64,000 bases of DNA from Lunularia cruciata (lineage: Eukaryota > Streptophyta > Marchantiopsida > Lunulariales > Lunulariaceae): the NCBI GenBank assembly GCA_948567375.1, contig OX419762.1:1679001-1743000 (forward strand), given 5' to 3'. The notes under the pieces were generated by a model. The model had not been told where the DNA came from and ran no database searches. It saw nothing but the letters and a program-made list of their open reading frames with translations. The position numbers were made by a program, and so were the translations under genes. This document shows, one piece after another, positions 1-64,000 of this stretch (positions within the stretch are counted from its first letter, which is position 1; each line of letters opens with the position of its first letter).

Positions 1-273
1 TGAGGGAAGAAGAAGGCGGCCATAGTAAACCTCCACTAAAACACATCCGACGTCATCAGTGCCTCCCGCAGTGCAGAAGTAACTGAGCAAGTGTCAGTAC
101 CCCTGGTACCGCGTTTCTGCTCGAAAAGTCATGAGTGCCAAGGCAACTGTAATGTATTGCTACAGTGCGCACTTAATGTGCATGATGCAACTTCGATACA
201 ATACTGTGCATCATGCAACTTGTGCGAAGTTAGGATAGTCAATTACCGGCAACGATGCTAGAGTGATAGCTAC

Positions 274-3200
274 CTCCAGCTTCTTCAATCTTCTTCTTCC
301 AGGCAGCCTGCAGTACATGTCGCTTGCGATGAGAACAGAACTATTACCTTTACACTGGGAAGTAGCTTCAGTAATCCTTTCTCATCACGTCTCGGACGTA
401 ATGGATGAATAGAAAATTCTGACCGCATGTTGGTGGCAACTTCCTGTACCATCCTCCTACCTTCTCTATAGAACCGAATGAGGTATGTGACAATTTGTAT
501 AGTGAGTGTATGAAGATGGAACCTGTTCGTTGGGATACCCAGTTAAGACTGGACACGACATGACATAGTGAACGAGGTGTAAAAAGTAAATCCTCATAAC
601 CATCATTCACACCTAGTAGTGAGATCGCCTGTCAGTTTGCCTGCAATCGAGGATTACTATAAAGCAAGTATCTTGAATGAGTAGTCAAATTACAATAGAT
701 TCTTATCAACATTCATGTTCTAGCGCAGCTAAATGTAAATTAAAAAGTCGACTAAGTAGTGAAGTATAGACGTATTTTTCATGTTCCACACTTTGACATT
801 ATAGACTGCTTGCGACATGGAGCCAAGTAGGAACATCCGACCAAGATTTGAGATATACTTTCAGCATGTTTCAAGTATGAATCTGTGATGAGCAATCTAA
901 GGTCCAACTCCCAAGTTCGATGCCCTTCAGAAAGAAAGGTGATCCCAAAACTGACCTGAGTATTCTCCAGTCTTCCAGCAAGAGCAATTGAAAGCCCGCC
1001 CAGGGGACCTTTAGCCGCCATCTTTGCTGCTGATTTGTCCTCGTCCTTCTGCACATTAATCTTCACTGGTGCATGGACTACCAAAACTCGTTCTTCCTTC
1101 TTTGCCTTCTGTTTCTTGTACCACTGGCTCCATAGTAAAATGAAAAGATAACTCAGCAGTAGCAAACTTACTAGAAACTTCAATTCGTGTGTTAACGGCC
1201 AAGAAAAACCTACGCATATATTGTAGGAATTTATACGGTTTTCTGATATTAATGAAGAAAGACCAACATATCGTACTAGCAGGTAAGTCTCCTATTTGCC
1301 AGATGTACAATGGGTTGTACTTAATAGGTGTCAGTTCTGGGTATGGTGTAGGGGCTCTAAATGGAAATTCCACTGCCTGCACATTCTCTCATCTATGAAT
1401 AAGCGGTTACCAGATACCAGAAGCACACAAGTGGACGGACATAGTACATATGGACAGCCGGACGGACTGAGTCAAACCTGGTTTAGGTAATCGTTTCCAT
1501 CTGTAAGAGCTGTAGGAATTATCCACTTTCCAGCACTCCGTTTCGGTTGGCGCGTGGTGAACGTGCATTTACTCCAGGCCGTTAAGAAGCCTTTACACTT
1601 ATATTGGCCGTCGCGGTATTCAATTGGACTTGAACACATAGGGCACACACCAGTAGCCCCAAACAACATGCCATCCACACTGAAACAAATACAGCCTTAG
1701 AATGTTGGCATTTCCAGATGTCTTTACTACAAGGAAATATGGATGACTTGCCTACTATTTGGACAGCGTTGCAATCGGACAACTTGTATGAAATTTCAGT
1801 TGAATTCTGATCTACAGGAGCAGGACGACAAGAAACTACTACTAGAAAGGTTATTGTCCTTGAGGAGTACACGTCAGTCGAGAAGATGGACACTAAGCAT
1901 ATGAGGGGACAATTTATCATAAGCAGAATATATCTGGCCCTACTGGATTCAACTTCAAAATTTCTTTTACCACTCAAAAGGATAGTGAAGACCATTGTAA
2001 AGACAGCTCTGCACTGGAGCACAAGGACGGAGAGTAGATTTGCTTACGCGAATGTCTGAAGATGATAAATTCGTATCACTCACCAGCGATCTCTGAGCTC
2101 AAGTTCAGTTCCTGCCACGTCCATCGAGTTTGCATCCAGCATCGTCCGCATCTCGGAAGTGCTTACATTCTTCTTCAAATCATCCTTTAACGCCCAAATG
2201 GCTTTAGCTTGCTTCTCTAATTTCTTATCTAACTCACTTGAATCGTCATCAGATAAAGGCGAAAACACCCTTTTTGTTCTTTCCTCTGAGGATGTTGTAC
2301 TCTTATTATTAACAGCCGCAATTGCTTGTTCGCTTCCTTTCTTCCTCGTTTTAGAATCACTGGTAGTCGGTGCATCATCGTTCTTCTGACGCTTTGATGC
2401 TTCCTTTCCTGACTTTCCCTTTTTTCCATCTGCTGCTTTTGAGGTAGATCCTGATGCTTTCCTGTCTTCTTCAATAGCTCCAACCTTCCTCTTTGACCCT
2501 TTACCTCCTGTGACTGTACCAAACATATCAGGGTTCAGTATTTATAGGGTAGTAGGGAATTATAAGGCGAAAGTTCTGAAAGTTACAGCAAACAAACATC
2601 TTGTATGGAGGACTTTGCAACCCGTAAGCATTAGAAACCAGTTGGAACTTCGCAAGCAGCAGTCACCTACCACGCTGTTGCTCCCGCGAATCAAAATGCC
2701 ACTGAACGCAAAGACCTTTGGGACTACTCCCCAATTTCAAATGTTAAGGTATATGAACTGCGGGTCCGCATAACGCAATCTTACCGTCCGAGACAGCAGA
2801 AAACTACTTTACACCAATAATCCAATCAAAAATCTTAAAGTACCTTCCTTGGAGCTTTTGCCTCTAGATTTGTAAAGATCCTTCACCATATTTCGGTTTT
2901 CTTCCCCAAGAGTGTCCCAACCAGGCATATCTTTTAACTGGTCTTTGAACCATCCCATCTCCAGAAAGCATTTTGCATGTCTCCAGGCAGGAACTTTGCC
3001 GAATCTGCCGCTGTCCACCATGGTTGATATGCGAACCTGGAAGCAATAAACTCTCTGTTAGTCCCCAAGTTATCTTAAAACGGATGTAATTAATGGCCTA
3101 GTCCGAGATTTGGGGGCATTGAATATTCATATTATCATTGAATATTTAACAAGGATTTTTAAAGGGTTCTCTGACTGAATTAAACTGAAATAAAATCCGG

Positions 3201-4710
3201 TTTCTTTACATGGTTCATTTAAAAGTTTAATGTCAGGAGTATCCTATTTTTCTCATGCATGCATCCTATTGATATACATCTTTGTAAATTAGATTCTTCT
3301 GTACAATTGCTCGCAGTCTCTTTCCCAATATGCTAGTGCATGACATGGTACACAAGCAGAGGACACCAGATTATTTTCCTCCAATTGTCTCAAAACTTAC
3401 TTCTCCCTTGGAAATTTTTTCATTGCAGGACTTGCACATCGCTCTGGAGCTTTTCGCATTCTCGCATGCATACTCTCCACTCCCGGCGTCATCGTCTGCG
3501 ACGGTTTCCACATCCCCATCCTCTGTGTCCCCAGCACCACCTCCTCCTTCTACGTACTTCTTCAGTTTCTGGCTATCCTCCCATCGGATATCGTCCACAC
3601 CTTCGATATCGTCTAACCTGTACAGAACACATCATATATAAGCATCAGAAGAAGAAGAAGAAGAAGAAGAAGCGCTTTTCTTTTCTGGTGTAGGACCTTC
3701 ACTACCAGGTAAAAGAAGGATGCAGGGAAGGCATTCTCAACATGGGATACAGCTACTTACGACTTGAGTCTTCCCGGTTTACTTAGGATACATTTCATGT
3801 GATGCCAAATCTGAGAGATAGAAAGTACAAATATTAGTGTTCTCGCATCACTATACCATCTGTTCATGTAAGACTGTCATTGTAGAATGGAAATGCGTCG
3901 AGTATTCTTGATAACATTTTGAGCTTACAACTGCAAATTGAGTGATGGAATGTAGAACGCGTTGTAAACAGCCCAGTTCCATACCCACGTCTGACTGGAC
4001 TGACTCTGACATTTGACAGTAACATGGTGAAGATCATCATAGCTACCAGTTGCATATAGAGGTAAGCATGCGTGTGTCTGTATACAAGGGTTAGTATCAT
4101 GGTGTCTAATACCTACAGAGGAAATTAAGGTGTTAACTACCCAATTTAGGAGTTAGCTATCCGGTATGCTCAGCAAACACTTGCAAACTTTTTTCAGCTC
4201 AAGTTTGTGATAAAGATCGTAGAACATACATTACATTTAACTCTCTCATCCATCTTACGACGTTAGCATCGTTGCTTGCAAACATTATAATTTACTCCAA
4301 AGTGGAATTGGTGTAAATGGTGCACCTCAGGTTCAAAGTGCCAAAAGTGGATACAGCATTTGGTCAAAGAACAAGGTCGATACGTTCTAGAACCAGCACG
4401 GCCTTGTGGGATCTCCGGGGAATGGATCTAGACGTAATGTAGGAGTAAGCTCTGCTACGCTACCACTGTGGGTGATCCACAAGATGTGGCAAATCAAGAA
4501 GCGGAAGCACCAGAAATTCGATCAGCAAACAAATCAAAGCCATCCTTCTCAACCACTCACCGTCATAAAGCCATCAAACTGGAACGATTGCACCACTTTT
4601 GCAATGCGCAGAGTATCCTTCACAATTGGATTGTTACAAGCCTTACAAGTCGCTCTGCCAGATTTTGCATACTCCACTTTCCACCCCTTGGGAGGAGGAG
4701 GTGCGGCCAT
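274..4710 (-). CDS. PARP1: PARP1-type poly(ADP-ribose) polymerase, N-terminal half (exons 1-8; gene continues off the left edge)
   Basis: PARP1 is a nuclear DNA-break sensor that makes poly(ADP-ribose) from NAD+. Exons by splice consensus and protein continuity: 4561-4710, 3761-3810, 3401-3617, 2844-3036, 2084-2507, 1478-1679, 956-1123 and 274-307. All junctions are GT-AG and in phase, giving 479 complete codons. Start is the ATG at 4710 ([10 protein letters not shown]), matching the N-terminus of plant PARP1. Zinc finger 1 ligands are C22, C25, H54, C57; zinc finger 2 C128, C131, H159, C162. Residues 205-300 form a Lys/Ser-rich linker with probable nuclear-localisation clusters. The PADR1/Zn3 ligands are C357, C360, C373, C383. 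The BRCT fold begins near residue 450. No frameshift or stop breaks the exons, so it appears functional. WGR, regulatory and catalytic domains are not in view. Family identity is very secure; exon 8 (34 bp) is the least certain exon. Confidence 0.93.
3647..3672 (-). repeat. (CTT)n microsatellite in PARP1 intron 2
   Basis: The plus strand reads AGA repeated about eight times; in the gene's sense this is a CTT run. It ends about 30 bases upstream of the exon 3 acceptor at 3617/3618, in a 143-base intron, so it probably serves as or extends the polypyrimidine tract. Confidence 0.85.
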
Positions 4711-5400
4711 TGCAACTCCCCACCTACCTACAGAGTCTCTCGTCAACACTGACCCTTCAAGAACCACTACCTGCAGCGGGCAACATAGATCAATCTCCCG
4801 ATAAAATCAACTGTGCAAAGTCCACAAATTCTATCAAATTGCAACACCAAGCATTTGACCCGTGCCTCCTTCAATGCAACAGCAACAGAAATAACCCAAA
4901 CATCGGGGGTAAACCACAACACACCAAGATCAAGCCATTGCCAATTCTCCGCAGCTACTGCTATCGTCCGCAAGACCACTAGCAGCCTAACTCCCGCTTC
5001 GAATAGGGGCAACTCCACTTGATTCCCACGCCGTAACTCATAACAAAGTCCTTTCACGTTCTTAATGCGCAGTAATTTCTCTCCCAGCACTTGATCAGAA
5101 ACCGAGGCAAACAGACGGGGACACTTGTAGCCGTAACCTTCAGCCAACTGAGAAACATAACTCCGTTCCCAGCCCCGCGGGACCAAAAACCGAGGAAACC
5201 CGGTCGTCGATTTGACAGCTTCCATCTCGCTCCAGTTCCATCCAGCTCGCTTGCATCAAATTGGATGGGACTTTCTTCGGACATACAGTACAGTCTTCTC
5301 CTGCGCCGGCGTTTCCCCTTCTCTACCGTAGTTCATTCGCTCTCGTCTCTGTACCTGGAATCTGTGCTTTTCTTTCCTCTTTCATCCTCGCCGTCTTGAG
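4711..5400 (-). promoter_or_regulatory. PARP1 5' flank / probable 5' UTR and promoter, GC-richer than the rest
   Basis: This stretch lies directly upstream of the PARP1 start codon and is visibly richer in G and C than the DNA beyond 5.6 kb. No clear TATA box is seen. On the minus strand it holds two overlapping upstream ATG frames, one of 152 codons (5225 to 4767) and one of 76 codons (5284 to 5054), neither in frame with PARP1. I recognise no domain in them. They may be chance open frames in GC-rich DNA, upstream ORFs, or an exon of an unrelated gene. The transcription start cannot be placed from sequence alone. Confidence 0.45.
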
Positions 5401-8400
5401 GTTCCTAGCTGGAACTTCTACATAGTCCGACTTGTGCTCTGATCCTAAAACCCTTCTAGCAGATCATTTACACCGTCGATTTTCGCTCAACTTGACCCTC
5501 GGCTCTCGATCTTGCATGGTGCCCAGTTTACATTACACGTCACCTCTTCCATCAATCGGTAGCAACTGTTTGAACGTCATAAACCCCGCAGGATTCTCCA
5601 TTGTACACTCTTCAACAAAAATTGCAAAGGCGACCACGTAGAACACATGAAGCATGGGAAGACTCCATCAAGCCGAGGGAGGGAGTACAAAGGAGAGACA
5701 AAAATAGCAAATGTGAAGAACCCATCAAGCTGTACAAGGGAGAGAAAAAATATTTAATGCGAAACCCTCTCAAACCGTACCAGGGAGAGAAAAATAACAT
5801 CAAAATAGTAAATGTGAGATTACTCTGTTTCTTAGATTGCTCATATAGTAGTGAACGGGAAGCACAACAGTCAATGATAGCGCAGAAGGTTTGCTACATC
5901 TGAGGCCTGTAAAGTTATTTCAAATAAATAAAAGGAAGAGTGACTTACATAGCATAACAATATGGATGAGAAGACCCATCAAGCAAATATACCCTTTCCA
6001 ACTATGAGAGGCTTTAGAAGTTATATCTATCAAAGAGGTTTTGAAGTTATATGGAGTGATGGATTTAGTGTTTGACATATTCATATTTATACACTTGAGA
6101 TATGAGTTTAGTATTCATACTTGAGGTATGAATTTAGTATATATTTTTATTTTACTATTTTGTATTTTACCTTAGACATAGTGTATCCATTGTTTTAAAA
6201 AGAACACTAGTTGATACAATGGAGCACTTCTTTTGATTGATGTAGTATGAAGACCAAATCAAGTATAAGTCAAATATCTTAGATGTTGTAAGATAGATTT
6301 TCTCATTCCAATATGATATTATTGGGGCTAAGCACCACTTTACCTCTTTTGTTTATCCTTAAGCGGTTCTATTTTTTTATAGGCTATTGTTATCTTTAGC
6401 GATCACACTTCCTCCCAATTCAAATACTAAAATATACCCTTTCTAAATTCAAGTGAACTAGAGAAAATTCTTCTACTTGAAAAATCATGTTACAGATTTC
6501 GCCATGTAACATTCTGCTTTTGGCAGATTATATCCCCAATAGAAGTGGCATGGTAAATTATACTAGGATCATGATACCGTCAACATACAAACTTTGGATG
6601 TTAATAATATAGTATCTCTTCAAGTGAAAGGATATTACTCCAGCAAAAAGGAACTAGACACCTATCAACCCAGAATTTTAGATCAAATTGTATTTCCAAT
6701 TGGTGGACAAATCATGCAATTTAGCATGTATCTATGTGGGTATATAAATCTTAGTTTAAACATATTTCAATGCAAATTGCTTTCCATGACCACCAAGAGA
6801 ATGAAATGAAATGAAAAATATATTCACTCAAGGGTGTTTAATTAACAGAGCTTCATGTAACACCTTTAAAAAAAACTATGGAATAATCTTTATCATAAGT
6901 TGAATGAGAATTGAAAATTTGGAGTGTCCGCTTGAGGAGGGGATGTTCAATACCTTTGATTCGAAATATTCTTTTTATGGTTGAGTTAGGGATCAAGTGT
7001 GAATCCAGTATTTGTGGATTTGTTCCGAAAGGCGATAGGGCAAGAGGCACCTCTTTGTGGTGGTTATTGGATCTAAGTGTGGAGTTGAATTTGAAGGAGG
7101 TATTTATCTTCTGGTCTGGTAGTATGTAGCATCTCTCTCATGTTTCAATTTTTATCTATTCTCTTTCTATCCTTACTTTGTTTTGTCTTTCATTTCATGT
7201 ATTTGGTTTTCACTTTTATTTATTTGTTCTTAATTGGTAAGTTTATGCCTAATATATTTTGTCCTCTTTTTTAAATATATTTGTCATTGTAGTTTGTGAT
7301 TATAATTGATAAAGAAACTAAACTTTGTTATTGATCTAAGGTCTTGTCTTTTAAAGATTTTATAGGAAGTGAAGACCAAACCTCTTTGTAATCATAGTTG
7401 AGGAAATAGAGGTCAAGGAAATCAGTAAGCAAAATGTAAATAGCTCATAGCTTTGAGGCTGTATATGAATCTAGAAAATTATTCATGGAAATTTAATGAC
7501 TCCAATATTTAACATTTAAAATTTAAAATTCAAACATATGTTATCAATAAATACTCAAATAGTTTTACAATTCATCCCTAATGACGACCTATTCCAATTT
7601 GATGAATTTCCATAAACATTTTAGGGGATCATTTAGTTATGAGAGTCTCGTGAAACTCCATTGAAACTACTATAGTTGAACAACAATGTGAGAACTTGAT
7701 CTGTAAAGTACTCCTTTGAATAATATATTCTCAGGTATACTTTTGGATTAAGCAATAGATTGTCTTAATTAGTGGCTACATTATATGGCTATAGTTATTA
7801 CCCCTAGGCTATCTCTTTACCTCCCAACCCTAACCCGAATCCCTACCACCTTATGTGTTATTAGTTGGAGAATTAGAGCCTATCTAATTACCATGCATGC
7901 TTCATATAAATGCATCCACAAAAATTGTCAAATGTCTTGGACTTGATTACAAAAAACATGCGGGGAAATCCTATAGATACCCAGCCAAATGGGGCCAAGA
8001 TTAATTTTGCTATAGAACAAGATTTAGACCCTATCAATTTAGTAGCCAAAAATCTTCCAAAGGTGATATTTAAATAGAGAGTATGCTTCATTAATTACAC
8101 CATTTTCTGTCTGTCAATATGAGTCTTGCACTTCCTAGGGTTCCAATCTACCACATGTTTTGTCAAGCTTCATTTTCATGGTCCTTTGCATTTACTTATA
8201 AGCTTGTCTTGGTGGGTTGCTTCCAATGATAGCTATGAGCATTGTGCCTGAGCATATCACATACCTTGCAATAATACAATCTTCACAAGAAGATCATGAG
8301 CAATAGCAACATGCTCAAATGCAAATGGTTATGGTCATGTCGACTCATCAGCTTACTTCATCTATAGTTCTTATCAATTTCTTCAAGGATCCAACACAAC

Positions 8401-8639
8401 AAACATCATTGCTTTGATTGATTGCATTTGGAGGTCTTCTCTTTACTCTTACTTGTGTTGGATCTTACAAATCAAATTCATCAATTGTTGCTCCATCGGA
8501 TACTCCAATCTCAACAAGATTTTGGAGCCCCATGTAGACTATGTGTTGCTAGGGTGGTTGCCAATTTTTAGAGGCATTGACCAAATTCTTGGCAAGCACT
8601 AAAAGAGGAACATTGATTTGCCAAGATTCAAAGACAAAG
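5401..8639. other. Intergenic AT-rich DNA without recognisable genes
   Basis: No convincing coding region or element ends were found. Between about 5690 and 5815 there are three degenerate units sharing a GGGAGAGAAAAA-like core, roughly 40-60 bases apart. The rest is AT-rich with short, unconvincing open frames. Positions 8100-8639 are adjacent to the MULE transposase remnant and may belong to its 3' part, but I could not match them to a domain. Confidence 0.5.
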
Positions 8640-9930
8640 TCACCTAAAATCCAAAGATGCCATTTTCTTTCAAAGTCTTTCATACCCAATAATTTCTATT
8701 GGTACCAAAGAGCTTGAAGCTTATGCTTGTAAGGGATCCCACAAAATTTCTCAAATTGGATCTATAAGGAGATAGATAATTGGTTTGTTGAAGTTTGTTC
8801 AATTGGTATGCAACCATATGCATTGCTTTGTATGAGATTTGACAATTTACCAAGTCAAACGTTTGGTTATGGAATCTGGTCCCCTTCTTTTGGCATTTGT
8901 GGGATATTTGGATCATGATCTCATGGATATTTGGGCCTTGTGAGCATCTTGCAACTGCTCAAAAATTGTAAGGAGATGGACTGTTGAAACATCAATGTAT
9001 TTCTTGATCCTACTATGGGCTCCTTCTACCCTTGAACAAATGATGTGAGTCAAGTGTTTGTATTTATCAATCCATAGTGGTAAAACATCTCTTTTAGCAA
9101 CATCCACCACTCTCAAACATATTTGATCAAGCCTTTGGTGTTTCCTTATTCAACTCAGACTAAGCTTCATCAAAGGATTCTAGTGATCATTTGGTGTTTA
9201 TGCCTTTCCACCAACCCTCCTATTTGTCCTAAGTGCTCTTGGTGGAGAAACTTCTTGGATGGTTGGCCATTAAGTTCTTATATATGTGTTAGTTGCAAAA
9301 AAGGTTCTGGGTCCTCAAGAGGCTCTTTAATACATTCATGAGTGCATGTTCCCAATCAATCATGATAACTTCCATTTACAATGCACACTCAAATAGTTGC
9401 TTCAACAAATTAGATGTTTCACTTATTGTCCACTTTGGTTTTTATTTCATGAAGCAAAAGAAGCTATTGAAGATTTGGTGTATTGATGGAATGTTAACAT
9501 AATAGAGTAGTGGCATATAGAACTTGTTATTCTTGTATGTTGCATCTATAATAAGAACAACGTGGTGGAGTTGTACAAGTTGAATCTCTCTTTTGAAGAT
9601 GGAAAACAAATGTGTGATTTGCTAGTCATAGTCAAACTAAACAAGTGGGATTTTGGAGGCAATGAGATTGTTGTATAATGCTAGAATAGGTGTTTGGCAA
9701 CCCAATTTTTCCTCTTTTTGCTTAGCTCAAATGCTCACAATGTCCTTTGCAATGGCAAGAAGACCTAGATTGGTACAATGAAGGGTAGCATTAATATGGC
9801 ATGATAGGACCATTTCTCCAAATGAGGTGATCATCTCAGCCTAACCCACTTGGATGCTCCTAGCATGTGCTTAAAAATGGGCTAAAATTTCACCCAATGG
9901 ACTTCTCTTATGTGAGTGGCACACTTTGGT
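8640..9930 (-). pseudogene. MULE / FAR1-type transposase remnant
   Basis: Read on the minus strand, this segment shows the order of motifs of a Mutator-like transposase core. First comes IDATYKNNKFYMPLLYYV (about 9570-9510), which carries the first catalytic Asp of the family. Next is a block resembling VI-D-E-ALMNVL followed by HIYKN-MAN (about 9395-9240), where the second acidic residue and the C/H-rich step lie. Then comes CSRVEGAHSRIKKYI (about 9030-8985), a signature near the end of the MULE domain. Frameshifts and stops separate the blocks, so it is dead. Terminal inverted repeats and target duplications were not found; the left LTR of E3 begins close by at 9958. Family call is fairly firm; exact limits are not. 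Confidence 0.7.
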
Positions 9931-9957
9931 GTGTTTATGTATCAATGCAAATCCTTT

Positions 9958-10170
9958 TGTTACACTCCAATGAGGCCTAATTCATTTGTTTAGGCCTCTA
10001 AAATTGGCTCTAAAGTTTTCAAGGTGTTTTTGGCTCTTGATCTATTAGTTGAAGTACTCTTTTGGTAATACCTCTATTTGATCTACTTAGTCCATCATAT
10101 GTAACATTTTTCCAGATATTACCAAGCCAATTTCCACCTCTAGATAATATGTTTAGCTATTGGTATTACA
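9958..10170 (-). repeat. 3' LTR of E3 (L2 family, internally deleted)
   Basis: In plus orientation it starts TGTTACACTCCAA and ends TTGGTATTACA. Both ends match other L2 copies, but about 400 bases of the middle are missing. A purine-rich tract (AAAAGGGTAAGG, minus strand) lies immediately upstream of it in element sense, as expected for plus-strand priming. Confidence 0.75.
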
Positions 10171-10269
10171 AACCTTACCCTTTTATGACATAATGTTCTC
10201 ATTGCAAAGTTGTTGCTCAAAAGATTGCACTAACAATAATTCATGGGTCCAATTGGTTGTTGTCTCCTA

Positions 10270-11460
10270 TGTTGCTTCATATAATGAGTACCTTTTCTAA
10301 TATACAAGATATTCTACACGTGGATGGCGAGTACCATAAATGCAATTTTTGGAGAATGTGTTCAACTTCATATTCCACCATGCTATCAATGAGGGTTGGA
10401 CAAGGTCTAACTTCTTGTATGGATGGAAAGTGGAGCAATTGGAGTGCATATATGCATATAAAGAAACATGGAACACTAGATGGATCTTCATGTGTAGTGG
10501 TAGCTTGAGGTGATAGGCCACTATGCCACCTTGCCAAAGGATGAGAAAAGGCCTAATAAAATAAGGATTGAGCTCATGAGGGCAAACTAATGTGATCTTG
10601 GTTATGGATAGCCTTGATCTCCAACATTGAACTCCATGTGTTGGCAATGTGCATATGTATATTGCTTATATCAATTTTGGGCAATCTGCACCTTGTGCTT
10701 AGCATTCTCTACATCCTATTGGATTCTATAAACAAAAGTGTTGATAGTTTCAAACTTGGTAGCCACAAAGTGGATCTTCATCAAGCTTGAAGGTGTGAAA
10801 AAATGCTCTCTATACATGAGGAAGAATGGTGTGACTTGTGTGGATGTATTCATTAAATTTTTGTAGGCAAATTCCACCAATGGAAGTAAGGTATCCCACC
10901 TCCATTACTCGTCTAAGGTGAAGCTCTAGAGCATGTCCTCAATAGTGCAATTAGCCAGCTCTATTTTCCCATTGGTTTATGGATGGTAAGCCATAGACAG
11001 GCCAATTTGATTTGAAGATGCCAAAGACTATTCTCAAAAACAAACTAGTGAATTAAGCACTCAAGACAAACCATGGTGAGAAAAGATTATAACTAAGTAT
11101 AATTGAGCTAATTGTGGAGTAGTCACATCCTTGGTAGTAGGATGCACATGAATCATTTTGCTAAGTTGATCCACAAAGACTATGATAAAGTCAAACTTTA
11201 AGGTGGTCTTGGGCAATTCACAAACTAGATTCATGTTTACCTATTCTCAACATTATGTAGGAATAGTGAAGGGTTGAAAGAGTCTTATGGGAGCTTGATT
11301 AGAAGCTTTATTTTGTTGATAGAGTATGCAACTTTGAACATACTCCATCAGATCATTGCTCATCTTGGGGCAATAATAATGACATTTGATTGCATCTAAG
11401 GTCTTGTATACTCCAATGTGACATGGAATGGTAGAATCATGACATTCCACTAGGATGGTA
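10270..11460 (-). pseudogene. E3 integrase and chromodomain remnant
   Basis: On the minus strand, 11450-11253 encodes the zinc-binding N-terminus of a Ty3/gypsy integrase, with HIGVYKTLDAIKCHYYCPKM followed by a C-x2-x-Q step. About 10660-10480 carries the post-integrase linker (VAYHLKLPLHMKIH and VFHVSL). About 10400-10280 carries chromodomain pieces in two frames (VEYEVEHILQ, then RVEYLVY). The catalytic core between is too decayed to show its DDE residues clearly. The chromodomain classes E3 as a chromovirus. Confidence 0.7.
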
Positions 11461-11639
11461 GTTCTTATATCTATGGAATCTAGAATCCATAATTTGCCAT
11501 CAAAAAAGGTGAGCCATTGAGTATTGGTTACACCTTTGGATGATTGAGCTCTTATAATCTATGAGTTAGTTTTTGTAATAACAAAAATCCTTGGCCAAAA
11601 TTCTAGGTTCATTTGACCTTTATCAACAGTTCTATTTAC

Positions 11640-12469
11640 CATAAGCATATTGGTGAATGCATCTACAAGTTGCTTCTTGCTTTCCATATATGTGATTGTC
11701 ATGTTGAACCATTATCTCCACTTTACCTACCAAATCTATCAATGGGATAAATATTTTTGTGTCTTGAGGTAGACTAGAGGTTTGTGGTTTGTCTCTACCA
11801 CAGATACCTTCTTGCAAAGATAGTGCTTCTAATGCTTGGTTGCAAGGACAAATAGCTAACTCTTCTTGTTTTGTGGTGTGAAAGTTGTGTTTTATTGGTA
11901 ATAGCTTTTGAGAGAAATATGCAACTAATTTTCATCCATCATTCCATTCTTGTTATAAGATTTCTCCTATTACAACACATGATGCATTTATTGCCAACTT
12001 GATTGGACAATTTGGGTCATACCATTTCAAGATTGGTGCATGTAGTATTGCATCTTTCAATTCCTAAAAGGCCAATTCTTGTATGGTTCTCCACATCCAC
12101 TTTTTTCCCTTGCCAAGTGTCGTCATTAGAGGTTGTGCAACCTTGGAGAAGTCCTTGACAAAATTAAATTACACCTTATCAATCCCAAGAAACTCTTGAG
12201 TTGAGTTTGATCTTCTAGAGCACCTTATTTTTGAATGACCTCTATTTTATCAATTAACACTTGGATACCTTTTTGCACTTACTCTATGATCCAACTAGTC
12301 TATTTCAGACTTGTCAAACTTGCACTTTGAGATTTTGGCACACAACTTATTCTATCGTAGTAGAATCTGGAGGACTTCTCATGGATGTTGCTTGTGCTCT
12401 ATCATTTTATTATTGTAGACTAAGATGTCTTCTAGGAAAATAATAAAAAATTTATCCAAGTATGGATGA
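11640..12469 (-). pseudogene. E3 RNase H and distal RT remnant
   Basis: Between the integrase fragment and the E1 insertion point the minus strand holds decayed RNase H and RT thumb sequence, out of frame in several places. The order fits gypsy pol. The rest of RT continues on the far side of E1 and X-A (18163-18251 and 22153 onward). Confidence 0.5.
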
Positions 12470-12907
12470 TATAACAATATGGAGTTTAACAATGAAGTTA
12501 GTCAGGGCCAACAAAGTAGCAAATAGGGCAAATTAGCCTAGAATACTCCAAAAATATCTAAGAAGCTTATTGGGAAGATTATTGACTAGCTTAGCTTGCA
12601 CCCTAAGTAAGTAACTTCTAGAAAGAAGTTTTTAGAAGCTTCCAACTAGCTTAGCTTGCAAGCCAAGTAGGTGGCTTCTAGAAACAAGCTTCTTGAGAAG
12701 TTTCTTGAGAAGCTTTCTTGATTAACTTGGCTTGCACTCCAAGAAAGTGGCTCAAGGAAACTTCTTGAGAAGCTTCTCAAGAGCCTTGTATGCTCCCTAT
12801 AAATATGAGAGCCAAAGTTCATGCTAGGATTTGGAGTTTCACTCATTCAAGTGTCCCAATGTGAGCTTCTATTCTCCTATTTCTCTCCTTGATCTTGATA
12901 GTTGACA
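12470..12907 (+). repeat. E1 5' LTR (L1 family)
   Basis: It matches 17750-18162 over its length and ends just before the primer site. The start is inferred from alignment with the two other L1 LTRs (TGTAACAATATGG-like). The U3 consists largely of three 60-75 base repeats rich in the palindrome AGAAGCTTCT. A TATA box (TATAAATA) is at 12798-12805, about 100 bases from the LTR end. Confidence 0.85.
12798..12805 (+). promoter_or_regulatory. TATA box in E1 5' LTR
   Basis: TATAAATA lies in CCCTATAAATATGAGAG, the usual distance from the LTR end. The 3' LTR has a mutated version (TATAATTA) and the E2 3' LTR has lost the region. Confidence 0.65.
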
Positions 12908-12908
12908 T

Positions 12909-12920
12909 TGGTATCAAAGC
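12909..12920 (+). other. E1 primer-binding site (tRNA-iMet type)
   Basis: TGGTATCAAAGC starts two bases after the LTR and differs by one base from the common plant primer site TGGTATCAGAGC, complementary to initiator tRNA-Met. Confidence 0.85.
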
Positions 12921-14110
12921 AAGAATGGAATGAATGGAATTTATGGACCACCAAATCCATTTTTGCCAAACTATTGAGATTTTTGTGCCCAAGCACTACC
13001 CAAGAATCATTTGATACAATTCATCATCTCACGCCTTAGAAAAGATTTTACAAATACAATTTCCTTGTCTGAGGGTCCCTTAGTACTTCTAATTGTAACT
13101 TATGGAGAACGATGGATGTGTTGCATCTATGTATTAATAAATTAGATAGATTGGGGGTGGTATGATAGAGTAATAACCATAGCGGCAATGCCCGAGGTTG
13201 TCATTGCTATGCAACAACAAATTGAGCACCTTACTTGATTGTTGGATGAATGAGATCGTTGACAATAAGAGCATGTAGGGAGAGTACCAATTCAAGAAGG
13301 GTTGACCAAAGCCAGTTTCCAAAACCCAAGGTTTTCAAAGGCAAGAATCTTCCAAGTGCAGCAGAGAATTTTATGTTTGATTGCAAATGTTATTTCAAGG
13401 CCACCAATCTTCAAAAAAAACAAAAATAGATTCTCTTGGCTTCCAACCAATTAGATGGAGTAGCAAAACTATGGTGGTGATTCAGAGAGTGGAGCAAGCT
13501 GATTGGAAAATTTTTGCACCAATCTTGACATGAGAAAAATTCAAGAGTGCAATAATTGGTTGATCTTAAGCTATAAATGTTGCACGAGCCACACGAGCTG
13601 CACAAGATAAGTTGACGGAGTTGAAGTAGATTAGCTTTGTAAGGAGCTACATCACACAATTCTAGAACATCATCATGCAAATTCTAGATATACAAGAAGG
13701 TGATATTTTGGATTGATTTGTGAGGGGCTTGAAATCACGAACCAAATTGGAGGTGACCATGGAAGAGTCACAAAATGTGGAAGAAGCCATGTAGTTGGCT
13801 AAGCGCTTTGATTTCTTGGTTGCGATAACTTGGTCTCAACCTTGACCTACATAAAACCTACCAATACATTACACACGGGTGGAAGAACCAACAATAATGG
13901 AGATTGATGTTGTTCAACTGAGACCACTTGGTACAATGGATAGAGAAAGATTGCAACATAATGGTGTTTGTTTTTATTGTCACCAAGTTGGACATCACAT
14001 TACTTAATGTCCACTTAGGAATGGACGACCTCAACAAATTGCCCAGATGGAATCTATGGAGCATACTAATTAGGGAAACAATGAATCTTAATAAGAGATT
14101 TTGAGCCACC
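12921..14110 (+). pseudogene. E1 gag remnant
   Basis: Fragments of a plant gypsy gag are visible, including a segment around 13335-13500 with the F-x-A-x-L and LASNQLDGVAKLWW pattern of the capsid-like domain. The zinc knuckle at 13969-14010 reads C-F-Y-C-x4-H-x4-C, with a stop just before the last Cys. Several stops and shifts break the frame. E2 carries the same region at 43600-45500. Confidence 0.75.
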
Positions 14111-14120
14111 TACTAGGAAC

Positions 14121-14477
14121 TTGGTTGGTTCCAATGGGATTGAAGGCTCGACCTATGCAAGTTTGCTTCACTTGCAAGGTACAATATCTTATTGTAGTTG
14201 TAGGATTTTGGTTGATTCGAGAAGTTCAAAGAATTGCATGTATATAAAATTAGCAAAGGAATTATGTATTCCTATCAAACCAATAATTAGAAGTAGATTG
14301 ATGATGGCAGATGGTAGAAAGGGTTTTGCATCTTGTACCTCATATCTTGTTACCTTCAAGATTGGGAAGGATTATTTGGAATGTATGAGGTTTGTAGTGG
14401 CATCTTTGCACTATGATATCATTCTAGGACTACCTTGGCTTGAACGTCATAAGGTTCAATTTAATTGGACCCAATGA
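14121..14477 (+). pseudogene. E1 aspartic protease remnant
   Basis: A 118-codon open frame with the retropepsin layout: ILVDSRSSKN near residue 30 is the active-site D-S/T-G motif with Gly replaced by Arg, and YDIILGLPWLERHKVQFNW closes the domain. The changed active-site Gly suggests loss of activity. Confidence 0.8.
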
Positions 14478-14560
14478 CAAATTCAAGTACAACACCAAGG
14501 TAATAATGTATGATTAGGTTGTCTGGCACCTTTGAGTAAGACATCTAAGAATAGTCAATT

Positions 14561-14797
14561 CCAAGATGGGAAGTTTGTAAGGAAAGCAACCATAGAGCAA
14601 GCTTTGAAGGAAGAGAAGTCCCAAGATGGGAATTTTGTAAGGAAAGAGCCATAGAGCAAGCTTTGAAGGAAGTGAAGTCTCAAGAAGGGAAGTTTGTCAA
14701 GAAAGAAGCCATAGAGCAAACCTTGAAGGAAGATAAGTCCCTAGATGAAAAGTTAGTCAATGAAGCAGCTATAGAGCAAGGTTAGGAAGAAAATAAG
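14561..14797 (+). repeat. Four 60-bp tandem repeats in the E1 protease-RT linker
   Basis: Units start near 14561, 14621, 14680 and 14740. Each codes for about 20 residues on the theme QDGKFV-RKA-IEQALKEEK. The matching place in E2 (near 49710) has a single unit, so the array expanded in E1 or its lineage. Confidence 0.85.
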
Positions 14798-14869
14798 TCT
14801 ATTTTTCGGTGTAGATCAAGCTGATTGCACAAGGAGAATCTGAGGAGAGTCAAGAGCCTCATTGAGCAA

Positions 14870-15720
14870 TGGTTGATCAAATAGTTCAAGAGTTTGCGGA
14901 TGTGATTTTAGATGATCTGCCAAAGGGATTACCCTTTGATTGTGGTATGCCCTTCAAGATTGAGTTATTACCAAGGAGTACTCCAATGAATATACCAATC
15001 TACTAGCTCTCACCAATGGAGTTGTAGGAGTTGTGAGCAACACTTACAGAGTTGTTGGAGAAGGATTTCATAGTACATTTCCATGGAGAGCACCGGAACT
15101 ATTTGTTCCAAAGAAAGATAGAGAACTTTTATTTCTATATTGATTAATGTTGGCTCAATAAACATACAATGAATAATGCATACCCCTTGCCTCAAATTGA
15201 TGACTTGCTTGATCAATTGAGAGGAGCACAATACTTCTCCAAGTTGAATCTTTGTAGTAGTTATTGGAAAATCCCTATTGGTAGGGAGGATGTGCAAAAT
15301 ATTGCCTTTTGCACAAGTTATAGACATTTTGCCTTTTGTGCTCACTAATGCTCCAATAGTCTTCATGGATCAGATGCAATAGATGTTGGATGGACTGTTG
15401 GATTGGTACGTGGTGGTGTTCTTGGATGATATCTTAATCTATAGCAAGACAAAGGTAGAACATGTGAATCATGTGCAGGAAGTCCTAAGACGACTACGAC
15501 AATGGAAGTTTTATTGCAAGAAGTCAAAGTGTGCTTTTTGGCAAAAAGAAGTTACCTTCTTGCATCACAAGATCTCATCGGAGGAGATCAAGATGGAAGT
15601 AGAGAAAATCAAGGCTATTATTGATTGTACTCCAAAGGATGCTACTAAAGTACAAGCATTTGATAGATTGGCTAGTTTTACCGATGGTTCATCTATTATT
15701 ATGCTCATGTGGCCACACCA
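14870..15720 (+). pseudogene. E1 reverse transcriptase remnant
   Basis: Gypsy RT blocks appear in order: the N-terminal P-F-D-C/PFKIELLP region (about 14930), YPLPQIDDLLDQLRGAQYFS (15181-15240), KLNLCSSYWKIPI, and the catalytic VVVFLDDILIYSKT (about 15410-15450) holding the two catalytic Asp residues. The last part, 15383-15724, is one open frame running into the connection domain. Stops in the first half make it non-functional. Confidence 0.85.
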
Positions 15721-15789
15721 TTGATTGATCTCTTGGAGAAGAACTTGAGCTTTCAATGGACCAACAAGCATGAAGAATCATTCTAAACA

Positions 15790-16180
15790 TTGAAACATAT
15801 GGTGTCTCCAAGACCAATTCTTCAACCATATGATCCTCAACTACCATGTATGGTTGATTTTGATGCTATTAACTTAACAATTGAAGCCGTGTTGCAACAA
15901 GAATTCACAGATGGATTGCATCCTATTGCCTTTGTGTCTTGTAGACTAAATATAATGGAAAGGAATTACTCTGCTTAGGATCAAAACCACTAGCAATGGT
16001 ATATGCCACTAAGATATAGAAGCATTATCTCTTGAGGAAACAAGTGGTCATGCAAATTGATCACAAGCCTTGTTGTAGACATTACATTTGGAACATATGA
16101 AGAGTTGACATGATGGGAGGAATAACTACAGTTGTTTGACATCAAACTTGATCACAAATTTGGTTGGTTCAATGTCATCC
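15790..16180 (+). pseudogene. E1 RNase H remnant
   Basis: The open frame 15790-15978 carries PILQPYDPQLPCMVDFDA, with the first RNase H Asp in its position, then FVSCRLNIMERNYS. It corresponds to 51307-51678 in E2, which is better preserved. Confidence 0.75.
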
Positions 16181-16439
16181 TTGATGCCTTATCATAGTGA
16201 CCTGATTTGAAGTCTCCTCCTTTCATCACAACGGCAATTATGATAATGTCAGTCAACTCCAAAGGCTAAACTAAGTTTTGAATAACTCTACAACAAGAAT
16301 CCATTCTTTCATATAGTACAAGGTCATCTTGCAACATGTAGAAAGGAGTACAACATCTTCTCCTAAAAGGAAGGCCTTCTATTCTATGAGAATCAGGTCT
16401 ATATTCTAGCCAAGGATGATCTCTAACTTGTGCGCCTCC

Positions 16440-17063
16440 AAAAGCCCATGACTTACCAATTGCGGGTCACATGGGTGTGGACAAGACCTTGGATAACCTC
16501 CAATACCAATGGTGGTGGTCCAACATGACATGAGATATTTGGGAGTTTGTGTTTGATTGTGTGAAAGCTACCAACACAACAAGGCCAATAACCAAAAATT
16601 GAGTGAACTCCTTCAACCATTCCCCATTCCATCTCTTTGTTGGGAACATATAAGCTTAGATCTCATCAAATCCTTGCATAAGACAAATAAATGTCATACA
16701 ACAATTGTGGTGTTTGTGGATAAGGTTAGTAAGCAAATCCATTTGGCACCAACCGTTGATATTGTGGATGCTCGAACATTGGCAAAAATCTACTTTGATA
16801 ATGTATTCAAGCATCATGGGATGCCACGTGTTTTCATCTCTAACCATGATCCTCACTTCATTGGAAAGTTTTGGCAAGCACTCTTCCAAATACTCGGCAC
16901 CAAGCTTACTTTGTCCATGGCCTACCATCCTCAAACTAATGGACAAACTGAACATGAAAATTGCACCTTGGAGAATATGCTTTGTGCCTTCGTCAATGTT
17001 CATCATACTAATTGGGATGAATATGTTGCAACTATGGAGTTTGCATATAATAATTCCAAATAG
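16440..17063 (+). pseudogene. E1 integrase remnant
   Basis: From about 16557 an open frame of 168 codons carries CESYQHNKANNQ (end of the zinc-binding domain), VVFVDKVSKQIHLAPT (first catalytic Asp), VFISNHDPHFIGKFW (second Asp) and LSMAYHPQTNGQTEHENCTL (catalytic Glu). The DDE order of a Ty3/gypsy integrase is therefore complete, although the element as a whole is dead. Confidence 0.88.
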
Positions 17064-17171
17064 GTAAGCATTGGATTCTCTTCTTTCTTCCTCAATTTTG
17101 GCCAAGATCCACTTGTTCCAGATTTATTTCCTGCTCTTCCTCTATCTCATGTCCCTCCTACTTCAACCTTC

Positions 17172-17749
17172 TTGACCACCATATCTCAATCCCTCCAACA
17201 AACCAAATCTCACCTCCTTGTTGCCCAAAATCTTCAAAAACAATATGCAGACCACTATTGTCATGATCTCACCTTTCAAGTGGGTGATAAAATCATGCTC
17301 TCATCTAGTAACCTACCCCTCCCATTTGATACCCAAGTCCATAAACTTACTCCTAATTGGATAGGACTCTTTGAGGTCACACATATAATTTCTCTTGTTG
17401 CTTATCAACTTGCCTTGCCTTGCCTTGTCATGCGCATCCACCCTATCTTTCATATTTCCAAGTTGAAACTCTTTGTCCTTAATCCATCTTCTTTCCCTTT
17501 CATGTCTAACCTCCTCCTCCCATCTCTATCAACAATCATGATGAATATGGAATTGATTGTATCCTTGCATGTTGCCATATTCAATGATGCCATTGTAAAC
17601 ATATGGAGTACAAGGTCCTTTGGAAAAGGTATTCCCTTCATGATGCCACATGGGAACCTCTTTCTCATCTTTATAATGCACAAATGGTCATCCAAGAGTT
17701 TGAAGCTTCAATGTTAATGAGGATATCACCAACTAGCGTTGGAGGAACA
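17172..17749 (+). pseudogene. E1 integrase C-terminus and chromodomain
   Basis: The frame 17172-17717 holds the post-integrase GPF/Y-like module (FQVGDKIMLSSSNLPLP, then LTPNWIGLFEVTHI). The overlapping frame from 17603 holds the chromodomain end, EYKVLWKRYSLHDATWEPLS. A frameshift of one or two bases lies between. The chromodomain guides integration into chromatin in chromoviruses. The E2 equivalent at 52990-53150 reads EYKVLWKGYPLHD. Confidence 0.82.
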
Positions 17750-18162
17750 TGTACAATATGGAGTTTAGCAACAAAGTTGGTTGGGGCCAACAAAGTATCA
17801 AATAGGCCAAATTAGCCTAGAATATTCCAAAAGTATCTAGGAAGCTTCTTGGGAAGCTTCTTGGCTAGTTTAACTTGCACCCCAAGTAAGTAGCTTCTAG
17901 AAGGAAGCTTTTAGAAGCTTCCAACTAGCTTAGCTTGCAAGCCAAGGAGGCGGCTTCTAGAAGGAAGCTTCTTGAGAAGCTTCTTGGTTAACTTGGCTTG
18001 CACTCCAAGAAAGTGGCTCAAGGAAGCTTCTTGAGAAACTTCTTGAGAGCTTTTTATGCTCCCTATAATTATGAGAGCCAAAGCTCATGCTAGGATTCGG
18101 AGTTTCACTCATTCAAGTGTCCCAATATGAGCTTCCATTCTCCTTAGTCTTGGTCTTTTACA
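17750..18162 (+). repeat. E1 3' LTR (L1 family)
   Basis: Begins TGTACAATATGGAG and ends TTTTACA; about 413 bases and clearly the partner of 12470-12907. It holds the same U3 repeat array with AAGCTTCTTGAGAAGCTT palindromes. Confidence 0.87.
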
Positions 18163-18251
18163 TATGAAATATGTCATTCATCAAACTCATGAAAATGGTT
18201 GGTAGATTAGTGAGGCCAAATGACATTACTAGGTACTCAAGTTGACCATAT
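18163..18251 (-). pseudogene. E3 RT sliver between E1 and X-A
   Basis: 89 bases of E3 RT coding sequence (minus strand) remain between two later insertions. The X-A target duplication CATAT is its last five bases. Confidence 0.6.
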
Positions 18252-18576
18252 TGTGACAACCCAACAAATTTTACTTTTGCGGCAATCAAGTAAGTAAAGT
18301 TTGTTCCCATAAAGATATAATTTAGAATTGGTCAAATACAAAGTAAATGTCACAAATGTGGTTCTTCTTGCTTTCTTCTTTAGTCTATCAGGTAGAAACC
18401 ACACCCAAAATAGAGTAACAAGCACTCAATCTTGACAACTTGTCACTAATTCACAAACTCATAATCACAACATAACAAATTTTGTCCAAACAAATCTTGA
18501 TTGTGATGATTCAGATTCTCCCAAAGATGGCACTTCATTGCAAAATGACTTTGCCCCAGAATTGTGTTCTACCCCT

Positions 18577-18800
18577 CCACTAAAGGCACAACTTCCTCAA
18601 TTGGAATTGATTCACATCAACACTACGCTGCACTCACAATTGTAGAATACTACCAACATTGCAATTCCTCTCAGATCTGTCAAGGCATCCACTAAAGGCA
18701 CAACTTCCTCAATTGGAATTGCTTCACATCAACACTACGCTGCACTCACAATTGCAGAATACTACCAACATTGCAATTCCTCTCAGATCTGTCAAGGCAT
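18577..18800. repeat. 112-bp nearly perfect tandem duplication in X-A
   Basis: Units 18577-18688 and 18689-18800 differ at about two bases. Copies B, D and E have one unit, so the duplication is recent relative to the insertion. Confidence 0.9.
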
Positions 18801-19149
18801 TGCTCCGATTGCACTTCACTCAAGATCAAACACACAAAATGAAGATCAAGGCCGTGGAATCCAACATCCAACAAACACATTGATTTGCACTTCAAAATTC
18901 TCCAAACACTCACAAATACAAACACAACATTGATACCCAAAATCAAGCTTAAGCGACGAGCATTGAAATCAACACTTTGCTTTATCTATCTTCAGAAATT
19001 ATGAATATTGAATAATATAACATTGCAAATGCCTCCTTTAAATAGTAGAGCAATCAATAGTTGCTAACAACTATATCATTCTACAACAACTATTCCTACT
19101 CGTACATCTAAAATGACAATGCACCTCTTCATATTTGCCTCTTCATATC

Positions 19150-21590
19150 TCAAATGTATGTCTACTCCGATCCGATGTCTACCTCTTCTTTGGCTTCCAA
19201 ACCTGATGATCTTCCTATCACTTCTTCTTCTTTGGATATATCTTCAACTAACAAATCCCTCACTATTTCTACTACTTCTTCACTATGAACTACAATTGAG
19301 ATCATGGTAACCTTTCTAACTCTTTATCTCCCGACCCACTCTTCTCTAAGGTCTCAAAGGACAACTTCAAAGGCACTTGTACTCCTACAGCTCTTACTTT
19401 GGACTTCTTCTCTTCCTTCACACTACTCCTAAATCTTTCTAACTCTAAATGCACTAAATCTAATTTGAGAATTATATTGTCTCCTACTTCCAACATCTTC
19501 CTATCTACTCTCTTGCTTAAATGAATTAGAAGAGTGTTCATATCTACATCCTTTGCTCTCTCCTTCCAAGTTTCATGCACAAGCAATTTTCAATTCATGC
19601 AGTCTTGTTTCCTCCAACCTTCCTTTAGCCTCCGTGCTCAGCATGGCCCGTAGTCTCCCAACAACTTCTCCCATTGATTCTGGTGCATACCCTAAGATTG
19701 CTCTACCTTCAGCTCTTCTTGGTACATCTTCAACTCATCTTCATACTCAGCAGCAAGCATCTTCTTCTCCTCCAAATATTGAGAACTCTATAGCTCAACA
19801 CTTCTTACCAAGTCTCTCAATCTTTCCTCCTCTTGATGTCAAATTGATAGCTCCTTTTCCATGCTTGATCTTTCCCTATTGCACTCTTCTTTAGGCTCTC
19901 TAACTCCTACTCCATCACTACTACCATTGACTTCACATGAATGCTTTCTATGAAAGCTTCATTGACTTCCTCTTTCATCTTTGTCAGCAACGTTGTCTGC
20001 TCCTTCAACTCTTTTGGCCTGACACTGCATCTCTCTTCCACTCTTCTCAAAACTCGCTTGCAAATTCTCTAAAGCCTTCTTCTTCAAGATTGTATCCACC
20101 CAAAGCTCCTCAACTTCTTCTTCTCTTTGGGCTACACTTTCCTACAATCCCTTCACTTCACCTATCAAATACTCCACCACCTGCAATTCATTATTCACCT
20201 TCACATGATCTTGCAGGATTACCTTCTATTGCACCTTCAGCAGCTCCAAGAATGGAGTCACAATCTGCATTAAATATTGTACTCCTCCAAAATTCTCTTT
20301 CATCTTTGGCTCCATTTTTGTACTTTGTCTCTTCCGCCGGTTCCTTCTCCTGAAGTCTCAATCTTTGTACTTTGAGCAATATTACATCCAAGCTTCCTTC
20401 TTCCTAACCGGCTGAACTTGATCCTGCAAGGTCTTCCATTGTGGCTTTCTTGTCTTTACCTCCCTTGTGATCTTCCTTCTTTGGCTCAGCCTCCATTTCC
20501 TCTAGTACTAGTTCTAAACAGGAATTATCTCATCCTCCCATATGGTCAATCATTGCATGAAAGGCTTCATCTTCTTTCATTTCAAACTGATTGCTGAACT
20601 TCCACTTCATCATCATTCTCACTTCCAGATTCCCCACTTTGTAGTGTGAGCTCCGCTTCTTCTGAGTCTCCTCCTCTAGACTTTGTCTCCCCTTCAGACT
20701 CTATTTCTAAAGTCTTCTCCTTCACCGCATTCTTACCTTGTAGAGTGAGTCTTTGGGTCTTTGGTTGTGTTGAAGGCAACACTTCCTCTTTGGGTTTAGT
20801 CTACTTCTTCATTGGACTTCTTCCTTCTTCTTGCTCTTGTTGTCCCATTCTGATGAAGAGATCATCACTAGCTTATAGGTGTGACATGTAGTGTTGCTCT
20901 TCTTCATCTGCTTCTCATCATAGGCCAGGATAGAAATGTGACACCATGCAATGCCTCTCCTCCGCTGTCATCAAATTCAACCCAAAGTAGAAGTGTGCTA
21001 CAAACAGTGCAAAATAATGTAGAGGCAAATCAGTTCTCCAATAGCTGATCATCACCCTCATTTGCTAGTGGAAGCACTTTGCCTAGTTCACCTTCACTCT
21101 TGCAAACATTTGGTGGAAGAAGATTGCTTGTTGCATGTTCATGTATGTTGTTTGTTGGGGTTTGAACATGGTTATTATTTCTCCTACAATGCTTTGTTTA
21201 ATCGGGTCACAATAGGACTCCACTTTATAACCATTAGTCGTATGCGGAGCAAAGAACAAATTTCAAAGTTCCGTAGTCTCCTCTACAATATCACACTTCC
21301 GATAGAAGGTGATCCCAGTTGCCTCTCTTGCTTCCTTCCCCAATACTAACTTCCAATCCAACTTAGTCCATCAAGTTGGATTTCCTCTCTTCTCCTTGAC
21401 TTCAGGGCCTTCTTCACAATTCCTAGCAGCTATCTCTACCATGATTCCTAAGAAACTAAAATTCCAATTCCATGCTAAAAATCTAATCCAAAGTCTATTC
21501 AAGACTTTGATTCTTGCTATGACATCTAACCTCCAAATTATGAAACTCCTCATTGTGAGTGCATTCTTGACCTTCTTCACCATGATTTGC
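19150..21590 (-). pseudogene. X-A reading frame (X protein, decayed)
   Basis: The longest conserved pieces are 21583-21371 (N-terminal block, 70 codons, with AWNWNFSFLGIMVEIAA) and 19586-19302 (C-terminal block with ETLEKSGSGDKELERL). The pieces between are Glu/Lys/Ser-rich with several shifts. Function is unknown. The order of blocks matches B, D and E. Confidence 0.65.
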
Positions 21591-22152
21591 TCTCTAGTTC
21601 TTTGGCACTAAAAAACTATTCCCTCTCTTGGATGCGACACTCTTACCCCTTCTAGACTTTGGAAAATTTCACTCTCAATTGGCTTCTTGACACGCATTAC
21701 TATAAGATGATGTATCAGAAGAACAAGATATCTACTTGACATATTTGATTTCCTCTTACGTAATTGCAATTTTATATTACCCCAAAGTGCAATCATTCTT
21801 TAGTCAATTTCAAAATCAACTCCCACTTCTTCTACGTGGTGGTTTCTTGTCACATTCAAGGCATTCTTCTCTTGCTTTTGCCATTTCTTGAAGTGTAATT
21901 TCTTGCCACATAGAAAGGTTGTTACATTGTCTTTGTATCGGTCTTTGCTTCTTGGTCCAAAGACAACCTTCTTTGGACTTGTCTCTTTGTACTCCCATCC
22001 AAGTACTTCCACTTTTTGACCCAAAGTTGACTTCTTTGGGTGTACTCTGAAGACACACCAATCCATTATTTCTTTCATAATTTGGCTTTCTAATTAACTT
22101 CTTCTTCAAAACTCTAACAAAACAGAAGAAAACAAAAAATGTAGGTACCACA

Positions 22153-24840
22153 CATATCTTGTTTGAAAGGTAATTTTGTATACATCTTCCTCCACAATCT
22201 TGATTTGGTTGTAACCGCTCTATAGATCAAGTTTGGTGAAGTGCTTTGTCCCACTGAGTTGATTGAAAAAGTCATCTATGCAATACTTTGCCCCATTTGT
22301 TGATTTAGTGTTTGATAGTCAATGCATATGCACATTGTCCCATCATTCTTCTTCACAAAAAGACAAGAGCCCCATATGGCAATCAGTTGGGTTAGATAAC
22401 CCTTTCTATAGCATATCCTTGATTTTTAGCCTTACACCCCTCCAACTCATGAGGTGATAGTCAATATGGGGCTTTACAAGGAGGTTTCTTCCCAAGAAGT
22501 ATCTCAATCTACTCTCTTTTTTGGTGGTAATCTTGATGGTAAATCATGCAAAAAGACATCTTGAAACTCATTGACCACATCTTCAAATTTCTTAGGAATT
22601 TTCTATTGGGTTCTTCATTTTAGACTTCTCTTATTAGACCCATGAAACATCTATCTATTGTACCAATAGATGTTATCCCTATGACATAGAGAGATATCTT
22701 ACCTTTGTGATCTTTTTTTAAACCCAAAAATCTTCCATGGGCTAGTTTGCACTATTTCTTTCTCCAATTGATTGTGGGGTTGTAATGCTCCATCCATGGC
22801 ATGCATAAGATTACATCATAATGAGCTAACCATATCATTCACCACTCAATTACTTCTTAATAGTCTCCTATAAAGAGTGTTACTTTTCTAGGTAATGACT
22901 CAATCCTCTTTGTCTAACTATTAAGTAACTCTACTTCATAGTTCTTGTCCTTTCTCGATTCCATCCCCAACCTTATTGCAATAGAGTAAGACAAGAAATT
23001 TCTCTATTGCTCTAAGGTCTATCAAGACTCTCACTTGATTGCTTTCTAAGAATCCATTTAGGACAATCAGTTGTGTATTTCTCCTTCTCCACCTTTGCAT
23101 ACTTGTCCTCTTCTTCCTCTTGCTTTTACTCTTCTCTACTGAGCCAATAAGGCCACAAGGTACATTTATTGGTAATATTTTTTTTCCAGTGTGATTTTAG
23201 CATCTCCTCTTCAATTCATCTCTCCATGTTATTCAAATGTTGCTTGTATGAAAGTCGAGGGCCTCTAAGAAGACAAGCATCACAATTGATGGCTATGTAC
23301 CCAACTCAATCACAATTTTAACAATGTTTTTTTTCTAATTGAGCCCCTTCTCCTTGTGAGACTCCATTTCTCCTTTCTTTGACCCATCCTCATTCTCCAT
23401 AGAGCAGTTGTGCTCCTTAGTCTTAGAACCAAATGTTGCACAATTCCATAGGAATTGGTCCACCAAAGTGCGGTATTTTTGCCCAATAGTGTTGAGTTGG
23501 AACTACCCCTTCACCTCCTCCAAGCATACTATTATTCTTTGAGCACAAGTAATGGCTTCAAAAATAGTATGAGGATTTTGTACCATTACCTCTTGGTGAA
23601 TTTGCTCTTTTAACCCTCATTTGAAATTATCAAGAGCTTTTGCTGGACATATCAATTATTACAAAATATGTAGGTCAAGAAATGTCTCCATGTACTCTTG
23701 TATTCTCTTCTTCTACTTCAAATCCCATTGTTAGGTTTCATCTACACAAAATCCAAGGTTTAGAAATTCTTCAATAGCCCTTCTTGCATTGCAAACCAAG
23801 TGATCTCTCCTCTTTTTGCCAACATTAATCTTTCCCAAGCATTGTACAATGTGAGAGCTTTATCAGTCAAGTACCCACATGCAAACATGTCTATAGAATG
23901 GTTGGTGACCTCAATTGTGAATAATCAAAAGCATTGATTCATTCTTGAAATCCAATTTTCCACTACTCCCATGGAATGTTATCCTTTGTAAGGCTCAATG
24001 TTGCACATCTTCTTCATCTGTAGTAACAATGTGACTTCATTGTTGACTAGGGTTGTGTCATTGGTATGAATGACTCTCTAAGTACTTTGGCTATTGGTAT
24101 TGGGTTTTGCAATGGTTCTCTCTCTTGCATTGCTTGATTGTTCTTGAAGGTATGCACTTGACTTTGCAATGCTTTTGTGGTCATCTTGATCTCCTAAGAC
24201 TCATTAAACATTCCTTTGATCAGATCTTGCAACTATGGCTACATGAATTGTACACATAGTAAACACTCAATTGCTACTTCCTATTTCAATAGAGTGTTAG
24301 TATGATCACTTTAGAAGAGGCACATAATATTGAAACCACCATTGGGACCTCAAAGGCTATCACTTGTTGATAATATTCTTCACCAAAATTGTGGACTATG
24401 AAATCCCTAACATCACTTTTGATCTAACCACATAATGGATTTCTACTTACATGTTGAAAGGGAGAGGATTTTCTATATTCAATCTATTACATCATGATAG
24501 AATGTAGATTTTCAAATCATATATGCCTATCATATATCACCATAGGTAGAATCATTGGGTTTGTTGAATTTATCATTATGTCTATGAACTCTACTCCAAA
24601 ATGATAAATGAGTTATACTCTTACTTGCTCACACTAGATGTATATAATCTTGATGTGAAATGGATTCAAGAATGGAAATCAAGGTGCAATAAATTGTCCT
24701 CCAAGTGCATCCATCCCATTCACTCTCTAAAACACCCCCAATCTACAATTTCATTATGTTTTCTTCCCTCAAAATTACTCAATCTCAATAGCTTGTGTTC
24801 TTTCAAGAGCGGTGATCCACTCTCTTCGATTAAAACACCC
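22153..24840 (-). pseudogene. E3 proximal RT, protease and gag remnant
   Basis: Read on the minus strand, 22370-22153 shows the RT step K-N-D-G-T-M-C-I-C-I-D-Y (fingers). About 23330-23290 shows a gag zinc knuckle (C-x2-C-x4-Y-x4-C, the His changed to Tyr). About 24400-23500 is gag-like. The frame is broken in many places. The part nearest 24600-24840 adjoins the primer site. Confidence 0.68.
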
Positions 24841-24852
24841 ACTTTGATAACA
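24841..24852 (-). other. E3 primer-binding site (tRNA-Met type)
   Basis: Minus strand TGTTATCAAAGT, directly after the LTR end; two differences from the E1 site TGGTATCAAAGC. Confidence 0.7.
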
Positions 24853-25489
24853 TTATAATATTCCAAGGATATAGAACACCAAGAGAGAAGAGAGAAAACA
24901 CCAAGCTTGAACACTCAATACTCCGATGCCCTAGAGGAGCACCTTATCTTGATTGTATAGCAAAGAAGATCTCCTAAAAGCAAGCTCCGCCCTTGGATCA
25001 GATACATGGATTGGTGACATGTCAACAAGCTCTGCCCTTAGATTAGTTGTATGGATTGGTGACATATTGGTCCTTGTCCTATTTGGTTGGTCAAAGAAGT
25101 TTGATCAAAGGGAATCTCTAGAGAATCTTCTTGTATGAAGCTTAGAATTACATGGTTGTGGTATTGTTAGAAAACTCTTGACAAGACAAACTATGGAGAG
25201 AGAAGGAAAGATTTTTCTCCCCAAAGAGGAAGAGCTTTTTCTCCCCAAAGCCTTTTCTAAAGGAGAAAACAAAGTTTTTTGGTGTAGGGGGAAATATTTT
25301 TATGTTCAAGGCCTAATTCATCCGTTTAGGTCTCCAAAATTGGCTTTGAAGTTTTCAAAGTGTTTTTGACTCTTGCACTATTAGTAGAAGTATTCTTTTG
25401 GTGACACCTTTATTTGATCTACTTAGTCCATCATAGAAGGATGTTTCCAAACCAATTTCCATCTCTAGATAATATATCTAGTTATTATA
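24853..25489 (-). repeat. 5' LTR of E3 (L2 family)
   Basis: About 637 bases; plus-strand ends are TTATAATATTCCAAGG and GTTATTATA, decayed forms of TGTAATACTCC and GGTATTACA. It fixes the sense of the L2 family as minus here, because the primer site follows it on the minus strand. Confidence 0.78.
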
Positions 25490-26700
25490 GAGCGATATGG
25501 AGTGTGAGTTGAATAGGTTTGAGATAACTCACTTAAAACCACATGTAACTTTCACCATAATTCAATAGTAAATTCAAGAATTGGAACCCCTTATGTGCCT
25601 TTTGACATTTTCATCACCCATAAAAAGTTGTATGGATTATTCATTTCTCACTCTGAATTTTCTTTTCTTAAGGATACTTAGCAAACGTTTTATTGATTTC
25701 AAATTTTTACCCTTAAATATCCATCAATCCAAGATTTGAGACCCTCCATTATCTACTGCATAATTGTCTACATAAATTGTTGTTTGTGTTTCCATGCAAT
25801 TTGTGAAAGTACACTTAATAGTGGATTTTTGTTCTCATATCCATAGATTTCTATGCATGAAAATTTCTATGTAAGAAAATTTACCTATACCCATAAAATG
25901 TATTAGATTATAATATAAAATATATAAAAGATTGGAAATATGATTTGGTTACTAAATTTTTAACTATGTAGATATTTAAATTTTAAATTAAAGCTTTTCA
26001 CAAAGTATCTTGCAACTAAAAAAACCTATTGGTCATGTTTTAGATAATCTATAAATTTCACATATCTAAAATTTTGACTATAAATTATTTTAAAATTAGG
26101 TTACACAATTTTCATATTTAAATTATAACTTTTTACAATTTGTATTGCAAATTGTAAAAAGCTAATGTTCACAATTCAGATCACCCACAAAATTTTCATA
26201 ACTATAAACTTTTACCCATTAAACTTAGTATACTTCTATGTGCTACCCATAAAATTTTCATGGCTATAAAATTTTACTCATTAAACCTAGCATACCATGA
26301 TGTGTTGCCCATACAACTTTTATAGATTGCTCATAAGATCATTTATGGATTTTGATAGGAAATGAAACCCCTTAGTGGACTCAACCATCATTATTAAGAT
26401 GGTCAACTCTAACTAGTTTACTACTCCAACCACTTGGCAATCCTAGGGTTTGTGTAGGATGACAAGCGGATGGCACAAAGGCTAAATAAAGTATATAAAT
26501 AAGATATAAATAAGATATAAATATAAATAGGAAAAGGAATATAAGATTAAAATGTGTAAATGGAAAACACAAACTCAAAGCCCAAGCAAAAGCTAAAGAA
26601 AACTCAAAGAAAAAATGTAATATGCAAAGTAAACTACAATTGAATTGTATGATAAAATTATTCCAATGGTATTTTTAATCAATGGGAAGAGAGTAGTTGA
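25490..26700. other. AT-rich DNA without genes
   Basis: Very AT-rich, with no coding signal. It includes a short tandem repeat at 26187-26315 and an ATAAGATATA-type simple stretch near 26490-26530. Confidence 0.55.
26187..26315. repeat. Two units of a ~65-bp tandem repeat
   Basis: The two units share ACCCAYAAAATTTTCAT, then CTATAAA-TTTTAC-CATTAAAC. A third, partial and more diverged unit follows to about 26335. Confidence 0.7.
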
Positions 26701-28860
26701 ATTTTATGGTATAGTCATTCCACATGTCTATCTAATCAAAGAGAAGGGATGTTGCACGGGCAAAACCAATCTTGTGGTGCAAGGACAATGGGCTATGGGA
26801 CGTAGGGAAGGTGATTGACACAACCTTGTATATGGTTGACCTTTGACGTGGTTTGGAGAGAGAAGGTAATCCAAACTCTTGTAATTGGTTGTTTCTCCAC
26901 TAGGCATTAGAAATTCATGTAGAGACTTACCTTGGAGATGGATCAAGGATTTGTCATCCCCATGAACCTTTGGCCTTCTATGATATATCTCTCAATCTCA
27001 AAGTAGCCAGTTGATAAAGGGGAAAGCTTATTATCTTCCTAGTTAATTGGGACCATACTACAACAAGGAACAAGGAGTATTATTCCATGAACAAAATTAT
27101 ACTAACATTGCCATGCATTCAATCACCTATTTGCATCAATCATATTGAATTCCTCTTTTTATTGCCATTCAATGGCTTGAGTCTTCTCTACTAAAAATAC
27201 AAATACAATGTATGTTTGATGTTTGATAGTCACTCTAGTAGTCTCCTATTACTCTATGCCCATAAGGAGAGACCAACCTCTTGGACCAACAAGACAAAAA
27301 CTAACCAATGGCATGTGAAGTTCTACCTCTCTTAAATATCTAGGCTAGCTCTAAAAGAATTTTACTTTGGCTTTCACTATGCTTATAGTAGGTTTCTATT
27401 GCATTTCATGCTACTTCTATCTCTTTTGTCATATGTTTTCTTGGATAATCCTAAACTAACCTCATAGTGTACTATTGGTTCTTAATTACAATTGTAAGTT
27501 GGGACTTCTTGCAAATGGATTCCCACCCAAGGGTTCTTGTAGATGAGTTCATGAATTTTGCTCCACAACATAGCCTTCTCTTAAGACCTTGCACTTCAGG
27601 CAAGCTGCTACTTTTTTTCTTCCCTTTGTTAGTAGGAGCAAAGAATTGGATCCTCATTTGATAGAAGGTTCCCGTGTGACCTCTCTCTTGGTAGTCCCAA
27701 AAAATGAAGTCCTATACATTAATAAAACCATCCATATGAGCTTTCTCTAAGGTCCTTCTAAGTCAACAACCCCACATGTTAGCTTGCTGGACCATATACA
27801 TAAAACTAATGTTCTTGATCTCTTGCCAAAAGAAGTTGAAAGCACTTCTCCCCTTCACACCATTCCATTCTAGCCGATGATATATTTAGGCTAAGACCTT
27901 ACAATACACTAGTGCATGGAAAAATATGGGGTATACCATTATGCCAACATCCTTCCAACATATCCATAGTTTCTTGCACTCTTGCAAGATGATGCTATAC
28001 TTATGGCCAATAGTGTGGCTTCCTCTTGTTAGAGAAATGTTGAACTATTCCTAGGCAAGGTATTTCCACATCCAATCATTCTTGAAATGTTTCTCTTAAT
28101 CCTTTGGGAAGGCATCTAACGGGGCGGGTAAGCCCATTGTCTCCATTTCAACACAAGTAGTAATGACCAAGATGGGAAATTTATATTCCAAAGACAACCA
28201 ACACAACAAAATATCCATTAGGATCATTAATTAGGCATGGTCTTGGAATTGAACAATGATATCTGAAATTCTAGTCATGTTTAAGAACATAGTAGAAATC
28301 CTCATGTATTACAATAGGAAGTACATGACTCCTTACCCTAATTTTTCATTGTGGGTGGTGGGATACATGAAGTCTTTTCACCATGAGCTTGCTTAATTTT
28401 GGGATACAAAAGATAGCCCACATGCAGTTTGATCCACTTGAATCTTATTCTTCCTTGTTGAGGTTTGCATCTTGCACTTTGTCAAAACATTTGACCATGC
28501 AAGCACTTAAGGCCTCATAAGTTAGAGGAATTTTTTGAAATCCCAACTTTGAGAATTTTGGACCTGTTTCTCTAATGCTTTGAGGAACATGTCCAACAAG
28601 TGGGTGAAGTTGGTGTGAATCTTCTTTCCCAATTGATCAAACATAGATCTTAACTCATGCATCACGACACTAGTGTACAAATTCTAGGATTGTAATACTC
28701 CAAGGACAAGAGAACCCTCCAAGAGAGATACAAGAGAGAAAACACAAGCTTCACACTCAATACTCCAATGTCTCAAAGGAGCACCTCCTCTTTATTATAT
28801 AGCAAAGAGGATCCAGTCAAAGAAAGCTCCACCCTTAGATCAGATACATGGATTGGTGAT

Positions 28861-31800
28861 TGTGACAACCCGACAAATATCACTTGTGCGGTAATCGGGT
28901 AAGTAAAGTTTGTTCCCATAGAGATACGAGTCAGAATTGGTCAAATACAAAGCAAAGTAACAATGTAGTTCTTCTTGAGTTCCTCTTGAGTCTCTCAGGT
29001 AGAAACCACACCTAGGAGAGAGTAACAAGCATTGACTTGCAGTCTCGTCACGAATTCACACTCCTTAATAACAACACCTTCAATTCCTTCCAAACAATTT
29101 TGACTGTGATGATTCAGGCTCTCCTAAAAATGGCACTTCACTACAAAACAAATTCACCTCAGAATTGTGTGCTACCCCTCCACTAAAGGCACAACTTTCT
29201 TGATCGAAATTGCTTCACATCAACTTCATGTTGCACCCACAAATGCAGAATACTACCAACACTATAGTTCTTCTCAGATCTATCAAGGCATTGCTCCGAT
29301 TGCACTTCACTAAGGATCAAACACATAGAATGAAGATCAAGGCTACGGAATCCAACATCCAACAAGCACATTGACTTGCACTTTGAATTTCTCCATACAC
29401 TCACAATTACAAACACAAAGTTGATACTCAAAATCAAGCTAAAGCAAAGAGCATTGCTTCATAGCACTTTGCCTTATCTATTCTCACAAATAGTGAGCAC
29501 TAAACAACATAAGACTACGAATGTCACTCTTAAATAGTGAAGCAAATGACAATTTCAACAACTATACCATTTCCTAACAGCTTTTCTAACCTGCAAATCT
29601 GAAATGACAATGCATCTCTTCATATCTACCTCTTCAAATCTCAAAATGTTACTACTCTGATCCAATGTCAACCTCGTCATTGACTTTCAAACCCAATGAT
29701 CTCTCTATAATTTCCCCATCCTCGGGTCTATCCAATTCTACTCCTAACTCTTCTATTTCTACAATTTCTTCACTACAATCTACAATTGAGGTCATGGGTA
29801 ATCTATCTACTTCCTTATCTCCCAACCCACTCTTCTCTAAAGTTTCAAAGAACAACTCCAAAGACACTTGAACTCCTACTTCTACAACTTTGGGTCTTTG
29901 TACTTCTTCTACCTCACTACAAAGTTTAGCTAACTCTATCCTAATAAGATTTAGTCTGAGACACACATTGTCTCCCACCTCTAACATCTTCTTATGTACA
30001 CGATCTTGTAGACAAATTAAGAGATTATTCAACTTTGTATCCTTTGCTTTCCCCTTGCGCGTCTCCTACACTAATAACTTCAGCTCATGCAATCTTGCCT
30101 CTTCAAGTTTACATTCAACTTCCGTGCTCAGCATGGCCTTGATTTCATTGACAACACCTTCTACTTCATTAGCATCTTCTACAACCGTAAGCTTCTCCTT
30201 CTTCCTTTCTTCCTCTAATTCACTGCAATACATCTGGAGCTCATCTTCAAATTCAGCCTTCAATGCCACCTTCTCCCTCCGATTCACATTGAGTTGCTCC
30301 TCTGCTACTCGGACCAATCCTTGCAACCTATCTTCTTCTCTATTGTGCTCCATTAACTCTCATTGCCAGGCTTGATCTTTCTTTGCTGCCTTCTTCTTGA
30401 GACTCTCCAACTCTTGCTCCATCACTGCAACAATTGCTTTGGAGTGTATTAATTCTACACGCACATCTGTAAGTTCTCCTTTCAACCTTGCAACCATCAC
30501 GGTCATCTCCTTTGCTTCCTCACGACTCTTTACTAATTCTTCCCTCATCACTTCAAAGTGCTTACTACAAAGAACCTCCTCAACCCAAAGTTCTTTGACT
30601 TCCATCTCCACCCTCATCAACTTACTTTGCAACAATGATGTTTTTGCACTCCAGGTCTTTACTACTGCCAATTCATCCGGCACCTCAAGATTGGCACTTA
30701 CAATCTCCATCTTCTTCTACTACAACATCATCAATAGTGGACATGCAACTCTGGACAAATAGTCCACTCCTTTGCACCTTGCGTTATTGGCTCGGACTTT
30801 GAGTTCCAACCACTCTACGTCTTGTACATTGCTCCAAAGTTGCAATCTTCCCACCTTCAAAGTTTCTTCTTCTGAACTTTCTCCCCCTTCTTGAGTAACT
30901 TTACTAGGCCCCACTACAGATACATTTTGAGCATTCTTACCCTTGGCAGTTTGGGGTTGTGCCACGACTTCCTCTCCCTTCTTCTTCTCACTTCCTTGTT
31001 CAAGCATGGAAACTTTGGGACTCAGCTTTCCGGCCTCCTTCATCGACTGTCGCATTTGTTGAACATCCACTTTGCCTTTGCTGTCATTGCTTGATTCTTC
31101 ACTCCATAACGTGAACTCCTCTTCTTCTCCCAACATTCCTTCCTTCAATCTGGTTTCTCCTTCAAATTCTTCTTCTTCTTCTTCTTGCATGGCTCCCTTT
31201 GTCTTCATTACCACCGCCATTGGGTTAAACTTTGGAACTTCCTAGGGTTGGACTGTTGCAACACGACTCTAAGGCTTGGCTCTCCTTTGCGCCCTTGGAA
31301 GGTCAATTGCTATGATCTTCTCCTTCCCACTCTCCTTGTAGTATGAATCCCCATCTTGCACTCTCTCCATATAATATTGCTCATCTACATTGGCTTCCTT
31401 TCGTAAATCTGGATGAAAGTGCAAACGCATTCGACTTAGTTCTTCCAAAGTCAGCAAGTTCAACCCAAAATAAAAAAGTGTGCTGAAATGGCACAAAGTA
31501 ATGTGGTGGCATATCCATTCTCCATCTTGAAATCATCTGCCCTACTCTCTGATGCAGACATTTTGCCCAATCTATTACCTCTTCCGCAAACATTTGGTGA
31601 AAGAACACCGTCTATTGCATAGTAACATAGGTGGTTCACTCTGGCTTGAACATGGCCATCATTGCGCTTACTATCCCTCTCCACTCAAGATCTCTATAAC
31701 TGTCCACCTTATACCCATTCTTAGTGCGGGGTTGATTGAACAAATTCCTCACTTCGGCAGTCTCTTTTGAGGCATCACACTTCCGATAGAAGGTGGTACC

Positions 31801-32617
31801 TCCTACCTCTCCTGCTTCTCTTCCCAACACTACTCTCCAATCCGCCTCCATCCATCGAGCGGGATTCCCTCTCTTCCCCTCATGCTTTAGGGCATCCTTG
31901 CAATTGCTTGCTGCAATTTCTACCATCAAACCTTGAAAACTGAAGTTCCAGTTCTAGGCCAAGAACGTGATACAAAGTCTTGTCAGACTTTGATCCGCGC
32001 TATTACTTCTTATCTATGAATTGCAAGCACTCTCACTGCACTCTGCTTACTCATTTTTGGAGTCATCGTGTGCTTCCTCACCTTCCTCTTGTGGAAGATC
32101 ATCCCCGAAATCCTAACCCACTCCTCTTCCTATGGATTTCAATTTGTATTATTTTGGGTCGACTCTAAATAGGAACCGGGTAGGGACTAGACATTACTCT
32201 ACTTCCTTGCGCAACTTGTAATTTTATAGTCCTACGCCAATCAGTCACTTGTCAGTTGCTCCTCCTCTCCCATCTCCGACACGGTGAAGTTGTTGCCTAT
32301 CACTATCAAGAAGTTCTTGATCCTGAGGTCATTACTTTCTTCCTACGTACTTTCTTGATTGCACCAACTCCAAAGAAGTTTGTTATAGGTTATTCGGATC
32401 TGCTCATGCCGCCCAATATGAAGTCTCTCCTTCTTCTTCTTTGTCTTTGCATCTTTGGGTTTTACTTCACACCTTGACCCAAGGTCGACTGTGGGTTTTA
32501 CTTCACACCCATGCTTCTTCTTATTTCTTCCTAGGTTAGCACTCTGTAGGTTCTAACCATCTACTTCTTCTTCAAATGCTAACAAAACAGAAAAAAACAA
32601 AAAATGTGGGTACCATA
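28861..32617 (-). mobile_element. X-B: full-length copy of the X element (3.76 kb)
   Basis: Plus-strand ends are TGTGACAACCCGACAAATAT and ATGTGGGTACCATA. Flanking pentamers are GTGAT and ATGAC, 3 of 5 identical, both matching the variable GGTGAYATG of the L2 LTR it entered. It contains the best long uninterrupted stretch of the X frame and the conserved tail with a TTAAATA box near 29530. Confidence 0.85.
29652..31990 (-). pseudogene. X-B reading frame (coiled-coil X protein)
   Basis: From 31220 to 29652 a single frame is open apart from about four stops: two adjacent near 30717, one near 30357 and one near 30063. The parts are an acidic and Ser/Lys-rich segment (31220-30720), two long coiled-coil segments rich in Glu, Lys and Leu (30710-30066), and a C-terminal block (30032-29652) with ETLEKSGLGDKEVDRLP ending in EVDIGSE and a stop. 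The N-terminal region (31929-31269) is in three frames and carries NPARWMEADWRVVLGRE and MPPHYFVPFQ. Function is unknown. The low number of lesions over about 520 codons argues that this frame was once translated. Confidence 0.7.
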
Positions 32618-35600
32618 ATGACATGTCAACAAGCTCCACCCTTAGATTAGTTGTCTGGATGGGTGACATGTCAGTCCTTGTCCTATCTAGTTAGTCAAAT
32701 AGGTTTGACTAAAGGGAATCTTTAAAGAATCTTCTAGTAGGAAGCTTAGAATCACATGGATGAGGTACCATTAGAAAGCTCTTGATGAGACAAACAATAG
32801 TGGGAGAAGGCAAGACTTTATCTCCTTGAGGGGAAGGAATATATCCATTTCAAGGCCTAACTCGTCCATTTTGGCCTCTAAAATATGTCTAACTATTGGT
32901 ATTACATGGGTTCTAGATTGCTATTAATGGTAGCATTTTAGGAACTCTCCAGTTGAGCATCCTTGTGGATACAAGGAATTTATAAATTTTTTACTCAAGC
33001 CACTTTGATGTATTGTCCCATTGGACATACATGTGGCTTCAAAGCTAAGCTCCAATTAACCAACTTCAGGCAATCTATCAAGTACCTCGAAGTAAAGTAT
33101 GGTAGATGCATGCTACATAGGTCAACTCATGGAGATTTGGCAAAAAAATGTCCTCCCATAGGATAGCTTCACCTAACATGCACTTGGTCCTTCAAAGTTC
33201 CCAAAATTCCATACCAAATGCCTATAACAAGGTGAATTGTAGGTCTCTAAATTTGCTCAAAGAGAGACATGGCGGGTGATTGCCACTCTTGTGATCAATG
33301 ATATAGGATCAAATTGGTAGATATACTCCACCAAGATGAAGACTAACATCTCCCATTTTAGCTAGCTAAAGGCTACAAATATTTCCTTTGGCATGTATTT
33401 GGTGAGATTGGGTTGAGGAAGGAAGGGATACCAAGCCGATCATTCTTTATCCACCCTATAGAATGCCTCCACCATTGCTTCTACTTGATTCATGTTAATG
33501 ACTCCCAAAGGCCAAATTGTCATGAAGAGCAGGAGTCTAGTAACCCCTATGGATTATAGTTGGACCCATGGTGAGGAAGAATGACCAGGTAGTCACTCCT
33601 AAAATTCATGGAATTTTTTTAACATGATCTTGGAAAACTTTTGGTGCTAGTGTTCATATGGCTATCATGTGCCATGCACAACTTTCTAACACCTTGATAT
33701 TTTGCATGTGTGGGATCATAAAGATTTTCTGTATAGGGTTCCTAGGTTCTAGGGCCTAGGAGATAGTCATGTGATAGTCATGAAGTGTAGGAACTCTTCC
33801 TTTAGAGTATTGGTACTTTTTGCCAACTACTTCACTAGTTCCACGGCTTTCATGAGCAAGCTAGTTTCTAAAGGTCCAACTATCCCAAGATTCTAGAGGT
33901 CCTCATAGGGTAGCTCATCCTCCTCTTTTGGTGTGGAAAGACATGGGTTAGCAAAGGCATCTCTTTCCTTGGATCTTGCAGTAGGTCATATAGTTCCACT
34001 AGACTCTTGGTGGGCCTCATAAGGGCTTAGTTGGCTCATTCTTTCTTCTAGCAAATCCAACACAGTAGCATCCTCCATGTGGTGTTAGTTGATCTCCTCT
34101 CCAACCAGACTAAGTATGTCCACAATATGGATGGTATCTATTGTACTCCTTGTATTCTAGTACTCATTAATCACCAACTTTTCCCTAGATGATGTGTTTA
34201 ACATTCCAATAATTCCTTCTTCCACAATGTTGTCATCTCTTCTTGGGGAAACTCCACCCGTAGCCTCCTTGTGTATAGGACTACTTCCCATATTTCCCTT
34301 TTTAGTAGAGCTACCCCATATTTTTCTTGGGGAAGACTGAGAAAAAATTCCTTGCCCAAAAGAGGAAGTAGCTTGATGCAAACCAGAAGTGGGTATTCCA
34401 CCTCTTGCAAAACTTCCCTTGCATGAAGACTTGACCTCATAATCATTGGAGTCATCTTTAGGAGCTCTTCTTGAGGTAGGGTCTTTGGATTTGGCACCCT
34501 AGATCTTGTATTCCTTTGCCTCAAAATCCTTGTCCATTGAGTGTTCCATTTTGTTGTGAGTAATAAACTAAAGCAATTGGCTCACTTGTTGTTCTAACTT
34601 CCAGTTTTGAATAGTAAGCTCATTTTGGGAAGTTTGTTAAGCATGTAATTTGGCTGCTCTTCATGTCTCTTCTCTTTATAGTAGAGGATATATTTTTTGC
34701 CATGAGCTATTTATTTCTTTAACTTGTTTATGATAAGTCATATGGAGGCTAACTCCCCTTTACAACTTTGTTGAACTTGCTCCTAGTTACTCTTATTTAT
34801 CTTGAGGACTAGGAGTTTTGCTTGGAAGATTTTAAGCTTGTCAATCTCCTTTTGGGACTTCTTAGAAGCTATGGATAATTCCCACAATTTCTTTTGTGCC
34901 AATTTGGATTCCTCTTTGGTGTGGCTTGCTTGGTCCCATATCAACTGGAGTTCCTCTTCATTCTTCTTGTTCTCCAAGTGAGCACAAGTCAATTGGTCAT
35001 CAACCATGGCCTTCTCATTCCAAAAAAATTAGAGTTATACTTCTATCTCTACAAACATGGTTGTACCATCGGCAACTTCTATTTGCAACTTGTCCACATT
35101 TTGGATCCACATGAGTTTAGCTTCTTGCAACTTGTGAGAACTTTCCTATAGAAATTATTCCCATTCCCCTTGTAGCTCCATGATCCTCTCTTGGGCCATT
35201 TGCTTGCACTTCAAATCTGTTTGCTTTTGTGCTTGGTCTAAGCATTCTACCCACTCATTAGAGTGCTCACTACTTATGAGACATTCCATGAAGCTATAAA
35301 TTATCTAAGCTAATGACCCCAATGCATCTCATTTTTTGGGTTCCTCCTACCACAAACTCTATATAATTGGTATATGGCAAGATCCCATAGGCTCTTTTTC
35401 ATGTGGGCCTCAGAAAATACTCAAGGCTTGAGGTATGAGTGAGGCGCTCACTTCTCTACAATTTTTGAACAGACCTGTAAGGGGTCATATTGTGCCCTTT
35501 GGGGTTATGGGAAAGTCATCCTTAATATTGATGACTTCTACCTTGTCATGTTGAGGAATCCTTCTCTTGGAAAGGGTGGTTTGAGACTTTGGGCATTTTG

Positions 35601-37170
35601 GGAGCACACTAAGCCTCTTCAAAGGCACTATTCTTCTTTTTGGTAAGGCAATCTCAACTTCCTCTTCATCATTTGGAGAATATTGAATTCTCACCTTTAG
35701 TTTCTTTTTGTCCTTGACTAGAGATATTTCCATGCTCTTCTCAAGGCTGGCCACTTTCTTCTTCTTACTACAAGAAGTTTCTTCTTTTATAGGATTGCCT
35801 AATTCCTACCATTCCTCTTCCCGCATCAGATAGGGGTTATCCTTTGTTTTAGCAGGTTTGCTCATTCCTTATTGGTCTATTTTGTGAAGTTGGCAGGTAG
35901 TAAGGCTGTTGGATGGGGACTCGTGTTTTGTCCCCCAACCCATTTTACCATCTCCATGTAACTTTTCTCAAATATGTGTAATTGCAAAGTTGGTAGCAAT
36001 TCCTTGGTAAGGTTCTCCCATTGAATGGCTCTTGGAGCTAGATGTTTGGGAATTGATACTTTACCTATTGATAAATCTTTCCTTCTGATTAAGCATTGCA
36101 TATAGAACTGAAGATCTAATTCAGATTTTTATATAAGCTTTTCATAAGTTTGGGCAAAAAAATTAGATTTTTTCATTCACTTATGAATCAAGTACTTAAT
36201 GCAATTTACCAAATATTGGCATTATTCATTTTGGAGTTGCTCTCAAAAACAGCCATCATGTGGTTATTTTTTTGACCAAAAAACCAAAAAATATGCTGAT
36301 ATAAAATGGGATCCCTGCCACCAGTAGGATCAAAAGTGGTTGTATTAAAGTTTCTCTAAGTTAGTAATGGTAATTGCACTTTTTTGTATGCTTGTTTTAG
36401 TTGTTTTTCCTTTTTTGACAACCTTGGGGCCTTGTTGGATAGTATTTTGGTTTTGTGGTGTCCAACAAGACAAAGTCCAAGGCCTTGTCTGATAAAAAAG
36501 GTACTTACACAAAAAACTGATATTTCTTTCATGCTTGACATGGTTTTGGACTATATCTTCATCTCTTTCTATTCATACTTGCTTTGATATGCACAATCTT
36601 AACAAACCCCACACTGGTCAAATGTACTTTGTGTACGATCATGTCACAGATGCATTAGCACTCATAAGGAAAGGTCTCTCCTCTTTTCCTTCTCTATAGG
36701 GATTGCTTTCTAGAAGTTTGAACAACATTCTCATAGTTTGGTGAATATTACTAGGGCATAATCTGATGCCTCCCCATGTAACACACTTCAAATAATAGCG
36801 TCAATTACTGATGGAATCAAAAAGGACACATTGTCCACCTATTAGTTAGTGAAATTTGTCATAGTGTAGAAAAGGAATGGATGTGTTATTCTAGCTATTG
36901 AGAACCCATTTTTGTTCATGGTTCCCATAAGACCATCAACATTGTTGAAAAATAGAAGCCCAAGAAAGTGTTATGGGCTCAAATAGAATTCCCTCCAAGC
37001 TAGAGGAATATCTTTTGTCCTTGTCTCTTATGAGAATAAATCCTATATCATATCCTTTGTGATGGGAATTCTCACAAAACTTTTCTCACTTGGTACGGGA
37101 ACAAGTAGATGTATCACTTTGGACTCAATTTGGATTTTGTCTGCAATTGCCAAGATTCTTGGGAACTCTT

Positions 37171-37738
37171 TGTAATACCAATAGCTAGACATATTATCTA
37201 GAGGTGAAAAATGGGTTGGTAACATCTAAAAGGATGTTATAAATGATGAACTAAGTAGATCACATAGAGGTATCACCAAAAGAGTAATTCTACATATAGA
37301 GATAGAGCCAAAAATAGCCTAAACTTTAGAGCCAATTTTAAAGGTCTAAATGGATGAATTAGGCCCAAAAAAATGTGCACTTATGCCCCAAAGAAAAGAA
37401 AGCCTAGCCTTTCCCTCTATTTGTCTTGTCTAGAACTTTCCAATGGTACCTCACCCATATAATTATGAGATTCATAGATGAAGATTTCCTTTGGTCAAAG
37501 CTTATTTGACCAACCAGATAGGATCAAAACCAACATGTCACCCATGCATGCAACTAATCTAAGGGTAGAGCTCATTGACATACCACTAATCCATGCATTT
37601 GATCAAAAGGTAGAGCTTTCTTTGAGGGAATCTTCTTTGATATCTAATAAAGACAATGTGCTCCTTTGGGGCATCAGAGTTTTGAGTGTGAAGCTTTGTG
37701 TTTCTTCTTCCGGGTTCTCTTGTCCTTGGAACATTACA
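37171..37738 (+). repeat. L2 solo LTR with perfect target duplication
   Basis: Starts TGTAATACCAATAGCTAG, ends GGAACATTACA; 568 bases. The duplication CTCTT is exact at 37166-37170 and 37739-37743. Removing it restores a minus-strand open piece of E4. Confidence 0.93.
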
Positions 37739-38534
37739 CTCTTCCTCTATTGGTAGGAAGAACTTATAAGCTACAAAATTCCAAAGCTTTTTGTGCTCTA
37801 TATTCTTCCTTATTGTAGGATCTATATTGCTAAAGTTGCATAAGTAGCCAGATTGAATGTAGATTGGTGCCTCTTATTTGGTGTTGTTTTGTGGTGCCAT
37901 GTTGTTCTTATCTCTCAAGATTTTTCCTTCCATTGCTGATAACTTCTCTTTGACCTGCTTTGGATAAGCATAGCTTTCTAATTCCTAAAAAATTTGTTTG
38001 TAAATCTTTTCAAGGTTGTTGGTTGAAAGCACTTTATCCTCATAACGGTTGTCAACTATGAATCTTAGTTCTTGAGTATAGATAACAACAATTTCTTGTC
38101 CCATTTGGTCTAACTAGTCTAAGAGAGCTCTTTCTATCACTCTCAAAGCAAGTTCTTGCTTGTGTTGCACGTGTATTTCTTAATTCCTCCTTTGACAACT
38201 TTGTCTTCCATAATTGATTTTCTTTTGTCTAGTCTACTTTCCCATAGTGACTTTTCTAAAGAATTTGAGTTCTTGCATTTTGGCTCATACAAGAATCAAG
38301 ATTTTCATGACTAAGGATTTATTAATGATAGAATGGTGGTGAATTGAGTTCCCTTAGGGGTTTTTTTGGACTAAGGTCCTTGTCAAACATCATACCTTTT
38401 CAAACTAGTAAATTTTTTATATGCAAAGCATGCTATCTCTTAATTAAATATAAAGTGTCATATTCCACTTGGTATTTTTTCATTTTAGCATCCAAAGCAT
38501 CACTTCTGTGGTGCCTTTTTTTATTGAATGCATC

Positions 38535-39512
38535 TATGGTACACACATTTTTTGTTTTTGGTAGTTTTTAGGGGAGGAAGTGATATTTGAAGTAGAAAAG
38601 AAGGTTAGATGGAAGAAATTGGCAGATTCAAACCTGAAGTAGAAAATCTGATCCAACTTAAGGAAGTTGACTTTGTATTGGAGAGGAAGAACACTCAAAT
38701 TGGACCTAAAAGGATGGACTATCCTAAGTGGGAATACTTCACATTATGGTGAAGACAATTGATGCAAGGATCTTCAATTGCAAGCTCAACTTAGGCCATA
38801 CCAACCAAATAAACGATGCTCATCATGGACAACTAACCTTTTGTGAAGCTATACAAGAAAGTGATAGGAATAAAAACATGAATCAGGTGTGATTTTTGAC
38901 TAAGTTTTGATGAAAAATGACTGAAAATCAAAGAAGTATAAAATCAAGGCTTGGCAAAAAGAATTTTGCAATGTTGAGTCAAATTTGTCATATGAATTTT
39001 TGTAGTCCATCGGATCAGAGTAGAGTTGCAAGCCAAGTTGTGGGGTTCTTGTGCGCAAAATCAAGTGAGGAAGAGTGAGTCAAGATGCTGCTCAAGGGAG
39101 GTTGCTAGGTTTCTCCCATCTCAATCAAAAATCTTGCTATTAGGAAAGTAGATATGGTTTCCTAATTCAAAATAGCAAACTTTGGATCACTTGAGTTTTC
39201 CAAGATTCATGATAAAGATAGCCGCATGCAATTGTGAGGATGGTCCAAGTGCAAAGGAGAAGAAAGGAAATCCCTCTATTTGGACTAAAGCCAATTGGAG
39301 GTTGGTGCTGGAGAATGATGCAAGAGAACCTAAGTGGATCACCTTGGATCAAAAGTGTGATCCTTTGGAAGAAATGGAGGAAGTGTCATTGAGTGAACCC
39401 AAAAAGAAGAATAAGTATAAAGTGTACACCTACATGGACCCGTCGAGGCAAAGTATCATTGGAGTAGTGATGGCAATGATGAAGCCAGAGTGTAGCACTT
39501 ATGTGACAAAGT
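38535..39512 (+). mobile_element. X-F: 5' fragment of an X element in plus orientation
   Basis: Starts TATGGTACACACATTTTTTG, a near match to the sense start of other X copies. It contains the X N-terminal block at 39182-39514 (NPSIWTKANWRLVLE, then KNKYKVYTYMDPSRQSIIGV). It stops where X-C begins in the opposite direction, so its remainder was displaced to the far side of X-C and then lost. Positions 38580-39180 should be its leader but align poorly to the others by eye. Confidence 0.72.
39182..39512 (+). pseudogene. X-F N-terminal reading frame
   Basis: One open frame of about 110 codons equivalent to the N-terminal region of D (49000-48640) and B (31929-31636). Shared signatures are NP-x-x-WTKADWRLVLE, KNKYKV and IVGVVMAMMKPE. 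A 20-base deletion lies just before it, where the others have AWNWN. Confidence 0.7.
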
Positions 39513-40671
39513 AGTATGGCAATCCAACAAGTATCACTTTTGTGGTAATTAGCAAGTAACAATTTGTTCCCATAGAGACACGAGTAAGAAATGGTCAAAT
39601 ATGAGGTAAAATGTCACAAATAGTTCTTCTTGGTTGTATCTTTGATCTCTCAAGTAGAAACCACACCCAAAAGAGAGCAACAAGTATTGAATCATAGTCT
39701 CACCATAAATCATAATACCCAAAATCATAGTTCTCAAATCCTTTCCAATTCAACCTCAATTGTGATGATTCAATTCTTCTCAAAGAAGTCTACTTCACCA
39801 CAAAATGACTTCACCTCAAAATTATATTCCACTCCTCCATTGAAGGCACAACTTACTCAATCAAAATTGCTTTGCATGAATCCAACATTGCGCTCACAAA
39901 TGTACAATACTACCAACACTACAATTCCTCATGGATATATCAAGGCATGCTTTGATTGCTATCTACTTAGGATCAAACACACAAAATGAAATCAGAGTTG
40001 TGGAATCTAACATCCAACACTCATTGAATTACACTTTGAACTTCTCCAAATACTCACAAACACACACATAGGATTGATACTTGGAAATTAACTGAAATGA
40101 CAAGCACTAAGTTTTAGCACTTTGCTTTACTCAACTTTGAAATTACAATACTTAACAACAACACACTACAAATGTCACCTTTAAATAGCACTATGACAAT
40201 TATCTAACAACATACTGTTCTACAACAACTTTACCAATGTGAAGATCCAAAATGACAATCCCCTCTTCATATCTACCTCTTCATATCTCAAAACTATTAC
40301 TAATTCAATCTGATGGCTACTTCAACTTTAGCTTCTAAACCCAATGTTCCCACAATCACTTTGTCTTTGGGTTTGACTACAATTATGATTGCTTTTTTCC
40401 CTTCTATCCTATCTTTAGCCTGAACTGAAATTGAAGTCATGGGTCTACTAATTACTTCCTCCTTCTTTACACTGACTACTCGTAATGTCTTAGGTAACTC
40501 ACTTGTACTCCTACATATGCAGACACTTGTACTCCTACATATGCTACTTTGTATCTAGCTTCTTCCTTCACACTACTCCAAAGTTTTTCCAAGTCTAATC
40601 TTACTAGATCTAATTTGAGACTCACATTGCCTCCTATCTCCATCATCTTCCTATCTACATGGTCTCTTAGG

Positions 40672-41409
40672 TGTTATATTTAGAGGATAGAGAAACAAAA
40701 TAGAGAAAACACAAATTCAACACTCAAGCTCCGATGCTCCAAAGGAGCACATTCTCTTTACTATATAGCCAAAGAGGATCTCTTCCAAGGAAGCTCCACT
40801 ATAGGATTAGGTACATGGATAGGTGACATGTAAGAAAGCTCTACCCTTAGATTACTTGCTTGGATGGGTGACATGTTGGTCTTAGTCCCATCTGGTTGGT
40901 CAAATAGGCTTTGATAAGAGGGAATCTTCTTATAGGAATCTCAAAATCACGTACATGAGGTATTGTTGGAAAGCTCTTGATGAGACAAAATTGGAGGAGG
41001 GAGGGGAAGCCTTACCTTAAATATTTCAGTTGGGGACAAATGTACACATTTTTGAGGCCTAATTCATCTGTTTAGGCTTCCAAAATTGCCTATGAAGTTT
41101 TTAGGCCTATTTTGGCTTCTAGCCTATTAGAAGAAGTGATCTTTTGGTGATACCTCTATCTGATACACTTTATCTATCATGTGTAATATCCTTTTAGATG
41201 TCACCACCCCAAGTTTCACCTCAAAATCATATGCTTAGCTATTGATTCTAAAGTTTCCAAGCATATTTTGGTTTTTGGGTCTATTAGTAAAAGTACTCTT
41301 TTGGCAATATCTCTTTTTGATCTATTTAGTTTATCATGTATAACATTCTTCCATACATTACCAAACCAAATTTCATCTCTAGATCATATGTCTAGCTATT
41401 GGTATTACA
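40672..41409 (-). repeat. L2 solo LTR (long subtype) with perfect target duplication
   Basis: Plus-strand ends TGTTATATTTAGAGG and GGTATTACA; 738 bases. Duplication TTAGG is exact at 40667-40671 and 41410-41414. Its U3 end contains a ~200-base direct duplication. Confidence 0.92.
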
Positions 41410-41607
41410 TTAGGTGAATTAACAACTTGTACATGACAATATCCTTGCCTTTCTCTTCCTTGTCTCCTACACTGACACTTCAAGTTGTGCAGTCTTGCTT
41501 CCTCCATTTTGACCTTGGCTTCAACACTCAACATTGCTTTTAACTCCACAACTTCTCCTACTCAACTATCTCTCTCCTTGGAATTATCTTCTCTCAATTG
41601 CTCTTGA

Positions 41608-42372
41608 TGTCTCAATACTCCGAGGATAGGAGACCTGAAGAAAAACACACCATGAGAAACACACAATTTCACACTCAAACCTCCGATGCCCCAAGAGAGC
41701 ACCTTCTCTTTATTATATAGACAAAGAGGATCTCCTGTCAGTAAGCTCCACCATAGGATTAGGCACATAGATAGGTGATATGTCAGCAAGCTCCACCCTT
41801 GGATTACTTACTTGAATGGGTGACATGTTGGTCTTAGTCCTATTTGGTTGGTCAAACAAGCTTTGATTAGAGGGAATCTTTTAAGGAATCTTCTTGTAGG
41901 AATCTCATAATCACGTGGGTGAGGTACTAGTGGAAAGATGATGAGACAAACCAGGGGGAGGGAAGGCCAGCCCTTTGTTTGTGGGTGGATTGGGAGGAGG
42001 GGAAATTTACACATTTTTGAGGCGTAATTTATCTATTTAGGCCTCCAAAATTGCCTTCAAAGATTTCAGGTATATTTCAATGCCTACTCTATTAATAAAA
42101 GTACCCTTTTGGTGATAAATCTTCCCAATCTATTTAGTCCATCATGTGTAACATCCTTCTAGATGTTACCAAACCAATTCTCACCTTTAAATCATATGTC
42201 TAGCTATTGGTTCTAAGGTTTTCAAGTCTATTTTGGTTTTTGCCCTGTTTCTAGAAGTACTCTTTGGTGACACTTCTATCTAATCTATTTTGACCATCAT
42301 GTATAACATCATTCCAGATGTTACCAAACCAAATTTCACATCTAGATCTTATGGCTAGCTCTTGGTATTACA
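41608..42372 (-). repeat. L2 solo LTR (long subtype)
   Basis: Plus-strand ends TGTCTCAATACTCCGAGG and TTGGTATTACA; 765 bases. Flanks CTTGA and CTCGG match at 3 of 5. It has the same internal U3 duplication as 40672-41409. Confidence 0.82.
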
Positions 42373-43578
42373 CTCGGCTTCTAATTCATTCCGGTATATC
42401 TTCAACTCATCCTTGAATTTTGCCTTCAATGCCTCCTTCTCTTCTAGATACTAGACTAGTTGATTCTCTACAATTCTGATCAGTCCTTGTAGTTTGTCTT
42501 TTTCTCAATGTCTATTTATCAACTCTCATTTCCAAGATTGATCTTTCTTCTTTGCACTTTTCCTCAGGCTCTCCCATTCTTGCTCCAACACCATTGCCAT
42601 CACCTTCAAATGTAGCACCTCCAAGCTTGTATCTGTTAATTATCCTTCAATCTCTCAAAAGCAAATTTTTTCTCCTTCAATTCTTTAGTTCATTGTTTGA
42701 GTTCTTTGCTGTGCTTCTCACAACTCTCCTTCAATTGATCAAAACTCTTTCTTCAAAGAACAACATCATCCTAAAGTTCTTTAACTTCTTTCTTCCCTTG
42801 AGTTAGCTTCTTCCTCAACTCCAAGTTATCATTACTCACAAACTTCAAGACATCAAACTCATCCCTCACTTCAAGATGCTCTTTCTTCAATTCTTCCTTC
42901 TTCTTCTACCACTGCACAAACAAAGGACAAACAATCTTTGATATAGACTTGACTTTGGTGTATGCTCCGTCATTGTTTGCTTTGTCATCATCTTTGGCTA
43001 GTGCTTTACCCCAAAGTCACAATCTTTGCACCTTCATAGTCACTCTATATGAGCTTGCTTCCTCCTCTTTGGCTTTGCTTGGACTTGGAGCTACAATGTG
43101 CACATTTCTCTTTGATCTTTCTGCCCTTGGAAATGCCAAGGCAGCCTCTCTTGCTTGTTCTTCCTCCAACCCTACTGCAAGTAACTCTAGACAAAGCTTG
43201 TCTCTTCCTTCCATACGGTCAATTGCTGCATAGAACTCCTAATCTTCTTCTCGCATTACTCTGTCCATTGATTGCTAGACTTTGGGTTTTCCTTCACTCT
43301 TGTTTCTAGACTCCCTACTCTACAAGGTGAACTCTTCTTTCTCTCCCAAGTCTTCACACTTTGACTTGGCTTTTCCTTTTGATTCTTCTTTCAAAGATTG
43401 TTTCTTCACTACCTCCATCTCTTGCTTTGATTTCAACTTCCTTGTCTGCTATAAAAGCAATGGCAATATTCTTCCTTTGGGTCTTCTCTTCCTTGGCCAC
43501 AAGATGTCCACAAACACTATCTTCTCCTTCCCATTCTTAATGTAGTGATCATTGCCTTCATGTTTATATTGCCTTGTT
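42373..43578 (-). pseudogene. X-C coding remnant (coiled-coil and charged middle)
   Basis: Minus-strand pieces rich in Glu, Lys and Leu continue the X frame upstream of the nested LTR. 43214-43017 reads LELLAVGLEEEQAREAALAF. The reading frame is badly shifted; the assignment rests on position and on alignment with B near 31330 at the right end. Confidence 0.55.
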
Positions 43579-43586
43579 GTTTATAT

Positions 43587-43598
43587 TGATATCAAAGC
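43587..43598 (+). other. E2 primer-binding site
   Basis: TGATATCAAAGC, one change from the E1 site; the downstream 100 bases align with E1 12921 onward. Confidence 0.75.
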
Positions 43599-43599
43599 A

Positions 43600-44539
43600 A
43601 GAATGGGATAGATGGAATTTATGGACCACTAAATTATTTTCCCCCAAACCATTGGGATTTTTATGTCTATGTATTACCCAAGCATCATTCATGTAGTTCA
43701 TCATCTCATGCTTTGGGTAAAATTTTTTCAATATAATCACCTTGTTTGATGAACCCTTGATACTTCTGAGTGTAAATTATAAAGAATGGTGGATGTGTTA
43801 CATATACATAGCAACTTAAATGACTGTAGGTAGTTTGATAGAGTAGTAGCCATGGCAGCAGTGCCCAAAATTATCATTGTATGCAATAAAAAACTGAGCA
43901 TTTTACTCAATTGCTGGAACAAAGAGACCATCAATGACAATAGTATATAGAGAGAGCACCATTTCAAGAAGAAGAAGAGCACATTTGATTTCTGAAGCCA
44001 AGGTATTTGAAGGCAAGAATCTTTCAAGGATAATGGAGAATTTTATGTTTGATTGCCAAAGTAAATTTGAATCTACAAATCTTCAAGATGAACAAAGATA
44101 GATTCTCTTGGCTTCAAGCCAATTGGATAGAGTGGTAAAACTATGGTGATAACTTTGAGTGGAGCAAACTAAATTGTATTTTTTTGTGCCAATCTCAACA
44201 TAAGAAGAATTCAAGGATGCAATAATTGGAAAATTCTAAGTAATAAATGCCACACAAGATAGAATGGTAGAATTGGAGTAGATAGGTTCTACAAGAAGCT
44301 AAATCACTCAATTCTAGAATACCATAATGCAAGTTCTAAATATACTAGAAGGTGAAGCTCTGGTTTTGATTTATAAGAAGCTTAAAGTCATGCACTAAAT
44401 TGAAAGTGACCATGCATGAACCCAAACACTTTGAGGAAGCCATGCAATTTGTTGAGTGCTTTGATTCCTTGGTTGCCACAACTTGGTCTTGACCTTGACC
44501 TTGACCTTCATAAAACCTGCCAACACATTACACACAAGT
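43600..44539 (+). pseudogene. E2 gag, first part
   Basis: Collinear with E1 gag; carries the equivalents of ENFMFDCQ and ILLASSQLDRVVKLW around 44030-44150. Numerous stops. The solo LTR at 44540 separates it from the zinc-knuckle part. Confidence 0.7.
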
Positions 44540-45261
44540 TGTAATACCAAGAGCTAGCTATATGATCTCAAAGTGAAATTTGGTTTGGTAACATATAGAA
44601 TGATGTTATACATGATAGAAAAAATAGATCAGATAGAAGTATCACCAAAAGAATACTTCTACTAATAGAGCAGAAATTGAAACAAACTTGAAAACCTTAG
44701 AACCAATAGCTAGACATATGCTTAAAGGTGAAAATTGGTTTGGTAACATCTAGAAGTACGTTACACATAATGGACTAAATATATCAGAAAGAGGTATCAC
44801 CAAAAGGGGACTTCTACTAATAGAGTAGGGATTGAAACATGCCTAAAATCTTTGAAGGCAATTTGGGAGCCCTAAACGGATGACTTAAGCCTCAAAAATA
44901 TGTAGACCCCCCCAATGGAGTACAGGCTGGCCTTCCTTCCCCCTTGGTTTGTCTTGTTGAGAGCTTTCCATCGGTACCTCACCCATGTGATTTTGAGATT
45001 CTTACAAGAAGATTCTCTAAAAGATTCCCTTTGGTCAAAGTATGTTTGACCAACCAGATAGGATCAAGATCAACATGTCACCCATCCAAATAAGTAATCC
45101 AAGGGTAAAGCTTGCTGACATGCCACCTATCTATTATGGTGGAGCTTCCTTGAAGGAGATCTCCTTTGTTTATATAATAAAGGGAAGGTGCTCCTTTGGG
45201 CATCAGATGATTGAGTGTGAAATTTGTGTTTTTTCTCTTCTCTTGTCCTTGGAGTATTACA
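44540..45261 (+). repeat. L2 solo LTR with perfect target duplication, inside E2 gag
   Basis: Starts TGTAATACCAAGAGCTAG, ends GGAGTATTACA; 722 bases. Duplication CAAGT is exact at 44535-44539 and 45262-45266. A TATA-like TATATAATAAAG lies near 45170, about 90 bases from the end. It has the internal U3 duplication of the long subtype. Confidence 0.93.
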
Positions 45262-45874
45262 CAAGTAGAGGAGACAACACCAATGGAGATTAATGCTACA
45301 CAATAGAGATACTTGGCATTACAAATAGAGAGAGCTTGTAACAAAATGGTGGTTGATTTTATTGTTGCTAAATTAGACATTCTAAATGTCCACTCAAGAA
45401 TAAACAACCCCAACAAATCATCCAAATGGAGTCCATGGGATGTGATTATCAAGGAAACAAAAAAATATCAATTGGAGATATCAAGCAACCTATTGAGAAC
45501 TTGATTAGTTCTAATGGGATTGAAAGCTTAACTTATGCAAGTTTGCTCCGCTTGCAAGGTGTGATATCTAATCATGATTGTAGGATTTTGGTGGTTTTTA
45601 GAAGTTTAGAGAATTGCATGTTCATGCAATTAGCAAAGGAATATGGTATTTTTATCAAGTAAGTATTTGAAGGTAGATTGATTATGGTGGATGGTAGAAA
45701 GTTTTCTATATTCTATACCTCATATCTTATAACATTCAAGATTGGGAAGGAGTTTTTGGAGTGTATGAGGCTTTTTAGTAGTGCCACTACACTATGATGT
45801 TATTCTAGGTTTGCCTTGGCTTGAATATCATAAGGTTTGATTTGATTGGATCCAATGATAAATTTAAATACAAC
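45262..45874 (+). pseudogene. E2 gag end and protease
   Basis: The region 45340-45410 matches the E1 zinc-knuckle segment but has lost the Cys pattern. 45426-45662 is open and reads NGIESLTYASLLRLQGVI, then CRILVVFRSLENC, where the active-site D-S/T-G has become V-F-R. A decayed ILGLPWLEYHK end follows near 45810. Inactive. Confidence 0.72.
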
Positions 45875-46545
45875 TGTGACAACCCGGCAAATATCACTTT
45901 TGTGGTAATCGGGTAAGTAAAGTTCATTCCCACAGAGATACTAGTCAGAATTGGTCAAATACAAAGTCAAAGTAACAATTGCAATTCTTCTTGGTTGCAT
46001 CTTTAATCTCTCAGGTAGAAACCACACCCAGAAGAGAGTAACAAGCACTGATTCACAGTCTTGTCACAAATTAGCACTTCCTTAATCACAACTCCATCAA
46101 TTCTTTCCAAACAATCTTGATTGTGATGATTCAAGCTCTCCCAAACATGGCACTTCACTGCAAAACAACTTTTCCTTAGAATTGTGTTCCACCCCTCCAC
46201 TGAAGGCACAACTTCCTCGATCAAAATTGCTTCACATCAACTTCACACTACACTCACAAATGCAGAATACTACCAACACTACAATTCCTCTCAGATCTAT
46301 CAAGGCATTGCTCTGATTGCTCTTCACTCAAGATCAAACACACAGAATGAAGATCAAGGCTACGGAATCCAACATACAACAAGCACACTGACTTGCACTT
46401 TGAATTTCTCCAAACACTCGCAAACACAAACACAAAGTTGATACTTGGAATCAAGCTCAAGTGACAAGCACTACTTCACAACACTTTGCTTTAACTATTC
46501 TCAGAAATAATGAGCACTGAACAACATAATACTACAAATGCCACT

Positions 46546-46553
46546 CTTAAATA
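46546..46553 (-). promoter_or_regulatory. Conserved TATA-like box in the X tail
   Basis: Minus strand TATTTAAG within CACTATTTAAGAGTGGCAT. The same box occurs in A (about 19040), B (about 29530), C (about 40185) and E (about 62705), about 650-790 bases before the sense 3' end in each. Confidence 0.5.
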
Positions 46554-46671
46554 GTGAAGCAATCAACAATTATCTTCCTAATGCACCTCTTCCTAATGAC
46601 TCTACAAACCTACAGATCCGAAATGACAATGCACCTCTTCATATCTGCCTATTCAAATCTCAAATTGGTTA

Positions 46672-49057
46672 CTAATCCGATCCGATGTCTACTTCTTCTT
46701 TGGCTTTCAAACCTGAACCCGAAGTAAGTGTACTTCCTACTGCTCTGTCCTTGGGTTTCACAACTCCTACATCTTCTACCAGATCTAACAATTCTCTTTC
46801 CTGATTTGACATTTCACTAGTGGGTAATCTATTTAACTCCTTATCTTCTGACCCACTCTTCTCTAATGTCTCCAATGGTAACTCCAAAGACATTTTCACT
46901 CCTACTTCATCTACTTTGGGTTTTGCTCTAACATCTTTCTGAAGTTTATCTATCTCTAACTTCACTAGATCTAATCTAATCATGATATTGTCTTTGACTT
47001 CCAATATCTTCCTATCTACCCGAGTTCTGAGACTAATTAATAGAGCATTCAAGTCTGTATCCTTTGTATGTCTCCTCCTCATCTCCTGCACTAACAACTT
47101 CAACTTGTGCAGCCTCGTCTCTTCAATACAAACACTGGTCTCTTTACTCAGCATCGCATTCATCCTGATTATGATCTCCTTCAATGGCTCCAATCTCATC
47201 TTCCTTTCATGCTCCCGATCTGCAAGCCAATCTTCCCTGTACATTGCCAACTCTACCTTGAACTTGGCTTTCACAGTTTCCTTCTCCTTCTCCTTCTACA
47301 CAATCTTCTCCTCCTGATTACAAAGTAACTCTTGTAATCTCTCTTCTTCCCTATATCTCACTGTCAACTCCCATTGCCACAGTTGCTTCTTCTCTTCTAC
47401 ACTATCCATCACTCTATCAAGCTCTTGTTCCTTCTCTGCTACCCTTGCCATAGCATGGATAATTTCTAGTCTTGAATCAGCAAACTGCTGCTTCAAGATT
47501 TTGTACTCTACTACTTGTCTCTCCCTTGCTATGTCATTCTTCTTCACAAGTTCCTCTTGATACCTCGCTTCTCTCTTCAAGTTCTCAATAACTTGACACT
47601 GCCATACTGCATCCCCTCACAATAATTCCCTTTCCTCCTTGCCTCAAATTATAGTCCTCTTCAACTCCAAGTTCTCTTCTTCCAATCTTGCCAAAACTTG
47701 CAACACAGTCTTCACCTCCGAACATGTCGACTGCATCTCTTTCTTCTTGTGCTCTAGCTTCACTAACAATGTGCACACAATTTCTCACAGGTAGTCTATT
47801 CCATCACTCGCACCTACTTCTATCTGCAGAGTGATCTCCTTCTTTACCTCTTCTTCACCCGATACTCGCCTTCTTCTCTGCAGTCGTCGTATTGGAATAG
47901 ACGCTCTTCTCTTCCCTTGCCTTGCTTTGATCCGCTTCACACTTTGCCTTGCGTCTTGACCAAACTCCCTTCTTAATTGTAATCTTCTTCTCCTCTGGCT
48001 TGGGTACCTCTTCCTCCAACTTTGCATTATTTTCTTCCTTGAGCTCCAGCCAAACTTCTTCTTCTTTGGCAGTAGGTATTGACGTCATCTCCCTACCTTT
48101 ATCACTATTGCTACTCGTATCCCCACTTTGTAGTGTGAGCTTTGGTTCCTTCTTGTGTTCCGAGTCTTTGGACTTGCACTCGGCTTTGCCTTCCAAGTCT
48201 TCCTCTGATGACGCAATCACCACTATGCCTTTCCTTGGGTTTCCTCTCCTGGTCTTTTGAGGTCTTGTCTTCTCTACGTCTTCGCCTTCTCCTTGTCGAC
48301 TTCTATTCTTCGACTTTGGAGTACTCACTTCTACCTCCACACTCTTGCCCGTCTGCACGTAGTACTCATTAGTGCTTTGGATTTGAAGAATGTATTGTTG
48401 CTCCTCCGTGTTGACTTCTCTTCTCAAGTCGGGATGAAAGTGAGACACCATTCTGCTACGCTCTGCCAAATTGAGCAAATTCAACCTGAGGTAGAAATGT
48501 GCTACAAACGGCACAATGTAGTGTGGAGGCAACTTATCCTGAAAATTCCACACCATCTATCTCGTCCTCCCATGGAAGCACCTTGCACAGTTGATAGGTT
48601 CTCCTACAAACATCTTATGGAAGAACACCGCTTGGTGTTTCATCACATAAGTTGTCCTCTCCGGCTTCAAGATTGCCATGAGAGCACTCACGATCCCTCT
48701 CTTTAGTGGATCTTTGTAACTCTTGACCTTATACCCATTCTTTGTTCTCTTCAAAGAGAAGGCATCCCTCACTTCTTGGGTTTCTTAAGCTACCTCTCCC
48801 TTCCCCAAAAACATGGCACCTTGCTCCACGCTTGCCTCTCTTTCGAGCACCAATCTCCAATCTGACTTTGTCCAGCAAGCCGGATTTCCTCTCTTCCCTT
48901 CTTCCTCGAGGCCATCGAGACACTTACTCTCGATTATCTCGGTCATGAAACCTAGAAAACTTACGTTCCAGTTCCATGCCAAGAAGGTGATCCAAAGTTG
49001 GCTCAAGACTTCAATTCTTGCGATCACATCTAACCTCCGAATCACATGATTTCTCAC
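46672..49057 (-). pseudogene. X-D reading frame (about 795 codons, X protein)
   Basis: One frame from 49057 to about 47870, then after a single frameshift another to the stop at 46672, with about six stops in total. Blocks in order: N-terminal (RRLDVIARIEVLSQLW, TFLAWNWNVSFLGFM, WTKSDWRLVLEREAS), then YKVKSYKDPLKRGIVSALMA, then KLPPHYIVPFVAHFYLRLNL with HFHPDLRREV. A Lys/Glu/Ser-rich segment without structure follows (48350-47880), then long coiled coils (47580-46900), ending ETLEKSGSEDKELNRLP to EVDIGSD. I recognise no known domain. The N-terminal block is the best preserved between copies, suggesting the functional core. Confidence 0.75.
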
Positions 49058-49639
49058 TATGAATTTAGAGTTCTTCTTTCCTCCTCCTATCTTTCATGCT
49101 TCCTCACTATCTCTTGGTTTAACTCTCTCAAATTCTCCTCTACACACTAACGCTTCTTCAACTCTACTTCCGTTCCCACGATCTCCTCTAGGACGACTCC
49201 TCAATGGCAAAGGAAAATTGCTTGACATTGCTTTGTCGTTAGCCCGATTTTCATATAGTCGCGTCTTCTTCATCTCTCTTCAATTCAATTTTCTACCAAG
49301 AAATCACACCTCTTGCATGCACCTATCACAATCAATTGTACTTCACACATATGACCGCCGGTTTTGAACAGTCCCTTCTTGAATTTCTTGCCCCAAAGAA
49401 AGGTTGTTACACTGTCCTCACCTTGGGTTGAGCTCCTCCCCCAATACAAAGACTTCTTACTTTGGGTTGTATGCTGATAGGGCAAGTTCGAGTACTTCGC
49501 CTTATGACCCAAAGCCACGTTACCTCGGGTTTCATCCAAAGATGCTTTTCTTCGCCTTCTTTGGCCATATAGGTGCAATCCAACTTCTCTATACACTTCT
49601 TCTTCTCCATTTCAAAAAAAAAAAAATGTGGGTTCCACA

Positions 49640-50450
49640 ACAACACTAAGGTAAGACTTACCAATTAGGTTGTCTGGCACTGTTGAGTAAGATACCTAAA
49701 AATATTCTATCTCAAGATGGGAATTTTGTTAGTAAATCAGCCATAAGGTAAGCTTTGGAGGAAGATATTCTTGTTTCTATTGTGTAGATAAAGCAAACTA
49801 TGCATGGAGAATCTAATGAGTGCAAGAAGCATCATCAAAAAATGGTTAATTAGATAATTCAGGAGTTTGTAGATGTATTTTTGGATGGTCCATCATAGGG
49901 GTTACTCTCCAATTGTGATATACCATTCAAGATCAAATTATTGCTAGAAAGTACTCCAATGAGTAGACCAATCTATTGGCTTTCGCCAAAGGAGTTGGAA
50001 GAGCTTTGAAGAACACTAACAAAGTTGTTCAAGAAGGATTTCATACAACGTAGTATATCTTTTTGGGAAGCATTGGTACTTTTATCCCAAAGAAGGATGG
50101 AGAACTTTGCTTGTGTATTGACTAACATGGCCTGAATAAAAAAACCATGGAGAATTCATATCCTTTGCTTTGATATGATAATTTGCTATATCAATTAAGC
50201 ATAGCATAATACTTCTCAAAGTTGGATATTCAAAGTGGTTATTGGTAGATTTCATTGATAGGAAAGATGTATAGAAGACTAGCTTCTACATAAGGTATGG
50301 GCGTTTTGAATGGAGAGTTCTACCTTTTGGTCTCAATTATACTCACGTGGTCTTCATGGATCAAATACATCAAGTATTGGATGGGCTATTGGATTGGTAT
50401 ATGGTGGTGTTGTTGGATGATATTTTTATCTATAATAAGATGGAGGTAGA
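49640..50450 (+). pseudogene. E2 reverse transcriptase, first part
   Basis: Collinear with E1 14500-15460. Blocks for PFKIKLLLESTPMS, FIQRSISFWEA, and MVVLLDDIFIYNK (about 50400-50440), where the catalytic V-L-D-D pair is kept. Stops are frequent. The L2 LTR begins eight bases beyond the catalytic block. Confidence 0.75.
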
Positions 50451-51048
50451 TGTAATGCCAATAGCTACACATATTATCTAGAGGTGAAAATTGGCTTGGT
50501 AACATCTAGAATAATTTTATATATAATGGACTTAGTAGATCAGACAAAGGTGTCACCAAAAGAGTCCTTTTACTAAGAGTGTAGGAGCTAAAAATAGCTT
50601 GATTACTTCAAAGCTAATTTTGGACACCTAAATTGATGAATTAGGTCTCTAAAATGTATAATTTTGGCTCCCATGGGATAAAGTTTGGCCTCTTCCTCCC
50701 TAATATTTTTCTTGTTGGGAGTTTTCCAAGGGTATCTCACCTATACAATTTTGAGATTTCCATAGGAAGATTCTTAAAGATTCTCTTTGGTCAAAACATT
50801 ATTTGACCCACCAGATAGTACAAGAACCAACATGTCACTCATGCATATAACTAATCTAAGGATGGATCTCACTAACATGTCACCAATCCATGTATCTGAT
50901 CCAAGGGTGGAGCTTCTTTTAAGGGAATCCTCTTTGCTATATATAAAGACTAGGTGTTCCTTTGGGGGCATTTGAGTATTGAGTGTGAAGCTTTGGGTTT
51001 CTTCCCATGTGTTTCTCTTGTATGTTTGCCTATCCTCAAAATATTACA
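50451..51048 (+). repeat. L2 solo LTR inside E2 RT (short subtype)
   Basis: Starts TGTAATGCCAATAGCTAC, ends AATATTACA; 598 bases. Flanks GTAGA and ACAAA are not a recognisable duplication any more; E1 shows that the flanks are contiguous when it is removed. Confidence 0.85.
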
Positions 51049-51830
51049 ACAAAATACATAAACCACATACAAGAAGTCCTAATATGACTATGTAAATGGA
51101 AGTTTTATTGTAAGAAGTCAAAGTACATCTTTTAACAACAAGAAATTATTGTCTTAGGTTGTAAGGTCCCATTGGAGGGGATCAAGATGGAAGATGAGAA
51201 AATCAAGGCCATTATTGATTGACCTAATCCAAAGAATACCATAAAATTGTATGCATTTAATGGATTGATAAGTTTTGATTAATAGGTCATCCATTATTAT
51301 GCTCATGTGGCTGCACCATTGACCAATCTCTTAAGGAAGGCCTCAAGCTTTCAATGGACCATCAAGCACAAAGAAGCATTCGAGGAATTGAAGCATATGG
51401 TGTCCTCACAACCCATCCTTAAACTATATGATCCTCAACTACCTAGTATGGTTGATTTTGATGTTTCTAACTTTATCATTGGAGCAATGTTACAACAAGA
51501 ATTTCCAAATGAGATACATCCTATTGTCTCTATATCTTGTGGACTAAACATCATAAAAAAGAGTTATTCTACTTGGGAACAAGAACAACTAGCAATGATA
51601 TATGCCACCAAGGTATGGAGGCATTATCTCTTAGGGAAAAAAATGATCATGCAAACCAATCACAAACCTTTGTTGTAGATATTACATTTGAAGCACATGA
51701 AGAGTCAACATCATTGATGAAAGGAAAAACTACAATTGTTTGACATCAAGCTTATGTATAAGCTTGAAAAACTCCATATCATCCCCAATGCCCTATCACA
51801 ATGATCAAATTTGAAAACTCTTCCTTAACC
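51049..51830 (+). pseudogene. E2 RT end and RNase H
   Basis: The frame 51307-51678 is open for 123 codons. It reads AFEELKHMVSSQPILKLYDP, then SMVDFDVSNF (first RNase H Asp), then ISCGLNIIKKSYSTWEQEQL (catalytic Glu region) and TNHKPLL. This is the best preserved RNase H in the window and shows what the E1 copy has lost. Confidence 0.83.
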
Positions 51831-51949
51831 TCTCATCATCATAGCAATTACAACAATGTCAATCAACTCAAAGGTCCAAATCAAGTTTACAAGTGCTTTA
51901 CAACAAGATCTCTTCTTTTAGTTAGTACAAGGTTATCTTGGAGCACATG

Positions 51950-52700
51950 ACAAGGAGTATAAGACCTTTTCACTCAAAGATGGACTTCTATGTTGTGAGA
52001 ACTGCATCTATTTTCCAACTTTACATGATCTATGCTTGGCTTGACTTCAAGAGGTGCATGACTTACCAATTGCGGGACAGGTGGAGATAGACAAGACCTT
52101 GAGTACTCTACAACAACAATGATGGTGGGCAAAACATAGCACATGAAGTTTAAGACTTTATTTGATCTTGTTACAGTTGCCAATGCAACAAAGCTAGCAA
52201 CCAAAAATAGGATGGACTACTCCAACCACTTCCCATCCCATTCCATCTACTTGATAGGAACATATGCGCTTAGATCTCATCACATCCTTACCAAGGACAA
52301 AGCAAGGTCATATAGAGATCATGGTGCTTGTTGATAAGCTTCATAAACAAATCTATTTGCCACTTACCTTTGAAATAGTGGATGCTCTAACATTGGCCTA
52401 GATCTACTTTGATAATATTTTAAAGCATTATGAGATGCCTTGTGTAATCATCTCTGATTGTGATCCTTAATTCATAAAAAAAAAATTTAGCAAGCAATCT
52501 TCAAGCTACTTGGCACCAAGCTTGCTTTGTCCACAACCTATCATCCTTAAACTAATGGGCAAACTAAACATGAAAATTGCACCTTGGAAGACATGCTTTG
52601 TACCATTGTCAACATTCAACATACCAATTAAGATGAATGCCTTATGGTTGTTGAGTTGTGCTTGTTGCTCAAAATTGACAAAAATAATATGTAGATCAAT
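51950..52700 (+). pseudogene. E2 integrase remnant
   Basis: Collinear with E1 16440-17063. The DDE neighbourhoods are present at DNA level (for example CAACCTATCATCCTTAAACT at about 52536, the catalytic Glu side) but the frame is shifted repeatedly. Confidence 0.7.
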
Positions 52701-53199
52701 ATCATTATGATCTCTCCTTTCAACTTGATAATAAGATCATGCTTTCTTTTAGTTACCTACCCTTCCCACTTGGTACCTAAGGCTCCTAATTGGATAGGTC
52801 CATTTCATATCACCCAAATCATTTTGCCTAAATTATTCATTGAATTCAAATTCCCTTGTCAACTTGCCTTCCTTAGTCATATGCAAATCTACCCTATCTT
52901 GCATGTTATAAAGTTGAAACTTTTTGTTTCTAATCCATCTTCCTTTTTCACTTGTGGACCCTTCTTCCTCCCATCCATATCAATGATCATGAGGAGCATG
53001 AAGTTGATCATACCTTTGCATGTTGTAACATTCAACATGGCTGCCAACAACACATTGAGTACAAAGTCCTTTGGAAAGGGTATCCCCTTCATGATATACT
53101 TGGGAGCCTCTTTCTCATCTCCATAATTCACAAATAGCCATATAGGAGTTTGAAGCTTCCATGGTGACAAGGATATCACTAATTGGCGATGGAGGAATA
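52701..53199 (+). pseudogene. E2 integrase C-terminus and chromodomain
   Basis: 52707-53126 carries the post-integrase module (NWIGPFHITQII, then IYPILHVIKLKLFVSNPSS). 52952-53137, in another frame, carries the chromodomain (EVDHTFACCNIQHG, then HIEYKVLWKGYPLHD). One shift between the two. The chromodomain core is closer to the family consensus here than in E1. Confidence 0.78.
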
Positions 53200-53583
53200 T
53201 ATAACAATATAGAATTTAGAGATGAGTTAGTCAAGACTAACAAAGCAACAAGTAGAACAAATTAGCCAAGAAATTATAAGAATGATCTAGAAGTATCTAG
53301 GAAGCTTCTTGGTACTTTCCAAGTATTGGGTGATGTGTATGCCAAGTAGGCAACTTCTAGGAGGAAACTTCTTGGGAAGCCTCTTCACTAGCTTAGCTTG
53401 CATACCAAGTAGGTGGCTTCTAGATAGATCATCTTAGGAGGCTTCTTGACTACCTTAACTTGCATGCCAAGTAGGTGGCTCCTAAAAGGAAGCTTCTTGA
53501 GAAGCTTCCCGATTAGCTTAGCTTTCATTCTAAGAATACGGCTTTTACAAAGCTTCTCCTATTTCTCTCCTTAGTCTTTTATA
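53200..53583 (+). repeat. E2 3' LTR (L1 family, promoter region deleted)
   Basis: Starts TATAACAATATAGAATTTAG and ends near TTAGTCTTTTATA; 384 bases. It has four U3 repeat units against three in E1, and lacks the TATA-to-CACTCATTC segment present in E1. Confidence 0.8.
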
Positions 53584-54600
53584 GTAAGGATCTAGTTGCA
53601 CTAGGCCTTCCATTTTCCCCATAAGATCTAGGATGTATAGTCCGCCCTCAAAAACTAACAAGGTATGGTGCACTTTATTGCACTCTAGAAGAAGTAACAA
53701 TTGTGGATGAGGTCTCCCTACCAATTCCACCATGTTGAGCTTAATGCACTCAGACAAACTAAAAACCACCACTAAAGTAGGTGAGGTAGCTTTAACAATA
53801 ATATCACATACTTTATATTGCAACTCCTTGTCTAGGATCCCGTACCCAAATTGTGCTACTTAGACCTCAATAACTCCTTGAGTGAAATTAATCAAACGTC
53901 TCATGCAAGTGTATGCTTTGTGTAGGCTCTTTCTAGCCTTGTTTTGGAGCTCCTATAAGCTCCTCAACTTATCAATCTGCACTCCTTTGTAGTTCTGCCT
54001 CAAACACTAAAAGAACTCTACCAAAAGGTTAAACTCCAACACTACACCACCTCTTACAATGGTACGTCCACTTGAAGTAGCACCATCTCCAACTAGTTAC
54101 CTCCACTAGATGCACCAATGCTACTAGAGCTAGAACTTGTGGGTACTACCAATCTACCCCTAGAAACCAAGCTTTAAGTGATATAGATGTAATGTGAAAA
54201 CCAATATTATCTCCATACCTCAATCTCCTCTAAGTGAGCTTTCTTGAACTCATAGTAGTCATCCATTGGTGGACCCTCCAAGTGCTAGAACAAAACCTTC
54301 CATGCCATGAAGGGTGTGAACAAAGTCAAGTTCTACATTTGCTATAGATCACACCAACTATCAAACTCTTGGATGAAGTCATCCTACTCAATGGTACTCA
54401 CTATATCAGGGTAGAGCATGGGACCTTTGGAGACCCCATGAATCTTGCCCATGTCTTACAACAATGGTGTAGACACACCAAGTGCACTCTCAATTGAATT
54501 AGCTCTTGTACCAAACTCCAAATCAAAGTCAATCTCCTCCTTATTGATACTTAAGATAAATGTTGATATCAAGTGTCACTTTGCATATTATAGAAATATC
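53584..54600 (-). pseudogene. Fragment of a minus-strand retrotransposon gag/protease
   Basis: On the minus strand about 54290-54225 reads LEGPPMDDYYEFKKAHLEEI. The preceding part (54440-54300) has the F-x2-W-x-D and WHGRFCS look of a gypsy gag. 53823-53545 is an open frame that may be part of the following protease or linker. The element continues neither left (E2) nor clearly right. Probably the host that E2 entered. Confidence 0.5.
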
Positions 54601-57600
54601 TTCTCTAGAATCCCCAAAGAACTCCATCATGATAATGTAACTCAAATTGCAATTATAAACACCATAAATATCCAATCAAGAGTCACTACCACGTGCCACC
54701 ACCAACTAAACACCACTCACTAGTGTAACTCTAACTGTGATGACTACATTGGTAGAAAGGGTGACCTATACCTACCATCATAATACACACTCTCATGGTG
54801 TGCAAATCATCACTTCTTGCTTCACAAAAGAGAAACATAGTTATTTTGATTGGTCATCACTTTAGCCTCAATACCAAGAACACAACAAAGCATAAATTCT
54901 CTAAAGTCAAGGCACCTTACACAAACATCATGCACAAACAAGAAGTAGAAAGTGGAGAGAATCCAATCACAAGAAGTCTAAAAAAAGTCTATCTCATAAT
55001 TCAACATTGAATTGACTTTCCTACCATCTGGCATATATATAATAAGATTAATAAGATATAATAAGAGTGTTTATTTATTCCTAAGCTACTTGGATCACCA
55101 AAGATGGGATAAAATTGCCTCTCCTAGCCAAAGCTACATGTGTATAAGTATCAATCGACCAATCATTAGGACAACAAGTGAGTTGGACTAGTTGGCTAGG
55201 GCACCAATCTAGGAATCTAAGATTTTGGGTTCAAAGCATATTATACATATTCTAGAAGGGTAGGGCAGATTTTGCTAAAAAATGGCCAAAAACTACCAAC
55301 CTCCATAACCTCTCTAGCCCTAAGTCTTTAAGCACCAAAATTGAGCCAAATATGGCATTGCTTTTTGCCAATTTGAACTCTCTAAATCAAGCCAACCTTC
55401 ACCAATTCAAGCACTAGCTAGGGAAATTTGGTCAACCTTCAACTCTAGACAACCTGTGCCAATCTAATGCACCTCCTCTACAATTGGTTGATTACCAAAT
55501 CCTTTACTACTTATCAACTCAAGCTAAATTGAGGATGGAGATCTCCAAATTCTTATTTTGAGAGGATGTGTTCCTAAATTTACCTCTAATTTTGCTTCTG
55601 AAATCCAATTTACAACAACAAGGCCTCCAATTTCACTCTCTTGCCCTCAAATTGACATTCATTGACTTGAAATTAACCTTAATTTTGAGAAATTTAGGTA
55701 GTGCTTCCAAACACTATCTATCACACTACCAAATTTACATCAACCCAAATAAGGCTTTTGCACTCTCAAGGAAATCTAGGACCACAATTGAATGTATTGA
55801 ACCCTAAACCCTAAACAATCCGCCAAGCTTGGAGATGCCACCAATGTCTCTAGTTCTTTCACCCAACTTCTTCCTAATGTTCACTTCTTTGATGTAATTA
55901 GTTCACTCCTCCACTCAAATCACACTCAAATTGGATCTAAACTCGATCCTCTATACAACAATTTGCCAACAATTGGGCACTAATTACAGTCAAGCCACAC
56001 CCACTCTATCTACCATACTCTAGGTGACACTTGTTGGCCTTTTTTCCCTATAGTCAAGAACTCAAAGGCTCACATCAAAGAAGTGAACTCTTTGGACCTA
56101 CATTTTGAGAGTATACTTCCCTACTCAACCTAGTCTCCAACCCTAATAGTGCCACTAATAGCACATTTGATAATTGAATGATACAAGTGACAGTCGGTCA
56201 CACTACATGATTAATAAATCTAACATGAAATCTAGCTACCATCAAGTAGTCCATGAGCAATTATCAAAATAACTATAATTGCAAATACTACCATTCTAGT
56301 GTCTTAGCAAACTAGCCTTTTGTGCTACAAATATTTTGATATCATAGTTTCCCTATTTAGATAGAACCCAAAATGAAAAATGGATCAAAATAAGAGTGAA
56401 TAACCTTGTTTTGAGATTGTCGTGGTGAATCTTTGTATAAAGGATGGTGAATAAAAACTTTGAAAAAGAACTTTCTTTAGGGTGGCAAGAGTCTTCTACA
56501 AACTAATGTTAGAAGAGTAGTATATATTGTCATTTGTAATCCTTGCACCTTCTCCCAAAGAATGAGAACTCCAAAAGAGTCAATCAAGATTGTACTTGGC
56601 AAGAGATACGTACAATTTTTTTCAAGCTTATTTAATAAGGTTTGGTCTTGAGATCCATTTATGAACCAATAGGGCATCTTAGTTGGAGAAAATATGGCAA
56701 ATTATAGCAATTAGAGTAGTCTTGAAAAAAATAGTGTGTCCCTCAAGACCATATGGCCACAATTCTTGAAATGTCCACAGAAAAGCATTATGGTGATACA
56801 AGATACTTTATTATTTTTTGGGACAATATCACATAAGGGTTATGGAACAAAAGGAATTGAAGAGTCATGCATGCAAAAGTAAGAATAAATGCAATTGTTA
56901 CACATAGTCTTGTAAATAGTGGACATGTGGAAGTAAGTAGCCTTGGTTTATCCCTAATTAATATTTATCACCCCCATGCACAAAGGAAACTCCATAATGA
57001 ATTTGTAGGTTGACATTTTTTCTCCCAATCAAAAAAATCATGGGATGCTCAGCTCACACCATAATTCAAAATGTGTACCCCTATTTTACTTACCAAAAAA
57101 AGATCCATGACCCTATTTTTTATGGAAAATTAAGGGACTCAATAACTCCCCTATCAAGATGCCCTAATGGATAGAGAAACCCAACTACACAAACCCATAA
57201 AATGAGTAGTACATCACCTAAACCTAATCTACCCCCTATAGCTTTTCCTTGTATAACTTGATGTTCACATCCTTCTTGTTATCACACACGGTCGCCTTCT
57301 TTCCTTCCATAAAATGAGTAGTACATTAAGGGGTTCAAAAACAGATTTGATAGATGTCTACGGGATAAGTAACAAACTTCATAATAATTTTTAGTGAACT
57401 CTATAACAAGATGAGATTGCAATAAATGAACACTATGTAAATTCAATTACAGGATATTTTATCCAAATTGCATTCATTTATAAAAATCAAGCCCTATGTT
57501 ATTGATCTTTATGAATGCCGTAACTAAATAAATGATTGTCAAACAAAGTGATGTGTTTTCTCAAGAGGGTGGCCATGTGGTTAGATGAGTCAAATATGAT

Positions 57601-57740
57601 TTATGATTTGGTTTACGTATTCAAAATCTAAAATGCTCCCCCTCAACAATTCAAAATTCTAACCTCAAATTCACCACCCTCCCTAACAAATGTGCAAGTT
57701 GTTAGGCAAGTAAATGGTGGTTTTGTAGTTTTGCATTGGT
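54601..57740. other. AT-rich DNA without recognisable genes
   Basis: No coding signal or element ends were found. It includes two copies of a 20-base direct repeat at 57195-57214 and 57307-57326, and a two-unit telomere-like CCCTAAA at 55801-55816 that is most likely chance. Short open frames here lack any protein-like pattern. Confidence 0.5.
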
Positions 57741-58004
57741 GTGGGAAATGATCAATGCCGCCATGCGGCAACCAAGAAATTGATTAGGGGTCAAGGAATT
57801 TTACATTGGGAGTGCAACAAAATTTTTGCAATAAGAGATCAAATACCTTGTTTTAGTGCAAGAGACTCACTTTTGGACGCTGATCCAAGACCTATAGAGT
57901 CATCTTTGGATTTGCAACCTCAACAACCATTAGGGATATTTGGAGAGCTATTGAGGATGGCTTTTTCCGTGCCAGGCTAAACAAAGGAGGATTAAAAATT
58001 TCAC

Positions 58005-59111
58005 ATGGAAATGCACCATTATAGCCAAATACTAGATTATTTGGAGGGCCTTGAGCATTTTGCACAAATTCATGGTAGGAATTGCAAAAAGCCCATTCAA
58101 AAATTGACCACATTTAGTTTCATGGCAACCTTTTTGATTAGGGAGGGAAAAGGATTTCCTACTCCTACTTTTGTGACAGGTGATAGGCTTTACAAGAAAT
58201 GGTTGAGGTACATGAAACAGTACAAAGAAACTCAGGAGCTTAAGAACAAGTCTATTAGAGAAGGTCTCATGAAGAAGGAATATGGAAAAGGGTGGAGACC
58301 TATAGAAGATAAATTGAATGGAATGTGCCCGCATTTTGCAAGAATGGAAGCCATGTTTGGGACCAGAGCAAACATAAGTCTACCTACAATGGTAATTTTA
58401 GGAGATTATAATCCCAATTCAAGCAAGATTTGTGAGGCTAGCAAGGAAGAGGTCCATGAAGGTGCTCAAGAGTGCTCACAATTCCCATCTCCTCCAGAGG
58501 TGATGCTCCTTGACTTGGACCTCCAATTGGTCCCAAATACCCAAGGAGTGGAAAGTATACCAAGTGGCATGGACAATGGAATCCTATCATTCAAGGATGA
58601 GTCTCCATTTGTTCTACCAATTGAAGACTTGCCTTTCATTACACCACCACCTTTAATTTCTACAAGAGATGGATCCAAGTGTGCTTTAATCAACCAAGAA
58701 GTGGAACATGACCCAAAGAGCAAGAAAGGTGAAAGGTGGAATCAAGAAGGTACTGAGTTTTCACCTAGTATGTCATTGTCTCATGATTTAGCAAAAATTA
58801 CCATGTTGAAGGCATATACTATAGAATCCAAGGAGAGATTACAACTAGCTAAACTAGAAACCACCAACATGAGGAAAAGAGAGAAAACAATCATGAGAAT
58901 GGAAGCAAAGCGTGTTAGATTAAAGTTAGAGAAGATGAAAATTGGAATTGAGAAAAAATTGAGTGCAGATAAAAGGAAAGCTAGGGCAGACAAACACAAC
59001 TTTAAGGAGAAGAGATTGGAATCAAAGCTCACTCATGAAATCAAAATGAGTCTCATAGAGGTAGGGAAAACTCTCGAGGAAATAAGTCACTATTTCAAAG
59101 TGCTTACTTAG
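58005..59111 (+). CDS. Intact 368-residue protein, trihelix/Myb-SANT-like with C-terminal coiled coil (tentative)
   Basis: The longest unbroken single frame in the window. The start MEMHHYSQIL is the first ATG of the frame; no spliced upstream exon is obvious, although 57741-57980 is also open on this strand. Residues about 15-135 resemble a trihelix or Myb/SANT-like DNA-binding unit: RLYKKWLRYMKQYKE is the usual K-x-W-x2-L-x3-Y-K step, and CPHFARMEAMFGTRANISLP resembles the closing segment of such domains. Residues 150-250 are acidic and Pro/Ser-rich. Residues 265-368 are highly charged and helical. Such proteins are DNA-binding regulators or PIF/Harbinger accessory proteins; which applies is not settled. 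A polyadenylation signal follows at 59177. Lack of stops in DNA this decayed suggests function or a recent arrival. Confidence 0.6.
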   Translation: MEMHHYSQILDYLEGLEHFAQIHGRNCKKPIQKLTTFSFMATFLIREGKGFPTPTFVTGDRLYKKWLRYMKQYKETQELKNKSIREGLMKKEYGKGWRPIEDKLNGMCPHFARMEAMFGTRANISLPTMVILGDYNPNSSKICEASKEEVHEGAQECSQFPSPPEVMLLDLDLQLVPNTQGVESIPSGMDNGILSFKDESPFVLPIEDLPFITPPPLISTRDGSKCALINQEVEHDPKSKKGERWNQEGTEFSPSMSLSHDLAKITMLKAYTIESKERLQLAKLETTNMRKREKTIMRMEAKRVRLKLEKMKIGIEKKLSADKRKARADKHNFKEKRLESKLTHEIKMSLIEVGKTLEEISHYFKVLT

Positions 59112-59176
59112 GTTCAACGTCCATCGTACTCTATGGATAGCAAATAGTATAACAACATGTAACCTTTTATGATTAT

Positions 59177-59182
59177 AATAAA
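59177..59182 (+). terminator. Polyadenylation signal AATAAA
   Basis: AATAAA lies 66 bases after the stop codon of the 368-residue frame, in the expected place for a plant 3' UTR. Confidence 0.45.
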
Positions 59183-59389
59183 GATGAGTTATGGGAACTT
59201 GATAAATGCTGCTAATATCTGCCATATGCCGCTCCCTACCACTAAATTCCTCCCATGTTTTTTCTTCACCGCACCTAGTTGGCCCAAGATGCCATGAGTT
59301 TCAGCTTAGTGCAGCCCATCAACTCTTTTCTGCCGCCACTAGTCACCGCTCAATGCCGCACTTTGTTGAATTAAAGCCAACTAGGACTC

Positions 59390-59600
59390 ATTGGCGCTTG
59401 TGGACACTTGTAAGCAATTGTGTGCACTCATAAATGCTTGTAGGTGCTGCTTGGTACTTGTAGGCACTTGCAAGCACCCATGTTAATTGGTGGCACTTTT
59501 GAGGGCTCATAAGCGCTTGTGAGTAATTGGTGATGCTCGTCAACGCTTGTCGACACGCGTTGATGCTTGTTGGCATTGAGTGACACATGTAATGGGTTAA
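59390..59600. repeat. Degenerate short-unit tandem repeat around RGCRCTTGTA
   Basis: The plus strand repeats a variable GGCACTTGTA-like decamer about ten times with irregular spacing. Open frames on both strands are a by-product of it. Confidence 0.65.
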
Positions 59601-59817
59601 GTGTGGTGAATTGTGGTGTGGGTGGCACACATATGTGCCAAGTGATGTCCCATTTGATGCACAATGCACAATTGAGTATATAGGACATGAAAATATGAGA
59701 GTTAGACAAAAAATATGAGAGTTTCACAAGTGTAAATTAAAATAAAGATAAATATATACATGAGGATAAATGAACAAAAGATGTATATAAATGGGCCAAT
59801 AAAACCTGAATTTGTCA

Positions 59818-61660
59818 TCATGGTAGAGGAGGAGGTAAAGAAGAAGAGGGAGATGCACCATGGTATCTAAGTGTTACTATTGCGTCCTCAAGTCTACAAT
59901 GGTATACATGATGTTGAATCCTAAATGGACTCAATGACCACCATAGGAGCCACTCGCTCTCATCCAAGTCTTGGTGCTTGATACCACTAGCAAGAAGAGA
60001 ATATGGGTCACTACTATAAGAACTTAGTCTTCTTGATGTCCACTCCTCTTCTGCCAAACTAACAATAGGCCTATCGTCATGGAAAAATCTGTCCAAAGCA
60101 CTCATCAAAGGGTCAAATGACCAAGTGTATGATGCTCTCTATACCCTATAAGGACAGAATTGGGTAGGGTGGATAACACCATGAGGATGGTTCTGTAATA
60201 AGAGAGTGCATAACTATCTAGGATCAAAAGATCAGGAAGAGGTAAACCTAATGAAGTAAGATGCTCATATGATCTAACTCTAAGTCCTCTAAACTCAGAA
60301 TCTTGCTGGATATTTGCAAAGCACAAATAGGCCATGAGGCGAGACCCAGTGTGAACTCCCTCCAGAAGTTTGGACCGCTGCCACATGCTCCGTAGCAACC
60401 ATTCTACTCCATTTGGAGTAAGATCTATCCACAAGATAACCTCAAAGTGTAGCAAACAGAATTGGATCAAATGGCTAACACCAGGATGAGCTACCCACCC
60501 TACAGGCCTGGACTGTGTGTGCAAGCACCAACTATGCCTAGTCATCCAGCTCTCCTATGCACAAAGACCGATAGCACCACAAAGCCATAATGATGCCAAA
60601 CAAGTAACATCCACAACAATAATCTTCTTCTGCAAGAAGCCTGGAAAGAGGATATATGGAATGTACTTTCTTGATAGACAAAGCCTCTCTCTATACTTAG
60701 TCTGAGTGCCTTGAGTCTCCACACTATGAGGTAACACATGGGCGGCATTAGTTTGGGTTTGCATCTCATGACGAGTATGGGTCTAGCGAGCAATAGTACT
60801 CCACTTGAAGGTCCTTTAAGACAAGTTTCTTTTGAAGTAGCTACTTGAATACCAAAAATAGCATGTGATAGTTTTCCTTCTGGAGCATATCAAGTTTCTA
60901 TAGTCTTGGTCCAAGATAAGCCACATGAGCCCTCATCTGAGCTAGACTACTCTCACTCTATTCTACTTAAACATGTGCACTCTCGCACCTCTCTATTGCA
61001 TATGCTAACTCTTGTGTCTAATTTTGTAACTGGAACCTATAACCCTCTGCCATGGCAGTGGCACCTAGTATGACCAAGTCCAAGTTAGCTAATCTTTGCT
61101 CTCTCTCCATCTCAAAAGTAAGCAAGGTCAAATGCATCTCCTCCTTTGCAGCAAGTAAATCCTCTTGCTCAAAAAAGATTCTCTCTTGCTCTAAGGCAAA
61201 AACCCCATGCGTCTCAAAGCTCTCTAATCTACTTTCACTCTCAAGCACTAATCTCTCTCTCTCTCTCTCCAATCTACTCTCATGTTCAAGCACTAATCTC
61301 TCTCTCCTATACATTATCCAATCCACCCTTGCGCTCAAGCACTAACTTCTCTCTCTCCTCTACACTATCCAATCTACTCTTGTGCTCAAGCACTAATCTC
61401 TTTCTCTCCTCTACACTCTATGGTCTACTCTCACGCTCAAGAAGATTTATCTCTCTACACTTAGTCACTTGAACACACTTATCTAAAGTACAAGTGATGT
61501 CAACCAAATAAGACGAAGGTGAAGGTACTCTGAAATGTGTGGGGTCACCAACCCCCTCCATAGATAGAGAAGTGGTGATGGGCAAGAAGAGGGAAATGGA
61601 GCTCTCTCAACAAAGGATAAGGGTTGTGTCTCAACACAAATCTATTGAACACCTATTCAC
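59818..61660 (-). pseudogene. Decayed minus-strand coding region, Glu/Arg-rich start and unidentified C-terminal part
   Basis: From right to left: a stretch starting near MEGVGDPTHFRVPSPSSYLV (about 61560), a repeated coiled coil (ERLVLEHESRLE-type, 61440-61018), a gap with stops, then 60764-60105 in one frame except for one stop near 60548 (GLCLSRKYIPYILF-like, then VILWIDLTPNGVEWLLRSMW), and 60108-59818 after a shift (RRLSSYSSDPYSLLASGIKH). I recognise no domain. The upstream exon at 61913-62031 and flank of X-E probably belong to the same gene, which may come from a transposable element. Confidence 0.45.
61242..61440 (-). repeat. Coding minisatellite, four units of 45-51 bp
   Basis: Units begin at the CAAGCACTAA-like word near 61242, 61287, 61336 and 61387. 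In minus sense each encodes about 15-17 residues, ERERLVLEHESRLDSVE-like. The 45-bp and 51-bp units keep frame; 49- and 50-bp ones break it. Confidence 0.8.
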
Positions 61661-61811
61661 AAGTGGTACTTTTAGTTATCCATCAAGTACAAATTCATAT
61701 TAGAATTTAAAAAATACACAAGTTCACAAGTTCATTAATTAAAGCTTCTTAAATGAACTCATTTATTAAATCCAATAATGGTATATACAAAAGAACTTTG
61801 TATGTTTTCCA

Positions 61812-61889
<78 letters not shown>
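61812..61889. repeat. Compound (AC)n(AT)n microsatellite
   Basis: About eleven AC/CA units followed by about 28 AT units, in the presumed intron of the minus-strand gene. Confidence 0.97.
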
Positions 61890-61892
<3 letters not shown>

Positions 61893-61912
61893 AAACCTAA
61901 TCAATCACTCAC

Positions 61913-62031
61913 CATACTCATCCTCTCCATCATTAGTAGTCTCGTCCTCATTTGAGCTATCTGCATCCTCATGATCATCATCATGCTCTCCCTCGTGTAT
62001 AATCTCCTCCTCTCCATCCCTTAGGTACATT
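61913..62031 (-). pseudogene. Acidic exon piece interrupted by X-E
   Basis: Minus-strand open sequence reading YLRDGEEEIIHEGEHDDDHE and ending NDGEDEY, followed by a good splice donor (TATG/GTGAGT at 61913/61912). On the other side of X-E, 63997-63944 continues in the same frame (FVERGFIPGEDVM). It is the host reading frame that X-E split. Confidence 0.5.
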
Positions 62032-63943
62032 TGTCACAACCCAACAAATATCACTTTTGCGATAATTGGGTAAGTAAAGTTCGTTCCTGCAGAGATACGA
62101 GTCAGAAATGTCCAAATACAAAGTCAAACAGTAACAATGTAGTTCTTCTTGAGTTCTTCTTTAATCTCTCAGGTAGAAACCACACCCAAAAGAGAGTAAC
62201 AAGCACTGATTTGCAGTCTTGTCACAAATTAACACTCCTTAATCACAAATCCTTCAATTCTTTCCAAACAATCTTGATTGTGATGATTCAGGCTCTCCCA
62301 AAAACGTCACTTCACTACAAAACAACTTCACCTCAAAATTGTGTTCCACCCCTCCATTGAAGGCACAACTTCCTCAATCAAAATTGCTTCACATCAACTT
62401 TGCACTGCACTTACAAATGCAGAATACTACCAACACTACAATTCCTCTCAGATTTGTCAAGGCATTGCTTCGATTGCACTTCACTCAAGATCAAACACAC
62501 AAAATGAAGATCAAGGCTGTGGAATCCAATATCCAACAAGCACTCTGACTTGCACTTTGAATTTCTTCACACACTCACAAACACAAGTACAACATTGATA
62601 CTCGGAATCAAGCTCAAGCGACGAGCATTGCTTCACAGCACTTCGCTTTATCTATTCTCAGAAATACTGAGCACTGAACAACATGATACTGCAAATGCCA
62701 CTCTTAAATAGTGAATCAAATTGACAGTTCTAACAACTATACCGTTCTACAAAAACTCTTCTAACATGTAGATCCAAAATGACAATGCACCTCTTCATAT
62801 TTGTCTATTCAAATCTCAAATCTATTACTACTCCGATCCAATGTCTACTTCGTCCTCGGCTTTCAAACCCAAACCCGAAGTAATCTTACTTCCTACTACT
62901 CTAACCTCGGGTTTCACAACTCCTAATTCCTCCACTAATTCTAACATTTCTCTTTCCTGATATGAAATTCCTATCATAGTTAAGCCTTCTAAATCTCTAT
63001 CTCCCAATCCACTCTTCTCTAAAGTATCAAATGTCAAATCCGAAGACACCTGCACTCTTATCTCTCTTACTTTGGGTCTAACTATTATCAATTCTTTTAC
63101 TAATTCTGTTATGTCATCATCAAGAATTGCAATTGAAAGCATGAATACACTATCTACACATTCAATTTGTAACCCACTTTCCCCTAATCACTCATGTTAC
63201 TAACCCAAAGACTCTTACTGTCTGATCCTGCACTTCAGGTTTATTCACTACTGCAACTTCTCCTTCAATTCATGTTCCATCTTCAATTAGAACTGAAATT
63301 GAAGTCATGGGTATCCTAACTATCTTCTTTCTCTACTCTAACTTCCTCTGATCCCTCCCGCAAAACTCCCGAAGTCACCTTCACTGCACTCCGAGGTCCA
63401 GCTACCTCTGATTTAGCCATCTTCATCTTGAGGCAAAGTCTTTAGACCCAAAGTCTTGTAAACCCGAAGTCCGAAGTACAAAATTTGAAGTCACATTGAC
63501 CCGAAGACACTTTGACCCAAAGTACATCTACTCTAGAAACTTCAAATGCTTGTGACTTCTTCTAAAAACCTGTAAACTTTGCAATTTTGGTGGCAATGGA
63601 AAGCCCTAAACGAGACGCTTCCAACGAGATATAACATGCTTGATTTGGAGTTGCAGTCACTGAGATATGGCCCCCGCAAGAATCCTGACCTGCAACTTCT
63701 ATTTCTCCTTCGGCGTCTGCTCTCCTTAACGTCTGATCCGAGTTTTTCACTCCTCTGACACAAAGTAAGTTTCTTCGGGTCTGATGCAAACCGAGCCTTT
63801 CTTCCTCTTACACAAAATTGACTTCCTCAGGTCTGATCAAAACACAAGTTTGCACTCATTTCTTCTCCATTTGGTTTCAATTTGGTTTCAGCAAGGCATT
63901 TCTTCTTCTAAACTTGTCCAAAATGAAAAATGTGGGTACCACA
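62032..63943 (-). mobile_element. X-E: X element with large internal deletion (1.9 kb)
   Basis: Plus-strand ends TGTCACAACCCAAC and TGTGGGTACCACA; flanks ACATT and ACATC match at 4 of 5. It retains the leader, the C-terminal block of the X frame (63142-62828, ending EVDIGSE) and the conserved tail with TTAAATA near 62705. The middle and N-terminal coding, about 1.85 kb, is missing, with the breakpoint around 63180-63420. It interrupts an acidic reading frame. Confidence 0.85.
62828..63142 (-). pseudogene. X-E C-terminal reading frame
   Basis: 105-codon open frame aligned with the C-terminal blocks of B and D: FDTLEKSGLGDRDLEGL in the middle and KAEDEVDIGSE at the stop. No stop or shift within it. 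Confidence 0.7.
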
Positions 63944-64000
63944 ACATCACGTCCTCCCCTGGAATGAAACCTCTCTCCACAAAGAGATGAGTGAGTATCT
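63944..64000 (-). pseudogene. Upstream part of the exon split by X-E
   Basis: Minus-strand sequence continuing the frame of 61913-62031 across the X-E target site. The gene continues off the right edge. Confidence 0.4.

Follow-up and report, generated by a model that had tools for sequence, protein, structure and literature searches.

The window, by which we mean the whole 64-kb stretch of Lunularia cruciata DNA analysed here, contains six copies of a repeat called X, together with the broken remains of a long gene in three of them (Table 1). A preliminary description had presented all six as copies of a 3.8-kb element; this holds for A, B and D, which are full-size, but E measures 1.9 kb and C and F are remnants. 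The single gene then ascribed to the 3.8 kb is likewise present in A, B and D, with all frames broken, and the bulk of it is absent from E, where approximately the last 119 codons are still open. The ends and 5-bp flanks of A, B, D and E were recovered as originally reported. TG...CA ends with 5-bp duplications are indeed retrotransposon behaviour, and their occurrence without retrotransposon content is the expected look of solo LTRs.

Table 1. Copies of X and their gene regions in the window.
Feature	Coordinates	Strand	Evidence
Copy A, full-length solo LTR, 3901 bp	18252..22152	-	alignment, both ends, CATAT duplication (CATAT/CATAT), empty site
Copy B, full-length solo LTR, 3757 bp	28861..32617	-	alignment, both ends, flanks GTGAT/ATGAC (3/5), empty site
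Copy D, full-length solo LTR, 3765 bp	45875..49639	-	alignment, both ends, ACAAC duplication (ACAAC/ACAAC), empty site
Copy E, short-form solo LTR, 1912 bp	62032..63943	-	alignment, both ends, flanks ACATT/ACATC (4/5)
Copy C, truncated LTR remnant, ~A positions 1413-3899	39513..43578	-	alignment
Copy F, first ~980 bp of an LTR copy	38535..39512	+	alignment, start motif with 2 mismatches
U3 gene region of D, broken frame	46672..49270	-	open pieces of 233 codons (47858-48556) and 207 codons (46675-47295) are the longest
U3 gene region of B, broken frame	29655..31953	-	open pieces match D type in BLASTP
U3 gene region of A, broken frame	19305..21607	-	open pieces match D type in BLASTP

The copies differ in structure and setting. 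Copy A has a 113-bp tandem duplication close to its sense 3' end, B is a separate subfamily of its own, and D sits in a gypsy remnant. Copy C, which has a degenerate end and no sense start, is split by two Y repeats of ~720 bp (40689-41409 and 41639-42372), and F is oriented opposite to all the others.

The X end motif, allowing at most one mismatch, occurs at only four places in the window, those of A, B, D and E, against 1.2 expected. The start motif lies at 22139, 32604, 49626 and 63930 with 0-1 mismatch and at 38535 with two; six more sites with three mismatches are at chance level, giving 11 in total against 5.0 expected. By themselves the motifs are thus weakly above chance, and it is the alignment of the copies over their length, with the empty sites, that carries the case for X. 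When joined, the flanks of A, B and D align to uninterrupted relatives: those of A to a chromovirus relative at another locus (L032), those of B to window positions 24955-25085 and those of D to 14430-14560. No internal region of X lies within the 64 kb, and neither Rfam nor ARAGORN gave a match there.

X as the LTR of a Ty3/gypsy retrotransposon

We then turn to the 566-Mb genome, where a polypurine tract (PPT) is joined to the X start at 1,757 junctions, and the X end is joined to a primer-site-like sequence, TGATTTTTGGTGCC, which we take to resemble the end of tRNA-Asp, at 1,674. The backward-read control gave 0 in both cases. Among the first 100 places listed for each junction, primer-site and PPT junctions no more than 20 kb apart formed eight pairs in the right order and strand and three otherwise arranged. 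One of the three junction pairs fetched, element E1, read as two end pieces, has two full LTRs of 3,687 and 3,690 bp that are 95.3% identical and bounded on both sides by AAGGA, with the primer-site-like sequence and the PPT both in place; the 3' LTR of E2 and the 5' LTR of E3 are incomplete within the stretches read. The genome search proposed in the preliminary description thus gave the outcome it had named for an LTR, with X ends running into a primer-site-like sequence and an X pair flanking an internal region; in addition, X starts follow a PPT and the pair lies inside a 5-bp duplication.

Internal pieces from two loci (L039 and L034) have Pfam matches to gag, RT, RNase H and integrase, in that Ty3/gypsy order, and integrase ends at the PPT in both copies read. 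No archaeal-type additional RNase H was seen in the pieces scanned from these loci. A Pfam search of the integrase C-terminal piece of E1 (one copy) gave no match at all, and so none to a chromodomain, the feature by which a chromovirus would be recognized. By their motifs the RT and integrase of the family are presumably Athila/Tat-like.

Because both junction types are abundant, E1 is bounded by two X copies and gag-pol lies inside, X is an LTR and not a new single-gene element. Lone and element-bound copies coexist. The fuller reading, that X is the LTR, ~3.7-3.9 kb long, of an abundant and mostly old Ty3/gypsy family with an accessory gene in U3, we hold with a probability of roughly 90%.

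Thirty D-type loci illustrate the two states: six follow a PPT, three precede primer-site-like sequence and 21 do neither. Of these 21 lone loci, 15 have a duplication matching at 4/5 or 5/5 positions, against 8 of 420 mismatched pairings, and the duplication is exact in 10, against 0 of 420; the other six have no 4/5 duplication at the strict boundary. We conclude that the window holds four solo LTRs (A, B, D and E) and two LTR remnants (C and F). The solo LTRs would be products of recombination between the two LTRs of one inserted element. Formation of the lone copies by deletion or gene conversion instead could be argued from loci (L018 and L020) that are truncated or have no clear duplication, but we regard it as very unlikely, as 15 of 21 loci retain their two ends with a duplication matching at 4/5 or 5/5 positions, which is what recombination within an element predicts. 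Still less probable, to the point of being nearly negligible, is that X is complete as it stands, a non-autonomous retroelement of a new single-gene type, as the preliminary description had offered as one of its two readings. Every window copy is lone, A and D have exact 5-bp duplications, and the 11,675 X starts in the genome far outnumber the 1,757 with a PPT, all of which might be counted for such an element; however, solo LTRs account for the lone copies, and the 1,757 PPT and 1,674 primer-site-like junctions, with controls of 0, together with the gag-pol region between the two X copies of E1, rule it out as the main reading. The same junctions and E1 support the other reading offered there, giant solo LTRs with a coding U3.

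The frame in U3

The U3 sense frame spans ~875 codons at U3 positions ~362-2987 and, because integrase ends at the PPT, lies wholly within the LTR. None of the 30 D-type copies examined has it whole; it is broken in every one, and CTATTTAA follows it in 22 of the 30. Between subfamilies, substitutions are in excess at third positions in 362-1300 and 2301-2987 (p 3e-4 to 3e-23, values overstated because the five sequences compared are mutually related). No such excess is seen in the flanking LTR parts, 1-361 and 2988-3785, and none in mid-frame, 1301-2300 (p 0.66 and 0.19), so that one continuous gene is not proven. The divergence of positions 1-361 is about equal to that of the gene, and ~31-54% of aligned sites in U3 differ among the A, B and D subfamilies. 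BLASTP matches between subfamilies extend over hundreds of codons, and in the pieces that BLASTP could match dN is 0.35-0.44 and dS 0.6-1.9 or saturated. Sites common to at least four copies are distributed 143/126/226 over the three codon positions, and private changes are also uneven, at 308/282/363. These codon patterns show past constraint on both ends of the frame.

The U3 protein has no credible match in Pfam, NCBIfam or PDB sequences. The Transposase_28, Athila ORF-1 and plant mobile domain models gave none for 24 N-terminal pieces at E up to 1, and with the proteins P0001 and P0002, searched at E up to 0.01, there was likewise none. AlphaFold2 produced poor models of two N-terminal pieces (mean pLDDT 49.6 and 43.9). 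An env-like protein seems doubtful: two pieces show no clear transmembrane segment, their maximal 19-residue hydropathy of 1.5 and 0.84 falling just below the usual 1.6. A C-terminal coiled coil also found no support, with one of 313 windows positive by a crude heptad score.

Could the open pieces be chance frames in the purine-rich DNA of an ordinary giant LTR, with no selected U3 gene ever present? There is no intact frame in 30 copies and no domain match, mid-frame lacks a codon signal, and strand-skewed composition leaves fewer stops on one strand. The plus strand is no less open than the minus strand: in pieces of at least 60 codons, A, B and D have 1395, 1425 and 1418 open residues on the plus strand and 725, 1092 and 1416 on the minus strand. 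Against this stand the third-position excess, which, for all that its p values are overstated, is confined to the two ends of the frame and absent from the flanks, and the matches between subfamilies with dN below dS; we consider this explanation distinctly unlikely. Somewhat less so, but still unlikely, is that a host gene was recently caught by one element and then amplified, as might be supposed since no retrotransposon protein model matches it; three subfamilies at least, A, B and D, have the gene in U3, and at ~31-54% divergence any capture was old.

Relatives, possible origin and consequences

LTRs are usually taken as regulatory, non-coding DNA, and the extra genes of plant retrotransposons have been described from the internal region. 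X is a Ty3/gypsy LTR, and its unusual part is the protein gene inside each full-size LTR, once conserved and by now broken in the copies examined. In titles and abstract openings of literature on ORFs in LTRs and on plant, Athila/Tat and liverwort retrotransposons, mostly outside subscription journals, no plant element is named whose LTR contains a conserved ORF; one similar-sounding passage (PMC1560396) concerns, as it is worded there, a gene embedded in a maize element.

Among non-chromovirus OTA (Athila/Tat) elements, LTRs of up to ~5 kb and frequent extra ORFs appear in excerpts of PMC6317226. X resembles them in its very large LTRs, extra ORF, 5-bp duplications and absence of a chromodomain match, but differs in having the ORF within the LTR and an integrase that ends at the PPT. 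Tat elements without the additional RNase H are known from Marchantia, according to part of PMC10508981. The rice Ty3/gypsy element Retrosat2, as far as the consulted section of PMC3485330 describes it, also has LTRs of >3.2 kb, an ORF of unknown function and many solo LTRs (429 vs 162 complete elements); its ORF0 is internal, upstream of gag-pol, whereas that of X is in the LTR. Like X, the elements Retand, Grande and RIRE2 carry a long additional protein gene 3' of pol, yet in the sections seen of PMC7264820 and PMC11963269 theirs is antisense, between pol and the 3' LTR, and often encodes Transposase_28 (PF04195), to which X has no match. Nor does X have the env-like layout of a sense ORF between pol and the 3' LTR, since its integrase reaches only to the PPT and its ORF sits in U3. 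The accessory genes sag of mouse mammary tumour virus and nef of lentiviruses lie in, or reach into, U3 of the 3' LTR; these vertebrate retroviral proteins are much smaller, and the likeness to X is one of working only, with no kinship claimed.

Between its two LTRs the element has, in this order, a primer-site-like sequence, gag, RT, RNase H, integrase and the PPT, and we ascribe the giant size of the LTRs to a sense-strand accessory gene of ~875 codons in U3, located between the PPT and a TATA-like site. A complete element would then have two copies of the gene, the one in the 3' LTR lying at the 3' end of the genomic RNA, as the extra ORFs of other plant elements do, but within the LTR. The gene may have entered U3 when a new PPT formed ahead of an older internal 3' ORF; it might be expressed from a spliced or U3-started transcript, and its protein would presumably have an accessory role. 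A bolder reading, to which we give rather less than even odds, is that the lineage moved a conserved accessory gene into U3, giving two copies per insertion, one per solo LTR and perhaps a promoter of its own. If so, each of the thousands of solo LTRs would count as a dispersed single-gene locus, while E-type LTRs, short for having lost the gene, would be served in trans.

A conserved gene that supplies most of the LTR length is a concrete reason for extreme LTR size, and suggests that where the PPT lies can determine which genes are duplicated along with the LTR. For annotation it is also a warning, because a gene-bearing solo LTR can pass for a host gene or a new single-gene element.

Elements bounded by X

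The preliminary description had left X as either a giant solo LTR or a new single-gene element, and had proposed a genome search with copy D for pairs around an internal region. Such a pair bounds E1 (C6:27,896,592-27,910,127), a gypsy element whose LTRs of 3,687 and 3,690 bp are X copies, 95.3% identical across 3,675 aligned bases, with a primer-site-like sequence after the X end and AAGGA flanks on both sides. E1 is one of three junction pairs (E1, E2 and E3) of which the two ends were fetched; the 3' LTR of E2 and the 5' LTR of E3 are incomplete within the stretches read, and the nearest window copy is A for E1 and E2 and D for E3. Across the genome, with up to three mismatches allowed, a pattern joining the polypurine tract (PPT) to the X start was counted 1,757 times and one joining the X end to the primer-site-like sequence 1,674 times; read backwards, each gave 0. 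Among the first 100 listed places per junction type, all without mismatch, eight pairs at most 20 kb apart have the correct order and strand (three spaced 6.15-6.17 kb, the others 5.8, 6.85, 6.88, 10.0 and 13.8 kb), and three such pairs show another arrangement.

Internal pieces of L039, a fetched genome stretch, match the Pfam models for gag (1.1e-6), reverse transcriptase (RT; 4.4e-22), RNase H (1.5e-29) and the integrase zinc domain (4.4e-13), and E1 contains the integrase core (3.8e-11). The integrase stop codon lies at the PPT in both copies read there (L031 and L034). Pfam recognises nothing in the C-terminal piece of the E1 integrase, so we take this element to lack a chromodomain; the internal pieces scanned showed no additional RNase H. 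Some kilobases upstream of the X integrase end, L031 839-2317 consists of degenerate short repeats, in which long open frames are probably accidental. Compared with the window, the X gag-pol pieces gave only distant RT, RNase H and integrase matches (25-34% identity), which come from other gypsy elements.

Lone and element-bound copies

The window (G000:C12:1679001-1743000) belongs to a genome of 566 Mb in 74 contigs. Its size, its gypsy content and 37 matches to the chlorophyll a/b-binding family, for which one cyanobacterium among 14 control genomes was also positive, make it very probably that of a plant. The ends and flanks originally described for copies A, B, D and E were borne out by the sequence check. 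When the flanks of A, B and D are joined, they match relatives that lack the interruption, which makes these three real insertions. C and F, also listed as copies, are not whole: C is truncated, with a degenerate end and two inserted repeats of ~720 bp, and F, which runs the other way, covers approximately the initial 980 bp of a copy. Copy A contains a 113-bp tandem duplication, a late event because its units are 98.2% identical, far above the likeness of A to other copies.

A genome search with D (37 of 14,933 first-look candidates scored, 48 matches listed) yielded, among the matches listed and besides D, at least 33 at or near full length, 32 of them at 86-91% identity and one at 80%. The search with B (40 of 17,310 candidates scored) listed many full-length relatives, with identities up to 89%. 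Thirty D-type loci, D included, were cut out for end analysis. A PPT directly precedes six, one of which (L019) has lost the first LTR bases; the primer-site-like TGATTTTTGG, or a variant differing at one base, follows three. No locus carries both features, and 21 lack both. Among these 21 lone loci, target duplications matching at four or five of five positions are found in 15, compared with 8 of 420 mismatched pairings, and exact 5-bp duplications in 10, compared with 0 of 420. Lone and element-bound copies of X coexist in this genome. With up to three mismatches, the 21-base X start is present at 11,675 places (backward control, 13). If each PPT-linked element accounts for two starts, some four to five lone LTRs would remain for every element; the figure is rough, as pattern lengths differ and the count does not separate copies that are truncated, short or nested.

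The start of the short copy E adjoins a PPT at 96 genome places with up to three mismatches (23 exact); some of the looser matches may belong to other subfamilies. Three of the exact places were fetched: the LTR is complete at two (1,903 and 1,920 bp), and at the third the match to E extends over 248 bp only. In L040 and L042, a 1.9-kb LTR lacking most of the U3 gene stands right behind a PPT. Gene-poor short LTRs occur in elements, as the adjoining PPTs indicate, and such elements might draw on the gene in trans; an integrase frame lies just upstream of neither complete short LTR.

The window also contains Y, a repeat probably representing a chromovirus LTR, since it matches a stretch behind a chromodomain-type pol in L032. 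A fragmented chromovirus is split by the gypsy element at 12474-18144 and by copy A in a nest of insertions.

Features of the window and related stretches, and mismatches by codon position (1/2/3) along the X LTR
Feature	Location	Detail
Tandem duplication in A	window 18576-18800	
Y repeat, ~720 bp	window 37171-37739, 40689-41409, 41639-42372, 44540-45262, 50451-51068, 24852-25486	both orientations
Y fragments	window near 9971-10170, 28689-28859, 32619-32884	
Y match	L032 7001-7657	
Chromovirus pieces	window 9978-12473, 18167-18250, 22153-23775	minus strand; collinear with L032 2947-7185
Gypsy element	window 12474-18144	~400-bp ends 87% identical
Relative of that gypsy element	window 43579-53557	interrupted by Y, D, Y
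Longest open frame of window	window 57996-59111	371 codons; no Pfam match over cut-off
Before frame	LTR 1-361	84/98/73
Frame	LTR 362-800	144/123/192
Frame	LTR 801-1300	294/225/480
Frame	LTR 1301-1800	125/130/138
Frame	LTR 1801-2300	161/140/173
Frame	LTR 2301-2640	213/147/312
Frame	LTR 2641-2987	183/135/252
After frame, two bins	LTR 2988-3785	147/131/141 and 103/91/124

A gene within U3

Sense-strand open pieces of at least 120 codons in the 30 D-type copies are found mostly from LTR position ~362 to ~2990; the longest reaches 361 codons, and the full frame is spanned in none. Open pieces alone are weak evidence, because they are as numerous on the plus strand of the window copies, and the stronger argument for a gene is the codon-position pattern of change. 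When one D-type copy was compared with five sequences of other subfamilies (two being the LTRs of one element; runs below 30 bases or 50% identity dropped), an excess of mismatches at third codon positions marked both ends of the frame and establishes past constraint there. The middle aligned poorly and gave no codon-position signal in this comparison, and the p values of the test overstate because the five sequences are related. Over BLASTP-matchable pieces (82-595 codons per copy), a restriction that favours conserved stretches, dN was 0.35-0.44 and dS 0.6-1.9 or saturated.

Among the D-type copies, positions at which four or more share a second base number 143/126/226 on the three codon positions and private changes 308/282/363, the latter not flat either; this indicates a gene constrained before insertion and less so afterwards. 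Identity between subfamilies is 77-85% in R/U5, 46-69% in the gene bins and 54-64% in the first 361 bp, so rapid divergence is not peculiar to the gene. In 22 of the 30 copies the frame is followed by a TATA-like CTATTTAA, a position that fits an LTR in which U3 holds the gene and then the promoter, ahead of R and U5. Pfam, NCBIfam and PDB offer no credible match to the protein, and two structure predictions were of too poor quality to use.

Relation to known elements and possible origin

MMTV sag and lentiviral nef are genes that lie in, or extend into, U3, and the X gene resembles them in this placement; no kinship is claimed. Published accounts offer further comparisons. OTA elements combine large LTRs, which can reach about 5 kb, with 5-bp duplications and extra ORFs, as the X family does (PMC6317226). 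In Retrosat2 the LTRs likewise exceed 3.2 kb, but the extra ORF precedes gag-pol instead of lying in the LTR (PMC3485330), and according to a review additional ORFs are internal, unlike that of X (PMC7264820). In Marchantia, Tat elements without an additional RNase H are reported (PMC10508981). Among the titles, abstract openings and passages listed from an open-licence collection, we found no plant element described with a conserved ORF inside the LTR.

The sequences show X to be an LTR and give the layout of its elements and the position of the gene. The solo LTRs would have formed by LTR-LTR recombination. The gene may have entered U3 when a PPT formed upstream of what had been a 3' ORF of the internal region, and could be expressed from a spliced genomic transcript or from a promoter in U3; its product may have served the element in an accessory role.
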